DNA of 64,000 nucleotides, from the NCBI RefSeq assembly GCF_000473995.1, contig NC_022571.1, forward strand, positions 2,511,416-2,575,415. The letters are read 5' to 3'. The notes below the pieces were generated by a model, which searched no databases, was not told the DNA's origin, and worked only from the letters and a program-made list of their open reading frames with translations. Source of the DNA: Clostridium saccharobutylicum DSM 13864. GTDB taxonomy: Bacteria > Bacillota > Clostridia > Clostridiales > Clostridiaceae. The position numbers and the translations under genes were made by a program. Shown piece after piece: positions 1 to 64,000 of this stretch (position 1 is the first letter of the stretch; every line of letters begins with the position of its first letter).

Positions 1-48
1 AGTATTAAATATAAAAATAATTTTATGATATATTAAATAATTCCTTAT

Positions 49-92
49 GAATGTATATGACTGATATTGAATGAATATGAATCACCATGATT
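49..92 (+). promoter_or_regulatory. Candidate upstream activating repeats for the sigma-54 promoter
   Basis: Two 12-bp direct repeats, GAATGTATATGA at 49-60 and GAATGAATATGA at 69-80, differ at one base and are 20 bp apart, close to two helical turns. A short inverted repeat AATCA-CCA-TGATT follows at 80-92. They lie 30-70 bp upstream of the -24 element at 119. Sigma-54 promoters of mannose/levan-type PTS operons in Firmicutes are activated by LevR/ManR-type enhancer proteins bound upstream. That these repeats are the activator site is inference; no activator gene is in the window. Confidence 0.5.
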
Positions 93-118
93 ATTTTTTT
101 CTTTTGTAATACACTTTG

Positions 119-136
119 TTGGCATAATAGTTGCTT
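119..136 (+). promoter_or_regulatory. Sigma-54 (-24/-12) promoter of the mannose-type PTS operon
   Basis: The sequence TTGGCA-TAATAG-TTGCTT carries GG at 121-122 and GC at 133-134, exactly 12 bp apart, matching the sigma-54 consensus TGGCAC-N5-TTGCW with one mismatch. It lies 285 bp upstream of the IIB start, giving a leader of about 275 nt. RpoN promoters with LevR-type activators are the known way clostridia, listeria and bacilli switch on mannose/fructose-family PTS operons. Confidence 0.85.
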
Positions 137-269
137 TAAATATAATCAAGAAAGGAGAACAAATACATAAATTTATAAATGCTTTATACAAAGGGATTCA
201 ACAATTGTAGTTTTTACTTATATCTGCTAAATATATTTCAAATAAGTCATAGTGTATTATTTTGTATAT

Positions 270-283
270 TGAAAACGATTTAG
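270..283 (+). promoter_or_regulatory. cre-like site in the leader of the PTS operon
   Basis: TGAAAACGATTTAG matches the CcpA operator consensus TGWAANCGNTNWCA at all but the last two positions. It lies in the transcribed leader between the sigma-54 promoter and the IIB gene, where CcpA could act as a roadblock. This is a consensus match only. The rest of 137-420 shows no credible gene. Confidence 0.35.
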
Positions 284-420
284 AGGGGATGAATATTTTA
301 GGATGTAAAATAACTATGTAATTGCGACAACAGTATGAGTAATTATAAATTTTATCAAAAGATTGCCAGAGGATTATGAAAAAACAGAATTATATTAAAG
401 AAAAATGGAGGAATACAAAA

Positions 421-912
421 ATGGAAATAAGTTTTGTGAGAATTGATGACAGATTAATACATGGACAAGTAGCTACAGTTTGGACTAAAGCTAGCGGATG
501 CAACAGAATAATGGCTTGCAGCGATGAAGTCGCTAATGATCCTTTAAGAAAACAATTATTATTACAAGTTTGTCCACAAGGATATAAAGCATATGTTTTA
601 CCAATTGAAAAGGCAATAGCAGCATATAAAAATCCTAAATATGATAGTTTTAAAACATTATTCTTATTTACAAATCCTACTGATGTTTTAAGAATGATAG
701 AAGGCGGAGTTGATTTTAAGTCTGTAAATGTTGGTGGAATGTGCTTTAAAGAAGGTAAAACACAAATTACTAATGCAGTTTGTGTAGATGATAAGGATAT
801 TGAATCATTCAAGAAAATTAGCGAAAAAGGTGTTGAATTAGAATTAAGAAAATTAGCACAAGATTCTAAGGTTGATTTAATTGATAAACTTAAAAGTTTA
901 AATCTTATCTAA
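421..912 (+). CDS. PTS mannose/sorbose-family transporter, EIIB subunit
   Basis: Phosphocarrier subunit that takes phosphate from EIIA and gives it to the incoming sugar in the mannose/fructose/sorbose PTS class. The motif VRIDDRLIHGQVATVW near the N-terminus holds the phospho-accepting histidine (about His14), and the 163-residue length is normal for a free IIB. I start at 421, not at the in-frame ATG at 376, because GGAGG lies just upstream of 421 and the family begins MxISFVRIDDRLIHGQ. It is first in an operon with IIC and IID. No IIA gene is visible, so that domain must lie left of the window or elsewhere. Substrate cannot be assigned from sequence. Confidence 0.93.
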   Translation: MEISFVRIDDRLIHGQVATVWTKASGCNRIMACSDEVANDPLRKQLLLQVCPQGYKAYVLPIEKAIAAYKNPKYDSFKTLFLFTNPTDVLRMIEGGVDFKSVNVGGMCFKEGKTQITNAVCVDDKDIESFKKISEKGVELELRKLAQDSKVDLIDKLKSLNLI

Positions 913-970
913 ACTATTTAATGTTTAGATTAAATTATAAGTATATGAATATAATTTTTTATTTAATAAA

Positions 971-1003
971 AATGTAGAATAGACTATAAGTTGATTCTAC
1001 ATT
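971..1003 (+). repeat. Intercistronic hairpin between IIB and IIC
   Basis: AATGTAGAAT at 971-980 pairs perfectly with ATTCTACATT at 994-1003 around a 13-nt loop. No T-run follows, so it is not a typical intrinsic terminator. It occupies the unusually long 154-bp gap between IIB and IIC and may stabilise or process the mRNA, giving different IIB and IIC/IID levels (inference). Confidence 0.6.
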
Positions 1004-1066
1004 GCAAATAATATATTACGTTATTATTATATATATTTTGTTAAAGAAGAAAGAGGGGAATTACAA

Positions 1067-1861
1067 ATGAGCACTTTACAATTAATTTTATTAATAATAG
1101 TTGCAGCAATTGCTGGTATGGGTAGTGTACTTGATGAAGCACAATTCCATAGACCATTAGTTGCGTGCACACTAGTAGGACTCGTATTAGGTGATCTTCA
1201 AACCGGAATTATATTAGGTGGAACTCTTGAAATGCTAGCACTTGGTTGGATGAATGTTGGTGCCGCTATGGCACCAGATGCAGCACTTGCAAGTGTAATT
1301 TCAGCAGTATTAGTAATAGTTGGAAAGCAATCAATAGGTGCAGGTATAGCGGTTGCAATTCCAATTGCCGCAGCAGGACAAGTACTTACTATATTTGTAA
1401 GAACAATAACAGTATTCTTTCAACATTTGGCTGATAAGTGTGCAGAAAATGCAAATACAACAGGAATAGAAATATGCCATATTGCGGGACTTGCACTTCA
1501 AGGTATTCGTGTTGCTGTGCCAGCTGCAATAGTAGGAGTATTAGCGGGTACTGATGCTGTAAATGCAATGCTTGCAGCTATTCCAGAAGTTATAACAAAG
1601 GGGTTACAAGTATCAGGAGGATTCATAGTTGTAGTTGGATATGCAATGGTAATTAATATGATGAATAGTAAAGCTTTAATGCCATTTTTCTTCATAGGAT
1701 TCTTATTAGCAGCATTTACTAACTTCAATTTAATTGGTTTCGGTGCAGTAGGTGTTATTGCAGCAATATTCCATATCAAATCAATTGCTAATCAAGGTCA
1801 AGCTGTAGCAGCAGTTGCAACTGGCGGCGTTGATGATGTAGATGATTCAGAATTACTATAG
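1067..1861 (+). CDS. PTS mannose/sorbose-family transporter, EIIC subunit
   Basis: Integral membrane channel subunit of a mannose-family PTS. The 264-residue protein opens with a hydrophobic helix (LQLILLIIVAAIAGMGSVLDEAQ), then the family hallmark GxxLGDLQTGIILGGTLEMLALGWMNVGAAMAPD, and has several further hydrophobic segments consistent with an EII-Sor (PF03609) protein. A GAGGGG ribosome site precedes the ATG. The acidic tail (DDVDDSELL) is typical of the family. It stops 23 bp before IID. IIC and IID form the membrane complex served by the IIB encoded upstream. Confidence 0.93.
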   Translation: MSTLQLILLIIVAAIAGMGSVLDEAQFHRPLVACTLVGLVLGDLQTGIILGGTLEMLALGWMNVGAAMAPDAALASVISAVLVIVGKQSIGAGIAVAIPIAAAGQVLTIFVRTITVFFQHLADKCAENANTTGIEICHIAGLALQGIRVAVPAAIVGVLAGTDAVNAMLAAIPEVITKGLQVSGGFIVVVGYAMVINMMNSKALMPFFFIGFLLAAFTNFNLIGFGAVGVIAAIFHIKSIANQGQAVAAVATGGVDDVDDSELL

Positions 1862-1884
1862 CTTAGTTGAGGGAGGTTCTAACG

Positions 1885-2706
1885 ATGAGTGAAAAAAAAT
1901 TAAATAAAAGTGATATAATAAAAATGTTTATTCGTTCAAATTTTTTATTGGGATCATATAACTTTGAAAGAATGCAAGCAATAGGATTTTGTGTAACATT
2001 AATCCCTGCATTAAAGAAGCTATATAAGGGTGATGAATTGAGTGCTGCGTTAAAAAGACATTTAGAATTCTTTAATACTCAACCTTTCGTTGCAACTCCA
2101 ATTATGGGAATAACTGCAGCCATGGAAGAACAAAGAGCTAATGGTGCTCCTATTGATGAATCATCAATTAGTGGTGTTAAGGTTGGATTAATGGGACCTT
2201 TAGCGGGTGTTGGAGATCCAATATTTTGGGGAACTGTAAGGCCTGTACTTGCAGCATTAGGAGCCGGACTTGCATTAAGCGGAAGTATTATTGGACCGTT
2301 AATATTCTTCTTAGGATTCAATGTTATAAGACTTGCAACAAATTGGTATGGAATGTTTTATGGATATGAAAAAGGAACTCAATTAGTTTCTGATATGGCT
2401 GGAAATAAATTAAGATATCTTACAGAAGGATCTTCAGTTCTAGGTCTATTAGTTATAGGTGGACTTGTATCAAAATGGACTACAGTTAACATTCCGTTTG
2501 TTCTTTCTCAATATACAAAAAGTGATGGAACGCAAGTTACTACAACAATTCAAAGTGTATTAGATAGTTTGATGCCAGGTTTAGTACCACTTCTATTAAC
2601 TTTCTTATGCATGTATTTATTAAAGAAAAAGGTCAATCCATTACTAATTATATTTGGATTATTTGTAGTAGGAATTATAGGAACTGCTTTAGGCGTATTA
2701 GCATAG
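1885..2706 (+). CDS. PTS mannose/sorbose-family transporter, EIID subunit
   Basis: Second membrane subunit (EIID-AGA, PF03613), unique to the mannose class. The N-terminal part contains RSNFLLGSYNFERMQAIGF and the central GVKVGLMGPLAGVGDPIFWGTVRPVL motif that define the family; hydrophobic segments follow to the C-terminus. I start at ATG 1885 (273 residues) because GGGAGG lies 8 bp upstream; the in-frame TTG at 1867 would place that ribosome site inside the gene. Last gene of the IIB-IIC-IID operon, followed closely by a strong terminator. Confidence 0.93.
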   Translation: MSEKKLNKSDIIKMFIRSNFLLGSYNFERMQAIGFCVTLIPALKKLYKGDELSAALKRHLEFFNTQPFVATPIMGITAAMEEQRANGAPIDESSISGVKVGLMGPLAGVGDPIFWGTVRPVLAALGAGLALSGSIIGPLIFFLGFNVIRLATNWYGMFYGYEKGTQLVSDMAGNKLRYLTEGSSVLGLLVIGGLVSKWTTVNIPFVLSQYTKSDGTQVTTTIQSVLDSLMPGLVPLLLTFLCMYLLKKKVNPLLIIFGLFVVGIIGTALGVLA

Positions 2707-2715
2707 ATTTTTATA

Positions 2716-2763
2716 AAATAACATTCAAATCTCTATTTATAGGGATTTGAATGTTATTTTTTG
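2716..2763 (+). terminator. Rho-independent terminator of the mannose-type PTS operon
   Basis: A 16-bp perfect stem, AAATAACATTCAAATC at 2716-2731 with its complement at 2744-2759, closes a 12-nt loop and runs into a T-rich tail. It lies 10 bp past the IID stop. Confidence 0.9.
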
Positions 2764-3110
2764 ATTTCATAATTTTAATTATTTATATAAAATCCAATAA
2801 ATTTTATCATATTTTATATTTTAGTAGAAATTCACATGTTATAATATTACCTGAAAAGTAAACAATTATATTATTTTTATAGAATATGTATGAAATTTTT
2901 AGCGAAATATTTTATCCTATGTAATATTGAAAGTGATGGCAAATAATTAAGGAAATTAATATATTAACTTGTTTATAGAATGTATTTATAATAAAGAATT
3001 GTATTATAAATAATAAATTTAAGTTTTATATGATTACATTAGAGCATGATTCGTTTATAAAGAAAAAATATAAGGTAAATATTCAAAATAAATTATTTAT
3101 GATAATGATA

Positions 3111-3178
3111 GATTGAAATCAATCAAAATAATTACATATTGAGGGATATTAGTCAAAAAAATCAAAATGTAAACATTT
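3111..3178. promoter_or_regulatory. Two inverted repeats upstream of fruR, candidate operators
   Basis: GATTGA-AA-TCAATC at 3111-3124 and AAATGT-AA-ACATTT at 3165-3178 are perfect 6+2+6 palindromes in the 560-bp gap before fruR. The second (TGTAAACATTTA) also resembles a degenerate CcpA cre. DeoR-type FruR proteins usually autoregulate their fructose operon, so either could be a FruR or CcpA site. The rest of 2764-3215 is AT-rich and shows no gene. Confidence 0.35.
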
Positions 3179-3215
3179 AAAAATAAAAAAAGTGAATTAT
3201 TTTGAATGAAAATGA

Positions 3216-3244
3216 TTGATTTTTTTTATAAGATGGTATATTAT
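3216..3244 (+). promoter_or_regulatory. Sigma-A promoter of the fructose operon
   Basis: TTGATT at 3216-3221 and TATTAT at 3239-3244 are separated by 17 bp. Transcription would start about 3250, leaving a very short leader before the GAGGAG ribosome site of fruR. Consensus match only. Confidence 0.55.
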
Positions 3245-3264
3245 AAAGAAGAGGAGTGGTGATA

Positions 3265-4020
3265 ATGTTTACAGAAGAAAGATATAATATCATTCTTCAA
3301 GAACTGAAACAAAAAGGAATAGTTTCAGTCACGGATTTAGTCAATATACTTGATGCTTCGGAGTCTACAGTAAGAAGAGATTTAAATTCTTTAGATAGTG
3401 AAGGTCTTTTGAAAAAAATTCATGGAGGTGCTATTTTAATAGGAGAAAGTACTTCTAAACATGATTACCAAGTCAATGTTAGACAAACTTTAAATTCTGA
3501 AGAAAAAAAATTAATAGCAAAATATGCAGCAGGTTTAATTAAAGAAAATGATGTAATATACTTAGATGCTGGAACAACTACAGAACTATTAATTGATTTC
3601 ATTGAGGCAAAAAACATAACTGTAGTTACAAATGGTATAAGTCATGCCAAAAAGCTTTTAGAAAAGGGAATTAAAACCTTTATATTAGGAGGAGAATTGA
3701 AGGCCGTTACAGAAGCGATAGTAGGAAGTAGTGCAGTAGATGATTTGAAAAAATTTAATTTTTCAAAGGCATTTTTAGGAACTAATGGCGTAAGTAATAA
3801 AAATGGCTATACTACCCCTGACATGAATGAAGCAATGGTTAAGGCAGAAGCCATGAAAAGATCTAGTGAATCCTTTGTATTAGCAGATCAATCTAAATTA
3901 GAAGAAGTAAGTTTTATAACTTTCGGAGCAATAACAGATTCAACACTAATAACAATTAAAATAAATGGCAATAATAATAGTTATGATACTAATGTAATAG
4001 GAGTGGTAAAAAATGATTAA
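3265..4020 (+). CDS. fruR: DeoR-family transcriptional regulator of the fructose operon
   Basis: Repressor expected to sense fructose-1-phosphate and control fruR-fruK-fruA. The N-terminus has the DeoR winged helix-turn-helix (VTDLVNILDASESTVRRDLNSLDSEG) followed by the family signature KKIHGGA; the C-terminal sugar-phosphate sensor (DeoRC) contains DAGTTTELL and TNGISHAKKLL. I choose ATG 3265 because GAGGAG ends 8 bp upstream; the GTG at 3256 overlaps that site. The stop codon overlaps the fruK start by 8 bp, indicating translational coupling. Confidence 0.9.
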   Translation: MFTEERYNIILQELKQKGIVSVTDLVNILDASESTVRRDLNSLDSEGLLKKIHGGAILIGESTSKHDYQVNVRQTLNSEEKKLIAKYAAGLIKENDVIYLDAGTTTELLIDFIEAKNITVVTNGISHAKKLLEKGIKTFILGGELKAVTEAIVGSSAVDDLKKFNFSKAFLGTNGVSNKNGYTTPDMNEAMVKAEAMKRSSESFVLADQSKLEEVSFITFGAITDSTLITIKINGNNNSYDTNVIGVVKND

Positions 4021-4918
4021 TACTATAACACTAAACCCTTCTTTAGACTATATAGTTAAAGTTGATTCTTTTAAAGTTGATGCTTTAAATAGAAGTTTAG
4101 AAGAACAAGTATATGCAGGTGGTAAGGGAATTAATGTATCAATTGTTCTAAAGAATTTAGGAGTAGAAAATACAGCTTTGGGATATATAGCTGGATTTAC
4201 AGGTGAAGAAATTTCGAGACAGGTTAAAGAACATGGGGTTAACTGTGATTTTATCAAATTAAAAAATGGTTTATCAAGAATAAACGTAAAACTTAAAAGT
4301 GATGGAGAAACAGAAATCAATGGTTCAGGACCAGTAATAACTGAAACTGATTTACAAAATCTTTATGAAAAATTAAATTCATTAACTAAAGGTGATTACC
4401 TTATATTATCAGGAAGCATACCCAATAGTGTACCTGATGATATTTATGAAAACATAATGAAGAGTTTATTAGATAAAGGAATAGAATTCGTAGTTGATGC
4501 AACAAAGGACTTATTATTAAAAGTATTAAAATATAAACCATTTTTAATTAAACCAAATCACCACGAATTAGCAGAAATGTTCAATATAGAATTAAAGAGT
4601 GATGAAGATATAATTACATATGGTAAAAAGCTTCAAGAAATGGGAGCAAAGAATGTTCTTATATCAATGGCTGGAGATGGCGCTATTCTTCTACCTGAAA
4701 ATGGAGAGCCAATAAAAAGAGAAGTTCCAAAGGGAGTATTAAAAAATTCAGTTGGAGCAGGAGATTCTATGGTTGCAGGTTTCTTATGCGGATATCTTAA
4801 AAATAAAAATATAGATGAAGCATTTAAAATGGGAATTGCAACTGGTAGTGCAAGTGCCTTTTCAGAAGAACTTGCAACTAAAGAACAAGTTGAAGAATTA
4901 TTACTTCAAATGAAATAA
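4013..4918 (+). CDS. fruK: 1-phosphofructokinase
   Basis: Phosphorylates fructose-1-phosphate to fructose-1,6-bisphosphate with ATP, the second step after PTS uptake. The 301-residue PfkB-family protein shows the first signature GGKGINVSIVLKNLG and the C-terminal signature with catalytic aspartate KNSVGAGDSMVAGF; GGG to AGG changes are absent. It begins TLNPSLDYIVKV, the usual 1-PFK N-terminus. The start overlaps the fruR stop, with ATAGGAG upstream. FruR, FruK and FruA together form the standard fructose operon. Confidence 0.95.
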   Translation: MINTITLNPSLDYIVKVDSFKVDALNRSLEEQVYAGGKGINVSIVLKNLGVENTALGYIAGFTGEEISRQVKEHGVNCDFIKLKNGLSRINVKLKSDGETEINGSGPVITETDLQNLYEKLNSLTKGDYLILSGSIPNSVPDDIYENIMKSLLDKGIEFVVDATKDLLLKVLKYKPFLIKPNHHELAEMFNIELKSDEDIITYGKKLQEMGAKNVLISMAGDGAILLPENGEPIKREVPKGVLKNSVGAGDSMVAGFLCGYLKNKNIDEAFKMGIATGSASAFSEELATKEQVEELLLQMK

Positions 4919-4989
4919 TAATATAATTTATTATAAAATATCAATTTAAAGGTTTACATTAAACAAAGGAATTAAGGGAGGAATATTTT

Positions 4990-6933
4990 ATGAAAATAGT
5001 TGATCTATTACACAAACAAGGTATTAATTTAAATATTAGTCCAGCATCTAAAAATGAGTGTATTAATGAATTAGTCGACCTTATGGATAAAACAGGGAAT
5101 TTAAATAATAAAGAAGAATATAAAAAAGCAATACTAGCTAGAGAAGAATTAAGTACTACAGGTATTGGAGATGGAATAGCAATACCTCATGGAAAAACTA
5201 AGGCTGTTAAACAAGCTTCACTTGCAGCTGCAGTAAGTAAGAAAGGCGTAGATTATGATTCATTAGATGGAATGCCAGCACACCTTTTCTTCATGATAGC
5301 AGTGCCAGATAATAGTGACAATTTACACTTAGAAGTTCTAGCAAGATTATCTACAATATTGATGGATGAAAGTTTTAGAACAAGTTTAATAAACTGTACT
5401 GATAAAGATGAATTCTTAAGATTAATAGATGAAAAAGAAGCTGAAAAATTTCCAGATGAACCTAGAAAAGAAGCTAGTGTAAGTAATGATGGTTATAGAG
5501 TATTGGCAGTAACTGCTTGCCCTACTGGAATCGCACATACTTATATGGCAGCTGAAAGTCTTGAAAACAAGGGTAAAGAAATGGGCGTTTCAATAAAAGT
5601 TGAAACAAACGGTTCTGGAGGAGCTAAGAATGTTTTAACTAAAGAAGAAATTAAAAATGCTGAATGTATAATTATAGCAGCTGATAAAAACGTTGAAATG
5701 GCAAGATTCGATGGGAAAAGAGTTATAAAAACTAAGGTGGCAGATGGAATTCATAAAGCTACTGAATTAATTGAAAAAGCTACAAATGGAAGTGCTCCAA
5801 TTTATCATCACGAAGGTGGAAGTGAAGATAACTCAGAAATTGAAAGTGAAGGAATTGGACGTCAAATTTACAAACATCTTATGAATGGTGTATCTCATAT
5901 GTTACCATTTGTTATAGGTGGAGGTATACTTATAGCTTTAGCATTCCTTTTCGATACATTTAACCCTGCAAATCCTAGTGGATTTGGATCAGGTACACCA
6001 TTAGCAGCATTTTTCATGAAGGTTGGTGGTAGTTCATTTGGATTTATGTTACCTATACTTGCTGGTTATATAGCTATGAGTATTGCTGATAGACCAGGTT
6101 TAGCAGTTGGTTTTGTTGGTGGATTTATAGCTAAGGAAGGTATAACTTTTGCAAGTGCTTTTGATCCAAAAGTAGCAGTAGTTAGTGGCGGTTTCTTAGG
6201 CGCATTGTTCGCAGGTTTTCTTGCAGGTTATTTAGTGTTAGCATTAAAGAAAATCTTTAATGCATTACCAGAAACATTAGAAGGATTAAAACCAACATTG
6301 TTATATCCTGTATTTGGAATATTATTAGTTGGATTAATAATGATTGCTGTAAATCCTTTCTTCGGTGCAATTAATACTGGACTTACAAATGGCCTTAATT
6401 CAATGGGTGGAACAAGTAAAGTTCTTCTTGGAATAGTTGTTGCTGGTATGATGGCAATAGATATGGGTGGCCCTTTCAACAAAGCAGCATATGTATTTGG
6501 TACAGCATCTCTTAGTGCATCAATGGCTGCTGGAAACCAAAACGGTTTCTTAATAATGGCAGCTGTAATGGCTGGTGGTATGGTTCCACCACTTGCAATT
6601 GCATTATGTACAACATTCTTTGGAAATAGATTTACTGAAAATGAAAGAAAATCAGGTATAACAAATTATATCATGGGATTATCATTCATTACAGAAGGTG
6701 CAATACCTTTTGCAGCAGCAGATCCAATAAGAGTAATACCTTCTTGTATAGTTGGATCAGCTACAGCAGGTGCAATTTCAATGTTATTTAATTGTACACT
6801 AATGGCACCACATGGTGGAATATTCGTTGTTCCAGTTATAGGAAATCCATTTGGATATATTGCAGCAGTTGTAATAGGTGCGATAGTTGGTATGATTATA
6901 ATGGCAATATTAAAGAAACCTATAAGAAAATAG
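4990..6933 (+). CDS. fruA: PTS fructose transporter, EIIABC
   Basis: Single-chain fructose permease that imports fructose as fructose-1-phosphate. Domain order is IIA (1-~150, phospho-His67 in GDGIAIPHGKT), IIB (~168-270, phospho-Cys177 in VTACPTGIAHTYMAAE) and IIC (~290-640, about ten hydrophobic segments including FNKAAYVFGTASLSASMAAG and LSFITEGAIPFAAADP). The 647-residue length is typical for a fused EIIABC. A GGGAGG site precedes ATG 4990, and a 71-bp gap with no terminator follows fruK, so it is co-transcribed. Confidence 0.96.
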   Translation: MKIVDLLHKQGINLNISPASKNECINELVDLMDKTGNLNNKEEYKKAILAREELSTTGIGDGIAIPHGKTKAVKQASLAAAVSKKGVDYDSLDGMPAHLFFMIAVPDNSDNLHLEVLARLSTILMDESFRTSLINCTDKDEFLRLIDEKEAEKFPDEPRKEASVSNDGYRVLAVTACPTGIAHTYMAAESLENKGKEMGVSIKVETNGSGGAKNVLTKEEIKNAECIIIAADKNVEMARFDGKRVIKTKVADGIHKATELIEKATNGSAPIYHHEGGSEDNSEIESEGIGRQIYKHLMNGVSHMLPFVIGGGILIALAFLFDTFNPANPSGFGSGTPLAAFFMKVGGSSFGFMLPILAGYIAMSIADRPGLAVGFVGGFIAKEGITFASAFDPKVAVVSGGFLGALFAGFLAGYLVLALKKIFNALPETLEGLKPTLLYPVFGILLVGLIMIAVNPFFGAINTGLTNGLNSMGGTSKVLLGIVVAGMMAIDMGGPFNKAAYVFGTASLSASMAAGNQNGFLIMAAVMAGGMVPPLAIALCTTFFGNRFTENERKSGITNYIMGLSFITEGAIPFAAADPIRVIPSCIVGSATAGAISMLFNCTLMAPHGGIFVVPVIGNPFGYIAAVVIGAIVGMIIMAILKKPIRK

Positions 6934-6946
6934 TAATAATATAAAT

Positions 6947-6996
6947 AATAAGTTCTAGTTTTGCTTAAAATAAGTTTAACTAGAACTTATTTTTAT
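6947..6996 (+). terminator. Rho-independent terminator of the fructose operon
   Basis: AATAAGTTCTAGTT at 6947-6960 pairs with AACTAGAACTTATT at 6978-6991 around a 17-nt loop and is followed by TTTATT. It ends the fruRKA transcript 13 bp after fruA. Confidence 0.85.
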
Positions 6997-7300
6997 TAAG
7001 TATTATATTCTATTGAGTCTGTGCACGTGTAAAACATAAACTACCTGCCATGCTATACTGGAGATTGATATGTAAGTATCGTATTCACTAATTCAGAAAA
7101 GATTATTAATATAGATTTTTATAATTATCCCTAATTATCTGTTTTTACTTAAAAAATCAAAAAAACGAACAACTCTATATTAATATTTAAAATAAAAAAA
7201 TTTAATTCTTTATTATAGTTTGTATCATATGTTACATAAATTCATAAATTATTATAGTATCATTAGTTCACAGATAGGTCATAATATTATTAATAATATT

Positions 7301-7346
7301 TGACGTCAAAAAAACGTCAAAAACTTTTGTAATATTTTGTTATACT
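7301..7346 (+). promoter_or_regulatory. Extended -10 promoter with tandem ACGTCAAAAA boxes
   Basis: TG-T-TATACT at 7338-7346 is an extended -10 without a good -35. Just upstream the 10-mer ACGTCAAAAA occurs at 7303 and again at 7314, 11 bp apart (one helical turn); the first copy also forms the palindrome TGACGTCA. The repeat in place of a -35 suggests a regulator binding site for the downstream unknown gene (inference). The remainder of 6997-7300 is AT-rich with no recognisable feature. Confidence 0.45.
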
Positions 7347-7428
7347 TTACAAAATGCTTATAGGGATAAATATTAAAAAATGGCTTAACTGCAATATTTT
7401 TTTACATTTTAAATTAGGAGGATATGAA

Positions 7429-8067
7429 ATGAGTTTATTTTTAGGAAAAATACATTATTGGTTATTTAATAAAATTTTATGGTTTGAAAGACTAGAAGAT
7501 GAAATAATTAGTCTTGCAAAACAAGAAGGATTAAATATTGAAATTTTATCAAACGAAATAGAAAAAAAATATGGAGCTAAGCTTCCAAATAAACCTCTAG
7601 AAGATATGATTGATACAGGTAATATTCATGGATGGCTACAATCAAAAATACATTCTGCTGAAGGAAGAATGGCAGCATGGACAACTGAAATTATTAGAAA
7701 CAATGAAAAATCAAAATCTAAAATGGAAGAAATATATACTTATCAAGGAACTAAAGCAGCTAGAGAAGTTATTGAAAATTCTGGCGAGCTTACAACTGCG
7801 GTAGATATATTTAATAGTATAAATGATTATATATTAGATGGAATGCCATGTGATAGAGTTAATGAAGTAATAACTTCGGAAGAAAATATAGTTGAATGGA
7901 GAAGAACAATCTGTGTTCATAAAGATATATGGAATGAAGCAAATGGAGATGTGGAATACTTCTATTATTTAAGAAATCTTTGGATTAAAGCATTTGTAAA
8001 TGAGGTTAGTCCGGAATTTGAATATATAGAAAAAGAAAATGGCGTAATGGCAATACAAAAGTGCTAA
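7429..8067 (+). CDS. Conserved hypothetical protein
   Basis: A 212-residue soluble protein of unknown function that begins MSLFLGKIHYWLFNKILWFERLEDEI. No signal peptide, membrane span or catalytic motif is apparent; it is rich in charged helices. ATG 7429 is chosen because a perfect AGGAGG (7416-7421) precedes it; an upstream in-frame ATG at 7354 has no ribosome site. It sits 108 bp upstream of a hemerythrin-like gene on the same strand with no terminator between, so the two may be co-transcribed and work together, perhaps in redox, metal or oxygen handling (inference). Confidence 0.75.
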   Translation: MSLFLGKIHYWLFNKILWFERLEDEIISLAKQEGLNIEILSNEIEKKYGAKLPNKPLEDMIDTGNIHGWLQSKIHSAEGRMAAWTTEIIRNNEKSKSKMEEIYTYQGTKAAREVIENSGELTTAVDIFNSINDYILDGMPCDRVNEVITSEENIVEWRRTICVHKDIWNEANGDVEYFYYLRNLWIKAFVNEVSPEFEYIEKENGVMAIQKC

Positions 8068-8175
8068 CTAAATATATTCGAAATAAAGATGGAACTTTAA
8101 TAATTTAATATATTTATGCAATCTATTAAACATATAAATTGAACATATAAAGTATATGTTGGGAGGTAATGTCTG

Positions 8176-8724
8176 ATGAATGCAGTAGATTTAATGGTAG
8201 AAGAACATGCATATATAAAACGCATGCTTAAGGTTGTACGAAAAGTCTGCTTTGAATCTTTAGAAAATCATAAGGTAAACTATGATGACTTTTACTTAAT
8301 TATAGATTTTATTAGAAATTATGCAGATTGTCATCATCACAAAAAGGAAGAAAATTTTCTTTTCAATAAGATGGTAGAAAATCTTGGGGCATTAGGAGAA
8401 AAAACTGTAAAGTATGGAATGCTCGTGGAACATGATTTAGGAAGATACTATATAATGACTCTTGATAAATCACTAAAGGATTTAAAAAACGGAAACAAAG
8501 AAGCACTTTTAGATGTAATTGCAAATGCCATTAGTTATGCTGATTTATTAGAAAGACATATTGAAAAAGAAAATAATGTTATATATAAATTTGCACAAAG
8601 AGAGCTTGATGATCAAGTATTAAAATCTATAGATGATGATTGTTGTAAATTTGAAAGCAGTAACTTACATGTAAGAGATAAATATGTTTCGATTTTAGAA
8701 AAATTAGAACTAAAATATCTTTGA
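8176..8724 (+). CDS. Hemerythrin HHE-domain protein
   Basis: A 182-residue protein built as one hemerythrin-type four-helix bundle that would bind a non-haem di-iron centre and sense or carry oxygen, nitric oxide or iron. Candidate ligands are His11 (VEEHAYIKR), the His53-His55/Glu59 cluster (DCHHHKKEEN), His86 (LVEHDLGR) and His128/Glu132 (LERHIEKE). Ribosome site GGGAGG is upstream. In anaerobic clostridia such proteins are usually linked to oxidative or nitrosative stress (established for the family, not shown here). Its terminator has been split by the adjacent insertion sequence. Confidence 0.88.
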   Translation: MNAVDLMVEEHAYIKRMLKVVRKVCFESLENHKVNYDDFYLIIDFIRNYADCHHHKKEENFLFNKMVENLGALGEKTVKYGMLVEHDLGRYYIMTLDKSLKDLKNGNKEALLDVIANAISYADLLERHIEKENNVIYKFAQRELDDQVLKSIDDDCCKFESSNLHVRDKYVSILEKLELKYL

Positions 8725-8813
8725 AGTAAAAAATATTTTTAAAAATAAAGGTAAGCTAAGTATAGAGATAAAAGAATAAAATGGTCCCTATGTCAAGGAC
8801 ATTTTGAAAAAGG

Positions 8814-9785
8814 CTAGGCAGCTAAAAGCTGGTCCCGATATTGAACAGGAGCCAGCTTTTTAAGTCCCCATTGGTATCTGTAATTATTATAGTAATCCAT
8901 ATAATTATTAATTGTTGATTCTAATTCGTAAAATGTTGTACAAATTTTTAAGTCTATTTCATCTTTCATATGTCCAAAAAATGATTCCTGCGGGGCGTTG
9001 TCCCAACAGTTTCCGCGTCTAGACATGGATTGTCCAATTTTATATTTCTTAAGAAGTTTTTGAAATCTAGGACTAGTGTAATGAACGCCTTGATCTGAAT
9101 GAATAAAAACATCTTTATCAAGTAATTTTTTATGATTCCTCATCAGCTTTTTAACAGTTTCAGTAGCTATATCTAATGTAAGACTTTCTGAAAGATGATA
9201 CGAGAGAATTTCATTTGTAGAAGCATCTTTAATAGTAGATAAATAGGCTCTATTAGATGCTCCATATGTTAAATAAGTTATATCAGTTAATAATACCTTA
9301 CCGACCAAACCTTGTTTGAATTCCCTGTTCAAAGTATTAGGTAGAACTGTATGTTCTTTAGTAGCTTTCATCATTCTACGATAAGGGTTTGCCTTTCTAA
9401 TTGGACACACAATATTATATTTTCTCATAATTCTTTGTATACACTTTCGATTTATTACTCTATTAAATTCATGTTCTAAAACCATTTTTATAGAGCGTGA
9501 TCCTTTCTTGTAGCCTCTATGATTAAATGCTTTAAGAATTATATGCTTTAATTCTAAATCCTTTTCATCTTTAGAATTACGCTTATTACTTGAATTTAAA
9601 TAATTATAATATCCTGATCTAGAGACTTCAGCTATTTTGCATAAATGAGAAATTATATTTTTATAACTGTATTTTGAAATTATACTCTGTATGATCTTGA
9701 ATATTGATGTTGAACTTAATTTATTATTTTTCACCTGCCTTTCTTGCAGCTCGATTTTTTTAATAGTTCTGCCTCCGCTTTCCAA
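8814..9785 (-). CDS. IS3-family transposase OrfB (DDE integrase domain)
   Basis: Catalytic half of the transposase. The N-terminal part holds an HTH_21-type segment (FNHRGYKKGSRSIKMVLE) and the rve/DDE core follows: first Asp in LLTDITYLTY, second Asp in FIHSDQGVHYTSP, and Glu in NAPQESFFGHMKDE, the last two with the D-35-E spacing of the family. It overlaps orfA by 55 bp in the -1 frame and is most likely made as an OrfAB fusion by frameshifting, not from its own ATG. Nothing in the sequence suggests inactivation. Confidence 0.93.
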   Translation of the reverse strand: MESGGRTIKKIELQERQVKNNKLSSTSIFKIIQSIISKYSYKNIISHLCKIAEVSRSGYYNYLNSSNKRNSKDEKDLELKHIILKAFNHRGYKKGSRSIKMVLEHEFNRVINRKCIQRIMRKYNIVCPIRKANPYRRMMKATKEHTVLPNTLNREFKQGLVGKVLLTDITYLTYGASNRAYLSTIKDASTNEILSYHLSESLTLDIATETVKKLMRNHKKLLDKDVFIHSDQGVHYTSPRFQKLLKKYKIGQSMSRRGNCWDNAPQESFFGHMKDEIDLKICTTFYELESTINNYMDYYNNYRYQWGLKKLAPVQYRDQLLAA

Positions 9786-10135
9786 TAAGCAATTTCAGCA
9801 TCTTTTTTAGCTATTATTTCATTCACGGTTAGTTCACGTTTTAGTGGACGACCACTATTTAATTTTCGAGAATCTCTCAATCCAAGCGCTCCTGATTCAT
9901 TATAAATATTACGCCATCTTTTACTTGCGCACCAAATTCTATTATTTCCAATAACATCTGTATCAAATCCTGCATCCTGAAAAATATGAATAGGTAGTTT
10001 ACCTTTGCTACGCTCAGCGATAAAAAGTATTTTAAATTCATCTGTATACGTGATTGCTTTATTTGTGACGTTTTTTATATATTTATTCTTTGATAACAAT
10101 TCAATTTCTTTATTAGTAAATAGTTTTTTACTCAT
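9731..10135 (-). CDS. IS3-family transposase OrfA (DNA-binding)
   Basis: A 134-residue helix-turn-helix protein that recognises the IS ends. It contains ITYTDEFKILFIAERSKGK and a C-terminal helix KKDAEIAYWKAEAELLKK resembling the leucine-zipper region of IS3 OrfA proteins. It begins about 100 bp inside the right end of the element. Its 3' end overlaps orfB and carries the slippery A-run. Confidence 0.88.
   Translation of the reverse strand: MSKKLFTNKEIELLSKNKYIKNVTNKAITYTDEFKILFIAERSKGKLPIHIFQDAGFDTDVIGNNRIWCASKRWRNIYNESGALGLRDSRKLNSGRPLKRELTVNEIIAKKDAEIAYWKAEAELLKKSSCKKGR
9755..9761 (-). other. Programmed -1 frameshift site (A7) in the IS3 orfA/orfB overlap
   Basis: On the minus strand seven A residues (TTAAAAAAATC) lie in the 55-bp overlap. 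OrfA reads TTA-AAA-AAA-TCG while OrfB reads ATT-AAA-AAA-ATC, exactly the -1 frame, so slippage of tRNA-Lys on A-AAA-AAA would give the OrfAB fusion that is the active transposase in IS3 elements. Confidence 0.8.
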
Positions 10136-10375
10136 TAGTTCACATCCTGACTGAATTTATACTTGATTTTATTGTACAAAAAAAGAACCTATAAAAATAG
10201 TCTTTTTTAAGTGTCTATTTCATAGGTTCCATTTTAGAAACTATACTTAGCTTATTTTTATTTTACCTTAGAATAAATACATAACAAACATTAAATTAGA
10301 GAATAATAAATCATATAAAAATAATAATTATTTTTTATTTATTATGTTTAAAATTAAGAAAATGAGGTAAATAAA

Positions 10376-13300
10376 ATGAGAAAAATGAAAACTATGGATG
10401 GAAATACAGCTGCAGCATATATATCTTATGCATTTACAGAAGTAGCAGTAATTTTCCCTATAACTCCTTCATCTCCAATGGCTGAACATGTTGATGAATG
10501 GGTTTCGCAAGGTAAAAAAAATATTTTTGGTCAGCCTGTAAAAGTAGTTGAAATGCAATCAGAAGCAGGGGCCGCTGGAGCTTTACATGGAAGTTTACAG
10601 GCTGGAGCTCTTTCAACTACATATACAGCATCGCAAGGTCTATTACTTATGATACCTAATATGTATAAAATAGCAGGAGAGATGTTACCATGTGTTATTC
10701 ATGTTGCAGCTAGGGCATTAGCCACATCTTCACTAAATATTTTTGGAGACCATCAAGATGTTATGGCAGCTAGGCAGACAGGATTTGCAATGCTTGCTGA
10801 AGGTTCTATTCAAGAAGTTATGGATTTAAGTGGGGTTGCACATTTAGCTACTATAAAATCTAGAATACCATTTATGAATTTTTTTGATGGATTTAGAACA
10901 TCGCATGAAATTCAAAAAATCGAAATGATAGATCAAGATGAATTGGCAGGATTAGTGGATTATGATGTTGTTAAAGCATTTAGAGAAAATAGTTTGAATC
11001 CAAATCATCCAGTTACACGAGGGACAGCTCAAAATCCAGACATATATTTTCAAACTAGAGAAGCTGTAAATCAATATTATGAAAATGTTCCTGATATTGT
11101 TGAAAAATACATGAGTGAAATAACTAAGCTTACTGGTAGAGAATATCATTGTTTTGATTATTATGGAGCTAAGGATGCAGATAGAATAATAATAGCTATG
11201 GGATCTGTAACAGATGTAATTGAAGAAACAATTGATTATTTAAATGCTAATAAGCAAAGTGTAGGATTAATTAAGGTCAGACTATACAGACCATTTTCTA
11301 TAAAGAAGTTATTAAAAGCTATACCAAAAAGCGTAAAAAAAATAGCTGTTTTAGATAGAACTAAGGAACCAGGCTGTGTTGGTGAACCTTTATACTTAGA
11401 TGTAATAAGTAGTTATTTAGGTAAGGAAGATGCACCAGTAATTGTAGGTGGAAGATTTGGACTTGGGTCAAAGGATCCAACACCAGCTCATATAGCTGCA
11501 GTATATGATGAATTAGCTCAAGAAAATCCAAGGAATGGATTTACTATTGGAATAATTGATGATGTTACAAATACATCATTAAAACCACTTGAACATATTG
11601 ATGCTACACCAGAAGGAATAACATCATGTAAGTTCTGGGGATTAGGTTCAGATGGTACTGTTGGAGCTAATAAGAGTGCAATCAAAATTATTGGAGATCA
11701 TACAGATATGTATGCTCAAGGATACTTTGATTATGATTCACGAAAATCTGGTGGTATAACAGTATCACATTTAAGATTTGGAAAAAATCCAATAAAATCA
11801 CGTTACTTAATTGATAATGCCGATTTTATTGCTTGCCATAACCAATCATACGTGTATAAATATCATGTATTAAGGGGACTTAAGAAAAATTCTAAATTCT
11901 TATTAAATACAATTTGGAATAGTGAAGAATTAGATGAACGATTACCAGCACCTATGAAACGATTCATTGCAGAAAATAATATAGAATTTTATACAATAAA
12001 TGCAGTAAAAATAGCTCAAGATATTGGACTTGGCGGAAGAATTAACATGATAATGCAAGCAGCATTTTTCAAACTAGCCAATATAATTCCAATTGAAGAT
12101 GCTGTTAAGTATTTAAAAGAAGCAGTTGTAACATCTTATGGTAAAAAGGGCGAAAAAGTAGTTAATATGAACAATGAAGCAATAGATGCAGGAATAAAAG
12201 GATTAGTTAAAATTAAAGTGCCTGAAAATTGGAAAATTGCTAAAGAAGAGAATAATGAACTTAGAGAAGATTTACCAAAGTTTATCAAAGAAATAGTAAG
12301 ACCTATGAATAGATTAGAAGGTGATGCTATTCCAGTTTCGACTTTTATTAAAAATAAAGTTGATGATGGTACATTTATGCATGGAACTACATCTTACGAG
12401 AAAAGAGGCATAGCGTTAAACGTTCCAGAGTGGATACCTGAAAGATGTATACAATGTAATCAATGTTCTTATGTATGTCCACATGCATGTATACGTCCAT
12501 TTTTATTAAATGAGAGTGAAAAAGAAAAAGCACCTGAAAGTATAAAGTTAGTAGAACCAAAGGCAATTAAGAGTGAAGAAAAGCTATATTATACAATTGG
12601 AGTAACACCACTTGATTGTACTGGATGTGGAAATTGCGCTCAAGTTTGCCCAGCGCCGGGGAAGGCTTTGATAATGAAATCACAAGACAGCCAACATGAA
12701 CAAATTGAAGTTTGGAATTATACTCTTGAAAAAGTTACTAAGAGGAATCCAATGGATAAAAAAACTGTTAAGGGAAGTCAATTTGAAAGACCACTTCTTG
12801 AATACAGCGGTGCATGTGCAGGTTGTGGTGAAACTCCATATGCAAAACTTGTAACTCAACTTTTTGGAGATCGAATGATGATAGCAAATGCTACAGGATG
12901 TTCATCAATTTGGGCAGCTGGTGCACCAGCAACTGCATATACAATTAATCAAGAAGGCCATGGACCAGCTTGGGCTAATTCATTATTTGAAGATAATGCT
13001 GAATTTGGATATGGAATGTATTTAGGAGTTACAACTATTCGTGAAAGAATTGCTAGCAATGTTCAAATGGCTCTTGATAATGATTTAGATGATCAGACTA
13101 AGTCAATATTAAAGGAATGGCTAGACAACAAAGATGTAGGAGAAGGTTCAAGAGAAAGATCAGAAAAAGTTATTGAAGCTCTTGAAAATGACAGAAGTGA
13201 AATAGGGGATATAATTTTAGCAGATAAAGAATTTTTAATTAAGAGATCTCAATGGATTTTTGGTGGTGATGGATGGGCTTATGACATTGGATATGGTGGA

Positions 13301-13885
13301 TTAGATCATGTTCTTGCTAGTAATGAAAATGTTAATGTATTAGTATTTGATACAGAAGTATATTCAAATACTGGTGGTCAATCATCAAAATCAACTCCTA
13401 CAGCAGCTATAGCTAAATTTGCATCAAGTGGAAAGAGGACTAAGAAAAAAGATTTAGGAATGATAGCAATGACTTATGGATATGTGTATGTGGCACAAAT
13501 TGCAATGGGCGCTGATAAGAATCAGGCTATTAAAGCAATAACAGAGGCTGAAGCTTATGATGGACCATCACTAATTATTGCATATTCTACATGTATAAAT
13601 CATGGTATAAAAATTGGAATGTCAAATACACAAGAAGAAGAAAAGAAGGCAGTTGATTGTGGTTATTGGGATCTTTATAGATATAATCCAGCTTTAAAAG
13701 GAGAAAAAAATCCATTTACACTAGATTCAAAAGAACCTAAAGGTAATTTTAGAGATTTTCTAATGGGTGAAATAAGATATGCCTCTCTTGCTAAGGCATT
13801 TCCAGAAGAAGCAGAAAAATTATTCGAAAAGACTGAAAGAGAAGCTATAGAAAGATTAGAAAATTATAAAAAATTAACATACTAA
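10376..13885 (+). CDS. nifJ: Pyruvate:ferredoxin (flavodoxin) oxidoreductase
   Basis: Homodimeric enzyme that decarboxylates pyruvate to acetyl-CoA and CO2 while reducing ferredoxin, the central step linking glycolysis to hydrogen and acid/solvent formation in clostridia. The 1169 residues hold all domains in one chain: N-terminal pyruvate/TPP domain (MDGNTAAAYISYAFTEVAVIFPITPSSPM), gamma domain, two [4Fe-4S] motifs near 691 (CIQCNQCSYVCPHACIRP) and 747 (CTGCGNCAQVCPAP), and C-terminal TPP/Fe-S domain with GACAGCGETPYAKL, GDGWAYDIGYGG and STCINHGI for the proximal cluster. GAGGTAA precedes the ATG. Monocistronic, with its own terminator. Confidence 0.97.
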   Translation: MRKMKTMDGNTAAAYISYAFTEVAVIFPITPSSPMAEHVDEWVSQGKKNIFGQPVKVVEMQSEAGAAGALHGSLQAGALSTTYTASQGLLLMIPNMYKIAGEMLPCVIHVAARALATSSLNIFGDHQDVMAARQTGFAMLAEGSIQEVMDLSGVAHLATIKSRIPFMNFFDGFRTSHEIQKIEMIDQDELAGLVDYDVVKAFRENSLNPNHPVTRGTAQNPDIYFQTREAVNQYYENVPDIVEKYMSEITKLTGREYHCFDYYGAKDADRIIIAMGSVTDVIEETIDYLNANKQSVGLIKVRLYRPFSIKKLLKAIPKSVKKIAVLDRTKEPGCVGEPLYLDVISSYLGKEDAPVIVGGRFGLGSKDPTPAHIAAVYDELAQENPRNGFTIGIIDDVTNTSLKPLEHIDATPEGITSCKFWGLGSDGTVGANKSAIKIIGDHTDMYAQGYFDYDSRKSGGITVSHLRFGKNPIKSRYLIDNADFIACHNQSYVYKYHVLRGLKKNSKFLLNTIWNSEELDERLPAPMKRFIAENNIEFYTINAVKIAQDIGLGGRINMIMQAAFFKLANIIPIEDAVKYLKEAVVTSYGKKGEKVVNMNNEAIDAGIKGLVKIKVPENWKIAKEENNELREDLPKFIKEIVRPMNRLEGDAIPVSTFIKNKVDDGTFMHGTTSYEKRGIALNVPEWIPERCIQCNQCSYVCPHACIRPFLLNESEKEKAPESIKLVEPKAIKSEEKLYYTIGVTPLDCTGCGNCAQVCPAPGKALIMKSQDSQHEQIEVWNYTLEKVTKRNPMDKKTVKGSQFERPLLEYSGACAGCGETPYAKLVTQLFGDRMMIANATGCSSIWAAGAPATAYTINQEGHGPAWANSLFEDNAEFGYGMYLGVTTIRERIASNVQMALDNDLDDQTKSILKEWLDNKDVGEGSRERSEKVIEALENDRSEIGDIILADKEFLIKRSQWIFGGDGWAYDIGYGGLDHVLASNENVNVLVFDTEVYSNTGGQSSKSTPTAAIAKFASSGKRTKKKDLGMIAMTYGYVYVAQIAMGADKNQAIKAITEAEAYDGPSLIIAYSTCINHGIKIGMSNTQEEEKKAVDCGYWDLYRYNPALKGEKNPFTLDSKEPKGNFRDFLMGEIRYASLAKAFPEEAEKLFEKTEREAIERLENYKKLTY

Positions 13886-13908
13886 TAAATGAATTACGAA
13901 CTGAAATT

Positions 13909-13952
13909 GAGGGTAGAGTTATTATATTTGATTATAACTCTACCCTCTTTAA
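13909..13952 (+). terminator. Terminator of nifJ
   Basis: GAGGGTAGAGTTAT at 13909-13922 pairs perfectly with ATAACTCTACCCTC at 13934-13947 and is followed by a short TTTAAT tail, 24 bp after the stop. Confidence 0.8.
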
Positions 13953-14107
13953 TCTAAAATTATTTATAGAGTTTTAATTAACTCAAGTATAAGATTTTCA
14001 ATAACACTAAACTTAATATAAACACGATTGAATATAAGTCAATATTTTAATAAATTTATTTTTTAATATTGTAAAATTTAAAGTACTAGCAAATTTATAA
14101 AATATTT

Positions 14108-14158
14108 TGTTATAATGTGGATAAAAATATACATAATGTAATCGATTAATGTTATAAT
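14108..14158 (+). promoter_or_regulatory. Two extended -10 promoters upstream of the FapA-like gene
   Basis: TG-T-TATAAT occurs twice, at 14108-14116 and 14150-14158, 42 bp apart, neither with a clear -35. The second would start transcription about 20 bp before the start codon at 14189. Confidence 0.5.
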
Positions 14159-14188
14159 ATAATAAATGGAAGTCAAGGGGCTGATAAT

Positions 14189-16039
14189 ATGGGAAAAATA
14201 AGTTCAATGTTCTTACAAAAAAACTTAAATACTAAGACAGAAGATAGCGATAATTATAACTTAAAAGAAACTAATAAATGTGATAAAATGCAAACAGTGG
14301 TTGGAGCAAAAGTCGAGAATGGAAAGATAATTGTTTGTAAAAAACCATCTGATAATGACTCTGAAACTGTAACAATAAAATCTTGTGATGGTATTGAGTT
14401 GTTGATTAATGGACAACCTTGTGACAATAAAACGTTATATACTATTACAGAATTAGATAAAATTGAATATATAAGCAAAAAAACTGAAGCTATAAGAAAT
14501 TTCAATATAGAAACTTCTGAAGATAAAATGAAATGCTATGTAATAGTTGAATACATTCCAGAATACACATATGAACTTGTAGATAAGTCAATTCATAGGA
14601 ATCTGGCACTAAAAACTAAAAGAGTTGAAGGTAATTATCCAAATAAATATACAATTTCAGAAGCTAAAGAAATTCTTAAAAAAAATAATATTATTGAAGG
14701 AATTATTTATAGAAATCTTATAGAAGCATGTTCTTCTTTAAAGTGCGAAAATATGTTAATTGCAACTGGAATTCCAGCAGTTGATGATAAGCCAACTGAG
14801 ATTAAAATATTATTTGATCTTGAAGAGAAAAAAGTATTAAATGAATTATCCGAAGATAAGATAGATTATAAAAATCTATATTCTATTGCTAATATAGAAG
14901 CGGGACAACTTTTAGCTGAAATAATACCTAGTGAAATAGGTAAAGATGGTAAAAATATATGTGGAGAAATATTGAAACGAAAAAGTATAAAAGACAAGCC
15001 TATCAAAATTGGTGAGGGGTGTAAAATAGACAATGATAAAATAATTGCCACTAAAACAGGAAGACCATGCTGCAAAAAAGGTATTGTAAGTGTAAATAGT
15101 GTATACTCAATTGATAATGTTGATTTAAAGTCAGGAAATATACGTTTTTCAGGAAATGTTGACATTTCAGAATGCATTAGTGAAGGGATGGAGGTTAAAG
15201 CAGGAAATGCTGTAAATGTAGTTAAAAACATAGATAGCGCTAAAGTTGTAGCTAGTGGAGAAATAAATGTAAAGGGAAATGTCATAAATTCTACTTTATT
15301 CACAGGACAAATAGACATGGAAAAAAAATTATATTTAGATAATTTAAAAGAATATAATTCAATATTAGAACAAATAATTCATACAGTTAATGAAGTATTA
15401 GAATCTAATAATAATTTTAAAAAAATTGGAGAAATAGTTAAAATTCTTATCGAAAAAAGGTTTAAAACTATACCAAAGTTGTCTTTAAACATAATAACTC
15501 ATAGTATTTGTGAAGATGATGGAAATATCGAATTGGTTAACTTTATAAGAAATAAAATGATGGCATTAAATGTATTAAAAATAAAATCTTTAGAGGAGCT
15601 CAGTCAACTTAAAGAATTATTGGAGAATGAAATTGATTTTTTTAGTGATGGTATCATAGTTCCAGCAGATATAAAAATAGGATACTGTCAAGATTGTGTA
15701 ATAAAATCCACAGGTAATATTATTATAGATGGTAAAGGAGAATACGTTTCTACATTAACAGCATTAGAAAATATAGAATTTACTCAAAAAGATTCCGTTG
15801 CTAGAGGAGGTATTATATCTGCTGGAAAAAATATAAAGCTTGGAATAGTCGGAAGCCCTGCTGGCGTTGTAACACGATTGGAAGTTGCTAAAACTGGTAT
15901 AATAACTGCTAATATAGCATATATTAATACTGTTTTTTGTTTTGATAAAAAATCAAGAATATTAGATGTATCTGGAAAAGATATTAAGGCATATATGAAA
16001 GAAGATGGAGAAATTATAATTGAAAAGTTTGCTTTATAA
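14189..16039 (+). CDS. fapA: FapA/DUF342-family protein
   Basis: A 616-residue protein of the FapA (DUF342, PF03961) family, large cytoplasmic polymer-like proteins with a right-handed beta-helix core and a coiled-coil insert. The beta-helix is seen in repeated short strands (SGNIRFSGNVDISECISEGMEVKAGNAV, KVVASGEINVKGNV, STGNIIIDGKGEYVSTLTALENI) and the coiled region around LDNLKEYNSILEQIIHTVNEVLESNNNFKK. A shared segment is SEIGKDGKNICGE. Members are linked to flagellar assembly or surface signalling in some species, but no flagellar gene is nearby, so the cellular role here is unknown. AAGGGG precedes ATG 14189. Confidence 0.82.
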   Translation: MGKISSMFLQKNLNTKTEDSDNYNLKETNKCDKMQTVVGAKVENGKIIVCKKPSDNDSETVTIKSCDGIELLINGQPCDNKTLYTITELDKIEYISKKTEAIRNFNIETSEDKMKCYVIVEYIPEYTYELVDKSIHRNLALKTKRVEGNYPNKYTISEAKEILKKNNIIEGIIYRNLIEACSSLKCENMLIATGIPAVDDKPTEIKILFDLEEKKVLNELSEDKIDYKNLYSIANIEAGQLLAEIIPSEIGKDGKNICGEILKRKSIKDKPIKIGEGCKIDNDKIIATKTGRPCCKKGIVSVNSVYSIDNVDLKSGNIRFSGNVDISECISEGMEVKAGNAVNVVKNIDSAKVVASGEINVKGNVINSTLFTGQIDMEKKLYLDNLKEYNSILEQIIHTVNEVLESNNNFKKIGEIVKILIEKRFKTIPKLSLNIITHSICEDDGNIELVNFIRNKMMALNVLKIKSLEELSQLKELLENEIDFFSDGIIVPADIKIGYCQDCVIKSTGNIIIDGKGEYVSTLTALENIEFTQKDSVARGGIISAGKNIKLGIVGSPAGVVTRLEVAKTGIITANIAYINTVFCFDKKSRILDVSGKDIKAYMKEDGEIIIEKFAL

Positions 16040-16156
16040 ATTGATATGACGTGTAAAGTTAAAGATAAATTAAAATAGTTTTTTCATAACAATGTAATTA
16101 TTCTTATGGAGTTTTGTATATATATACTATAGTATTTTAAGAGGAGATAGATATAT

Positions 16157-16762
16157 ATGAAATATGACAAAATTGAATTACCATACTCGTATAATGCCCT
16201 TGAACCGTATATTGATGAAGAAACTATAAGGATACATTACACAAAACATTTACAAGCTTATGTAGATAAGTTAAACAAGGCGCTAGAAGGTTATGAAAAA
16301 TTCACAAATGGAAAAACTTTAGAAGAAATACTTTCAAATATAAGTAAGATTCCTAAAAGCATTAGACAAACAGTTATAAATCAAGGGGGAGGAGTGGCAA
16401 ATCATAACTTATACTTTTCAATTCTTTCACCTTACCCCAAAAAATATCCTGAAGGCAAGCTGTTGAAGGAAATAAATAAAGCATTTGGAACTTTAGATAA
16501 TTTAAAAGAAGAAATTAATAATGTATCAATAAATCAATTTGGTTCGGGATATGGATGGCTTGTTAGGGATAAACATGGAAAACTAAAAGTTTTAAATACA
16601 CTAAATCAAAATACTCCATTAAGTTGTGGCTTTACACCTATATTAACAATCGATATTTGGGAGCATGCGTACTATCTAAAATATAAAAATTTACGAGCTG
16701 AGTATGTTAAGAACATATGGAATATAATTAATTGGGAGAAAGTTGAAGAACTATATAAATAA
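16157..16762 (+). CDS. sodA: Superoxide dismutase (Fe/Mn type)
   Basis: Dismutates superoxide to oxygen and hydrogen peroxide. The 201-residue protein begins ELPYSYNALEPYIDEETIRIHYTKHLQAYV, the SOD_Fe_N signature, with metal ligands His27, His83 (VANHNLYF), Asp166 and His170 (DIWEHAYYLKY). Gln151 in LNQNTPL is at about the place of the active-site glutamine seen in Mn-type enzymes, but metal preference cannot be settled by eye. The second helix reads GGGVANH instead of the common GGHxNH, a small departure. GAGGAG ribosome site; monocistronic with a strong terminator. Confidence 0.93.
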   Translation: MKYDKIELPYSYNALEPYIDEETIRIHYTKHLQAYVDKLNKALEGYEKFTNGKTLEEILSNISKIPKSIRQTVINQGGGVANHNLYFSILSPYPKKYPEGKLLKEINKAFGTLDNLKEEINNVSINQFGSGYGWLVRDKHGKLKVLNTLNQNTPLSCGFTPILTIDIWEHAYYLKYKNLRAEYVKNIWNIINWEKVEELYK

Positions 16763-16776
16763 CGAATCAAATAAAG

Positions 16777-16819
16777 TCTCGTGTTAATTCACAATTGAAT
16801 TAACACGAGATTTTATTTT
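16777..16819 (+). terminator. Terminator of the superoxide dismutase gene
   Basis: TCTCGTGTTAATTC at 16777-16790 and its perfect complement at 16797-16810 close a 6-nt loop; TTTTATTTT follows. Confidence 0.92.
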
Positions 16820-16865
16820 GAGTTGTTATTTATAAATTTATTATTATTATTTTAATTGCCTATTA

Positions 16866-17861
16866 CTATACAGAGTAAGATTTCCAGTTATTATTTATTT
16901 TTTCTTCTCTAATTGAATAACTTATTCCGGTATAATTGTCTGAAGATGAATCTAATGATTTAAGTTTAGAATCAAATAAGTTAGAAAAGTTTTCAAGCAA
17001 TTCAGGAATTAGTTTTGGTGATGATTTAAAAATTTCAAGTTGTGAATATCTATTATTGTTCATAACTGACTTATATGCATCAATACTTGCCTTATTAGCT
17101 AGTTCATTTATTTGTTTTTTTAGACTTGTATTGTAATCACTTGGATATTTTATCTCTAAAATAATTCTATACCCCATGTTTCTGGCCTTTAAGCAAGGTA
17201 TATTGCTTTCTATCTTATCATCAACTACATACCCAACAGTTTGAGTTATAAAATCTTCTTTTATTTCTGGAACATCTATTGATGCTAAAATATGAGTATA
17301 TATATCTTTAGTGCCGCTTAAAGAAAATTCTTTATTTGTATTTTGTAATAATTTATTAGCACTTCTATAATTGCTACAATCATCACAATTATTTTCTGAA
17401 GTTGATCTATAGCATACAAAAGAATCAATTCTCCTTAAATCTATACCGAAATAAACCCATCGTCCACGAAACCATCTAAATCCAGATACAGAAATTTTAT
17501 CAACACTAAGCAAGAATGCCCAATAACTTCTACCACTTGTTTCCCAAATGTATGTGTATTTAAATAGACAGAACTTTATTGAGTTCTGGCTTACAGCTTT
17601 AGTTCCAGGAGCAGCTCCAGTTTGAGTGAATTTTTGAACTCCTTTATCATTTTTTTTAGGAGTATAATTAGGTGGTGGACTTTTAGGCATTCCAGGAGGA
17701 TTGAATGATCCGCCTGGATAATTAAAACCAGGTGAAGGATTACCACCTTGAGGGAATCTGTCGTCATCTGGTGATATAAAAAATGATTTTTCTTTATTGA
17801 AAGAATCAAAGTTTGTAAATTTAATATCATCTTCATAAGTAGTATCGTTACTATCTAACAT
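16866..17861 (-). CDS. Hypothetical protein with Gly/Pro-rich N-terminal region
   Basis: A 331-residue protein I do not recognise. After an acidic start, residues ~35-75 are rich in Gly, Pro, Phe and Asn (FPQGGNPSPGFNYPGGSF, PPGMPKSPPPNYTP), then comes a Trp/Tyr/Arg-rich stretch (TSGRSYWAFLLSV, GFRWFRGRWVYFGIDLRRID) and a cysteine group (CYRSTSENNCDDC). The last third is charged and helical. There is no signal peptide or membrane span. Such low-complexity PG-rich regions occur in spore-surface and other clostridial structural proteins, but that is only a hint. It reads divergently from nothing nearby and ends facing sodA. Confidence 0.65.
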   Translation of the reverse strand: MLDSNDTTYEDDIKFTNFDSFNKEKSFFISPDDDRFPQGGNPSPGFNYPGGSFNPPGMPKSPPPNYTPKKNDKGVQKFTQTGAAPGTKAVSQNSIKFCLFKYTYIWETSGRSYWAFLLSVDKISVSGFRWFRGRWVYFGIDLRRIDSFVCYRSTSENNCDDCSNYRSANKLLQNTNKEFSLSGTKDIYTHILASIDVPEIKEDFITQTVGYVVDDKIESNIPCLKARNMGYRIILEIKYPSDYNTSLKKQINELANKASIDAYKSVMNNNRYSQLEIFKSSPKLIPELLENFSNLFDSKLKSLDSSSDNYTGISYSIREEKINNNWKSYSV

Positions 17862-18024
17862 TTATATTTTACTCCTCATTTATTAGTTATAAATAATATA
17901 TTCAAAAAAACTAAATTGTTGTATTTTTTTTATCAAAAGAAATACCAATTATAATATTATATACAAGAGTAATAAAGAATTTTAAAGTAATTATTTTATT
18001 ATTAAATAAAGTTAATTTATTATT

Positions 18025-18735
18025 TTAAATTTTAAAATCTATATAGGAAGTATTAGGTAATTCTTCATTCATGATCTCATATACTAAGTTAATCCAACTA
18101 TCACATGTATTTAAGATAATTCCATCACTAGTTACAACGTAACTTAATTTACTCAAGATAACATCTGCATTAGGCACAAGATTAACTTCTAATTCAAAAT
18201 TATATATAGATAAAACTTCTAAAATTTTTTGTTTTAATCTTCCAGTATTTGAAACAGGTGAATCTAAATAAAATATTACTTTTCTGGGTTTCATTTTATT
18301 GAGCTTTAAACCTATTAAGTTTATTGCAATATCTGTTTTATCAATTAGTTTGTATGTTCCACGAAGTCCAGCTAAATCTCTAATTGTTCCATCCATACCT
18401 CTAATTAAAGTAGAGTTAGAAAGTGCTACCTCAAGTGTAATTATTATGTTTAATCCATCAATATGTATTGTATTATTTTTATATCCATTTATTATTTTAT
18501 GATTCTCTCTTTTTTTAAAATCATCATAAGAGCATAAACTTCTTTTTAAAGCTAACCTCTGCCTTGCTGAAAAAAGAAAATGATTACCTATAAATTCAAT
18601 AGTTTTATCAATCTTATAGCCTCTATTTAATAAAAAACAAATGTCCTTTTGTGCTTTCTTCAATAAATCTATATTTGTATTATTAAATTCAGTTTTATCA
18701 GAAGAAACAAAACCTCTTTTTACTATTTGTGTCAT
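18025..18735 (-). CDS. DUF434/DUF5616-type protein
   Basis: A 236-residue protein resembling the DUF434 family. The N-terminal ~55 residues (DLLKKAQKDICFLLNRGYKIDKTIEFIGNHFLFSARQRLALKRS) match the DUF434 pattern as I recall it, and the C-terminal part (NNTIHIDGLNIIITLEVAL, GMDGTIRDLAGLRGTYK, RKVIFYLDSPVSNTGRLKQKI, ADVILSKLSYVVTSDGIILN) looks like a small alpha/beta nuclease-like fold with conserved Asp residues. Function unknown. GGAGG precedes the ATG. An isolated gene: the 18736-19332 gap lies upstream. Confidence 0.75.
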   Translation of the reverse strand: MTQIVKRGFVSSDKTEFNNTNIDLLKKAQKDICFLLNRGYKIDKTIEFIGNHFLFSARQRLALKRSLCSYDDFKKRENHKIINGYKNNTIHIDGLNIIITLEVALSNSTLIRGMDGTIRDLAGLRGTYKLIDKTDIAINLIGLKLNKMKPRKVIFYLDSPVSNTGRLKQKILEVLSIYNFELEVNLVPNADVILSKLSYVVTSDGIILNTCDSWINLVYEIMNEELPNTSYIDFKI

Positions 18736-19004
18736 AATAAATTATTTTCCTCCTAATCCTATATATAATTTAACATATATAAAGAGTACTAAGCTTAATT
18801 ATTCTCTTTATTATATATTTGATTTTTTAGCATAAACATAGAATAATCCTTTAGTAATACTATGTGAATAATTCTGATAATTATTAAAACTTTTTATTAG
18901 CATAAGATACTTTAATATGCAAAGAATAACTAATAATAAAACATATATTAAGGCTTATTATAATGTATTTTACCTTTTGTAAAAAATAATAAAACTAGTG
19001 AGGG

Positions 19005-19025
19005 CCTCATTAAATGAGGTTTTTT
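19005..19025 (+). terminator. Orphan terminator-like hairpin
   Basis: CCTCAT-TAA-ATGAGG followed directly by TTTTTT is a compact intrinsic terminator on the plus strand, but no plus-strand gene ends upstream of it. A TATAAT at 18959-18964 could begin a roughly 55-nt transcript ending here, which would be a small RNA; this is speculative. The other parts of 18736-19332 show no intact gene. Confidence 0.45.
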
Positions 19026-19032
19026 AGTCTTT

Positions 19033-19046
19033 AGAACATTTGTTCG
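19033..19046. promoter_or_regulatory. LexA (SOS) box-like palindrome, orphan
   Basis: AGAACATTTGTTCG contains a perfect GAAC-N4-GTTC, the Firmicute LexA/DinR box core. It lies ~290 bp from the nearest start codons on both sides (18735 minus, 19333 plus), so it has no obvious target. An identical 14-mer is inside mutL at 43850. Confidence 0.4.
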
Positions 19047-19074
19047 ACAAAGGAATTGCTTTTGTGATTGTAAG

Positions 19075-19128
19075 AAAAGATATATTAAAAGTTGCACCTT
19101 TATCTTTAGAAATTTTAATATATCTTTT
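19075..19128. repeat. Long A/T inverted repeat
   Basis: AAAAGATATATTAAAA at 19075-19090 pairs with its perfect complement at 19113-19128 around a 22-nt loop. On the minus strand it follows GTAGAGTGGCATCACGGG, which resembles a T-box core, but I see no stem I and the pairing does not complete an antiterminator. It may be a relic of an RNA or gene; role unknown. Confidence 0.4.
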
Positions 19129-19301
19129 CCCGTGATGCCACTCTACAATACTCTGTTCTATAGAAAGTCATAAACCATATCAGCCTTTTAATTTTACTGT
19201 TGATTTATCAACACTATCAAATATTTATTATATAAATCAAAGCTAAAACTCAAAGTTCTATTAATTTTAAGTATTATTTAAGATATTAAACTAGTAAGAT
19301 C

Positions 19302-19310
19302 TGATATAAT
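19302..19310 (+). promoter_or_regulatory. Extended -10 promoter of the ABC exporter operon
   Basis: TG-A-TATAAT at 19302-19310 lies 22 bp before the start codon, within the palindrome GATATAATATATC. The leader would be only about 15 nt and begins just before the AGGAGGGG ribosome site. Confidence 0.5.
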
Positions 19311-19332
19311 ATATCAAATAGGAGGGGAATAA

Positions 19333-20064
19333 ATGATAAATATAGAAAATATAACAAAAAGTTATAATGGAAAATACAAAGCAGTAGATAATTTAAATTT
19401 AGAAATTAAAGAAGGTGAAATTTATGGGTTGCTTGGTCCGAATGGTGCAGGTAAAACAACAACAATTAAAATGATAACTGGAATAATAGCACCATCAAAA
19501 GGCAAAATAGAAATAAACAAGATTGACATTAGCAAGGAACCAATTAAGGCTAAGGAGCAATTTGGATATGTTCCAGATAATCCTGATATGTTTTTAAGAT
19601 TGACAGGAATAGAATATTTGAACTTTATGGCAGATGTATATAATGTTTCACAAGAAGATAGAACATCAAGAATAAAAGATATGTCAAAAAGATTCGAAAT
19701 GAATTCTGCAATTGGTGATAAAATACAAACTTACTCACATGGAATGAGGCAAAAGATAATATTAATGGGAGTAATGGTACATAATCCAAGAGTGTGGATT
19801 CTTGATGAACCAATGACAGGATTAGATCCAAAATCAGCATTTATACTAAAAGAAATGATGAGAGAGCATGCGGATGCAGGTAATACAGTAATTTTTTCTA
19901 CTCATGTGTTAGAGGTTGCTGAAAAAGTGTGTGATAAGGTAGCTATAATTAATAAAGGGCAATTAATATTTAATGGAACTTTAAGTGAGTTGAGAGATGA
20001 ATTTAAAGAAAATGAATCATTAGAAGAAATGTTTTTGGAGATTACTGAAGATGAAAAGGCTTAA
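19333..20064 (+). CDS. ABC transporter ATP-binding protein
   Basis: Nucleotide-binding subunit of a DrrA/CcmA/YhaQ-like exporter. The 243-residue protein has Walker A GLLGPNGAGKTTTIKMI, Q-loop region EQFGYVPDNPD, signature YSHGMRQKI, Walker B VWILDEPMTGLDP and switch His in VIFSTHVLE. The 3' end overlaps the permease start by 14 bp, so the two are translationally coupled and act as one transporter. Substrate unknown. Confidence 0.93.
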   Translation: MINIENITKSYNGKYKAVDNLNLEIKEGEIYGLLGPNGAGKTTTIKMITGIIAPSKGKIEINKIDISKEPIKAKEQFGYVPDNPDMFLRLTGIEYLNFMADVYNVSQEDRTSRIKDMSKRFEMNSAIGDKIQTYSHGMRQKIILMGVMVHNPRVWILDEPMTGLDPKSAFILKEMMREHADAGNTVIFSTHVLEVAEKVCDKVAIINKGQLIFNGTLSELRDEFKENESLEEMFLEITEDEKA

Positions 20065-21685
20065 GATAATAACAAAATATTTTATAAGAAATGCTCTTGA
20101 TGAAATGTTCGCTGGTAGTAAGCTTAAACCAGTTTTTATAGTTATTCTTATGATTTTTACGGTTAGTATGCTATCGATGCCGTTTACAATTATGGTTGGT
20201 GAATCATATAAATCATTCCATTCTATGGGACAAGAAGGAACATTATTAGCTACAGTATTATCACTTGGATCAGCTGTCTTTTTTTTCTTTGGTATATATA
20301 CAATAATGAATGTATTTTATTTTTCTCAGGATATAGAGGTAATATTACCACTGCCTTTTAAAAGTAGTGAAATAGTATTTGGTAAATTTGCTGCAGTATT
20401 AATTAATATGTATATTTATGATGCAATGATGATTTTGCCACTTGCAGCTTATGGAATTGTATCAAGTGCAAATTTGACGTATTATATATATGCAATAATT
20501 GTGCTTATTGTAACACCTATACTTCCAATGATTTTTGCTTCAGTTATATGTATGATACTTATGAGGTTTACAACTTTATCTAAGCATAAGGATGCTTTTA
20601 AAATGCTAACTGGATGTTTATCATTGATTATTATTATTTTGTTTAATTACTTTACTTCAGGTTCAGGGAGAAATATGAATTCAGATCAAATTCTAAAAAA
20701 ACTTTCAGAAGGCAATAATAGTGTTATGGATATGACAATAGGAATCTTTTTAACAAATAAGTTTTCAGCTTATGCATTAGTATACAATAATGAATTGAAA
20801 GGTTTATTATATATTTTATTATCTTTAGCTTTAAGTATTTTAATATTCATTTTATACTATTACATTGGGGGTAAATTGTATCTTAAAGGGATAGTAGGAA
20901 TTTCAGAATCTTATAGTAGAAGAGAAGATATTATTAAGAATGGAAAAGCTTCTAAATTAATTCGAACCAATTCACCATTAAAAGCGTTAATTAAAAGAGA
21001 TATTAAAGTTTTACTTAGGACACCTCAATTTTTTGTTAACTGTGTTGCAATGATATTTTATATGCCTGCGATACTTGGCATGACAATGTTCTCTGGTGAT
21101 AATTTATCAAAATATAGAGTTCTATTAAATCAAGGAACAAGTTGGTATTCAATAACTATAGCAGTTTCATTCATAGGTGGAACCATATGCATAATGACTG
21201 GTGGAGCAGCATCAACAGCACTTTCCAGAGAAGGAAAAGATTTTATAGTATCAAAGTATATACCAATTGACTATAAAATTCAGTTATATTCTAAGATTTT
21301 ATCATCTCTTTGCATAAATGAAATTGGAGCAATAATAATAGCTTTAGGATTAATATTAGTAAAAGCTAGCCCAATATTATTGCTACTAGGAATTATTTCA
21401 GCAATTGGATCGATTGTATTAATAACTTTCTTTGGTCTATATTTAGACTTTAGATCTCCTAAGTTAAGTTGGGATAATGAAAGGGCTATGTTAAAAAGCA
21501 ATTATATGCCATTAATTATTATGCTTATAGCATTTATATTAGGTGTTATTCTTGTACTTGCATCTATATTTTTAAAAAATTATATAATAATATTTATTAT
21601 AGCAATGGCTATAATATTAATAGGAAGTTCTATATTATATAAGATGTTAGTAAAACTTGCTTATAAAGTTTATTGTGAAATTTAA
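20051..21685 (+). CDS. ABC transporter permease (ABC-2-like)
   Basis: A 544-residue membrane protein with about ten to twelve hydrophobic segments in two halves (for example VFIVILMIFTVSML, AVFFFFGIYTIMNVFYF, LIIIILFNYF, then NCVAMIFYMPAILGMTMF, IGAIIIALGLILV and IIIFIIAMAIILIG at the C-terminus) and a charged cytoplasmic linker around 300-320. The block SQDIEVILPLPFKSSEIVFGKF is typical of large two-gene ABC exporters of Firmicutes with unknown substrate. It overlaps the ATPase gene and ends at a terminator. Confidence 0.88.
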   Translation: MKRLKIITKYFIRNALDEMFAGSKLKPVFIVILMIFTVSMLSMPFTIMVGESYKSFHSMGQEGTLLATVLSLGSAVFFFFGIYTIMNVFYFSQDIEVILPLPFKSSEIVFGKFAAVLINMYIYDAMMILPLAAYGIVSSANLTYYIYAIIVLIVTPILPMIFASVICMILMRFTTLSKHKDAFKMLTGCLSLIIIILFNYFTSGSGRNMNSDQILKKLSEGNNSVMDMTIGIFLTNKFSAYALVYNNELKGLLYILLSLALSILIFILYYYIGGKLYLKGIVGISESYSRREDIIKNGKASKLIRTNSPLKALIKRDIKVLLRTPQFFVNCVAMIFYMPAILGMTMFSGDNLSKYRVLLNQGTSWYSITIAVSFIGGTICIMTGGAASTALSREGKDFIVSKYIPIDYKIQLYSKILSSLCINEIGAIIIALGLILVKASPILLLLGIISAIGSIVLITFFGLYLDFRSPKLSWDNERAMLKSNYMPLIIMLIAFILGVILVLASIFLKNYIIIFIIAMAIILIGSSILYKMLVKLAYKVYCEI

Positions 21686-21696
21686 TAATGTGAAAA

Positions 21697-21738
21697 GCGC
21701 ACGACAAAAATTAAAATTTGTCGTGTGTTTTGTTTTTT
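21697..21738 (+). terminator. Terminator of the ABC exporter operon
   Basis: GCGCACGACAAA at 21697-21708 pairs with TTTGTCGTGTGT at 21717-21728 (two G-U pairs), followed by TTTGTTTTTT. Confidence 0.88.
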
Positions 21739-21897
21739 GTATTAAAGTTTGTTTTATTATAAAAATATATAGATTTAATTATATTTGTGAATATTCATTT
21801 ATATGGAATAGTTTATATTATTAGTTTATAATTAGTACAAATTAAAAAAGAATTATAACATTATTTTTTGAAATTATATATGAAAGTGGGCGAAGAG

Positions 21898-22542
21898 ATG
21901 TCTGATTTAATCAAAGTATTGAAACCTAAATTAGAAATTTTATTTAATGAAAATAAAAATGTAGATCATAAACTAGTAACAGAGAGATATCTAGCAAATT
22001 ATTCTTTAGAAAATTATAAATTGAATAATATAGAACAAGAAAGAGTTGAAATAAACTCCTGTCATTTTATAAATGTTGTTTTTGATGAATGTTCTTTTAA
22101 TAATATAGATATGATAGATGTAGTATTTGAAAATTGTGATTTATCAAATGTTGATTTTTCAGATGGAAGTCTGCACAGAATTGAATTTAAAGACTGCAAA
22201 CTTATTGGAACTAACTTTTCAGGATGTAACCTACAGAATATTTTATTTGAAAATGTTCTTGGAAGATATTCAAATTTTAGTTATTCTAAAATGAAATCAA
22301 TTAATTTCAAATCTTGTAATATTCAAGGAGCTGTATTTTTAGAATGTAGTTTTAATAAAATCGCATTTAAGGAATGCAATATAAGTGGCGGAGAATTCAC
22401 AAATACATATTTGAAGAATATAGATTTTAGGGATAGCGATATATCTGAAATATTACTTACAGGAAAGGAATTAAAAGATGCAATAATATCGCCTCTTCAA
22501 GCGGTTGAACTTTGCAAACTTCTTGGCGTAATAATTAAATAG
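21898..22542 (+). CDS. Pentapeptide-repeat protein
   Basis: About 214 residues. From ~55 to 190 the chain is a run of pentapeptide-like repeats with Phe/Leu at the centre and Asn/Asp/Cys spacing (HFINVVFDECSFNNIDMIDV, NCDLSNVDFSDGSLHRIEF, GCNLQNILFENV, GAVFLECSFNKIAFKECN), predicting a right-handed quadrilateral beta-helix. Function of such proteins is often unknown; some mimic DNA. Start is uncertain: ATG 21898 fits the spacing of a weak GTGGGCG site, while ATG 21880 would add six residues. A full-length structured repeat element begins only 4 bp after the stop. Confidence 0.8.
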   Translation: MSDLIKVLKPKLEILFNENKNVDHKLVTERYLANYSLENYKLNNIEQERVEINSCHFINVVFDECSFNNIDMIDVVFENCDLSNVDFSDGSLHRIEFKDCKLIGTNFSGCNLQNILFENVLGRYSNFSYSKMKSINFKSCNIQGAVFLECSFNKIAFKECNISGGEFTNTYLKNIDFRDSDISEILLTGKELKDAIISPLQAVELCKLLGVIIK

Positions 22543-22546
22543 AAAT

Positions 22547-22711
22547 TAGGCACATGAAATAAAATAACAAGTCCAAAATGTCATGATTATTTTGCATCAG
22601 GCAAGGAAGTGGATTTGTCTCATAGCAGGCTATTAGAGGAATCCACTAACGCAGCATGATGCAAAATAGGCTTGGCAGATGGGCTTGTTATTTTTTTTGA
22701 ATGTGCCTTAT
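22547..22711 (+). repeat. Structured palindromic element, full copy A (165 bp)
   Basis: The ends are inverted repeats: TTAGGCACAT plus AAAATAACAAGTCC on the left and GGGCTTGTTATTTT plus ATGTGCCTTA on the right. Inside is a second stem, ATTTTGCATCA with TGATGCAAAAT, a third, GTGGATT with AATCCAC, and an apical ATAG-CAGG-CTAT hairpin. The whole unit therefore folds as one long interrupted hairpin. Related copies are at 24215 and 41951, and shorter relatives at 38229 and 57304. No coding capacity. Confidence 0.85.
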
Positions 22712-22782
22712 ATCATTATTGCTAATTATATCAATAGTGATATAATTAAAATTATAAATTTTTAATATAAGGAGGCATGATA

Positions 22783-23631
22783 ATGGAAAAGATAGCATTG
22801 ATAACAGATAGTGCTTCTGACATTAGTGTTGAACTTTTAAAAGAAAATAATATAAAATTACTACCTTTTAAAGTTATATATAGTGAAGGGGAATATGAAG
22901 ATAGAACTGAAATAACGCCTAAAATGATGTATGAGCGTTTATCTACTGAAATTCCTAAAACATCATTACCAAGTATAGAAAAAATACATACTACTCTTAA
23001 GAATGTTGTGGATGAGGGATATACTCATGCTATTATAATTACAATATCAAAAGCTTTTTCAGGAACTTATAATGCTGTGAGGTTAGTATGTCAAGAATTC
23101 TCAGACCTCGAGACTTTTATCTTTGACTCAAAAACTTTGACTATGGCTCAAGGGGCTATGGTTTTAGAAACTGCAAATCTAATAAAAGAAGGAAAGTCAT
23201 TTAGAGAAATATGTAAAATCCTACCTACATTTAGAGAAAAAATTGACTTGTTTTTTACATTAGATACTTTAGAATATCTTCAAAAGGGTGGTAGAATTGG
23301 TAAAGTTGCAGGAACAATTGGAAACCTTTTAAATGTTAAGCCAATAATAACTGTAGCTGATGATGGTACTTATAGAACTGCTGCAAAAGTAAGAGGCTCA
23401 AAACAAGCAGTATCAAAAATGACTAATATATTTAAAGGATATTTAGAAAAACATAAATACAAAGCCTGGATTTTAGATGGATATGGTGAGGATAAAGTTG
23501 AAGCATTATATAAAGAAATAAAGGATTTACCAAATGTTGTTGAATGTACTTTAGCAGGAACAATAGGCCCTGCGCTTGGAGTAAATACTGGCCCTGGTTT
23601 AGTGGGTCTTGCAATAGAAAAGGTAGATTGA
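22783..23631 (+). CDS. DegV-family fatty-acid-binding protein
   Basis: A 282-residue DegV (PF02645) protein that binds a fatty acid; relatives (FakB) present fatty acids to the kinase FakA for phosphorylation. It begins IALITDSASDISVELLKENNIKLLPFKV and has TSLPSIEK, ITISKAFSGTYNAV, FTLDTLEYLQKGGRIGKVAGTIGNLLNVKPI and C-terminal AGTIGPALGVNTGPGLVGLA, all family marks. ATG 22783 is 7 bp from GGAGG; the ATG at 22777 is too close. The stop is 2 bp before the PadR start, implying a two-gene operon. Confidence 0.93.
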   Translation: MEKIALITDSASDISVELLKENNIKLLPFKVIYSEGEYEDRTEITPKMMYERLSTEIPKTSLPSIEKIHTTLKNVVDEGYTHAIIITISKAFSGTYNAVRLVCQEFSDLETFIFDSKTLTMAQGAMVLETANLIKEGKSFREICKILPTFREKIDLFFTLDTLEYLQKGGRIGKVAGTIGNLLNVKPIITVADDGTYRTAAKVRGSKQAVSKMTNIFKGYLEKHKYKAWILDGYGEDKVEALYKEIKDLPNVVECTLAGTIGPALGVNTGPGLVGLAIEKVD

Positions 23632-23633
23632 AT

Positions 23634-24092
23634 ATGAGTGGCAAATTGGATTTTCAAAGCATAGAAGATATAAAAGCAGAGGAAAAAAGATTATATGAGG
23701 AATATAAAAATAAAGTTGCTGCTTTAAAAAAAGCTAAGCAGGAAAAAAAATCAGGTACTCAAATTTTTACAAAAGGATTGTTACCTATATATGTATTATA
23801 TATTTTATCTTTAGGTCCAACTAACGGAAATGAAATATCACATAAAATTGGTGTTAGAACAAAAGGAAAATGGACCCCTAGCACAGGCGGAATTTATCCG
23901 CTTTTGAAAAGGTTAGAAACTGACGAGCTTATTGAGGGACAATGGGATGATATTGATAAGAAATTCCAAAAGACATATTATTTAACTGAAAAAGGATACA
24001 AGGAATTAGAAAATAAAAAATTGATCTTAAAATCTAAAATACAGGAATCCCTAGAAGTATTTAATGTAATATATAATGATCTGTATAGATAA
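23634..24092 (+). CDS. PadR-family transcriptional regulator
   Basis: A 152-residue PadR-like winged-helix protein. The N-terminal 45 residues form a charged helix (IEDIKAEEKRLYEEYKNKVAALKKAKQEKK), followed by the PadR core GLLPIYVLYILSLGPTNGNEISHKIGVRTKGKWTPSTGGIYPLLKRLETDELIEGQWD and TYYLTEKGYKEL. The start is ATG 23634, immediately after the DegV TGA, so translation is probably coupled. Upstream in-frame codons reach back into degV but have no ribosome site. Target genes unknown; it may control its own operon. Confidence 0.88.
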   Translation: MSGKLDFQSIEDIKAEEKRLYEEYKNKVAALKKAKQEKKSGTQIFTKGLLPIYVLYILSLGPTNGNEISHKIGVRTKGKWTPSTGGIYPLLKRLETDELIEGQWDDIDKKFQKTYYLTEKGYKELENKKLILKSKIQESLEVFNVIYNDLYR

Positions 24093-24214
24093 ATTTTAAT
24101 TTGAAATTGAAATGTGTTAATAGATGGCTGGGCTATAAATCAATTTTCATTATATATACTTATTAAGTTGGATTAAATTCGACATATTTAGTATAATGAA
24201 AAAGTTATGACATT

Positions 24215-24378
24215 TAAGGCACAATCAAAAAAATAATAGACCAGTATGCTTGCATATTCCATGTCATACTACGTCAACAAATTGTGCTAATAGACCCACT
24301 ATGAGCATAAATTCTCTCCTTGTATGACAAGAAATATGCATCGCATCTTTGGTTTATTATTTTTATGATTATGCCTAA
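24215..24378 (-). repeat. Structured palindromic element, full copy B (164 bp), inverted orientation
   Basis: Left TAAGGCACAATCA and right TGATTATGCCTA are terminal inverted repeats with AAAAATAATA tracts next to them. Read on the minus strand the core matches copies at 22547 and 41951 (CAAGGA, CTCATAG, GG, CTATTA, GACGTAGTATGA). Its middle stem, GTCATAC with GTATGAC, differs from the other copies yet pairs fully. It fills most of the 317-bp gap between the PadR and BaiN-like genes. Confidence 0.82.
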
Positions 24379-24409
24379 AGAAATACAATTAAGGAGCTGA
24401 TTTTAAAAA

Positions 24410-25627
24410 TTGAGTAAAGTTATTGTTATAGGAGCAGGACCTGCTGGTATGATGGCTGCTATAGAGGCATCAAAAAATCACGAAGTGATATTATTAGATG
24501 GTAATGAAAGAATTGGGAAAAAGCTTTTTATTACAGGTAAAGGAAGATGTAATGTTACTAATGCAAAAGATATATCAGAATTTTTTGAGTACATACCAGG
24601 TAATCCTCATTTTCTATACAGTTCATTATATAGTTTTACAAATGATGATACTATGAATTTCTTTGAGAAAGAAGGAATTAAATTAAAAGTTGAAAGAGGA
24701 GATAGAGTTTTTCCACAATCAGATAAGTCTTCAGATATAATACGTGGATTATCAAATGCATTAAGCAGAACAAATGTTAAAATTAGATTAAACTCAAAAG
24801 TAACAGATATTAAATTTAAAGATAAAAAAATAACTGAACTTATGATAAACAATGAAGAAAGTTTAGTTGGAGATTATTATATTATGGCAACAGGAGGAGC
24901 ATCATATCCTCTTACTGGTTCTAGAGGGGAAGGGCAGGAATTTGCAAAAAAATTAGGGCATAATATAATTCCGCTTACTCCAGCTCTTGTTCCAATTGAA
25001 ATAAAAGATTCTAAGACAAGAGAACTTATGGGATTGTCGTTAAGAAATGTAGAAATTGTTATTAAGGAAAATGATAAAAAAGTAGTATATAAGAATTTTG
25101 GAGAAATGTTATTTACGCATTTTGGAGTTTCAGGACCACTTGTATTAAGTGGAAGTAGATTTATAAAGAAGGATAAAGAATACAAATTACATATTGATTT
25201 AAAACCTGCTCTAAATTTAGGAGAATTAGATAAGAGAGTTCAAAAAGATTTTAATAAGTATTTAAATAAAGACTTTAAAAATTCGTTGGATGAATTACTA
25301 CCTCAAAAATTAATTCCAACTGTTATTGAACTGAGTGGTATTTCTGAAACTAAGAAAGTAAATGAAATAACTAAAGAGGAAAGAAAGAAATTAGTTAATG
25401 TAATTAAAGATTTAACGTATGATATTAAAGGTTTAAGACCACTTGCAGAAGGAATAGTTACAGCAGGTGGAGTTGATATAAAAGAAATAGATCCTTCAAC
25501 GATGAAATCAAAAATAATTAGCAATCTTTCCTTTTGTGGAGAAGTAATGGATGTAGATGCCTTTACCGGTGGGTATAATGTTCAAATAGCTTTTGCAACA
25601 GGATTTATAGCTGGAAATAATATTTAA
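24410..25627 (+). CDS. NAD(P)/FAD-dependent oxidoreductase, HI0933/BaiN-like
   Basis: A 405-residue flavoprotein of the HI0933-like family. The N-terminal Rossmann motif is VIVIGAGPAGMMAAIEASKNHEV, followed by GKKLFITGKGRCNVTNAKDISEF; later blocks are YYIMATGGASYPLTGSRGEGQEFAKKLGH, MLFTHFGVSGPLVLSGS and the C-terminal FAD-contact GEVMDVDAFTGGYNVQIAFATGFIAG. Physiological substrate is unknown for most members. The start is TTG 24410, with AAGGAG 13 bp upstream; no ATG fits. It precedes cmk and ispH-rpsA on the same strand. Confidence 0.9.
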   Translation: MSKVIVIGAGPAGMMAAIEASKNHEVILLDGNERIGKKLFITGKGRCNVTNAKDISEFFEYIPGNPHFLYSSLYSFTNDDTMNFFEKEGIKLKVERGDRVFPQSDKSSDIIRGLSNALSRTNVKIRLNSKVTDIKFKDKKITELMINNEESLVGDYYIMATGGASYPLTGSRGEGQEFAKKLGHNIIPLTPALVPIEIKDSKTRELMGLSLRNVEIVIKENDKKVVYKNFGEMLFTHFGVSGPLVLSGSRFIKKDKEYKLHIDLKPALNLGELDKRVQKDFNKYLNKDFKNSLDELLPQKLIPTVIELSGISETKKVNEITKEERKKLVNVIKDLTYDIKGLRPLAEGIVTAGGVDIKEIDPSTMKSKIISNLSFCGEVMDVDAFTGGYNVQIAFATGFIAGNNI

Positions 25628-25705
25628 TCCTTGTTAGAAAGAGTTAAAAATTGTATAATCTTATTGTAAGCGAAAACTATGAGGCGAAGAAATGAGGCGG
25701 ATAAT

Positions 25706-26362
25706 TTGAAAATTTCAGTAGCAATAGATGGACCAGCAGGAGCGGGTAAAAGCACAATTGCCAAACTAGTTGGTAAGGAATATAACCTTATGTACATAAA
25801 TACAGGAGCAATGTATAGGGCAGTTGCTTTAAAAGCTAAGGAGAACGGTTTATCTTCAAATAAAGTCGATGAAATATGTAAATTAATAAGCAAAATGGAA
25901 ATGCATTTTGAAAATGATGATTTAATAGTTGATGGAGAAAATATTCAAGAAAAGATAACTATGCCAGAAATAAGCAATATAGTATCAAATTATGCTAGTA
26001 TTCCAGAAGTTAGATCAATACTTGTAAAACTTCAAAGAGATATGTCAAATAAATTTGATGTTATTATGGATGGTAGGGACATTGGAACTGTTGTACTTAA
26101 AGATGCGAGCTTTAAATTCTTTTTGACAGCTAGTGCTGATGAAAGAGCAAATAGAAGATTTAAAGAATTACAAAAGAGAAATATAGAATGTTCATATGAC
26201 CAAATTCTAAAAGATATAATAGATAGAGATTATAAAGATACTCATAGACCAACTGATCCATTAAAAAAAGCTGATGATGCTATAGAAATAGATAGCACCA
26301 AACTTGATATTAATGGAGTTGTAGAAAAAATTAATGAGTACATAAGAAAAGGGAAAAAATAA
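25706..26362 (+). CDS. cmk: Cytidylate kinase
   Basis: Phosphorylates CMP and dCMP with ATP. The 218-residue protein has the P-loop ISVAIDGPAGAGKSTIAK, the NMP-binding block YINTGAMYRAVALKAKENGL, DGRDIGTVVLKDASFKFFLTASADERANRR and the lid region RDYKDTHRPTDPLKKADDA. I start at TTG 25706, which has GAGGCGG upstream; an in-frame ATG at 25679 has no ribosome site. It lies 15 bp before ispH-rpsA, an order (cmk-ispH/S1) conserved in clostridia. Confidence 0.94.
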   Translation: MKISVAIDGPAGAGKSTIAKLVGKEYNLMYINTGAMYRAVALKAKENGLSSNKVDEICKLISKMEMHFENDDLIVDGENIQEKITMPEISNIVSNYASIPEVRSILVKLQRDMSNKFDVIMDGRDIGTVVLKDASFKFFLTASADERANRRFKELQKRNIECSYDQILKDIIDRDYKDTHRPTDPLKKADDAIEIDSTKLDINGVVEKINEYIRKGKK

Positions 26363-26377
26363 GGAGATACAAAAGCG

Positions 26378-28279
26378 ATGAGGGAAGTAGTTTTAGCAAA
26401 TAATGCTGGGTTTTGCTTTGGAGTTCAGAGAGCTGTTAAAGAAGCTCTTAAAATTCAAAAGGAACATAATGCAAAAATTTATACATTAGGTCCCTTAATA
26501 CATAATAACGATGTAGTTAAATTCTTAGAAGAAAATAATATATTTTCTATAGAATTAAATGAAGTGGATCAATTAAATAAAGGCGATGTAATTGTTATAA
26601 GATCTCATGGAGTTCCTGAAGAAATTTTGACTATGCTGGAAGAAAAACAATTTGAAGTTGTAAATGCAACCTGTCCTTTTGTTACAAATATTCAAAAGAA
26701 GGTTAAGAAATATTCCAAGGAAGGTTATCATATAGTAATATTAGGTGATAAAAATCATCCAGAAGTTATAGGAATAAATGGATGGTGTAATCATAAAGCT
26801 ATAATCACTAAAGATGGTACTTTTGAGGAAGATATTCCACAGAAGGTTTGTGTAGTATCCCAAACTACTGAGAAATTAAAAAATTGGGAGAATACTTTAA
26901 AAAACTTATCAAAAGTAAAAGAACTAATATCTTTTAATACTATTTGTGCAGCTACTGATGTTAGACAAAGAAGTACAGAAAAAGTTTCTCAAGAAGTAGA
27001 TGCGATGATTGTCATTGGAGGAAAAAATAGTTCTAATACTACTAAATTGTATCAAATTGCAAAAGAAAATTGTGAACAAACAATTCATATAGAAAATTTA
27101 ACAGAACTACCAGAGGATTTTATTAATAATAATATAAAAAAAATAGGAGTTACAGCTGGTGCATCAACACCAGATTGGATTATTAGGGAGGTACTTAATA
27201 CTATGAATGCAGAAAATAATAATTTTGAAGATCAATTATCATTAATGAATGAGCTAGATAAAAGATTTGCTATTGGAGATGAAGTTGAAGGAGAAATACT
27301 TTCTAAAACTAGAGATTCTATATTAGTTTCATTAGTAGGATATAAGAGTGATGGTGTTATATCTTTTTCTGAGTTATCAGCAAAAGAAGATCCAATAGAA
27401 TTAGCAGAAAAACTTAATGTAGGTGATACTATTAAAGCAAAAGTTATAAAGCTTCAAAATAGTGATGGATATGTAGTTTTATCTAGATTAGAATATGAAA
27501 GAGAAGAAGCCTTTAAAGAACTTGAAGAACTATTTACTCAAGGAAAAACTTTTGAAATAACTATTAGAGAAGCTAAGGAAAAAGGATTAGTAGCAAACTA
27601 TAAAGGGGTTAGAATCTTTGTACCTGCTTCACAAATCGATAATAAATTTACTAAAGATAAAGAATCATATGTTGGAAAGACAATAGAAGTTAAATTAATT
27701 GATTTTTCTTTAAAAAATCCTATAAAAATTGTAGCATCAAGAAGAATATTAATTGAAGCTGAGAAAAATGAACAAGATGTTAAAGCTTGGGAAAGTTTTA
27801 ACTTAGGAGATGTAGTTAAAGGTGAAGTTAAGAGATTTACAAACTTTGGAGCATTTGTTGAAATAAATGGAATCGATGGATTATTACATTTATCACAAAT
27901 TTCTTGGAGTCATGTTAAGAAAGCTGAAGACATTTTAAAAGAAGGTCAAATAATAGAAGTTAAAATTATTGGTCTTGATAAAGAAGCTAAGAAATTATCT
28001 TTAAGTATGAAGGAATTAATGCCAAAGCCTTGGGATAATGTTAAAGAAAAATATCCTGAAGATTCAATAGTTCTTGGAAAAGTAGTAAGACTTAATGATT
28101 TTGGCGCTTTTGTAGAATTAGAACCTGGAGTAGATGGATTAGTTCATATCTCTAAAATATCTCATAATAGAATAGAGCATCCTTCAGAAGTTTTAAAGGT
28201 AGGTCAAGAAATTAAAGCTAAAATACTAAGTGTTGATGAAGAAAACAAAAGAATCAGCTTAAGCATAAAAGATATTTAA
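26378..28279 (+). CDS. ispH: IspH-ribosomal protein S1 fusion (HMBPP reductase + S1 domains)
   Basis: Two-function protein of 633 residues. Residues 1-~283 are IspH, which reduces HMBPP to IPP and DMAPP, the last step of the MEP isoprenoid pathway; cluster-ligating cysteines are Cys13 ([13 protein letters not shown]) and those in NATCPFVTN and [11 protein letters not shown], with the SHGVP motif. Residues ~290-633 hold four S1 RNA-binding repeats (for example [20 protein letters not shown] and [30 protein letters not shown]). This fusion is well known in clostridia. AAGGAG precedes the ATG and a strong terminator follows. Confidence 0.96.
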
Positions 28280-28313
28280 TCTAAAAATAAATATTTATTA
28301 ATTTAAATTATAT

Positions 28314-28356
28314 GAATATCGTATATATAGAATGTGCTATATATACGATATTTTTT
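28314..28356 (+). terminator. Terminator of the cmk-ispH operon
   Basis: AATATCGTATATATAG at 28314-28329 pairs with CTATATATACGATATT at 28336-28351 across a 6-nt loop and is followed by TTTTT. Confidence 0.92.
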
Positions 28357-28439
28357 GGTAATAATTGGTGATTTGTTGGTTGACTAGAATACATATAAGA
28401 ATTATAATTTACTTATTAAAGAAGAAACGGAGAAACTTT

Positions 28440-29309
28440 ATGATTTTGGTTGAAAATTTATCACTTTTTAATATCGAATCTTTTAAAAAACTGTACAATG
28501 CAAATGAAAATGCTTATATATGCGATAAAGATTTTTTTGAAATATACAATGATGAATGTTTTATATTAAAATATATTATTAGAAAGCAAATTAAATTATT
28601 TAAAATAAAAGATGAGTATATAGGATATATTTGGTATGAATATCCATCTAATCGAGGTTTAAGTAATATCTATGCGTTATATGTAAAAGATGAGTATTTG
28701 GAATTAATAGACATATCTTTATTAGCGTCACTAAAAAGTTGTGCACTCAAGTTTGATACTACAGATAATTTGAAAACAAGATATATTATGAATAAATTAC
28801 AATTTAATAGTGAATGTGAAACAATTTTAATGAGAATAGCTAGTATAAATTGCTATAATAATCTTTATGATACATCATTAAGTTTTAAGCATTTTAAGAA
28901 AAAAAGAGATGAAAAATTAAGATGCGATATACAAAATTCAATATTCAATGATAAAGGAAGAACTCCGTTAACAATAAATGATATTTACGCAGAAGAAGAT
29001 GAATCGTATTATATAGATGATTATTCAGTATTTTTATACAATGATTATGATGATCCAGTAGGCTATGGTCAAATAATTTACAACAAAGGTATATATACGA
29101 TAGTTAACTTTGGAATTCTAAGCGAGTATAGAAATAAAGGATACGGAGAATCGTTAGTTAAATATTTAATTAAGTTATGTTATGAAGATTCTATAGATAG
29201 AGTGTATATTAGAGTAGAGAAGACAAACTACATAGCATTAGCTCTATATAATAAAATTGGCTTTAGGGAATGTGGTTTGTTTACAACTTGGTATAAAGGA
29301 ATAGGTTAA
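28440..29309 (+). CDS. GNAT-family N-acetyltransferase
   Basis: About 289 residues. The C-terminal third is a GNAT domain: IVNFGILSEYRNKGYGESLVKYLIKLCYE carries the acetyl-CoA pyrophosphate loop (RNKGYGE) and VEKTNYIALALYNKIGFRECGLFTTWY is the usual last strand/helix. The N-terminal ~170 residues look like a second, degenerate GNAT-like half. Start ATG 28440 follows CGGAGA; the longer reading from 28365 lacks a site. The substrate is unknown. The next small gene begins 30 bp downstream and is likely co-transcribed. Confidence 0.85.
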   Translation: MILVENLSLFNIESFKKLYNANENAYICDKDFFEIYNDECFILKYIIRKQIKLFKIKDEYIGYIWYEYPSNRGLSNIYALYVKDEYLELIDISLLASLKSCALKFDTTDNLKTRYIMNKLQFNSECETILMRIASINCYNNLYDTSLSFKHFKKKRDEKLRCDIQNSIFNDKGRTPLTINDIYAEEDESYYIDDYSVFLYNDYDDPVGYGQIIYNKGIYTIVNFGILSEYRNKGYGESLVKYLIKLCYEDSIDRVYIRVEKTNYIALALYNKIGFRECGLFTTWYKGIG

Positions 29310-29339
29310 ATTATAAGCTAATCCAATAGGAGGAAACAC

Positions 29340-29546
29340 ATGAATCGAGCACAAATTGATGAAGTTAAAGAAGCAATAAAAAATATACCTAAAAAACAAC
29401 AGGAAAATGTGTTACTAATCGCAAAAACACATGGTGTGAACAGAGCTTTTTTAGAAAGAATTAAAAATGCGAACTCAAGTAAAGAAAATCTATTTGAAGA
29501 TCCTATAGAAAAATATATAAAATTATTTAGTAAAGACTTAGATTAA
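29340..29546 (+). CDS. Small conserved-type hypothetical protein (68 aa)
   Basis: MNRAQIDEVKEAIKNIPKKQ begins a 68-residue, charged, mostly helical protein with no membrane span or cysteine. A perfect AGGAGG lies 8 bp upstream and the gene ends inside a terminator stem, so it is well placed for expression with the GNAT gene. I do not recognise the family. Confidence 0.7.
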   Translation: MNRAQIDEVKEAIKNIPKKQQENVLLIAKTHGVNRAFLERIKNANSSKENLFEDPIEKYIKLFSKDLD

Positions 29547-29572
29547 AAATTGTTTAAGTCTTTATTTTTTTT
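29531..29572 (+). terminator. Terminator overlapping the end of the 68-aa gene
   Basis: TAAAGACTTA at 29531-29540 pairs with TAAGTCTTTA at 29555-29564 and is followed by TTTTTTTT. The left arm is inside the last codons of the small gene. Confidence 0.85.
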
Positions 29573-29666
29573 ATATAAAACTTCTAATAAATTATTATAA
29601 TTATTTATAATCTGAGCATACTATACATATGGTCCTATAAAATTTTTTTATAAAGGAGGAATATTA

Positions 29667-30038
29667 ATGGCACATAAAGAACATAATGAACAACAAGTAC
29701 ATAAAAGTAGTATATCTGGTTGGATAGGCAGGTTTGTTATGATTGCAGTTATTTTAGCAATAACATCATTTTTAACACCTGGTTTTAGTATTAATGGACT
29801 ATGGTCATTTTTATTAGCAGCAATTGTTATAACAGTATTAGATTATTTAGTAGAATCATTTATGGGAGTTGATGCATCACCATTTGGAAAGGGAATTAAA
29901 GGATTTGTTATTGCTGCGATAATATTATATATAGCACAATTCATAGTTCCTAATATGAGAGTGTCTATAATAGGATCATTATTAGCTGCTTTAGTTATAG
30001 GAATATTAGATGCAGTTTTACCTGGAAGGGCAATGTAA
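29667..30038 (+). CDS. Phage-holin-4-type (YvlD-like) membrane protein
   Basis: A 123-residue protein with four hydrophobic segments (FVMIAVILAITSFL, LWSFLLAAIVITVLDYLV, IKGFVIAAIILYIAQFIV, VSIIGSLLAALVIGILDAVL) after a hydrophilic His/Gln-rich head. This layout and the LAAIVITVLDYLV motif fit the Phage_holin_4_2/YvlD family (PF04020), membrane proteins of unknown function often tied to envelope stress rather than phage. No phage genes surround it. AAGGAGG precedes the ATG. Monocistronic, ended by a strong terminator. Confidence 0.82.
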   Translation: MAHKEHNEQQVHKSSISGWIGRFVMIAVILAITSFLTPGFSINGLWSFLLAAIVITVLDYLVESFMGVDASPFGKGIKGFVIAAIILYIAQFIVPNMRVSIIGSLLAALVIGILDAVLPGRAM

Positions 30039-30113
30039 ATTATACATAATCAATTTAATTGAGAAATTACTATTCCTATTCTTAAGTAGATTATAAACTA
30101 AATAAATTTTTGT

Positions 30114-30153
30114 GATTACCCTAAATATGTTTTATATTTAGGGTAATCTTTTT
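30114..30153 (+). terminator. Terminator of the holin-like gene
   Basis: GATTACCCTAAATA at 30114-30127 pairs with TATTTAGGGTAATC at 30135-30148 and is followed by TTTTTAT. Confidence 0.92.
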
Positions 30154-30239
30154 ATATATGACTTATCTAAGTTTAAAACTATGTATAGTGTTAATTTATT
30201 CAACTAAATTCTTGACCTCTTTTAATATAATAAATTATT

Positions 30240-30248
30240 TGTTATAAT
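30240..30248 (+). promoter_or_regulatory. Extended -10 promoter of miaB
   Basis: TG-T-TATAAT lies 37 bp before the miaB start codon. A TTGACC at 30211 is too far upstream for ideal spacing. Confidence 0.5.
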
Positions 30249-30285
30249 ACTAAAGACATTGTAAATAAAAATGGAGGAACAAATA

Positions 30286-31644
30286 ATGAATTTTGATATA
30301 GAAACACTAGATAAAGTTGAAAGCAAAAAACTCTTTTATGTTGAAACATGGGGATGTCAAATGAATGAAGAGGATTCTGAAAAACTTTCAGGTATGCTTA
30401 AAAGACAAGGTTATGAAAATACCGATGTTAGAGAAGAAGCTTCAATTATTATTTTTAATACATGTTGCGTTAGAGAAAATGCTGAGAATAAAGTTTACGG
30501 AAATCTTGGAAGATTAAAGAAGCAAAAAGAAAAGAATCCAGATTTAATAATAGCTATATGTGGTTGCATGATGCAACAAAAGGGAATGGCTGATGAAATA
30601 CTTAATAGGTTCCCATATGTTGACATAATATTTGGAACACACAATTCTTATAAATTTCCAGAATATTTAAATAGAGTTAAAACTGAGGGTGTTCAAATTA
30701 AGGAAATAATGGATAAAGAAACAGAAATAGTTGAAGGGGTTCCAATTGATAGAAAAAGTGATATTAAGGCTTTTGTAACTATTATGTATGGATGCAATAA
30801 TTTTTGTACATATTGTGTAGTGCCTTATGTTAGAGGAAGAGAAAGAAGTAGAAAACCACAAGATATAGAAAATGAGATTAAAGATTTAGTGGCAAAGGGA
30901 TATAAAGAAGTAACTCTTTTAGGCCAAAATGTTAATTCATATGGTAATGGATTAGAAGAAGAAATAACTTTTGCAGATCTTTTAAGAAGATTAAATGAAA
31001 TAGAAGGTATTGAAAGAATTAGATTTATGACATCTCATCCTAAGGATTTAACATTAGATGTTATCCGTGCTATAAGAGACTGTGAAAAATTATGTGAGCA
31101 AATTCATTTGCCAGTACAAAGTGGAAGTGATAGAATTTTAAAAGAGATGAATAGACACTATACTAGAGATTATTATTTAGATTTAGCTAAAAAAATAAGA
31201 GAAGAGATTCCAGATGTAACTTTCTCAACAGATTTAATTGTTGGTTTCCCTGGAGAAACTGAGGAGGATTTTGAAGGTACTCTTGATTTAGTTAGACAAG
31301 TTAGATATGATGCTGCATTTACTTTTATATACTCTAGAAGAAATCATACCCCAGCAGATAAAATGGAAAATCAAATCCCTGATGATATTAAACATAATAG
31401 ATTTAATAGATTAGTAGAAGCAGTGAATGAGGGTATTATTTCAGGTAACAAAGTTATGGAAGGTAAAATAGTAGAAGTACTAGTAGAAGGATACAGCAAA
31501 AATGATGAAGCTAAATTAACTGGTAGAACAAGAAATGCAAAACTTGTAAATTTTGAAGGTTGCAAAGAATTAATAGGTAAATTAGTAAATGTGAAAATAA
31601 TTAAGGCAAATTCATTCTCTTTAATTGGCGAAGTTGTTGAATAA
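30286..31644 (+). CDS. miaB: tRNA-2-methylthio-N6-dimethylallyladenosine synthase
   Basis: Radical-SAM methylthiotransferase that converts i6A37 to ms2i6A37 in tRNAs reading UNN codons, acting after MiaA. N-terminal UPF0004 domain supplies three cluster cysteines ([32 protein letters not shown]), the radical-SAM motif is [19 protein letters not shown], and a TRAM domain ends the 452-residue chain. ATG 30286 is used because GGAGG lies 8 bp upstream; the ATG at 30271 overlaps that site. In many clostridia miaB is near mutS-mutL-miaA; here it is 11 kb from miaA. Confidence 0.96.
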
Positions 31645-31659
31645 ATATAGGAAATATAT

Positions 31660-31703
31660 AAATCTAAGGTAATTAGAATGATTCTAATTACCTTAGATTT
31701 TTT
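31660..31703 (+). terminator. Terminator of miaB
   Basis: A 19-bp perfect stem, AAATCTAAGGTAATTAGAA at 31660-31678 with its complement at 31682-31700, has a 3-nt loop and runs into TTTC. Very strong hairpin; on the minus strand it could also serve the surface-protein remnant. Confidence 0.9.
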
Positions 31704-31742
31704 CTTTATTTAAAAATATTTAATTTTTCTTAACAAAACAAA

Positions 31743-34700
31743 TTATTTTAAGGCCGCATTAGCGTTGTAATCTGAGCTAGTATTAACGTAGATAGCGTTA
31801 GTCTTATCCATGAATAGATATGGTGCACCAGTATATTCAATTAAGCTAAATTGCTTATATTAAGAGGTGCTGGAACGTTTGTAGTTGTTGTAAATGTTAT
31901 AATTAATTCAGAATTTGAATTTCCTTTTTTAACGTTAATAGTAAATGATGTGTCTAAAGCTGCATTAGTAAATATTCCACCTGCTGCTTTAGTAACTTTA
32001 GTTAAAATAATAGTACCCAAGCTAGTAATACCGGTTCCTAAGCTTATAGATGCAATTGCTAAATTTGAGGCATTATCAGTAAAGTTTTAATTAGTAAAGT
32101 CTATACCAGTTTTAGAATTTGCAACTGAAAGTAATGGGTTAGTAGTAAAATCTAAATCTTTATTAAATACAGCTGTTAATGATGCCCCATTTAAATCGTC
32201 AGATGCTAAGAATGTCATATTAGCAATTTCGACTGATAGATTATCGACAAAAAGGTAATTAAATGATTTAATTGTATTTCCGTTTATATCTTTAGTTGAA
32301 AGGAATGAACTATCTGCACTAGTTCTTATAGCAATAGAATTTATTAATTCATCAGTGGCTATATAAGGAATTGTGCCTTTCAGAATTATAGTATTTGCAT
32401 TAACGGTGCTAATTGTAGCGCTGTCTATAGGGATATTAATAGCATTGTTAAATGCTATTAGGAAATCACTTGCACTTGTATTCTTGATTGCATTTGAGAA
32501 TTTAAATGCAATTGTAACTGGATATCCATTTGCTATTGATCCAGCTACTGGTGTACGGCTAATATCAGTTAAACTTATACCAACTAATGTTGAAGGAACG
32601 CTATTTATGATTTCTTTATTGTAAGGTAATCCAGTTAATCCTTTTCCAAAAATATCAATTATTGTATTACTTTCGCTAGCGCCAATATATGCGTATTTAT
32701 AAGCGGAAGTAAAAGTTTTTGGATCAAAAGTGAAAGTGATTTTTGTACCATCTTGTGATAAAGAAACGTCTTTAATTGATAGTGGAGTTGGGGTGGTTAT
32801 AATCTTGTCACTTACTCCGATTACAAAATCCGAAGCATCTATTTTGTTGAATTCGTTATGATAAAATTGACCATTAACTATAGAACCATCTGTATAAGTG
32901 TATACAAGTTCAGAATCAGAAATAATTTCAGCTGTACCTTTACTTAAATCGATTAAAGGAACTGTTGCAGTTATTGTCTTAAGGCTGCAAAGTGGATATA
33001 TATTACCGGATGTGTTGCAAACATAATTAATAGTATCAAGACCAGTATATCCAATATAAATACTGTAATTTGGGTTAGGAGTTCCATCATGGGCGGCTGT
33101 ATCAAATGTTGGATACGTACCAACTGGTAATATAAATCTAATCCAGTTATTATTTTTTAATGGTGTGGCTACAGTTCCGATTGGTAATGGTGCATTAGTT
33201 GCAGAAACGGTTGATTCATAGAATTTATAATTATCAATTTTATCTGCAGCACAAGTACTATTTGCAGTACCACCGATTATATTCATTGGTGTTTTGTATT
33301 TAATAATAAGAGCATTAGAGCTATCTGTTATTGCAGTATCACCAGTTTTAGAGTTTAATCCAATGATTTCTATAACAGAAGGTTGTGTTGTATCTTCTAT
33401 TGTTACAGAATAAGTTGTATAAGCTATATTTTCTCCAATACTATCAGTTATAGCATTAGCTTGTATTTTTAAAGTGTATAATCCTGCACCTAATAAATTT
33501 TTAAATGTCATTTTAATTTTTGAATTATTTGAACCAGTTATAAATTCAGTAGCTTGTATTGGCTGAGAAACGCCGCTTGAATCTAAGAAAGTATAATTAG
33601 CCGGATTGTTAGCACCTTTTCCAGATACATCAGAAAGCATTGAAGTTGAGAAAGTTAAATCTATAACAGTATTATCTTTATTAGATGAATCAGTATCTTG
33701 AACTGCAGATTCTAAAGTAGGAGGAATACTACCTACATTTACAGCTAATTTTGTAAAAGGTACTATATATCCACATGCATCTATTAAATCACCAGAATCT
33801 GTTTTTGGTGAACCAACTCCAATAGTAATAATTCCTGATGGTAATGGATTGCTATTATCTATATTAAAAATTAGTGAATTAAAAGTATCAGGAACTCTTT
33901 TAATTGAAGAAAGTTTTACTATGCTTCCATCGGATAAAAATAATATTTTAGCATTAGAAATAGGGTTAGTGCTAGTAAAATAAGGTGTTAACACGGCATT
34001 GCTAAATGTTATAGTAATTTGATTTCTAACAGGTGCAACAGCACTAATAGGAACAGCAGGTGTTGATGTTATACTTACGTCAAATCCAACTTCCATTGAT
34101 GGAATAATTCTTTGTTCTTCACTATAATCAGTTAAAACTTTATTTTTATCTGTTGGATCTAAGTAATATTTTCCTTTATTTACAGCTAAAATGTGAGATA
34201 TATCTTCTGTTAAAGGAATTGAAAGAAGCGTATCTTGTAATATTAAGGCTTTTCCATCTGAAGATAAAGTTGCAGTAAGTGATGGATTATCAAGATTAAT
34301 GGCACCGCTCCATTCGCCTTTTGTAGGATCTATTGAAGAATTGGTATCTCTATTGTAATATAAAGCATAAAAATTATATAATATATGACCAGAAGCAGTA
34401 CCAGTAGTTATTGGATTTCCACTAGCATCTACAGGTACACTGCTAAATGCATTTCTAATAGGATATTTGAAAAGAATTTTTGCAATTCTATTTCCTGTAG
34501 TTGTTACAGTTATATCAGTTTTGGGATCTGATATTGCACTATATGGAACTAATTTTATATCTTTTGATGCACTAATATTAGCTACGTCATTTTTGTATAT
34601 TGTTATTGTATAAGTTTCATTTGTTGGAACTATTAAATTTATTAAAGCCTTATCTGAATCTGTAGGATTTAAATGATCAATTTTTCCTATTATTAACGTC

Positions 34701-35187
34701 TTCTTTAATGGGTCATTAGGATATAATGAATTTGTCACAAGAGAACAAGGAATATTAGTAATTTTTGAAGATGTTATTTTAGCAGTAAATTCACTTGTTC
34801 CTTTATATAAGAAAATCTACAATTTTCAACTAAGCAGTTATTTGTATTTTTCCCAAAGAATGAAATTCCACGTCTAGTTATTCGTGTAATTTCTATATTA
34901 TCTATAACAATGTTTTCGCCACCGTTTTCCTCAAAATGTATAGCATCTCTAAATAAAAAATTTTCACTACCATCTATTTTAAAATTACTTATTCTAACAT
35001 TAGATGAGTTTATTGTTATAGCATATTTTGTTGAATCTTCGTTGAGTTTTGTTAAAGTACGGGAGTTTATACCAATTAAATTTACTGGTTTAGTGATAAG
35101 GATACCATTTATTTCGGTATTATAATCCAAATAGTAGATACCTTCATTTAAAAAAATAGTAGTACAATAGAAACAATTATTTAACAA
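31743..35187 (-). pseudogene. Decayed beta-helix/Ig-like repeat surface protein
   Basis: One long coding unit broken in at least three places. The 5' part (34774-35187) encodes a pectin-lyase-like beta-helix (INGILITKPVNLIGINSRTL, VRISNFKIDGSENFLFRDAI) and shifts frame near 34800, where adding one base to TATAAAGG would give SYIKGTSEF and continue. The 883-codon middle part carries repeated SbsA-like Ig modules (NQITITFSNAVL, TVIDLTFSTSMLSDVSGKG, VTIAFKFSNAIKN). An in-frame TAA at 32087-32089 is followed by more matching sequence (about 80 codons) to 31841, and a second frameshift there leads to a final 30-odd codons ending at 31743. No signal peptide or anchor is seen. TTG 35187 has AAGGA upstream. 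Sequencing error cannot be excluded. Confidence 0.8.
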
Positions 35188-35384
35188 GTGATTTAATTCC
35201 TTAATATTTCTTGCATAAAATTAAATAGTATCAAAATTATGGAATTATTTTTGCCAAAAATTCTTGCAAAATTATTGTTCTTGCATAATTCAAAACAGAA
35301 GTTATAATAATCATAAGTATTGAATAATTCATAAAATTTAAGAAAGATAGATTCTTTAGAATTAAACATTAAATTATTTTTAAT

Positions 35385-35846
35385 TTAATTAACATTAATA
35401 TAAGAATTGCTAACAATTTTGTCTATAGCTAAAGTACAAAATTGAAAAATACAATTTTTAAGCAACGGGAGATAATTGTTCTCATTTACAGAAATGACAG
35501 AGACAAATCTAGAGAATGTACACTGTTTTAAAGACACAGAAGAATTAGAATGTGGTTCTAAGATTATTGCAGTATTTGTGTTATTTCCAATAAAGGTACA
35601 TTTATTAAACTTAATTTTAGAATCACTTCGTATATTAATTATATCTTCTGAATTTGAAAATGTAACATTTTCTATAATGATATCATTGCATATAAGTAGG
35701 AGACCAGATAATTCGCAGCTATTACCTATAATTTTAGAAGTATTACCTATGATAAGGGGAGAGGTAAATTTATAATTTTTCTGCATAAGAATTATTTGAT
35801 CCTCTGTGTTAATATATTTAAATAAGTCCTCAATTGTTTTGATCAT
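35385..35846 (-). CDS. Small right-handed beta-helix (pectin-lyase-like) protein
   Basis: A 153-residue protein starting MIKTIEDLFKYINTEDQII. From ~40 on it is a ladder of short hydrophobic strands (IENVTFSNSEDIINIRSDSKI, NKCTFIGNNTNTAIIL, SVSLKQCTFSRFVSVI, LPLLKNCIFQFCTLAI), the pattern of a parallel beta-helix. No catalytic motif or signal peptide. It lies ~200 bp upstream of the decayed surface-protein gene on the same strand and resembles that gene's N-terminal domain, so it may be a paralogue or a further fragment of the same locus. Confidence 0.6.
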   Translation of the reverse strand: MIKTIEDLFKYINTEDQIILMQKNYKFTSPLIIGNTSKIIGNSCELSGLLLICNDIIIENVTFSNSEDIINIRSDSKIKFNKCTFIGNNTNTAIILEPHSNSSVSLKQCTFSRFVSVISVNENNYLPLLKNCIFQFCTLAIDKIVSNSYINVN

Positions 35847-35975
35847 ATTTAACTCATAGCCTTATAGATTGTTTCAATGAAATATATTCTAAATTCAACA
35901 AAAATATGAGGTTGTGTTATAAATTTTAATTTATTTTATGAGTTAGTAGAGGAGTTCAACCTATGTATTTGTAGC

Positions 35976-36455
35976 TTATTTTATTACATCCATAAATGAG
36001 CAATCTATAACTTTTTCGAGATCGAGTGGATTCATTTCTATTTGTGCGCCTATTTTACCGCCGCTAAAAACTATTGTTTCAAACAATAAGGCTTCTTTTT
36101 GAATAAATGTTTTAAAAGCTTTTTTCATACCAAGTGGGGAACAGCCACCTCTAATATAACCTGTAATTTTGTTAATATCTTTTACATGAATCATTTCGAT
36201 ATTTTTTTCTCCAGCAACTTTGCTGCATTTCTTCATATCTAATTCGGCAGCAACTGGAATTACAAAAACATAAAATTCTTTTGAATGACCTTGAGTAACT
36301 AGTGTTTTGAAAACAGAATTAACATCCTTATCTATCTTGTGAGCAACTGCAACACCATCAATTTTACCATCTTTATTTTCGTAACTATGAGTTGTATACA
36401 TAATTTTATTGCGATCCAAAATTCTCATAGCATTTGTTTTACTTTCTTTTGCCAT
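35976..36455 (-). CDS. ybaK: Cys-tRNA(Pro)/Cys-tRNA(Cys) deacylase YbaK
   Basis: A 159-residue YbaK/EbsC-type editing enzyme that hydrolyses Cys-tRNA(Pro) formed by mischarging. Typical blocks are NAMRILDRNKIMYTTHSYENKDG, DKDVNSVFKTLVTQGHSKEFYVFVIPVAAELDMKKCSKVAGEK with the conserved Lys in VFKTL, GYIRGGCSPLGMKKAFKTFI and FSGGKIGAQIEMNPLDLEKV. GGAGG precedes the ATG. It is a single gene between the surface-protein locus and a long gene-free stretch. Confidence 0.94.
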   Translation of the reverse strand: MAKESKTNAMRILDRNKIMYTTHSYENKDGKIDGVAVAHKIDKDVNSVFKTLVTQGHSKEFYVFVIPVAAELDMKKCSKVAGEKNIEMIHVKDINKITGYIRGGCSPLGMKKAFKTFIQKEALLFETIVFSGGKIGAQIEMNPLDLEKVIDCSFMDVIK

Positions 36456-37050
36456 TATTAAAAAATTCCTCCTTGATATATTATTAAATAATTTTGAAAA
36501 TACTTTTTATATTATAACATAAAATTATATTGCTTCGAAATTCTTTAAAGTTATTTGTTTTTTCATAAAACCTTAGTTTTATTTTGCGGAATTCGAAAAA
36601 AATTCAAATGTAGATTTTATAGTTTGAATATTTTTTGAAATTTTAAAATTTGTCAAAATCTATTCTGTATAAAAATTCAACTTTTGGTATATAATTACTT
36701 ATATAGATTATTAAAGTAAAAATGTAATATTAATAATATGAAGTTATTTTATTTAAATTAAGTATTATTTTTATATAAATGTTATAAAATAATAAAATAT
36801 TAATTAAAATAAAAATCATAATTGATATGCAATTATTTAAATATACAAAACTAATTAGATAAAAAATAAAAAATAAAAAATAATTAAATTTCATATGTGA
36901 TTATTGATATAAGTTAATATTAATTATACATTTAAATTGTAAATGATATACTTAATAAGTAATGTGAATACGCAGATTTGAAAATTTACCGTTAAAAAGA
37001 GCGATTAATTTAAAGTAAAATTTGATTTAGTTTTAAAAAAATCCATATAA
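36456..37050. other. Gene-free AT-rich stretch
   Basis: About 600 bp between the divergent ybaK and xerC-like genes with very high A+T and no reading frame of interest. It contains a short tandem run of the 7-mer AAAAAAT at about 36861-36883. No other structure was found until the palindrome at 37051. Confidence 0.6.
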
Positions 37051-37082
37051 TTATTTCGGGAAATGTATATTTCCCGAAATAA
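37051..37082. repeat. Perfect 14-bp palindrome next to the recombinase promoter
   Basis: TTATTTCGGGAAAT at 37051-37064 and ATTTCCCGAAATAA at 37069-37082 form a perfect hairpin with a GTAT loop. The TCGGGA core is GC-rich against its surroundings. It abuts the -35 at 37083, the position expected for an operator; it is not followed by a T-run and no gene ends just before it. Confidence 0.6.
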
Positions 37083-37111
37083 TTGATTAAAAATTGTTTT
37101 CTTGGTATAAT
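37083..37111 (+). promoter_or_regulatory. Promoter of the xerC-like gene
   Basis: TTGATT at 37083-37088, 17-bp spacer, TATAAT at 37106-37111. The start codon is 42 bp downstream. Confidence 0.7.
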
Positions 37112-37152
37112 ATATATATCAACATTAAAAAATAACGACGGAGATATAAAAA

Positions 37153-38145
37153 ATGAAATATAATATGAATATATTTAAGGATACTGTAAATTTACCAGAG
37201 TCAGTAATTGATTTTCTTAATTACTTAGAGACAATCAAAAATAAATCCGAAAATACAATTACAGCTTACAAAAAGGATTTGACAATTTTCTTTAGATTTA
37301 TAACGATATATAAAGGCCTTGTAAAAGATGAAAAAATTGAATTTGAAGAAATTGATATAAGTTCTATTAATAATGATGTTTTAAAAAGCATTAAACTTAG
37401 AGATCTTTATGCATTTATGTCATTTACAGAAAAATATAGAAATAATAGCTCTTATGCAAGATCTAGAAAAGTTGCAACGTTGAAGTCTTATTTTAAATTT
37501 CTTCAAGGCAAAGCTAAAATCATTGACGAAAATCCTACATTGGAGCTAGAAACCCCAAAAATAAACAAAAGACACCCTATTTATCTTACACTAAATCAAA
37601 GCTTGCATTTATTAGATTCATTGGATAAAAGCAATAAGAATTATGCTCGAGATTATTGTATTTTAACTCTATTCTTGAATTGTGGAATGCGACTTTCGGA
37701 ACTTTGCGGAATTCAAATAAATAAAATCAAAAATGATACTCTTACTATCATAGGTAAAGGTAATAAAGAAAGAACTGTATATTTAAACGAGGCTTGTTTG
37801 AAAACTATTAGTAATTATTTAACTGTTAGAGATGATACAAAAGCTTTGCCAGAACATAAAAGCTTTTTATTTCTTTCAACTAGAAACAGTCCTATAAACC
37901 AAAGAACTGTTGAAATCATGATAAAAAAACACGTTACTAATGCTGGTTTTACAGACGAAAAATATACGCCTCATAAATTGAGACATACTGCAGCTACTCT
38001 TATGTACAAGTATGGAAATGTAGATATAAGAAGTCTCCAAAGCATCCTAGGTCATGAAAATATATCAACAACGCAAATTTATACACATGTTGATGATGAC
38101 GCGTTAAGGGATGCAGTAAAATCAAATCCACTTTCTAAATTATAG
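37153..38145 (+). CDS. xerC: Tyrosine recombinase, XerC/XerD-like
   Basis: Site-specific recombinase of 330 residues with the SAM-like N-terminal core-binding domain (SVIDFLNYLETIKNKSENTITAYKKDL) and a complete catalytic set: Arg180 (NCGMRLSEL), Lys202 (GKGNKERTVYL), His274 and Arg277 (HKLRHTAATLM), His301 (LGHENISTT) and nucleophile Tyr310 (QIYTHV). Similarity and its place beside lexA fit the chromosomal clostridial enzyme, not a phage integrase; no attachment site or phage gene was found. Ribosome site is GGAG. Whether it is the dif resolvase or a paralogue cannot be settled here. Confidence 0.88.
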   Translation: MKYNMNIFKDTVNLPESVIDFLNYLETIKNKSENTITAYKKDLTIFFRFITIYKGLVKDEKIEFEEIDISSINNDVLKSIKLRDLYAFMSFTEKYRNNSSYARSRKVATLKSYFKFLQGKAKIIDENPTLELETPKINKRHPIYLTLNQSLHLLDSLDKSNKNYARDYCILTLFLNCGMRLSELCGIQINKIKNDTLTIIGKGNKERTVYLNEACLKTISNYLTVRDDTKALPEHKSFLFLSTRNSPINQRTVEIMIKKHVTNAGFTDEKYTPHKLRHTAATLMYKYGNVDIRSLQSILGHENISTTQIYTHVDDDALRDAVKSNPLSKL

Positions 38146-38228
38146 TTTGAAATCATACAATCACTCTCCTATTACGTTAAACTTTTACACTTATATAAAA
38201 CATAAAAATTATTTTAATATTGGTTTTG

Positions 38229-38282
38229 CGGCACAATTAAATAAATAACAACTTTGGACTTGTCGTTTATTTGATTGTGTCT
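38229..38282. repeat. Structured element, internally deleted derivative C (54 bp)
   Basis: GCGGCACAATTAAATAAATA and, as its inverted partner, TTTATTTGATTGTGTCTA flank a short centre containing GGACTTGTC. These match only the outer arms of the ~164-bp elements at 22547, 24215 and 41951, joined directly. It lies about 85 bp beyond the xerC-like gene. Confidence 0.65.
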
Positions 38283-38317
38283 AACTTTATGTCAATTCTA
38301 GCGATAATACAAAAAAT

Positions 38318-38355
38318 AAAGCTACTTTCTATAAAAAATATAAAAAGTAGCTTTT
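38318..38355. terminator. Bidirectional terminator between xerC-like and lipoprotein genes
   Basis: AAAGCTACTTT at 38318-38328 pairs with AAAGTAGCTTT at 38344-38354; T-runs exist on both strands, the longer (TTTTTT) on the minus strand just past the lipoprotein stop. Confidence 0.8.
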
Positions 38356-38357
38356 GT

Positions 38358-38879
38358 TTAAATTAGTGGTTTGCCATATAAACTCTCTAAATTATTAACG
38401 TATTCGGTGTCATTACCTTCATACACTATCAACGTATTCCCTCTTTTATAATAATATGGCTTACTTTTAAAGTCAGTTTTTACTCCATTTACAGTCATTC
38501 CGTCTTTTGAAATTGTATCTATATCAGATTTTATTGCATCAGCAGAATCATATTCGTAAACTCTGACCAAGTCATTACCTGCCGTATAATCTGTTTCAGT
38601 TCCTTTGAAATAATTTTTCTTGCTATTGGGTGATTCTTTGAGTTCATGACCAGCTTTTGCTATGTCATCTTTCACGTTTGTAGCAGTATATTTAGCAGAA
38701 TCAGCACCTTCTTTTGCTGCTTCGCCTGCTTTGTTAGTGCCTTCGGTAATTTTGTTATTATTAGATGTATTATCATTATTACCGGTTTTATTAGAATTAG
38801 TCCAGCTACATCCAACTGTAAGGATTGAAGTTCCTAAAATCATAACAAAAGTTAATATTTTAAATAATCTTCTTTTCAT
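38358..38879 (-). CDS. Putative lipoprotein
   Basis: About 173 residues with a lipoprotein signal peptide (KRRLFKILTFVMILGTSILTVGC, lipobox LTVGC), then an Asn/Lys/Thr-rich linker and a helical segment (KAGEAAKEGADSAKYTATNVKDDIAKAGHELKE) like those of envelope-stress lipoproteins. The C-terminal ~80 residues form a compact domain (DLVRVYEYDSADAIKSDIDTISKDGMTVNG) of unknown function. ATG 38879 is chosen because AAAGG lies 9 bp upstream; the ATG at 38888 abuts it. Own terminator downstream. Confidence 0.85.
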   Translation of the reverse strand: MKRRLFKILTFVMILGTSILTVGCSWTNSNKTGNNDNTSNNNKITEGTNKAGEAAKEGADSAKYTATNVKDDIAKAGHELKESPNSKKNYFKGTETDYTAGNDLVRVYEYDSADAIKSDIDTISKDGMTVNGVKTDFKSKPYYYKRGNTLIVYEGNDTEYVNNLESLYGKPLI

Positions 38880-38993
38880 ATTTCTCATCCTTTCTCAGTA
38901 AAATATGTATTACGAGATTAGTATTCGAAATAAATAGAAAAATTATTCAAAAATTAAAAGCTTAACTATTCTTCTTTAATCAGAGCTCTGCTT

Positions 38994-39428
38994 CTACTCT
39001 ATAACCTTTTTAAATCTTCTAACACCTGGATAAACCTCTTCTGTCATTTCTTCAAAATCTGCGTCATTAATATCTTTTAACTCATCTATATATTCTATAT
39101 GATCAAAAGCATCTTCGTACTCTTCTTCTGTATACTCAAAGTTGCTTTTTTTATTAGAATTAATATTATTACCAAATTTATTATATATTTCTTTTAGATC
39201 AAGATTTTCTTCATTTACTTCATTAAGTTCGTCTTCATCTAAAGAAGATCTTAAGTCGTTTAAAAACTCTTCTTCTAATAATGCATTTTCTTCTTGTGTT
39301 TTTGCTATATCTTCTATTTTGATTGCTTTGGTATCTATTCCTTCCATTTCTAAGCACTTACCGCAATTGTCACAAATTTTATTTTCATATATATCACAAT
39401 AATCATCATCAGTATATTTATAATTCAT
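38994..39428 (-). CDS. Acidic hypothetical protein with a CxxC-type motif
   Basis: A 144-residue very acidic protein. Near the N-terminus the four cysteines of YCDIYENKICDNCGKCLEM could bind zinc or iron; the rest is Glu/Asp-rich helix (LLEEEFLNDLRSSLDEDELNEVNEENLDL and FEYTEEEYEDAFDHIEYIDEL). No relative is recognised by name. It is transcribed divergently from lexA with a 170-bp shared region, so LexA control is possible (inference). Confidence 0.7.
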   Translation of the reverse strand: MNYKYTDDDYCDIYENKICDNCGKCLEMEGIDTKAIKIEDIAKTQEENALLEEEFLNDLRSSLDEDELNEVNEENLDLKEIYNKFGNNINSNKKSNFEYTEEEYEDAFDHIEYIDELKDINDADFEEMTEEVYPGVRRFKKVIE

Positions 39429-39532
39429 TTATAACACCTCAATCTCTTTATTATAAAGTCATTTTATCATTATATCAAAAGTATTTTAATTAAGCAAATT
39501 ATATTCTGTAAAACATATAGAAATAGTCACAA

Positions 39533-39571
39533 GAACATAGGTTTGCCATAAAGAATAAGGTATGATATAAT
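39533..39571 (+). promoter_or_regulatory. lexA promoter with overlapping degenerate SOS box
   Basis: TTGCCA at 39543-39548, 17-bp spacer and TATAAT at 39566-39571 (extended by TG). GAACATAGGTTT at 39533-39544 matches GAAC-N4-GTTC with one mismatch and overlaps the -35, fitting autorepression by LexA. The box match is imperfect. Confidence 0.55.
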
Positions 39572-39598
39572 ATCAAATAAGAATGCGAGGTGTGTGTA

Positions 39599-40204
39599 AT
39601 GGCAGACGAAAAGGATAAACAATCAGAAATATATGAGTTTTTAAAAACCTACACAGAAAGTAAGGGGTACCCTCCTTCTGTAAGAGAAATTTGTGAAGCA
39701 GTATCTTTAAGATCAACTTCAACTGTTCATGGTCATTTGAAAAGATTAGAGAGAAAAGGCTTGATTAAAAGAGATCCGTCCAAACCAAGAGCTTTAGAAA
39801 TAGCAGAATTATCTACTACTAAAAGAGAAATGATTAACATTCCTATTATAGGTAAGATAACTGCAGGTCTACCAATACTTGCAACTGAAAATATAGAAGA
39901 TACTTTTTCTTTACCATTAGATTTTGTAAAACATAATAAAGAGCTTTTTATCTTGCGCGTATCAGGAGAAAGCATGATTGAAGCTGGTATAAATAATAAT
40001 GATTTAGCTATTATTGAAAGTTCTAATAGTGCGATGAATGGAGATATAGTAGTTGCTCTGATTGAAGATTCTGCTACTATTAAAAGATTCTTCAAAGAAA
40101 AAGATCATATTAGACTTCAGCCAGAAAATAGCACTATGGAACCAATTATAGTTGATTATTGTTCTATTTTAGGAAAACTAGTTGGAATATTTAGATCGTA
40201 TTAA
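39599..40204 (+). CDS. lexA: LexA repressor
   Basis: SOS-response repressor of 201 residues. The N-terminal winged helix ([44 protein letters not shown]) binds DNA; the self-cleavage bond is Ala89-Gly90 (GKITAGLPI), and the serine-lysine dyad is Ser125 (SGESMIEAG) and Lys162 (SATIKRF). Start is ATG 39599, 7 bp after GAGGTG; the upstream in-frame GTG at 39590 overlaps that site. It is convergent with the PLP-enzyme gene. Confidence 0.97.
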
Positions 40205-40258
40205 ATAATCTCAACTTATAAACTTACATAGTTATATTTTATTATGATATATTCTAAT

Positions 40259-40303
40259 AAATAAAAGCTTTCTCACAATTTAATGAGAAAGCTTTTATTT
40301 ATT
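40259..40303. terminator. Bidirectional terminator between lexA and the PLP-enzyme gene
   Basis: AATAAAAGCTTTCTCA at 40259-40274 pairs with its perfect complement TGAGAAAGCTTTTATT at 40284-40299, with T-rich tails on both strands. Confidence 0.9.
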
Positions 40304-40318
40304 AATATTAAAATTTTA

Positions 40319-41605
40319 TTAAACTTCTAATACCTTGCTTAAACCAATAAGCACACCTATTTTTCCGTGATCAAAATTTAAACCGCCTTGCATGTAAGCT
40401 ATATAAGGTTCTCTAACAGGACCATCTGCTGATAATTCAATTGTTGAGCCTGAAATAAACGCTCCAGCCGCCATTACTATCTCGCTATCATATCCCGGCA
40501 TTGCCCATGGCTCACAAACTGCAAAAGCATCAATTGGTGAACCGGCTTGAATTCCACTACAGAAATTAACTAATTTTTTAGCATCACCGAATTCTATAGC
40601 TTGTATTATATCTGTTCTTTTATCTGTAGAAGCTGGGAATACTTTAAATCCTGCAATTTCCATAACTCTAGCTGTAAAGATTGCAGTTTTAACAGCTTCT
40701 ATAGCTACATGAGGCGCAGAGAATAATCCTTGATAGAAACTTCTCATAAGACCATAAGTTGCACCATACTCGCCTCCTACTCCAGGAACTGTCATTCTGT
40801 TAGCTGCTGCATCTACATACTCTTGTTTACCAACTATATATCCGCCACCTGGTGCAATTCCCCCTCCTATATTTTTCATAAGAGATCCTGCCATCAAATC
40901 AGCTCCAAACTCTGTTGGTTCTTCAGTTTCAATAAATTCTCCATAGCAGTTATCAACAAAGATTATTACATCTTTTCTAACTTGTCTTATGCATTCTATT
41001 ACCTCTGCTATTTGAGATACTAAGAACGATTTTCTTGAAGCATATCCTGTACTTCTTTGAATATGTATTAGTTTTATGCTTTTGTCATTCTTAAGTGCTT
41101 TTTGAATTTCATCAAACTGAAATTTTCCTTCTGAATCTAAATCTACAACATCTGTTTTGATTCCATATTCATCTAATGATCCTGGATTCTTCTTTTTTGA
41201 TAGACCTAATACTCCAAGTAATGTATCATATGGAAGTCCTGAAACACAAAGTATTTTATCTCCAGGTCTTACATTACCAGCAATGGCTGCTCCAATTGCG
41301 TGTGTACCACTTACAAAATGAGGTCTAACAAGTCCAGCTTCAGTTTTAAATATATGAGCATATACATTATCAAGCGCATCACGACCTAAGTCATCAAGAC
41401 CATATCCAGTTGTATTTGTAAAATGCGAATCACTTATTCTTTCTTCTTGAAAAGCTCTTAAAACCTTAAGTTGATTAAATTCTCTTATTTCATCATATTC
41501 TTTTAATGTCATTTCAATATCACAGATAGCCTGTCTATATATTTCAAATGTTTTCTCATTAATAGCATAATTTCCTTTTAAAAATTCTTCTGTTTTTCTT
41601 AACAT
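40319..41605 (-). CDS. PLP-dependent methionine gamma-lyase-like (aluminium-resistance family) protein
   Basis: A 428-residue fold-type I PLP protein of the Met_gamma_lyase/YnbB family (PF06838). Family marks are DSHFTNTTGYGLDDLGRDALDNVYA, PHFVSGTHAIGAAIAGNVRPGDKILCVSG, IIFVDNCYGEFIETEEPTEFGADLMAGSLMKNIGGGIAPGGGYI with the candidate PLP lysine in SLMKN, and AMPGYDSEIVMAAGAFISGS. Actual reaction is uncertain; the aluminium-resistance name is historical. It follows hfq by 74 bp on the same strand and probably ends the mutL-miaA-hfq transcript. Confidence 0.88.
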   Translation of the reverse strand: MLRKTEEFLKGNYAINEKTFEIYRQAICDIEMTLKEYDEIREFNQLKVLRAFQEERISDSHFTNTTGYGLDDLGRDALDNVYAHIFKTEAGLVRPHFVSGTHAIGAAIAGNVRPGDKILCVSGLPYDTLLGVLGLSKKKNPGSLDEYGIKTDVVDLDSEGKFQFDEIQKALKNDKSIKLIHIQRSTGYASRKSFLVSQIAEVIECIRQVRKDVIIFVDNCYGEFIETEEPTEFGADLMAGSLMKNIGGGIAPGGGYIVGKQEYVDAAANRMTVPGVGGEYGATYGLMRSFYQGLFSAPHVAIEAVKTAIFTARVMEIAGFKVFPASTDKRTDIIQAIEFGDAKKLVNFCSGIQAGSPIDAFAVCEPWAMPGYDSEIVMAAGAFISGSTIELSADGPVREPYIAYMQGGLNFDHGKIGVLIGLSKVLEV

Positions 41606-41679
41606 GTTTAGTTATTCTCCTTTAAGTATTGATATATTAAAACTTCACAAAAATAAATAGGCAGTAATTTGCCTATTTA

Positions 41680-41925
41680 TTATTTATTAGTACTTTCGTT
41701 ATCTACAAATAAAATTGGTTCAGATGGTGTTATTGTTGAGATTGAATGCTTATATATTAGCATTTGTTTATTTTCACATTCTAAAACAACAGTAAAACTA
41801 TCAAATCCCTTTACAACACCCTTCAATTGAAATCCATTTAATAAATGAATTGTTAATGGAATCTTATTCTTTCTTCCGTTGTTTAAAAAAATATCTTGTA
41901 AATTATTTTGTTGCTTATTGACCAA
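41680..41925 (-). CDS. hfq: RNA chaperone Hfq
   Basis: An 81-residue Sm-like protein forming hexameric rings that bind sRNAs and mRNAs. Sm1 is [28 protein letters not shown] and Sm2 is [14 protein letters not shown], including the YKHS nucleotide-binding motif. The N-terminus reads [16 protein letters not shown], typical of Firmicutes. GGAGGTG precedes the ATG. A ~163-bp structured repeat lies between miaA and this ribosome site, inside the presumed operon. Confidence 0.95.
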
Positions 41926-41950
41926 AATATAACACCTCCATAATTAGTAA

Positions 41951-42113
41951 TTAGGCATATGAAAATAAATAAAAAGTTCAATTTGCCGTGGAAATTTTTT
42001 ATCAGACAAGGAGGTAAATCGCCATCATAGCTGGCCTATTACGGCAATTTGCCGACGTAGTATAATGAAAAATAAGCAAGCAAATGGACTTGTTATTTTT
42101 TGAATGTGCCTTA
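41951..42113 (+). repeat. Structured palindromic element, full copy D (163 bp), between miaA and hfq
   Basis: Ends TTAGGCATATGAAAATAAAT and TTATTTTTTGAATGTGCCTTA are inverted repeats. The core reads ACAAGGAGGTAAATCGCC, then ATAG-CTGGC-CTAT, then GGCAATTTGCC and GACGTAGTAT. The inner stem GGTAAAT with ATTTGCC replaces GTGGATT with AATCCAC of copy A, a compensated change. The element is antisense to miaA and hfq and separates them without a clear T-run for the minus strand. Confidence 0.82.
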
Positions 42114-42130
42114 TATTACATATTATAACT

Positions 42131-43060
42131 CTACTTTATTCCAATGTCATTAAGAACTTTATTTACTATATCTTCATCACTCATTACATCTTTGTCTAAA
42201 AATATACAACGCTTATCCCTTCTAAACCATGTTAGTTGACGCTTTGCATAATTTCTCGAGCCTTGTTTTATCATATCAATTGCTTCTTCTAATGATATTT
42301 TGTCTTCTAAATAATATAAAATCTCCTTATATCCTATCCCCTGCATAGATTGCATATTTGAAGTATAACCCATTTGTTTAAGCTTTATGCACTCATCTAA
42401 TAAGCCATTTTTAAACATAATATCTACTCTTTTATTAATTCGATCATACAATCTTTGTCTATCCATAGTTAGAACATAATAATATACATCATAATCGCTT
42501 TTATAGAAGTCATCTCCTGCATCATAAGAACTAAATGGTTTACCCGTAAGTTTAAACACTTCTAAAGCTCTAATAACCCTTTTTCTATTGTTTTTATGTA
42601 TTTCCTTATAACTTATAGGATCACATTCTTTAAGCATTTCATGTATATAGTCATTTCCATTTTCTATAGCTAAATGCTCTAATAAATCTCTATATTCATC
42701 ATCTTTTTCAGCTTCTGTAAAAGTCATGTTACAAGTTAATGAATTAATATAAAGTCCTGTCCCTCCAGCTATTATAGGAAATTTGTTTCTACTTATGATA
42801 TCACTTAAAGCTTTGTCTCCATATTCTTTAAAATCAGCTACTGAAAATGGGACATCTGGGGAGATAACATCTATTAAATGATGCTTAATTCCTTTCATCT
42901 CCTCTTTTGTTACTTTTGCAGACCCGATATCCATATATTTATATATTTGCATAGAATCAGCTGAAATAATTTCTCCATTTAGCTCTTTTGCAATTCTTAT
43001 AGAGAGTTCAGTTTTCCCTACTGCAGTAGGTCCTCCAAGTACTAATAATTTTTGTTTCAT
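42131..43060 (-). CDS. miaA: tRNA dimethylallyltransferase
   Basis: Adds the dimethylallyl group to A37 of tRNAs reading UNN codons, the substrate step for MiaB. The 309-residue protein has the P-loop [35 protein letters not shown], the catalytic segment [18 protein letters not shown] and [18 protein letters not shown], and C-terminal [17 protein letters not shown]. It is 18 bp from mutL, its operon partner. The isoprenoid donor comes from the MEP pathway, whose last enzyme (IspH) is also in this window. Confidence 0.96.
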
Positions 43061-43078
43061 AGTCTCATTCCTTTTTGA

Positions 43079-45265
43079 TTAAATTATTCTTTTAAACTTT
43101 TTATCTATATCTACACTTGTGAATTTAATTATTACAGGCCTTCCATGTGGGCAATGGAAAGGATCATCAATATAACGTAATTCCTCTACAAGCTTAACCA
43201 TTTCATTTAATTCTAGCTTATCATTCCCTTTTATTGCAGCTTTACATGCTTTAGTTGCTATTGCATTATGTTTAACTTCTGTTGTCTTACCATTACCCAA
43301 ATTCTTAAGATTATCAAGTATTTCTAAAAATAATTTTTTAGGATTAAGCTTTCCTAAAAAATATGGAACTTCCTTTAATGCCAAAGATGTTCCTCCAAAT
43401 TCTTCAAGAACAAATCCGGCTTGCTTAAATACTTCTTTGTTTTCTTCAAAGTAAGAATAATCATCTATTGTTAAATCTATAATACTTGGAACCATAAGCG
43501 GTTGAATTACAATATCTCCATTTTCAATATCATTTAAATATTTCTCAAAATAAATTTTTTCATGGGCTGCATGTTGGTCTATCATATATAAAGTACCATC
43601 ATATTCGCCTAATATATAAGTTTTGTTATATTGACCTATTATAGTCATTGGAGGGAATTTAGCTGTTCGTTTTATAGTATGTTTTTCATTCTGATTATCA
43701 AAAGCTATTTCCTCGTCTATTCCATTATTTACACTAGTAAATTCATCTTTATTATTAAGCTCTATATAATGATTTTTTTTAAAGACTTCATCTTGTAAAA
43801 AATTAACAGAATTAGTGATAGCCTCATCGAATGAACTTTTTTTGTCGTCAGAACATTTGTTCGAGTCACTATTTTTATAAATTTCTTTTGTCATGGTTTC
43901 TGAATTTTTATTATCTATATTTAAATGATTATGATTAGAATATTCGTTAACTAAATCTTCATTTATACTATTAGACTTTAAATCTAAAGGGATGCTAACC
44001 TCTGTTACAGTTAAATTATCTAAATTAATTGAATCGTTCTTGTGTACATTTAGTGAAGTATCGTCTATAGGCAATGTTTTCACATTATTAGAAACTATAT
44101 CATTGTTTATAGTAAGTACCTTACCACTTTCAATAACTTCTTTTACTGCATTATTTGCAAGTTTAACTTTTTCCTCTTCTTCTTTGATTTTAAATGTGAT
44201 TTCTTCAAAAGTAGGTATATTACTTTGTTTAATGTTTTGTTCCTCTTCCTTTATAGCAAATGTGTCAAAAACTTCATTTTTTAGTGAGGTATGTACTGCG
44301 CCAAAAATCTTTTTAAATATCATTCTTTCATCGTTAAACTTTACTTCTGCTTTAGTTGGATGTATGTTTACGTCCACATATTCAGGATAAATCTCTATAA
44401 ACAATACAAAAAAAGGAAACTTATTAACAGTAGAAAAAGATTTAAAAGCTTGCTCTACTGCTACTGCAAGACTACGATTTTTTATATATCTCTTATTTAC
44501 AAAGATGCTTTGATTATTTCTAGAACCTCTAGCAATATCTTCTTTTCCTACATATCCGTAAATTGTAACTAAGTCCGATGTATCCTCATAATAAATTATA
44601 TTATCAGTTATGTTTTTGCCATAAACGGTTCTAATAGTGTCTTTAAGATCTCCATTTCCGAAAGTGTGAAGAACTTTTTTGTGATTATTATATAATTTAA
44701 AACTTATCGAAGGATTAGCTAGTGCAATTCTAGTTATTATATCCGTAATTAAAGAGCCTTCTTTGGAAACTGATTTCAAAAATTTCTTTCTTGCTGGTAC
44801 ATTAAAAAACAAGTCATGAACTTCAATAATAGTGCCTTTATTAATACCACATTCAGTTACTTCTGAGAACTTTCCACCCTCAATTTCAATTTCATATCCA
44901 TACTTTTCATCTTCTTGTTTTGATTTTAAATTAACTTTAGCTACTGATGCTATAGAGGGAAGTGCTTCCCCTCTAAATCCTAATGTGTTTATATTATAAA
45001 TATCTTCTGATTCCTTAATTTTACTAGTAGCATGAGGAAGAAACGCTTTGGATATATCATCTTTATAAATTCCATCTCCATCATCAACAATTCTAATTAG
45101 AGATGTTCCACCTTCTTCTATTTCAATCAGTATATTCTTTGAATTTGCATCAATTGAATTTTCTACTAATTCTTTAACTACCGAAGATGGTCTTTCAACA
45201 ACTTCTCCAGCTGCAATTTTATTAGCTGTATCTTCATTTAAAATATTAATTCTTTTCAAACCCAA
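43079..45265 (-). CDS. mutL: DNA mismatch repair protein MutL
   Basis: Mismatch-repair ATPase and latent endonuclease, 728 residues. The N-terminal GHKL domain shows IAAGEVVERPSSVVKELVENSIDA, DDGDGI, and TLGFRGEALPSIASV. A long Asn/Asp/Ser-rich linker spans ~340-540. The C-terminal domain holds the endonuclease metal motif MIDQHAAHEKIYFE and ACKAAIKGND, CPHGRP, so strand nicking activity is expected. Unlike the usual mutS-mutL adjacency, mutS is 16 kb away across an accessory block. A perfect SOS-box-like palindrome lies within the linker coding region. Confidence 0.96.
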   Translation of the reverse strand: MGLKRINILNEDTANKIAAGEVVERPSSVVKELVENSIDANSKNILIEIEEGGTSLIRIVDDGDGIYKDDISKAFLPHATSKIKESEDIYNINTLGFRGEALPSIASVAKVNLKSKQEDEKYGYEIEIEGGKFSEVTECGINKGTIIEVHDLFFNVPARKKFLKSVSKEGSLITDIITRIALANPSISFKLYNNHKKVLHTFGNGDLKDTIRTVYGKNITDNIIYYEDTSDLVTIYGYVGKEDIARGSRNNQSIFVNKRYIKNRSLAVAVEQAFKSFSTVNKFPFFVLFIEIYPEYVDVNIHPTKAEVKFNDERMIFKKIFGAVHTSLKNEVFDTFAIKEEEQNIKQSNIPTFEEITFKIKEEEEKVKLANNAVKEVIESGKVLTINNDIVSNNVKTLPIDDTSLNVHKNDSINLDNLTVTEVSIPLDLKSNSINEDLVNEYSNHNHLNIDNKNSETMTKEIYKNSDSNKCSDDKKSSFDEAITNSVNFLQDEVFKKNHYIELNNKDEFTSVNNGIDEEIAFDNQNEKHTIKRTAKFPPMTIIGQYNKTYILGEYDGTLYMIDQHAAHEKIYFEKYLNDIENGDIVIQPLMVPSIIDLTIDDYSYFEENKEVFKQAGFVLEEFGGTSLALKEVPYFLGKLNPKKLFLEILDNLKNLGNGKTTEVKHNAIATKACKAAIKGNDKLELNEMVKLVEELRYIDDPFHCPHGRPVIIKFTSVDIDKKFKRII
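43850..43863. promoter_or_regulatory. LexA-box-like palindrome inside mutL
   Basis: AGAACATTTGTTCG, identical over 14 bases to the intergenic site at 19033, falls in the poorly conserved linker of mutL, about codon 468. It contains perfect GAAC-N4-GTTC. Function is uncertain: it might block elongation, serve an internal promoter, or be chance. Confidence 0.3.
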
Positions 45266-45558
45266 GTCCTCCTCCTCTCGTTTTAGGTATATAAAAATAT
45301 TTTACAAAGAATATTAACATGTTGTTTTTATATGTATTGTAATAAAAAAGAATTGAATAACTCCAACTATATTTTTATTTTGCTATTCTTTCAAATGTAT
45401 TATATCTAATTTACATGAGAATAACAATTTAAATTACAATTAGACACATTCAATTCTTAATTTGATCTGTTCTTTTTAATATTCTTAGTATTTATTTAAA
45501 CATTTACTATAAAACAATAAATACTATACTTCTTTAAAATATTTTAACTTCTTTTAGA

Positions 45559-46840
45559 TTATTCTTTGTGTTTTACTGGATCGAGTTTTGCTAATATAGC
45601 AAAAATAGAACCTAAAATACATATACCTGCACATATCCATAGTGCATAACCATATGCAACTGCATTACTAGCACCAGCTTTTAATCCAGCATCAACGACA
45701 AAGCCAGTTATAGTTGGTGCAAGTATTCCTGAAATAGATCCTAAAATTCCCGCAATACCGGAATAAACACCTGCAAGTGTTGGACAAATAGATGGTGCTA
45801 CTGAAAAATATCCACTCATAGTCAAACAAAGAAATCCATAAGATAATGATACAGATGCAATAACAAGTGTTGGATTAGTAAAATTAGCACCTAGGAAAAT
45901 AAGAACTGCAGCTCCAATCATACCAACTATCTGTACTAATTTACGTCCTATTTTATCTCCAAATTTATTAGAAGCTGCATCAGAAACAAAACCACCTATA
46001 AAATAAGTAAAGAAACCTACAATAAAAGGAGTGGCCTCCTGCACTTATTTTCATACCACGTCCAATAGCAAAATAATTTGGAAGCCATGTAGTACAGAAG
46101 AAATACATATAAGTTGCACATGCATAAGATAAACACATTAACCATACAGAAGAACTTCTCAAAACATCAGATTTGGTGATATTTGAATTTGTTATTAATA
46201 ACTGCTTTTGTTGTTTTTGAGCAATATAATCAAGTTCTGCTTTATTAACTTTTTTATGATCCGAAGGATTTGATTTACCAACTAATGCCCAAATAATACA
46301 CCATATTGGGAAGAATACTGCATATAAATAAAATAACTTTTTCCACCCAATAATAGGCAATAAAGCTGCTGCTACATACATATTAATTGCTGAACCTAAT
46401 GGGCATCCTGCTTGTACTAATCCACATGCAATTCCAGATTCTTTTTTGGGAATCCATCTTCCTAAGTTTGACATTGCACCAGGAACAATACATCCTTGTG
46501 CAACACCTTCAAGAGCACGAATAAAAATCATAGATCCAATAGAAATCCCAATAATAGGTGTTAATAATGTAAATAACCCTGAAAGCAACAAACTAACAAT
46601 AAGTACCTTAGTAGCGCCATACTTATCAGCAATAGCACCAGATGGTATCATAGTAATCATATATCCAATAAAAAATGCAGTAGAAGCATATCCAAACTGT
46701 GTAGAGCTCCATCCATATTGCTGCATAATATCAGATCCAGATACAGAAAATACGGTTCTACCTAGAAACATTACCATATAAGAAAGTGCCAATACAACAG
46801 CTACTGCCCATCGTATATTGGTTTTTTTTATATTAGTCAT
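45559..46840 (-). pseudogene. MFS transporter, anion:cation symporter-type, frameshifted
   Basis: Two overlapping frames together make one 12-helix major facilitator. The N-terminal 265 or so codons (VVLALSYMVMFLGRTVFS, YGWSSTQFGYASTAFFIGYMITMIPSGAIADKYG, LEGVAQGCIVPGAMSNLGRW) run out of frame at 46025-46035; the C-terminal frame resumes with EATPFIVGFFTYFIGGFVSD. Adding one base to the GGAGG run restores ISAGEATPF. The family (ACS-type) carries organic anions. It is divergent from the LysR gene and beside the enoyl-CoA reduction cluster, so it probably imported that pathway's substrate. True inactivation or sequencing error cannot be told apart. Confidence 0.85.
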
Positions 46841-46885
46841 AAAAAATCCTCCTAAAATTATTCTTTATACTTATGGAAAATATAT

Positions 46886-46911
46886 ACAATTAATGTTAAA
46901 ATATATATTGT
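46886..46911. promoter_or_regulatory. Inverted repeat in the MFS-LysR divergent region
   Basis: ACAAT at 46886-46890 and ATTGT at 46907-46911 flank an AT-rich centre in the 98-bp divergent region. A LysR regulator binding there would control both itself and the transporter. Weak evidence. Confidence 0.3.
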
Positions 46912-46938
46912 TTAACATAGTTTACATGGAGGTGTCCC

Positions 46939-47830
46939 ATGAATTTAAATCAATTGTACTACTTTAAAAAATTGGCTCAATTACAGCATTTTACTCAAGC
47001 GGCCAAAGAATTATATATAACCCAACCAACTTTAAGTGGTTCTATTTCTTCTTTAGAAGAAGAACTTGGAGTTGAACTATTCCGTAAAGATGGACGAAAC
47101 ATGAAATTAACAAAATACGGAACAGACTTCTATAAGTACGTCAGTACAGCTATAAATGAACTTGAAAAAGGAATTGAAGTAACCAAAGAAAAATGTGGCG
47201 CTTTAGCAGGAGTGATTGATATAGGATGTGTTCCCACACTTTTGTGGAGATTTTCTACCTATGGTAATCAAGAGATACTTAAAAACTGTAAATTCCAAAA
47301 CCAAATTTAATATTTTTACTGGTATGACTTTAGAAATTATAGAAGGTATAAAATCTGATAAATATGATATCGGTTTCTGCTCTCTTTTAGAAAATGAGAC
47401 TAATCTCGAATTTATTCCAATTCTGACTCAGGAATTAGTTCTTGTCGTTAATAAACAACATCCGCTAGCAAAAGAAAAACTTATCCATATTAAAGATATC
47501 CAAGGTTATTCACTAATTACCTATCGAGAAACACTACCTATTGGAAAAACTATTATGAAAATTCTAAAAGCAGATGGACTAAATGCAGATTATTCTTTTG
47601 ATGACGAAGTTACTCTTGGTGGAATGGTATCTTCAATGGACGTAGTTGCTATTGCTGCTCGTACGTCTTTTTTACGTCAGTTTAATAATTTAAAGCTTAT
47701 TAAACTTGATATACCGTCTAACTCACGTATTATATATATGTGTTATAGGAAAAACACTTATCACACTAGGCCTGTGGAAATATTTATAGACTATATAATG
47801 CAAATGCAAAAGCTTAAGACTTCCAATTAG
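46939..47830 (+). pseudogene. LysR-family regulator, frameshifted
   Basis: The N-terminal frame has the LysR helix-turn-helix (LNQLYYFKKLAQLQHFTQAAKELYITQPTLSGSISSLEEELGVELFRKDGR) and ends early; the second frame, from about 47240, continues the substrate-binding domain (FLPMVIKRYLKTVNSKTKFNIFTGM, FIPILTQELVLVVNKQHPLA). One extra T in CTTTTGTGG explains the shift: CTT-TGT-GGA would give VPTLCGDFLP. GGAGGTG precedes the ATG. Probably the regulator of the adjacent MFS gene and enoyl-CoA operon. Its 3' end overlaps the opposing desulforedoxin-like gene by 17 bp. Confidence 0.88.
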
Positions 47831-48341
47831 AATGCATCCTTTCTAGTGAAATTTTAACTAATTCATTTTCTTTTATGTGTACATAAATTTCAAATCCCCT
47901 TTTACATAGAAATATACATTCTAGACAGGGATTTTCATCGCAGTACACATAAGCATCTTCATCAGCCAAAGCAAATATAAAGGATGCTTTTTTAGGGTTT
48001 GTTACATACTTTATTTGACCGCCTGTAAATGTCTTAAGATAAATCCATTCAACTGAAACATTTTCTTTTTTTATTTTCCAGAATACTTCTACTGCATTTT
48101 CATTATATCCTCCTGTGATTTTATAATCGATTAAAATTTCATCGGAAACTTCTGAAGGAGTCTTTTCCTGTAATTTATTCATTTTTTCATTACAACACAT
48201 TGGAATAGCTTCTTTTTTTAAGCTTAAAGATTGGTAAACGCTTCTACAATGCTTGCAATAATAAAATGTTACATTAGGGCATACAACCTTGGGTTTTTTA
48301 GTTTCTTTTGATCTTCTTGGAGCAAATTCTTGTTGTTTCAC
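47814..48341 (-). CDS. Protein with desulforedoxin-like Fe(Cys)4 motif
   Basis: A 175-residue protein. Cys29, Cys32, Cys49 and Cys50 (YYCKHCRSV and PMCCNEKM) reproduce the CxxC...CC pattern of desulforedoxin and the N-terminal domain of desulfoferrodoxin, so a rubredoxin-like iron centre is likely. The C-terminal ~110 residues (EVFWKIKKENVSVEWIYLKTFTGGQIKYV) recall the Ig-like superoxide-reductase fold but lack an evident set of four His ligands. It starts at GTG 48341, overlapping the ligase stop by 4 bp, and is the last gene of the enoyl-CoA operon. A redox or metal role in that pathway is inference. Confidence 0.7.
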   Translation of the reverse strand: MKQQEFAPRRSKETKKPKVVCPNVTFYYCKHCRSVYQSLSLKKEAIPMCCNEKMNKLQEKTPSEVSDEILIDYKITGGYNENAVEVFWKIKKENVSVEWIYLKTFTGGQIKYVTNPKKASFIFALADEDAYVYCDENPCLECIFLCKRGFEIYVHIKENELVKISLERMHSNWKS

Positions 48342-49980
48342 ACCAATTCCTCCTGCATTTTCATTCGAACTTTTAAATCTTCTAACAATATGTTTTTTTT
48401 CACTTTTCCACTATCAGTTCTTGGAATTTCTTTAATAATTTCTAATCGTTCAGGCCAATATCGTTTAGGAACTTTTTTTTGTTCCATATATTTCAAAAGC
48501 TTATTTAAATCTAAAGATTCTATTCCTTCTTTTAATACAACATAAGCACAAATTCGCTCACCAAGACGTTCGTCTGGCATTCCAATTACAGCTTCATCTT
48601 GAATAGCAGGAAATTTAGCAATATAACTCCTTATATCATTTGAATTTAGATTCTCTCCACCTCTAATTATTATATCCTTTTTTCGTCCAACAACAGCTAT
48701 GTTTCCGTTTTCATCCATAACACAAAAATCTCCACTATAAAACCAACCTTCATCATCTAATGCTTTATAAGTAGAGGTTTTATCATTTATATAACCTACA
48801 AATACGTTAGGTCCCCTTGATGCTTCTTCTCCAATTGTTCCTGGCGGAACTTTTTTTCTATGCTCATCCACAATACGAACTTCTACGCCTTTCATTGCTT
48901 GTCCAGAAGTACATCCAATTAATTCTACAGCTTCATCTGGTCGTACAAATATATGAGGAACACTTTCTGTAGCTCCATAAACTTCACATAATTTAATTCC
49001 ATATTCATAAGCTTTTCTAATCATATCTCTAAGAATCATAGCTCCACCACAAAGATAAAATTTCAACGAATTCAAACGCACGTTTTCTTGTTCCATGACT
49101 TTTAAGATATCATAAATAAAAGGAGTAGAACCCATTGAATAAGTACATTTTTCTGAATTCATAAGATTAATTGCTTCTTTACTCTTAAATTTACTTTGTA
49201 AAACGACTTTTGCACCCAGAAACATAGGAGCAATTATTCCATGATGAAAGCCAGTAGCATGATTTAATGGAGCTGGCATAAAAATTATATCCTCTTTTGT
49301 AAGTTCTAGTTCATTATTAAAATTACTCTCACTAAATATTATATTATTATGTGTAAGCATAACACCTTTTGTGCCTCCACAAGTTCCAGAAGTATAGAGG
49401 ACAGCTGCAATATCGTTGCTGTCCACATTGGTATTATATTTTAGCGGAGAATATTTTAAAAGAATTTCGCTTAAAACATTATAGTTACCTTTTTTTCTTT
49501 AAGTTTATCAACTAATATAATAGTTTTTAATTTTTTTACATTCTTCTTAATTGATGAAATCACTTCTTCATAATTAGTGTTATGATACAATGTAGGGCAA
49601 ATATAAAGTTTACTTTCAGTCTGATTTAAAAGCTTAGAAACTTCTTCTGGATTATAACACATACCAATAGGGTTAATTATAGCTCCTAACTTTATACATG
49701 CAACAGTTAGAAAAATAAATTCGCTCCATACAGGTAGCTGAAAAGATACTATATCTAATGGTTTAATTCCTATTTCCACAAAATAAGAAGCTATGGCTCC
49801 AGCTTTTTCATCCACTTCTTTATAAGTATACCTGTTTCCAATATCATCTACTATATATTCACGATTTCCATGCTTTTTTACACATTCATTCCAGTAATCT
49901 ATAAGAGTTTTCTTTCCCCAATAGCCCATTTCTTCATATATTTTTTTTTGATTATCATTTATTTTTACTTCACCTAACAT
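48338..49980 (-). pseudogene. Acyl-CoA ligase (AMP-forming), frameshifted
   Basis: Two frames form one ~547-residue CaiC/CarB-like CoA ligase. The 5' frame (49471-49980) encodes YIVDDIGNRYTYKEVDEKAGAIASYF and ends after LKEKK; the 3' frame begins with the AMP-binding motif LYTSGTCGGTKGVMLTHNN and has GWFYSGDFCVMDENGNIAVVGRKKDIIIRGGENL and the C-terminal lysine region PRTDSGKVKKN. Changing the A7 run near 49491-49500 to A8 joins them as LKEKKGNYNVLSEILLKYSP. It would activate a carboxylate to its CoA ester for the neighbouring dehydrogenases. Error or real loss is undetermined. Confidence 0.87.
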
Positions 49981-50018
49981 ATTTTTTCTCCCTTATAAAA
50001 AGAATATAGCTAGAGTAT

Positions 50019-51035
50019 TTATTCATATATATTCTTTGCCGAGCGAATTTCTTTAATAATTTCTGGAATTATTTCAAATATATCTCCTACTAGTCCATAA
50101 TCTGCAACTTCAAAAATAGGTGCTGATGGGTCTTTGTTGATTGCAATTATAGTATCTGAAGAGCTCATTCCAGCTAGATGTTGTACTGCACCTGAAATTC
50201 CACAGGCAATATATATTTTGGGTGTAACAGTCTTTCCAGTCTGTCCTACTTGTTTAGATTGAGGCATCCATCCAGCATCTACAGCTGCTCTTGAAGCGCC
50301 AACAGTTCCACCTAATACATCTGCTAGTTCATTAAGTATTTTAAAGTTTTCTGCATTCTTCATTCCTCTTCCGCCAGATACGATGTATTCTGCTTCTTCT
50401 AACTTAATTCCAGATTCTTCTGTTGATTTAATAAAATCAACTACTTTTGTAAGAATATCATTTGTGTCCATTCTTATGTTTTCTTCTATAATTTGAGCAT
50501 TATTATTTACATTTTTTTCTGGTTTCTTAAAAGCACCAGGTCTTACAGTCCCCATTTGTGGTCGTGTATCACTACAAAGGATTTGAGCATAAAGATTACC
50601 ACCGAAAGCTGGTCTTTCCCATACAACATTTTTAGTATCTGTTTCTACACTTAAAGCAGTACAATCTGCTGTTAAGCCAGTTCTTAGACTAACTGCTATT
50701 TTAGATCCAAGCTCTCTTCCTTTGATAGTAGCACCTATCAAAATAGTATTTGGATTATATTTTTCACATAACTTTAAAAAGGCATTACCATATGCATCTG
50801 AAGAATAATTGGAATATTCCTCTCCTTGTACTACATAAATTTTATCTGCACCATAATAATTAGCTTCTTTAACTGCATTTTTTATATTATTTCCAATTAC
50901 TACAGCGCATAATTTTTGATTTAAACCATCTGCTAATTTTCTTCCTTGACCAAGTAACTCAAATCCAACATCTTTTGGCTGTCCTTGAAAGCATTCAATA
51001 AATACCCACACATCTTTGTATTGTTCAAAATTCAT
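50019..51035 (-). CDS. etfA: Electron transfer flavoprotein alpha subunit
   Basis: FAD-binding subunit (338 residues) of the Etf serving the adjacent acyl-CoA dehydrogenases. C-terminal motifs are [69 protein letters not shown] and [19 protein letters not shown]. There is no N-terminal ferredoxin domain, unlike CarE-type subunits. It follows etfB by 15 bp. Resembles FixB/CaiE-type partners of enoyl-CoA reductases. Confidence 0.93.
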
Positions 51036-51050
51036 GATTAAAAGCCTCCC

Positions 51051-51839
51051 TTATAACAATTTTGCTTCTAATAGTTTGCAAACTAAGTTTTTAGCTGTTT
51101 CTTTAGGATTTTTAACTTCTATTATTTCACCACTTGCCTGACGTTTTGGAGTGAAGGTTGCTTTTACTCTTGTTGGTGAACCTTTAAGTCCAATCTTTGT
51201 GATATCGGTATCTGGCATATCTGATAAATTAATTTCTTTAATTTCAGCTTTCAAAGAGTCAATTTTTCTTTTAATTGTCGCATATCTTGGCTTGTTACTT
51301 TCTTTAGTTATAGTGCAAAGAACAGGTAATTTTGCTTCAACTACTTCAATACCTTCCTCAATCTGACGCTTTACAATACATTTATCGCCTTCCATTTTAA
51401 TATCCAATACATGGCTTAATCTATTAATATTTAAATGCTCTGCAATACTTGAACCAGTTTGTCTAGTATCTCCATCAATTGCTTGTTTGCCTACCAAAAT
51501 AAAATCGAATGTTCCAATCTTTTGAATTGCTTTAGATAAAATGTAACTCGTTGCATAAGTATCAGATCCACCAAAAGCTCTATCTGTAATTAGATATGCT
51601 TTATCTGCTCCTAAAGAAAGAGCTTCTCTTAAGACTGCTTTTGCATTATTAGGCCCCATGGAAATTGCAGTTACTGTACCACCATATTGATCTTTTAATC
51701 TGAGTGCCTGTTCTAAAGCATTTTTATCAAATGGATTTAATATACTTGGAACTCCATTACGAATTAATGTATTCTTTACTGGATCAATTTTAATCTCTGT
51801 TGTATCTGGAACCTGTTTTATGCAAACAACTATATTCAT
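51051..51839 (-). CDS. etfB: Electron transfer flavoprotein beta subunit
   Basis: A 262-residue EtfB/FixA-type protein: VVCIKQVPDTTEIKIDPVKNTLIRNGVPSILNPFDKNALEQALRLKD, ISMGPNNAKAVLREALSLGADKAYLITD, KQAIDGDTRQTGSSIAEHL and a C-terminal TPTRVKATFTPKRQ-like tail (GSPTRVKATFTPKRQ). EtfB/EtfA with acyl-CoA dehydrogenase can in clostridia bifurcate electrons between ferredoxin and an enoyl-CoA; whether this pair does is not shown by sequence inspection. It lies 12 bp downstream of the dehydrogenase gene. Confidence 0.93.
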   Translation of the reverse strand: MNIVVCIKQVPDTTEIKIDPVKNTLIRNGVPSILNPFDKNALEQALRLKDQYGGTVTAISMGPNNAKAVLREALSLGADKAYLITDRAFGGSDTYATSYILSKAIQKIGTFDFILVGKQAIDGDTRQTGSSIAEHLNINRLSHVLDIKMEGDKCIVKRQIEEGIEVVEAKLPVLCTITKESNKPRYATIKRKIDSLKAEIKEINLSDMPDTDITKIGLKGSPTRVKATFTPKRQASGEIIEVKNPKETAKNLVCKLLEAKLL

Positions 51840-51851
51840 TTTGTCTCCCCC

Positions 51852-52994
51852 TTACTTATATTCCTTTTCTAAAACACTAGCTATTGTCATTCTTTGAATT
51901 TGATTAGTGCCTTCAAAAATTTGGAATACCTTGCAGTCTCTCATAAGTTTTTCAACTGGATATTCCTTACTGTATCCATAGCCACCAAAAATCTGAACTG
52001 CATTAGATGTTACTTCTTGCGCACAGTCTGATACAAAAGCTTTAGTTATTGAACCTTCTTTACGAACTAAATCTCCCTTATCCATTAATTTCATTGTATT
52101 ATTTACAAGAACCCTTGAAGCCTCTGTTTTAATTGCCATATCAGCCAACATTTGCTGTACCATTTGGAATTTAATCAAAGGCTTATCAAATTGTTTTCTT
52201 TCTTTTGAATATTTTACTGATTCATCTAGAGCTCTTTGCATAATACCTACTGCCAAAGTTGCTACAAATGCTCTTGATAAATTTAATGCATTTAAAGCTA
52301 GCTTAAATCCAGATCCTTCAGCTCCAATCATATTAGATGCTGGAACTCTTACATCTTGAAAAGTAACATCTGTAGTATTAGATAAACGAAGTCCCATTTT
52401 ATTTTCATGTTTTCCAATTGTAATTCCAGGTGAATTTGCATCTATAATAAATGCAGAAATTCCATTATGTCCAGCTTCTTTTTGAGTTTTAAAGAAACCT
52501 ACAATTAAAGAAGCTAATGCACCATTAGTAATAAAAGTTTTTGTTGCATTTAAAATATAATCCTCACCATCTTTAACAGCAGTACCTCTCATTGCAGCAG
52601 GATCAGATCCTGCATTTGGTTCTGTAAGAGCAAAACCTGCAAAATTACCTTTTCCAATAACATCTGCAAAATATTTGCCCTGTTTTTTAGTGCCTGAAAG
52701 AATTACATTTCTTAATGCAACAAATGTGGTAACAAAACTAATTGCATAACCAGCATCTACTTTTGCTAATTCCTCAAAAATCATAGCTGTAGTTTCATAG
52801 CTTAAACCAGTTCCACCGTATTCTTCAGGTATTTCAAGCATATGAAGCCCCATATCAAAAGCACATTTAAATAATTCTCTTGGACATTCACCTTTTTCGT
52901 CTGATTCCTGAACATATGGCTTAATTTCATTTTCTGCCATTTCTTTTACCATAGCAATTAGTTCCTTTTGCTCGTTTGTGTATATTAAGCTCAT
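51852..52994 (-). CDS. Acyl-CoA dehydrogenase (short-chain/enoyl-CoA reductase type)
   Basis: A 380-residue flavoprotein of the butyryl-CoA dehydrogenase type: N-terminal helical domain, FAD-binding FALTEPNAGSDPAAMRGTAVKDGEDYILNATKTFITNGA, and C-terminal YSKEYPVEKLMRDCKVFQIFEGTNQIQR with catalytic base Glu361. Its place between CoA-transferase and etfBA genes points to reduction of an enoyl-CoA made from an imported acid. One of two different dehydrogenases in the operon. Confidence 0.92.
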   Translation of the reverse strand: MSLIYTNEQKELIAMVKEMAENEIKPYVQESDEKGECPRELFKCAFDMGLHMLEIPEEYGGTGLSYETTAMIFEELAKVDAGYAISFVTTFVALRNVILSGTKKQGKYFADVIGKGNFAGFALTEPNAGSDPAAMRGTAVKDGEDYILNATKTFITNGALASLIVGFFKTQKEAGHNGISAFIIDANSPGITIGKHENKMGLRLSNTTDVTFQDVRVPASNMIGAEGSGFKLALNALNLSRAFVATLAVGIMQRALDESVKYSKERKQFDKPLIKFQMVQQMLADMAIKTEASRVLVNNTMKLMDKGDLVRKEGSITKAFVSDCAQEVTSNAVQIFGGYGYSKEYPVEKLMRDCKVFQIFEGTNQIQRMTIASVLEKEYK

Positions 52995-53061
52995 TAAAAT
53001 TCCTCCTTCTCATTAATTTTTAATAATTGAAAATAAAATCCTAATATGTTATTTTTTAAAA

Positions 53062-54282
53062 TTAATCAATTAGTTTTAATCCCTCTATGGCGCCCTCTTT
53101 CATGTATAGCTCAATCTCTTCAGCGCTATAATTTAACTGCTTCATAATTTCTTCAGTATGCATGCCTTGTGGTTTACAAGTTTTTAATTTAGGTTTAGGA
53201 AAAGAACCAAATAAAACTGGATTAGTAGGAATCATCCTTTCTCCAGAAGGGTAACCTACTTTTGTCAATATATTATTTGCCCATACCTGTTCATCCTTAT
53301 ATATATCTAATGGCTCATATCCTGCCTCACATGCTAAGTCATTTTCTTTGAGTATCTTCATTAAATCATCTCTATTAATTTTAGATATTGCATAGTCTAA
53401 AATATCTACTACTTCATGATTTAAATTATTAGCATTTACGTAAGCACACTTATTATACTTGGTGTTTCCGACCATATCTTTTCTTCCTAATAAGCTCATA
53501 ATTTTATCAAAATCTCTATCATATTCTGGGCAACACATTACAACCCATTTATTATCTTTTGTTCGATAGCAATTATTAAATGGATTTGGAATTTCTTTTC
53601 TGCTCTTTGGATACTTATTTCCATATTGAGCAGAAATCATTGCAACACTTTGCATAAATACTGCTGTATGGTGAAGACTAACTGTTACCTTATCTCCTTT
53701 TCCAGTCTTTTCTCTGTTATAAAGTGCACCACAAATACCTGATAATAAGCACATTGAAACCTGAAAGTCTCCATATCCATTGCTTGGATTCATTGGTGAA
53801 CCACCTTTATCTACAGTTGTCGCAAGAACTCCTCCTCTTGCCATATAACAAGTTGCGTCAAAGCCAGCGGTATCTTTTTCAGGCCCATTTTCCCCATATC
53901 CTAATACTTGGGCGAAAATAAGCTTAGGAAATTTTTCTTTTAAAGTATTATAGTCCAAACCAAGCTTAACTAATGATTTTGTTCTTGTATTAGTAACAAA
54001 TACATCTGCTTGACCTAATAACTTATACGCTACCTCTAAACCATGTTTTGTCTTCAAATTTATAGTAATAAATCTCTTATTCATATTAGCTACATCAAAA
54101 GCTAAATTTTCATCATTACTATAAGGCATGTTAAATACTGAGCCCTGTTCTCTTGCTGGATCTCCTTTTTTAGATTCTATTTTAATTAATTCAGCTCCCC
54201 ATTCACCCATTACTCTAACAGTAGTAGGTGCTGCTAAATAGGTAGTCAAATCTACTACTTTAATTCCTTTTAAAGGTTCCAT
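53062..54282 (-). CDS. Class III CoA-transferase (CaiB/FldA/BaiF type)
   Basis: A 406-residue family III CoA-transferase that moves CoA from a product acyl-CoA to the incoming acid. It begins MEPLKGIKVVDLTTYLAAPT and has MGEWGAELIKIESKKGDPAREQG, NKRFITINLKTKHG, and the active-site aspartate Asp172 in NGYGDFQVSM. Relatives act on carnitine/crotonobetaine (CaiB), aryl-lactate/aryl-acrylate (FldA) or similar acids; the substrate here is unknown. It recycles CoA once the ligase has primed the cycle. Confidence 0.92.
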   Translation of the reverse strand: MEPLKGIKVVDLTTYLAAPTTVRVMGEWGAELIKIESKKGDPAREQGSVFNMPYSNDENLAFDVANMNKRFITINLKTKHGLEVAYKLLGQADVFVTNTRTKSLVKLGLDYNTLKEKFPKLIFAQVLGYGENGPEKDTAGFDATCYMARGGVLATTVDKGGSPMNPSNGYGDFQVSMCLLSGICGALYNREKTGKGDKVTVSLHHTAVFMQSVAMISAQYGNKYPKSRKEIPNPFNNCYRTKDNKWVVMCCPEYDRDFDKIMSLLGRKDMVGNTKYNKCAYVNANNLNHEVVDILDYAISKINRDDLMKILKENDLACEAGYEPLDIYKDEQVWANNILTKVGYPSGERMIPTNPVLFGSFPKPKLKTCKPQGMHTEEIMKQLNYSAEEIELYMKEGAIEGLKLID

Positions 54283-54313
54283 TTTGATCCTCCCGTTCTT
54301 TGCCTATTTGTAC

Positions 54314-54347
54314 ATATAGCCCTTTGAAAAAATTCAAAAGGCTATAT
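54314..54347. repeat. Intra-operon hairpin
   Basis: ATATAGCCCTTTGAA at 54314-54328 pairs with TTCAAAAGGCTATAT at 54333-54347 except one C/A mismatch, loop of 4 nt. It lies between the upstream dehydrogenase and CoA-transferase genes, without a T-run on the minus strand; likely an mRNA processing or stabilising structure. Confidence 0.55.
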
Positions 54348-54373
54348 ATTATGCTTAAACTATTTTATGTGTT

Positions 54374-55540
54374 TTAATCAATAACTCCGCCACTTGCGAT
54401 TAATTTTCTTGAAACTGTTAATCTTTGAACTGTTCTAGGTCCTTCTTCTAACCACATTGCTCTACAGTCACGATATAATCTTTCAACTGGTCCATAAGGA
54501 TTATCTTCAAAGTATCCAATACCACCAAATATCTCTAAACAGTAATCAGATACTAATTTAACAGTGTTTATGCTATGAAGTTTACACATAGCAGCTTTCA
54601 TTTCGATGTCTTTACCTTCTTCGTAATCCTTTGCAAAATCATAAACCATCATTCTTAATGCATAGATCTCAGTTCCCATATCAGCAATTGTTTGTTGAAT
54701 TGCTTGTCTTTTAATTAATGGCTTACCAAAGGTTACTCTATCTTTTGCTCTTGCAATTGACATTTCTAACATTCTTTGAGCCATACCAAGATTACTTACT
54801 GCAATATGAGCTCTAGATACAGATAAAGAGTGCATTGCAATTTTAAGGCCATCGCCTTCTTTACCAAGTAAATATTTCTTATTAAGTCTCATATTAGTAA
54901 ATCTCAATCCAGCATGTCCAGCTCCACGGCAGCCCATCATATGAGGCATTGGAACAGTTTCATAACCTGGAGTATTAACTGGTACGAAAAATGCAGATAA
55001 TCTTTTATCCTTTGGAGCAGTTGGATTAGTAACAGCTATTACATATGCAAATTCACAACAATCAGTATGTGAAATTAATGTTTTTTCACCATTAAGAATA
55101 TAATCATCGCCATCTTTTACAGCCATTGTATGCAAATCTGCACCTGTGCCACCTGTTTCTTCAGTTAATGCGAAACAAGTAAATATTGTTTTATCGGCAA
55201 ACTTATTCATATATTCATCTTTCAATTCTTTATTTCCAAAATCATCAAGTATTCTCCAGTTCATGTCTGCTGCATAATGAAGATGCATACGCATTCCTCC
55301 TGGACCTCTACTAAACTCTTCTTGTACTTGTAAAATTTCTAATTCATTTAATCCCCATCCGCCATATTTAACTGGTAAACAGCATCTATATAAGTTATTC
55401 TCAATCGCTAATTTAAAAAATTCCTTTGGAAACTTGTTAGTTACCTCAACTTCTTTTTGAATCTCTTCAAAAGGACCTTCTGCTAATTCTCTGATTTGTT
55501 TTAAATACGCCTTAAACTCGGTTTCATTTAATTTTGACAT
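54374..55540 (-). CDS. Acyl-CoA dehydrogenase (CaiA-like)
   Basis: First gene of the operon, 388 residues. It has CFALTEETGGTGADLHTMAVKDGDDYILNGEKTLISHTD in the FAD/substrate region, GCRGAGHAGLRFTNMRL, and C-terminal GGIGYFEDNPYGPVERLYRDCRAMWLEEGPRTVQR, with candidate catalytic Glu366. It is clearly different from the second dehydrogenase at 51852, so the pathway may reduce two substrates or make a heteromeric enzyme. AAGGAGGT precedes the ATG. A weak TATAAT lies about 55 bp upstream. Confidence 0.9.
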   Translation of the reverse strand: MSKLNETEFKAYLKQIRELAEGPFEEIQKEVEVTNKFPKEFFKLAIENNLYRCCLPVKYGGWGLNELEILQVQEEFSRGPGGMRMHLHYAADMNWRILDDFGNKELKDEYMNKFADKTIFTCFALTEETGGTGADLHTMAVKDGDDYILNGEKTLISHTDCCEFAYVIAVTNPTAPKDKRLSAFFVPVNTPGYETVPMPHMMGCRGAGHAGLRFTNMRLNKKYLLGKEGDGLKIAMHSLSVSRAHIAVSNLGMAQRMLEMSIARAKDRVTFGKPLIKRQAIQQTIADMGTEIYALRMMVYDFAKDYEEGKDIEMKAAMCKLHSINTVKLVSDYCLEIFGGIGYFEDNPYGPVERLYRDCRAMWLEEGPRTVQRLTVSRKLIASGGVID

Positions 55541-55709
55541 TTCTTTACCTCCTTGGTATTTTGTTTTATTTCCTTTTACACTTTAATTATATTTAAATCG
55601 TTAACATATTACTAATAGCTATATTTTTACGTTTGTCCCACTTTCCATAGTTTTTTCTTATGAATACCTTTTCCTATTTTGTGAATTTTCTTTATATGTA
55701 CAATAGAAA

Positions 55710-55770
55710 AAGGAGTATCTTAAATTAAAATGTCCTTGATGTAGGTTGCATTTTAATTTAGATACTCCTT
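55710..55770. repeat. Long inverted repeat downstream of adenosine deaminase
   Basis: AAGGAGTATC plus TTAAATTAAAATG (55710-55732) pairs with CATTTTAATTTA plus GATACTCCTT (55749-55770), about 22 bp with one bulged T and a 16-nt loop. It lies between the adenosine deaminase stop and the operon start; no clear T-run follows on either strand. Otherwise 55541-55941 holds only the presumed operon promoter. Confidence 0.6.
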
Positions 55771-55941
55771 GTAATTTTGCTAGATAAATCATCAATTCTT
55801 TATATCAGCTCTTCGTTGAGATTCAAACCTATGAACTTAAAAAATCACTTATATTTCTGAATTTGCAGTAATTTATATGTCTTGATATCAATATTGAACC
55901 ATATAAATTATTAACTTTACTTGTATAATAAATAAAACTAA

Positions 55942-56934
55942 TTATATATATTTTTTCAGCTTTTCTTTTGTATTTGAGTCAGCAAAACTTGCTTCTACAC
56001 TATTGTAGTAAATTTGTTTATAATCTTCAAAATCTATATGAAAAGTATCAGCTATTATATGTATCTCGTTTGTCATATTTGTATTTGATACAGTTCTATT
56101 ATCAGTGTTTAAAGTTATTTTTACTTCATCTTTGTGAAAATTATATATTGGATGCTCAGAGAAGCTGTTAACTGCTTTAGTTTGTACATTACTTGTCGGA
56201 CACATCTCAAGTGTAACGTTTCTTTCCTTTACAATTTTATAAGCTTCATCGCAATCTTTTATAAATACTCCATGTCCAATTCTTTCAGCATCTAAAAGCT
56301 GTACAGCATCTAATACATTCTTACCTATTCCAGTTTCACCTGCATGAATAGTAACTCTATATCCATATTGCTTAGCTAATTTAATAGGTTCTACAAATTT
56401 TTTACAAAAGCCTTCTTCCTCAGAGGCACATAAATCTACTGCAACAACACCTTTTCCAAGAAATGTTTTTCCCTTTTCTACTACTTCAAAAGCTTTATCT
56501 GCACTCATAGTTCTCATACATGATAATATTACATTTCCTTTAATATCATATTTCTCTTCAGCATCTGTAATGCCGTCTATTACACTTTGGATTATTTCTT
56601 CTACTGTTAATCCCTTTATAGTATGAAGCAATGGAGCAAATCTTACCTCCATATATTTCACATTTTCTTTAGCTGCATCTTCAAAAAGCTCAAAAGTGAT
56701 TCTTCTTAAACTCTCTTTTGATTGCATTACTAGATTGGGAATGGCAAATGCTTTTAAATATTCATCAAGGGATCTACATTCTAATGGAGCTGTAATTTCT
56801 TTTTGAATATAATTAACATCTGTTGAAGGAATATCAATACATTCCTTATTTGCTATATCTATTATTGTTTCTGGTCTAAGACTTCCATCTAAATGGCAAT
56901 GTAATTCTATCTTAGGTAAAGTTTTTAAGTTCAT
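55942..56934 (-). CDS. add: Adenosine deaminase
   Basis: Deaminates adenosine to inosine in purine salvage. The 330-residue metallo-hydrolase has zinc ligands His12/His14 (ELHCHLDGSLRPE), the catalytic IHAGETG block, ERIGHGVFI, and the C-terminal LNTDNRTVSNTNMTNEI, where the usual DD is DN as in many Firmicute enzymes. AGGAGG precedes the ATG. It is controlled by the adenine-type riboswitch immediately upstream. Confidence 0.95.
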   Translation of the reverse strand: MNLKTLPKIELHCHLDGSLRPETIIDIANKECIDIPSTDVNYIQKEITAPLECRSLDEYLKAFAIPNLVMQSKESLRRITFELFEDAAKENVKYMEVRFAPLLHTIKGLTVEEIIQSVIDGITDAEEKYDIKGNVILSCMRTMSADKAFEVVEKGKTFLGKGVVAVDLCASEEEGFCKKFVEPIKLAKQYGYRVTIHAGETGIGKNVLDAVQLLDAERIGHGVFIKDCDEAYKIVKERNVTLEMCPTSNVQTKAVNSFSEHPIYNFHKDEVKITLNTDNRTVSNTNMTNEIHIIADTFHIDFEDYKQIYYNSVEASFADSNTKEKLKKYI

Positions 56935-56983
56935 AATTTCCTCCTGTTTACTGGTATATATTCTTTTACTCTAAAATTTCAAT

Positions 56984-57095
56984 AAAAAAATTCCCAATCA
57001 CAAAGAAGACACAAATAATTGTATCTTCTTCGTAATCAGGAATTAATGGTTCCTGGTAGAGACCTCCAATCCATATTATTGGAGTTATACGAAAT
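56984..57095 (-). ncRNA. Adenine-type purine riboswitch with terminator, upstream of adenosine deaminase
   Basis: On the minus strand the aptamer runs from ~57095 to ~57028: CGTATAACTCC, then ATATGG, GTCTCTACC, and CCTGATTACG. The base that sets ligand choice (the one after GA in GA-T-TACG) is T, the adenine form. A terminator follows whose 5' arm reuses the aptamer's 3' strand (AATTCC...GATTACGAAGAAG) and whose 3' arm ends GGGAATT then T7. Aptamer and terminator exclude each other, so ligand binding should turn expression on, as in the known pbuE switch. Ligand and direction are inferred from sequence. Confidence 0.92.
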
Positions 57096-57303
57096 TCTAT
57101 TTCAAAATTTTAATTATTGATATTCTATCATGTTTAATTTTTTTTTACAAATGCAAGTATTTGAATTTATTCAAAAATTAATGTTGAATTTTTATAATCA
57201 ATAGGTATTTCGTTTAAATAACTATATATTTATTAGAAATCGCAATCTTTATTATAACATTTATACTTATAATAATTGTAAGAGTATCTATTATTAGTAC
57301 AAA

Positions 57304-57391
57304 AAAATAACAAGTCAACATGCATATCTATTTTGCATAATAATTCATAATATTATACAAAATAGATATTTCATTCTTGACTTGTTATTTT
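57304..57391. repeat. Structured element relative E, acting as terminator of the purine permease
   Basis: AAAATAACAAGTCA at 57304-57317 pairs with TGACTTGTTATTTT at 57378-57391, and inside ATATCTATTTTG at 57324-57335 pairs with CAAAATAGATAT at 57358-57369. Both stems resemble the outer and middle stems of copy A (AAAATAACAAGTCC; ATTTTGCATCA), but the GGCACA ends and the ATAG/CTAT core are missing. It begins 12 bp past the permease stop on the minus strand, where its T-rich end could terminate transcription. Confidence 0.6.
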
Positions 57392-57403
57392 AACTTGTTA
57401 TAT

Positions 57404-58693
57404 TTAAATTGCGAACAATATAACAAATGCTATTGCAATAAAATACATTGGTACAGGGATATCTTTTGATTTTCCTGTAAATAATTTCATTAATACAAAC
57501 GATACAAATCCAAATGCTAAACCATCTGTAATTGAATATGTTAAAAGTGTTAATATTAATGTTAAAAATACAGGCATTCCTTCAGTAAAATCTGAGAAAT
57601 CAATTTTTGTTATTGGTTCCATCATTACTACACCTAAAACTATTAGAACTGGAGCTGTAGCAAACATTGGTATTGCCGTTAAAATTGGTGAAAAGAATAA
57701 TGATAAGAAGAATAATCCAGCTATTGTTAAACCAGCTAATCCTGTTCTTCCACCTTCAGCGATACCAGCTGCTGATTCTACAAATGCTACAGGTGTAGAA
57801 GTACCTAAACATGCACCTACTGCTGATCCAATTGCATCTGCTGTTAATACTTTATCTGCATTTAAAACATTACCTTTTTCATCTAAATAACCTGCCTTTG
57901 AAGCTAAACCAATCAAAGTTCCAATACTATCAAATACATCTATAAACAACATAGAAACGATAGCTGGAATTATTCCTACAACCATTGCACCTTTAAAATC
58001 AAATTGCATGAATACTGGAGCTATTGATGGAGGCATAGATATTATTCCAGAAGGTAACTTAGCAACTCCTAATATCACTCCGATTATATAAACTGAAAAC
58101 ATTCCAATAACAAATGAACCTTTTATATTTTTATAATATAAAACCGAAATTATAACTACTCCTAAGCAAGTTAGTAAAACTGAAATATCTTTTAAATTTC
58201 CTAGTGTAACTAAAGTAGCTTGACTACCAACAATAATTTTAGCATCTTGAAGACCTATAAAAGATATAAAGAATCCAATACCGATACTAATTGCATATTT
58301 TAATGTTTGTGGAACACTGTCAATAATTACTTGTCTAATTTTAAATACATTAAGTAATAAAAATATAATTCCTTCAATTAATGAAGCTGCTAAAGCTGTT
58401 TGCCATGAAAATTTCATTGTTAAACAAATTGTAAATGTGAAAAATGCATTTAAACCCATACCTGGTGCCATACCAAATGGATAATTAGCAACAAGTGACA
58501 TGATTACTGTACCAACAACAGAAGCTAATGCTGTTGCTGTAAATACTGCTGATACATCCATACCTGATTGACTTAGGATGCTTGGATTTACAACTAATAT
58601 GTATGCCATAGTTAAAAACGTTGTTACCCCAGCTAACATCTCCGTTTTTACATTTGTTTTGTTTTTTGATAAGTGAAATAATTTTTCTAGCAT
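57404..58693 (-). CDS. pbuG: Purine permease (AzgA/PbuG-type NCS2 family)
   Basis: About 430 residues, with roughly 12-14 hydrophobic segments. It begins MLEKLFHLSKNKTNVKTEMLAGVTTFLTMAYILVVNPSILS and has PFGMAPGMGLNAFFTF and STPVAFVESAAGIAEGGRTGLA, typical of hypoxanthine/guanine/adenine permeases. I use ATG 58693 (GGAG upstream), where family similarity begins; a TTG at 58738 with a perfect AGGAGG would add 15 residues and is also plausible. The guanine-type riboswitch upstream and adenosine deaminase downstream support a role in purine uptake. Confidence 0.93.
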   Translation of the reverse strand: MLEKLFHLSKNKTNVKTEMLAGVTTFLTMAYILVVNPSILSQSGMDVSAVFTATALASVVGTVIMSLVANYPFGMAPGMGLNAFFTFTICLTMKFSWQTALAASLIEGIIFLLLNVFKIRQVIIDSVPQTLKYAISIGIGFFISFIGLQDAKIIVGSQATLVTLGNLKDISVLLTCLGVVIISVLYYKNIKGSFVIGMFSVYIIGVILGVAKLPSGIISMPPSIAPVFMQFDFKGAMVVGIIPAIVSMLFIDVFDSIGTLIGLASKAGYLDEKGNVLNADKVLTADAIGSAVGACLGTSTPVAFVESAAGIAEGGRTGLAGLTIAGLFFLSLFFSPILTAIPMFATAPVLIVLGVVMMEPITKIDFSDFTEGMPVFLTLILTLLTYSITDGLAFGFVSFVLMKLFTGKSKDIPVPMYFIAIAFVILFAI

Positions 58694-58871
58694 ATTATTC
58701 TCCGTTCTTTCTACCGATTTTTTTGATAAATTGTCCAAAATAATTCCTCCTATTTTACGAGCTACACAAATAAGAATTGCCACTCAAAAATAATATTTCT
58801 TTATAGTAGTTTGCACTAACATATAAAAAAATATAAAAGAATACAATAAGAATTTAAAGATACTTGATAAT

Positions 58872-58996
58872 ATAAAAGCCCCTTTGTAATTACAAAGGGG
58901 CTTATAAGTAAACAAATACCTATAAACACCCATAGTCAGACAATTTACGGTAGTCCGGTAGAGACACTTAGACCTTATTTCTAAGCATATACGGGT
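58872..58996 (-). ncRNA. Guanine-type purine riboswitch with terminator, upstream of the purine permease
   Basis: On the minus strand CCCGTATATGCTTAG begins the aptamer (58996) and it ends with CTGACTATGGGTG (58927); the core GTGTCTCTACCGG is present. The specificity base in GA-C-TATG is C, the guanine/hypoxanthine form. A terminator follows: AAGCCCCTTTGTA pairs with TACAAAGGGGCTT (58876-58903) and a TTTTATA tail. This is the usual OFF design in which purine ligand stops permease expression. Confidence 0.94.
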
Positions 58997-59050
58997 AAAA
59001 TTTTCATAATTCATATATAACCTACTAATTTACTACATTCTCTAATTATA

Positions 59051-59764
59051 CATCCCTAAGGACTTCTTATAATGCTTGTACAATGTAATATATTAAGTGT
59101 GCAATATATAGAATATAGCTCTTTTTCATATACTTAATCCTACAATATTTTGTTTTATAAATCAATAGTAATTTAATAATTTTGTGTATTTTTTTGATTT
59201 TTATAGTTTTATTGTTCGTATTTTTAATAATATTAACTATAAATCTAACTTGACTTTATAATTTAAACAAATAAAAAGCATAATTTTCCATGCATATTAA
59301 TTCATCGTTATGAATAAATATGATTATTTGTAAGTATATTGTTTTATTTATATAAAAATAAAAACAATGTATTATATTGAAATATTACAATATAATTCAA
59401 TATAAAGATTATATTTACATAAATTACTATTTGTTAATTTAATTACACTAATTTAAATTTATTCTTATTAATTACAAATGATAAAAACTTTGAGATAATG
59501 CTGACTTAAATTTGAATTAATAAAACAGAGGGAGAGGGTTTGAAAAAAGTATAACAATATATATAAATTTTGTTATATTTATAACATACAAGTTGATAGA
59601 TAGCTGATAATTCAGTGGTAGAATCATTTGTTAATTGATAACTTCTTTTGTACGCATATGGATATTTGAAATATATACAGATTAGTTTGTAAGAAGAATT
59701 ATTTGTATATTTAGACCGAATAGATAAAATTGGCTAGGAAACCTAATTGTGTATGAATAGTGTT
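59051..59764. other. Long gene-free stretch with a tRNA D-arm-like sequence
   Basis: About 700 bp of AT-rich DNA with no credible gene. At 59611-59624 the plus strand reads TTCAGTGGTAGAAT, exactly the D-stem/D-loop of tRNA-Gly-type genes, and downstream GGATATTTGAAATAT recalls a T-arm, but acceptor and anticodon stems do not pair. A decayed tRNA gene is possible; chance is not excluded. The rest, including the promoter region of the permease near 59040-59100, shows nothing definite. Confidence 0.35.
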
Positions 59765-59800
59765 AAAATATAGGGTTCCGTGCTTAGGAATCCTATATTT
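59765..59800 (-). terminator. Terminator of the iron-type dehydrogenase gene
   Basis: AAATATAGGGTTCC pairs with GGAATCCTATATTT around a 7-nt loop, one G-T/mismatch position, with TTTTAA following on the minus strand. It lies 21 bp past the stop. Confidence 0.7.
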
Positions 59801-59820
59801 CAATATCAATATAATTACAT

Positions 59821-60894
59821 TTATAATGCTACATTTTCTAAATCCATTATTGCATTATAAATCATTTCTGTTGTTATCTCATATGGTACATGTTTTATAT
59901 CCCCTGTTTCCATTGCTTTACGTAGGATCTTATCAAGATCTTTTTCTTCTACTTCAATATGTGCTAAACATGTTGGAAGTCCAACACTCTTATTGAATTT
60001 ATAAACTCTATCACGTTCTTCAAATTGTTTGTCACATGTAAGCATAACTAAAACACCATAAGAAACAACTTCACCATGAAGATGATTTTTTTCTATTTTC
60101 TCCAATGTAGTGCATCCATAATATACTGAATGAGCAAGACAACTATTGTAATCATTTATTACAAGAACTGATACAAGCCCTGTAGTAATTATTATGTTAA
60201 GAATTACTTGTTCTAATTCATCTGATACTTTGTGAAGTTTAGAATCTTCATAAGCTTTTTTACCATATTTTAAAAGTGGTTCTACGCAATTACGACTTAT
60301 ATCAACACCTAAAAGATTAGTATGATCTAGTTTATCACCTCTTGATGAGAATGTGCATTCATATTCTTTTGATAATGCATCTCCTATACCAGCCCAAATG
60401 AAATTACTTGGTGCTTCTGCTATTATTTTGGTATTAATAAAGCAGTGTGTTGCTGGTTTTTTAGGAAAATATAATTCTTTAAATACATGATTAGCATCAT
60501 AAATCACTGTTGTTGCTGTTATAGCTGCACAATTTGAAGCTATTGTTGGAAATACGAATATTGGTTGTCCAGTTTGGTCACACATTGTTTTGCTTGTATC
60601 AAGGCTTCTTCCACCGCCAACTGCAAAGATCATATCAGCTTTTGCAACTACTGGATTTTTTTTTAGCATTTCTACATTTTCATATGATGAGTCCCCGCCA
60701 AACCATACAAAATCTACTATCTCTATATTTGAACCTTTAATGCCTTCTAAAAGTGCTTCTCTAACTTTTAGCATTGCTGTTTTACCACCAACTACCACAG
60801 CTTTCTTTCCATAAGGCTCACAAATATTAGGAATTTCTTTGTAAACATCTTCTCCTATACTATAACTTGGTAAAAATACACTGTAATTACTCAT
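59821..60894 (-). CDS. Iron-containing alcohol dehydrogenase, GldA/HcxA-like
   Basis: A 357-residue protein of the group III/iron-type dehydrogenases. NAD(P)-binding and glycine-rich segments are KKAVVVGGKTAM and MIFAVGGGRSLDTSKTMCDQTGQPIFVFPTIASNCAA; metal ligands are likely Asp in WAGIGDALSKEYE, His in CLAHSVYYG and His in KNHLHGEVVSYG. Nearest functional types are glycerol dehydrogenase and the E. coli 2-hydroxycarboxylate dehydrogenase HcxA (YbdH), which reduces 2-oxo acids. The T-box with an apparent Ile codon upstream makes a 2-oxo-acid role attractive, but this is inference. Single gene with its own promoter and terminator. Confidence 0.85.
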   Translation of the reverse strand: MSNYSVFLPSYSIGEDVYKEIPNICEPYGKKAVVVGGKTAMLKVREALLEGIKGSNIEIVDFVWFGGDSSYENVEMLKKNPVVAKADMIFAVGGGRSLDTSKTMCDQTGQPIFVFPTIASNCAAITATTVIYDANHVFKELYFPKKPATHCFINTKIIAEAPSNFIWAGIGDALSKEYECTFSSRGDKLDHTNLLGVDISRNCVEPLLKYGKKAYEDSKLHKVSDELEQVILNIIITTGLVSVLVINDYNSCLAHSVYYGCTTLEKIEKNHLHGEVVSYGVLVMLTCDKQFEERDRVYKFNKSVGLPTCLAHIEVEEKDLDKILRKAMETGDIKHVPYEITTEMIYNAIMDLENVAL

Positions 60895-60934
60895 TTTTTT
60901 TGCCCCCCATAATGATTGTTTATATAATTTTTTA

Positions 60935-61228
60935 TAAAAAAAGACTTTGTCTCAATTAATTAGAGACAAAGTCTAAAACTCTGCGTTACCACTCTACTTG
61001 TTACTTAAAAGTAACCCTTCAAAATATCTTTAGGAAAACCTATTTAATATTCGGCAATATAACGGTTGCGGCCGGTCATGCTTACACAATATAATAATAC
61101 CTTCAGCTAACTACTCATGAGTGATTTTCAATTCTTTCACAAATCTTATCTCCCAACAAATGATAAGTTCTCTTACTAAATGTTATAGAATTTACTTTTC
61201 TCAATCAAAGTATTTATTGTTTAACTTG
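60935..61228 (-). ncRNA. T-box riboswitch, apparent isoleucine (AUC) specifier
   Basis: The minus-strand leader carries a T-box core, GTAGAGTGGTAACGCAGAG (60979-60997). UAGAG and GCA on either side of the UGGUAAC bulge pair with UGU-CUCUA downstream to form the antiterminator, and the competing terminator is AGACTTTGTCTC/GAGACAAAGTCT followed by T7. In stem I, AAAAGTA sits opposite GAAA-ATC-A, which fits the specifier loop with codon ATC (61123-61125). The distal arm AGAGAA-CTTATC...GATAAG is also present. UGGU in the bulge would match the A discriminator base of tRNA-Ile. Codon choice is by eye. Confidence 0.85.
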
Positions 61229-61234
61229 TTAATA

Positions 61235-61263
61235 ATTATATTCTTCAATTTCCATGTTGTCAA
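61235..61263 (-). promoter_or_regulatory. Consensus sigma-A promoter of the T-box leader
   Basis: On the minus strand TTGACA (61263-61258), 17-bp spacer, TATAAT (61240-61235): a perfect vegetative promoter. It lies just past the mutS stop and drives a leader of ~335 nt to the dehydrogenase gene. Confidence 0.9.
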
Positions 61264-61301
61264 TAAATTCAAATTATGGAATTATTGTTTTATCATTCTA
61301 A

Positions 61302-64000
61302 TTACAATTTTTTAGCTTCAGCTACTAATTTATATAAAGTATTCATAGCTTCCATAGGGTTTAATGATAATATATCAACATTACTTAATTCTTTAATCAA
61401 AGATTCCTTTTCCATAAAAGCAAAGTCAAGCTGCATATTATCCATTGAAGATTTTTCTTTTTTATTATTAGATTTTTTATGATTTTGATCATTACTTATA
61501 GTTTTATTTAAAGAATTATTTTCTTCTAATAAATCACTACTTGATATATGGCTAATTGAATGAGAAACATTAGGGTTATCTATTTCACTATGTCTGTCTT
61601 GGGATATAAATTCAGTTTTATCTTCACATACAATTTCATTTTTTACAACTTTTACAGCTTCATGTTCAATATTATCACAAGCTATTTCTTTATTATTTGT
61701 ATTTGTTACCTTGTGTATATCAAAGTTATTTTCTCCTTCTAAACTCAGAAGAATTTCTTTAGCTCTATCTATTACATCCTGTGGAAGTCCAGCTAGTTTT
61801 GCTACTTCAATACCATAAGACTCATCTGCTCCACCTTCAATTATCTTTCTTAAAAAGATAACAGAATCTTTCATTTTTTTAACTGCTACAGAATAATTCT
61901 TAACTCCGTCTATTATACCTTCGAGCTTTGTTAATTCATGATAGTGCGTTGCAAATAATGTCTTACATTTTAAATTTTCATTTCCAGTTATATATTCTAT
62001 AACTGACCAAGCTATTGAAAGTCCATCATAAGTTGATGTTCCTCTACCTACTTCATCTAAAAGAACAAGACTCTTATTTGTAGCATTTTTTAAAATATTA
62101 GAAACTTCCCACATTTCAACCATGAATGTAGATTTACCACCAGCTAAATCATCAGAAGCTCCAATTCTAGTAAAAACTTTATCACAAATTGAAATATTAG
62201 CAGAAGAGGCTGGTACAAATGAACCTATTTGAGCCATTAATGTTATTAAAGCAACTTGCCTCATATATGTAGATTTACCTGCCATATTAGGGCCTGTTAT
62301 AAGTAATAACTCTTTATCAGTTTGATTTAATATTGTATTGTTTGATACAAATTCACCTCTGCCTATTACTTTTTCAACAACTGGATGCCTTCCCTCATTA
62401 ATTTCTATTATTCCATCTTCATTTATTTGTGGTTTGACATAATCATTTTCAAGGGCAACTGATGCTAACGTTGATATTGCATCTAAAGATGATATTATTC
62501 TAGCACTCTTCTTAAGTCTTGAAATTTCTTTTTCGACTTTATCTCTTATATCAACAAATAATGAATATTCTAAGTTTATAAGCTTTTCTTCTGCACCTAG
62601 AATTTTATCTTCCATAACTTTAAGTTCTTCTGTTATATATCTTTCAGCATTAGCTAATGTCTGCTTTCTAATATATCTTCCTTCTGGAATAGAACTATAA
62701 TTTGATTTTGATATTTCTATATAATAACCAAATACTTTATTGTAGCCAACCTTTAATGATTTTATTCCAGTAAATTCTCTTTCTTTATTTTCTAAAGCAG
62801 CAATCCATTCCTTACCATGAATTTTAGATTCTCTTAATTCGTCAACATCTGAATTATAGCCATCTTTAATTATATTTCCTTCTTTTATACTTAAAGATGG
62901 ATCTTCTTTAATTGATGATGATAAAAGATTTCTTATATCATCTAATTCATCTAAATTTTCATAATACTCTTTTAAAAGTTCTGAATTTGCATATTTTAAA
63001 AGCTCTTTAACATTTGGAATTCTATCTAAAGATGCTTTAAGAGATAACATATCCTTAGCATTTACATTTTTATTTGAAATCTTACCAACAATTCTTTCTA
63101 TATCATAGATTTCCTTTAGAGAACTTCTTAAATCTTCATTAAAGCTTATAGAATTAAAAATTTCATTAACACCATTTAATCTTTTTTCAATTTCAGATTT
63201 AATAATTAAAGGTTCATCTATCCACTTCCTAAGAGTTCTCCCCCCCATAGATGTCGCACTTTTATCCAAAACCCAAAGTAATGATCCTTTTTTACTCTTT
63301 TCTCTTATGCTTTCAGTAAGCTCTAAGTTTCTTCTTGAATTACCATCTATAGTCATATAATTGATTATTTCATATTGCTCTAATAAATTTATATTGGTTA
63401 AACTCATTTTTTGAGTTTCATATATGTATTTTAGTAATACTCTGCTGGCAAGTTCACGAGGAATATTTAATGCTGCAACTTCCATGTCAGAAAACTGATT
63501 TATAAGTTCATCTTTAGAAACTAAAAATTCATTAAAATCTTTCTTAGATATAAGTGCTGAACTAACTCCTTTTATATCTTCAATAATGGAATCGCTCATA
63601 TTTATATCCAGTAATATTTCTTTAGGTGAAACTTTTGATATTTCATCAAGAAGACTAATTTTTATGTTATCAAATGAAGTAGTCTTAAATTCACCTGTAC
63701 TAATATCAGATATAGCAAGACTTATCTTATCATCAACTTCGTATATAGCCATTAAATATGTATTGTCATTTTCTAAATTGCTATTACTATCTATATAAGT
63801 ACCTGGAGTAACAATTTTTACAACTCCTCTTTTAACAATTCCTTTAGCTGCTTTTGGATCTTCAAGCTGCTCACAAATTGCAACTTTGTATCCTTTATTA
63901 ATAAGCCTTGGAATATAAGCTGCTGCTGCATGATGTGGTATCCCACACATAGGTGCTCTTTCCTCAAGTCCACAATTTTTTCCTGTAAGAACTAATTCAA
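61302..64000 (-). CDS. mutS: DNA mismatch repair protein MutS (5' end outside the window)
   Basis: Mismatch-recognition ATPase; about 899 codons are present and the reading frame is open to the right edge ([25 protein letters not shown]), so only the N-terminal few dozen residues, including the mismatch-contacting Phe-x-Glu, are missing. Seen here are the connector, lever ([26 protein letters not shown]), clamp, and ATPase domain with Walker [32 protein letters not shown] and [12 protein letters not shown]. An Asn/Lys/Ser-rich linker precedes the C-terminal tail. mutL is 16 kb downstream, past the accessory block. Confidence 0.96.

Follow-up and report, generated by a model that had tools for sequence, protein, structure and literature searches.

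The three palindromic sequences found in the window (the whole 64,000-nucleotide stretch of Clostridium saccharobutylicum DNA analyzed here) are copies of a dispersed repeat that is almost certainly a mobile element generating a 3-bp target repeat. Our preferred reading, held with some reservation, is that the copies are non-autonomous DNA transposons of the MITE type, with a selected fold and a core that is recognized by the mobility machinery.

Copies in the window and across the genome

All three copies were confirmed at the positions given by the first-pass annotation, as elements of 159, 158, and 157 bp between TTA repeats, with ends read by eye. Copy A (22549 to 22707, plus strand) is flanked by TTA at 22546 to 22548 and 22708 to 22710; copy B (24218 to 24375, minus strand) by TTA, as read on the minus strand, at 24215 to 24217 and 24376 to 24378; and copy D (41954 to 42110, plus strand) by TTA at 41951 to 41953 and 42111 to 42113. 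Model R1, which was built partly from these copies (all three are members), matched copy A at 22546 to 22711 (E = 5.6e-38), copy B (E = 4.9e-25), and copy D (E = 1e-27). The core internal loop of copy A, assigned from its sequence and conservation across elements, comprises CAAGGA on the 5' side (22602 to 22607, plus strand) and ACGCAGCAT on the 3' side (22649 to 22657, plus strand). R1 matches read together with the sequence also placed in the window a short form of ~52 bp that has ends only and no core (38230 to 38281; E = 0.0019) and a probable decayed copy that lacks both the ends and the core (57304 to 57391, minus strand; E = 6.4e-5).

Further copies had been expected in the genome, and an evenly spaced 800-kb sample contained 88 model matches, which extrapolates to an estimated ~560 copies in the 5.1-Mb genome; across the whole genome, 150 of 150 scored candidates likewise counted toward the copy number. 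The near-constant length proposed in the first-pass annotation holds for a main class of 163 to 167 bp, both TTA included (33/88 in the 800-kb sample), but not for the family overall. The same sample yielded shorter matches of 63 to 112 bp (29/88) and longer ones of 207 to 238 bp (7/88), and forms of ~35 bp and ~290 bp exist as well. The 63- to 112-bp copies that were opened lacked the core and retained TTA or TAA flanks; they may represent later internal deletions, or they may be a sign that the core is dispensable.

Ends, target repeats, and known elements

The elements carry terminal inverted repeats (GGCACA..TGTGCC), and ends were readable in 98 of 120. Among these 98, the flanks were TTA/TTA in 53 and TAA/TAA in 26, with mixed pairs in 2 + 2; equal flanks occurred in 79/98, against the 45.7 that independent flanks would give. 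A check for empty orthologous sites in relatives, as the annotation had advised, retrieved one. The element in genome G002 lies within TTTTCA/TAACC, and the same sequence is uninterrupted in the sister-species genome G013 (91 to 94% identity around the site); the flanking triplets at this site, TCA and TTA, differ. A second clean empty site was not found in a further 400 kb of G002/G013. Within this genome pair, one orthologous element was present in both genomes and differed by a 41-nt insert, and one further locus showed a larger difference. A Streptomyces candidate for an empty site was discarded, as the left flank alone was homologous and the right flank matched at 4 bases.

Terminal inverted repeats, a target site duplication, and many dispersed copies without a transposase, by which MITEs are recognized, were all found here. 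The copy number, target repeat, and empty site thus support the earlier suggestion of a MITE-like mobile hairpin. That suggestion had been paired with an IS200/TnpA-like option, in which a Y1 transposase that works on hairpins mobilizes single-strand elements of the IS200/IS605 type. Y1 enzymes recognize folded ends, and a hairpin that spans the whole element and keeps its mismatches resembles these. Elements of this type make no target duplication. The direct target repeat and terminal inverted repeats contradict this option, as does the balance of replichore strands (79:71, n = 150). The target repeat already largely rules it out, and we consider it extremely improbable.

Groups within the IS5 family use TWA, TNA, and CTAG targets, and the 3-bp TWA duplication of the window elements is that of PIF/Harbinger or IS5/IS1031 derivatives. 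The PIF/Harbinger "Tourist" MITEs and the IS5 family (IS1031) show a 3-bp TTA/TAA duplication, as here (3 bp is the published length for PIF/Harbinger); their definitions include no conserved central core, whereas the window elements have one. A related transposase with the same ends was not found in the parts examined. PF13359 gave no match in 25 relatives, and 0/18 PF01609 matches in the genome were framed by element ends; at two PF01609 loci (L163 and L174), the element ends nearby were taken as probable separate copies. Scanning 1.92 Mb of fetched loci for paired ends gave 10 candidate pairs; in three of them (one each in L182, L195, and L213), the open reading frames between the ends were checked by eye, and no transposase with these ends was recognized. 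Partnerless ends in genomes G426 and G432 belonged to truncated or short copies at the loci opened.

The first-pass annotation knew of no matching named family, and none emerged from Rfam or the literature searched. Rfam scans by gathering threshold and by E value returned no family, and the matches at the elements were all weak and sub-threshold. Those worth noting were the plant microRNA hairpins MIR807 and MIR6140 (36.3 and 35.3 bits; gathering thresholds of 113 and 140), which we read as what any long hairpin would score. None of the outcomes that the annotation had set against itself (no further copies, no significant covariation, or a match to a described element, as judged by Rfam) occurred.

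RUP and Correia repeats duplicate a 2-bp TA, in contrast to the 3-bp TWA of the window elements, and EFAR is reportedly modular with a main form of 170 bp. RUP, NEMIS/Correia, ERIC, and EFAR, which one source (PMC3733652) names as MITEs, resemble the window elements in being short, non-coding, and palindromic, with many intergenic copies and terminal inverted repeats. The same source characterizes REP/RAYT elements by a GTAG/CGTC tag and a RAYT transposase (PMC3733652). The bcr1 repeat of Bacillus cereus is likewise mobile, with a conserved stem-loop, and is reported to be tied to a TTTAT motif and restricted to the B. cereus group (PMC6542083). Its size of 147 to 167 bp (PMC2267715) is similar, but its TTTAT end motif differs from the TTA or TAA flanks found here, and bcr1 is set apart by description. 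Clop-1 (C. perfringens) and Clot-1 (C. tetani) are also repeated clostridial stem-loops; by description only, they differ in size (93 and 74 bp; PMC2267715).

Folding and covariation

Predicted RNA folds of copies A, B, and D, with 5 to 10 flanking bases, had energies of -79.8, -68.4, and -51.1 kcal/mol (z = -11.7, -8.8, and -5.3), and none of 200 dinucleotide shuffles of each copy folded equally well. Across 25 elements from 23 genomes, changes on both sides occurred at least once at 30/62 pairs, and 94.5% of cells were paired; 0/500 shuffles matched either value. The compensatory stem changes described in the first-pass annotation are therefore real. When partners were slid by 1 to 3 columns, pairing was at most 45.9% with at most 12 both-side pairs, a control biased toward the real structure, which came from the same alignment.

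Initial counts of G.U and A.C were discarded, as the structure there had been chosen with G.U allowed, and were redone on the 58 pairs with a Watson-Crick majority. At these positions, G.U exceeded A.C by 382:233 (37 pairs versus 11) in a 132-sequence set that was found partly by the structure model, by which G.U was possibly favored; in a BLAST-ascertained set, the excess was weaker (66:33; 20 pairs versus 9, p = 0.06). An excess of G.U over A.C is the pattern that single-strand folding would yield. In our judgment, the element is probably under selection for folding.

Covariation, a conserved internal loop, and a one-strand G.U excess would also fit a structured RNA, either a cis-regulatory element or a small RNA, whose spread is that of a passenger. 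The placement of the copies argues otherwise. Copies avoid genes, and relative to co-directional neighbor genes, 33 lie on the same strand and 30 on the opposite one; with no strand preference of this kind, a cis-regulatory RNA is unlikely. Gene arrangements around them are those of random intergenic TWA sites, the gene orthologous to that at site A has an upstream model match in 0/13 relatives, and no Rfam family corresponds. We thus regard a structured RNA as very unlikely; the orientation counts weaken the folded-RNA option of the annotation, while the G.U excess fits the single-strand folding it invoked. A protein-coding interpretation of the core, based on an SD-like AAGGA ahead of a short open frame, was rejected on inspection by eye, since copies differ by a 1-nt indel in the apical loop that puts them out of frame with one another.

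The core in other bacteria

The core, GNCAAGG[A/C].. / ..ACGCAG[T/C], retains an unpaired CAAGGA / ACGNAG loop while the stems vary. Core model R2, whose E values are rough, matched 17/398 Bacillota genomes at E <= 0.01, with ~4 expected by chance. Outside the first family, terminal inverted repeats with at least 12/16 matches were present at 18/22 R2 loci versus 12/220 random places, and with at least 14/16 matches at 16/22 versus 1/220; at 4/22 R2 loci, the terminal repeat was absent. End sequences vary among element types (GGCACATGAAA.., TAC[CT][CT]TGT[CG]A.., and GACCGACCGG..), and 11 complete elements with hand-picked ends measured 156 to 163 bp despite different arms and targets (TWA or CTAG). 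Because blastn aligned nothing between Clostridium-type and CTAG-type elements at E <= 1e-3, their link depends on R2.

Elements with unrelated arms on Streptomyces plasmids also carry the core (80 to 90% identity across 50 nt, with E values as low as 1e-7). The Streptomyces-type core occurred at 54 places in 28 plasmid records, with TTA at both sides of the element at three sites; R2 gave no match to Streptomyces loci at E <= 10. Copy A had no blastn match among plasmids or phages, locus L347 none among plasmids, and locus L356 none among phages, with its core returning nothing among E. coli genomes. Neither the exact Streptomyces-type core pattern nor a window protein found anything in viral contigs. 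For locus L306, a single weak match was obtained, between an arm and an Anabaena plasmid (E = 0.1). That the folded center turns up again between other termini in remotely related bacteria suggests a role of the fold itself in spread. We know of no MITE with a core common to phyla under changed arms.

The elements could instead be ordinary MITEs belonging to one or several insertion-sequence families, in which terminal repeats alone matter, the core is an ancestral relic, and template-switch correction between arms keeps the palindrome. Terminal repeats, target repeats, and dispersal all fit, core-less short forms still have the target repeat, and template switching yields matched changes in both arms. 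Such correction, however, should erase conserved mismatches, which the unpaired loop escapes, and it leaves unexplained the similar lengths with unrelated arms and the 80 to 90% identity of the core between Bacillota and Streptomyces; the G.U excess also counts against it. We judge ordinary MITEs to be a rather unlikely explanation.

In the MITE-type reading with a recognized core, each copy is a palindrome of ~158 bp whose insertion at TTA/TAA produces a 3-bp direct repeat; this points to a trans-acting enzyme, perhaps a DDE transposase, with the GGCAC.. ends as its most likely cleavage sites. Selection would keep the element able to form one long hairpin in which a constant spacing separates the core internal loop from either end, and the mobility machinery would recognize this loop in folded single-stranded form, whether as extruded DNA, single-stranded DNA, or an RNA copy. 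Core and hairpin length would define the element, and terminal sequences would be exchangeable. Constant length, a conserved core, and interchangeable arms together suggest involvement of a folded hairpin in mobility; the failure to find a transposase with these ends and the 29 short copies count against this mechanism. A role of the core in mobility is a genuine possibility to which we give slightly less than even weight. More tentatively, the elements may belong to one superfamily of mobile palindromes, found in Bacillota and Streptomyces at the least and defined by folded core and fixed hairpin length rather than by termini; its arms would have been replaced in the course of evolution and adapted to different cutting enzymes (TWA/CTAG), and a shared putative factor would read the core as a folded strand.

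The usual view of bacterial MITEs is that they derive from insertion sequences by internal deletion and that their middle is irrelevant. The unexpected part, as our comparisons suggest, is a core shared by elements whose ends differ and whose hosts are only distantly related. If this is true, a core kept across phyla at near-equal length while arms are exchanged would mean that the middle of a MITE has a function, and whether folded DNA or RNA helps to move non-autonomous elements would become directly testable. Numerous intergenic repeats that lack annotation in Clostridium, Desulfosporosinus, and Streptomyces would also be linked.

Window elements and constraint on the fold

The three palindromic elements of the window, A (22549-22707, plus strand), B (24218-24375, minus strand), and D (41954-42110, plus strand), have TTA on either side and RNA folding z-scores of -11.7, -8.8, and -5.3, respectively. 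The fold is a single long hairpin with conserved mismatches, in which an internal loop close to the element center places CAAGGA and ACG-N-AG-N-AT on opposite sides; the hairpin tip of the window elements is CATAG..CTATTA. No Rfam family scored above threshold at these elements. R1, a covariance model built from 32 copies, also matched a short form of ~52 bp near 38230-38281 (E = 0.0019) and, with E = 6e-5, the stretch 57304-57391, which is probably a decayed copy. Elsewhere in the window, two purine riboswitches (58913-59014 and 57013-57112) and a T-box leader (60959-61217, minus strand) exceeded Rfam thresholds.

The fold is constrained. When 25 elements from 23 genomes were aligned without reference to structure, double changes were present at 30 of 62 pairs, and 112 cells were doubly changed, compared with a shuffled mean of 28.9 (0/500 shuffles reached the observed value) and at most 18 in slide controls. 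A folding single strand would tolerate G.U but not A.C, while duplex DNA would treat both equally. At the 58 Watson-Crick-majority pairs of 132 elements, G.U outnumbered A.C by 382 to 233, with 37 pairs richer in G.U and 11 richer in A.C (P = 2e-4, optimistic given the kinship among sequences). The corresponding values for 32 BLAST-found copies were 66 to 33 and 20 versus 9 pairs (P = 0.06, likewise optimistic).

Abundance, insertion sites, and gene context

With copy A as the BLAST query (40 candidates scored), 82 matches were found in the C. saccharobutylicum genome, many being one place matched on both strands because the element is a palindrome. R1 matched all 150 candidates scored from this genome. 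A sample of 40 evenly spaced 20-kb stretches, taken to avoid such limits on the number scored, contained 88 distinct R1 matches at E ≤ 0.01, which scales to ~560 copies genome-wide (roughly 450 to 690 from counting error alone). Lengths of 163 to 167 bp, both triplets included, accounted for 33 of the 88; 29 were short (63 to 112 bp), and 7 spanned 207 to 238 bp. In the longer copies, the core loop has an additional module on its 3' side, the core being the internal-loop hairpin center (GNCAAGG[A/C].. / ..ACGCAG[T/C]). The two copies of a duplicated site (L015/L104) share one insertion, which is of the short form in one and of the long form in the other; thus, the center is exchangeable in place.

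The long-copy module (CCAAATCTATGATTTGG plus GACTCGC..GCGAGTC hairpins; loci L031-L033, L099-L106, L154, L159, L085:2077-2203, and L209:15284-15354) is also present outside elements in L154, L159, and L209, directly after CTTA or TTA, and is self-nested in L159; it may therefore be an independent mobile hairpin. Separately, a hairpin insert of ~41 nt (AGAAAAGAGCAGCTATGCTGC..) lies in one arm of elements from two species (L034; L438:10620-10790 versus L429:1738-1903) and distinguishes orthologous elements of genomes G002 and G013.

By a simple ORF caller, 82 of 91 elements were intergenic, 3 were mostly within an ORF, and 6 lay at stretch edges, whereas 70.5% of random TTA or TAA (TWA) sites fall inside ORFs. 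Neighboring genes were co-directional in 63 cases, divergent in 10, and convergent in 9, close to random intergenic TWA sites. Orientation relative to co-directional genes (33 same, 30 opposite) and strand on the replichores (79:71) were nearly even; the elements are not strand-fixed regulators.

Flanks were compared for 120 elements (88 sampled, 3 from the window, and 29 from related genomes), and 98 with readable ends were retained (22 excluded). TTA-TTA occurred in 53, TAA-TAA in 26, mixed flanks in 4, and others in 15, giving equal flanks in 79/98 versus 45.7 expected under independence. One G002 element breaks up a gene region that is uninterrupted in G013: the empty site reads TTTTCA/TAACC and the filled site TTTTCA-element-TTA-TAACC. 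The flanking triplets here are unequal (TCA and TTA), so either one triplet was altered or the duplication was imperfect. At site A, upstream of the orthologous gene, R1 matched in 0/13 relatives. Within the genus, 23/68 genomes had R1 matches, with per-genome counts up to at least 42. Matching contigs are known, among others, from Clostridium chromiireducens, C. uliginosum, C. beijerinckii HUN142, and C. weizhouense.

Other repeats were encountered as well. A second family of ~300 to 320 bp (L079:1809-2129 in G002) is frequent among the matches listed in G002, G003, G013, and G007; the L079 repeat is missing at the orthologous G013 site. Eight PF01609 transposase loci (L162-L169) have equal match coordinates, seven with identical score, and three that were compared have ~1.52 kb in common at 99.6 to 100% identity. 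These represent an insertion sequence that was active recently and has no relation to the ends of the palindromic elements.

The core and its arms outside Clostridium

Scanning named genomes for an exact pattern gave 83 stretches (80 of them listed), and matches also came from Desulfosporosinus MAGs, on contigs of 40 to 43.5% G+C. R1 found at least 107 and at least 20 copies in two such MAGs (150 candidates scored in each). Among 398 Bacillota genomes, R1 matched in four: the C. saccharobutylicum genome, G123, G287, and G398, the last two at single places with only the core in common. A core model of 22 sequences, these two places among them (R2), matched 17/398 genomes at E ≤ 0.01 (chance expectation, ~4; E-values are rough).

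Beyond the modeled region, terminal inverted repeats were sought at 22 of 30 R2 loci, all outside the C. saccharobutylicum genome and G123 (L359 and L374 were also left out). They were present (≥12/16) at 18/22 loci versus 12/220 random places in the same loci, and at ≥14/16 at 16 loci versus 1 random place. They were absent at L355, L360, L348, and L365; L348 and L365 (G398) are short forms, in part tandem. In L348/L374 (G398), the core hairpins lack long arms, and at least two are adjacent, ~112 nt apart. Viral contigs of IMG/VR also contain elements: L302 and L303 have the same copy, a different copy is shared by L343 and L344, and L343 has a further element close by.

Eleven elements with hand-picked ends measured 156 to 163 bp. 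Judged by eye, GGCACATGAAA ends accompany a TWA target in Clostridium, Desulfosporosinus, and G123; TAC[C/T][C/T]TGT.. ends have CTAG on either side in several loci; and GGCGTGTCT and GGAACTGTTAAG ends go with CTAG and TAA targets, respectively. The G389 element can be aligned along most of its length (64%) with elements of the Desulfosporosinus type and probably represents a distantly related form whose arms have diverged. At E ≤ 1e-3, blastn gave no alignment between Clostridium-type and CTAG-type elements; their link thus rests on R2 and shared architecture. At the same threshold, CTAG and Streptomyces elements had only the 51-nt core in common (L356, 88%; L353, 80%).

L356, of the CTAG type, matched eight Streptomyces plasmid records, core only, and the Streptomyces core as query retrieved 54 places in 28 records, all Streptomyces. 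Because R2 fails to detect the Streptomyces loci, the chain runs from R2 to the CTAG type and then by blastn to Streptomyces. The Streptomyces element is a ~158-bp palindrome with GC-rich arms, flanked by TTA on either side at three distinct sites (L416/L419, L418, and L420) and by GAA and TTA at L415/L417; L418 and L420 have an insert at the hairpin tip. The one candidate for an empty Streptomyces site was unusable.

A possible role of the fold in mobility

Searches of open-access literature, including PMC2267715, PMC10969869, PMC6542083, and PMC3733652, turned up no description of the core or the elements. An element relying on its ends alone would keep neither an unpaired middle loop nor its length as the arms change. 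Since the unpaired central loop and constant length are kept while the arms are replaced, we favor participation of the folded hairpin in mobility, although the short forms without the core speak against it, as does the failure to find a matching transposase in the loci searched. The folded-hairpin role is at present a striking correlation rather than a mechanism.
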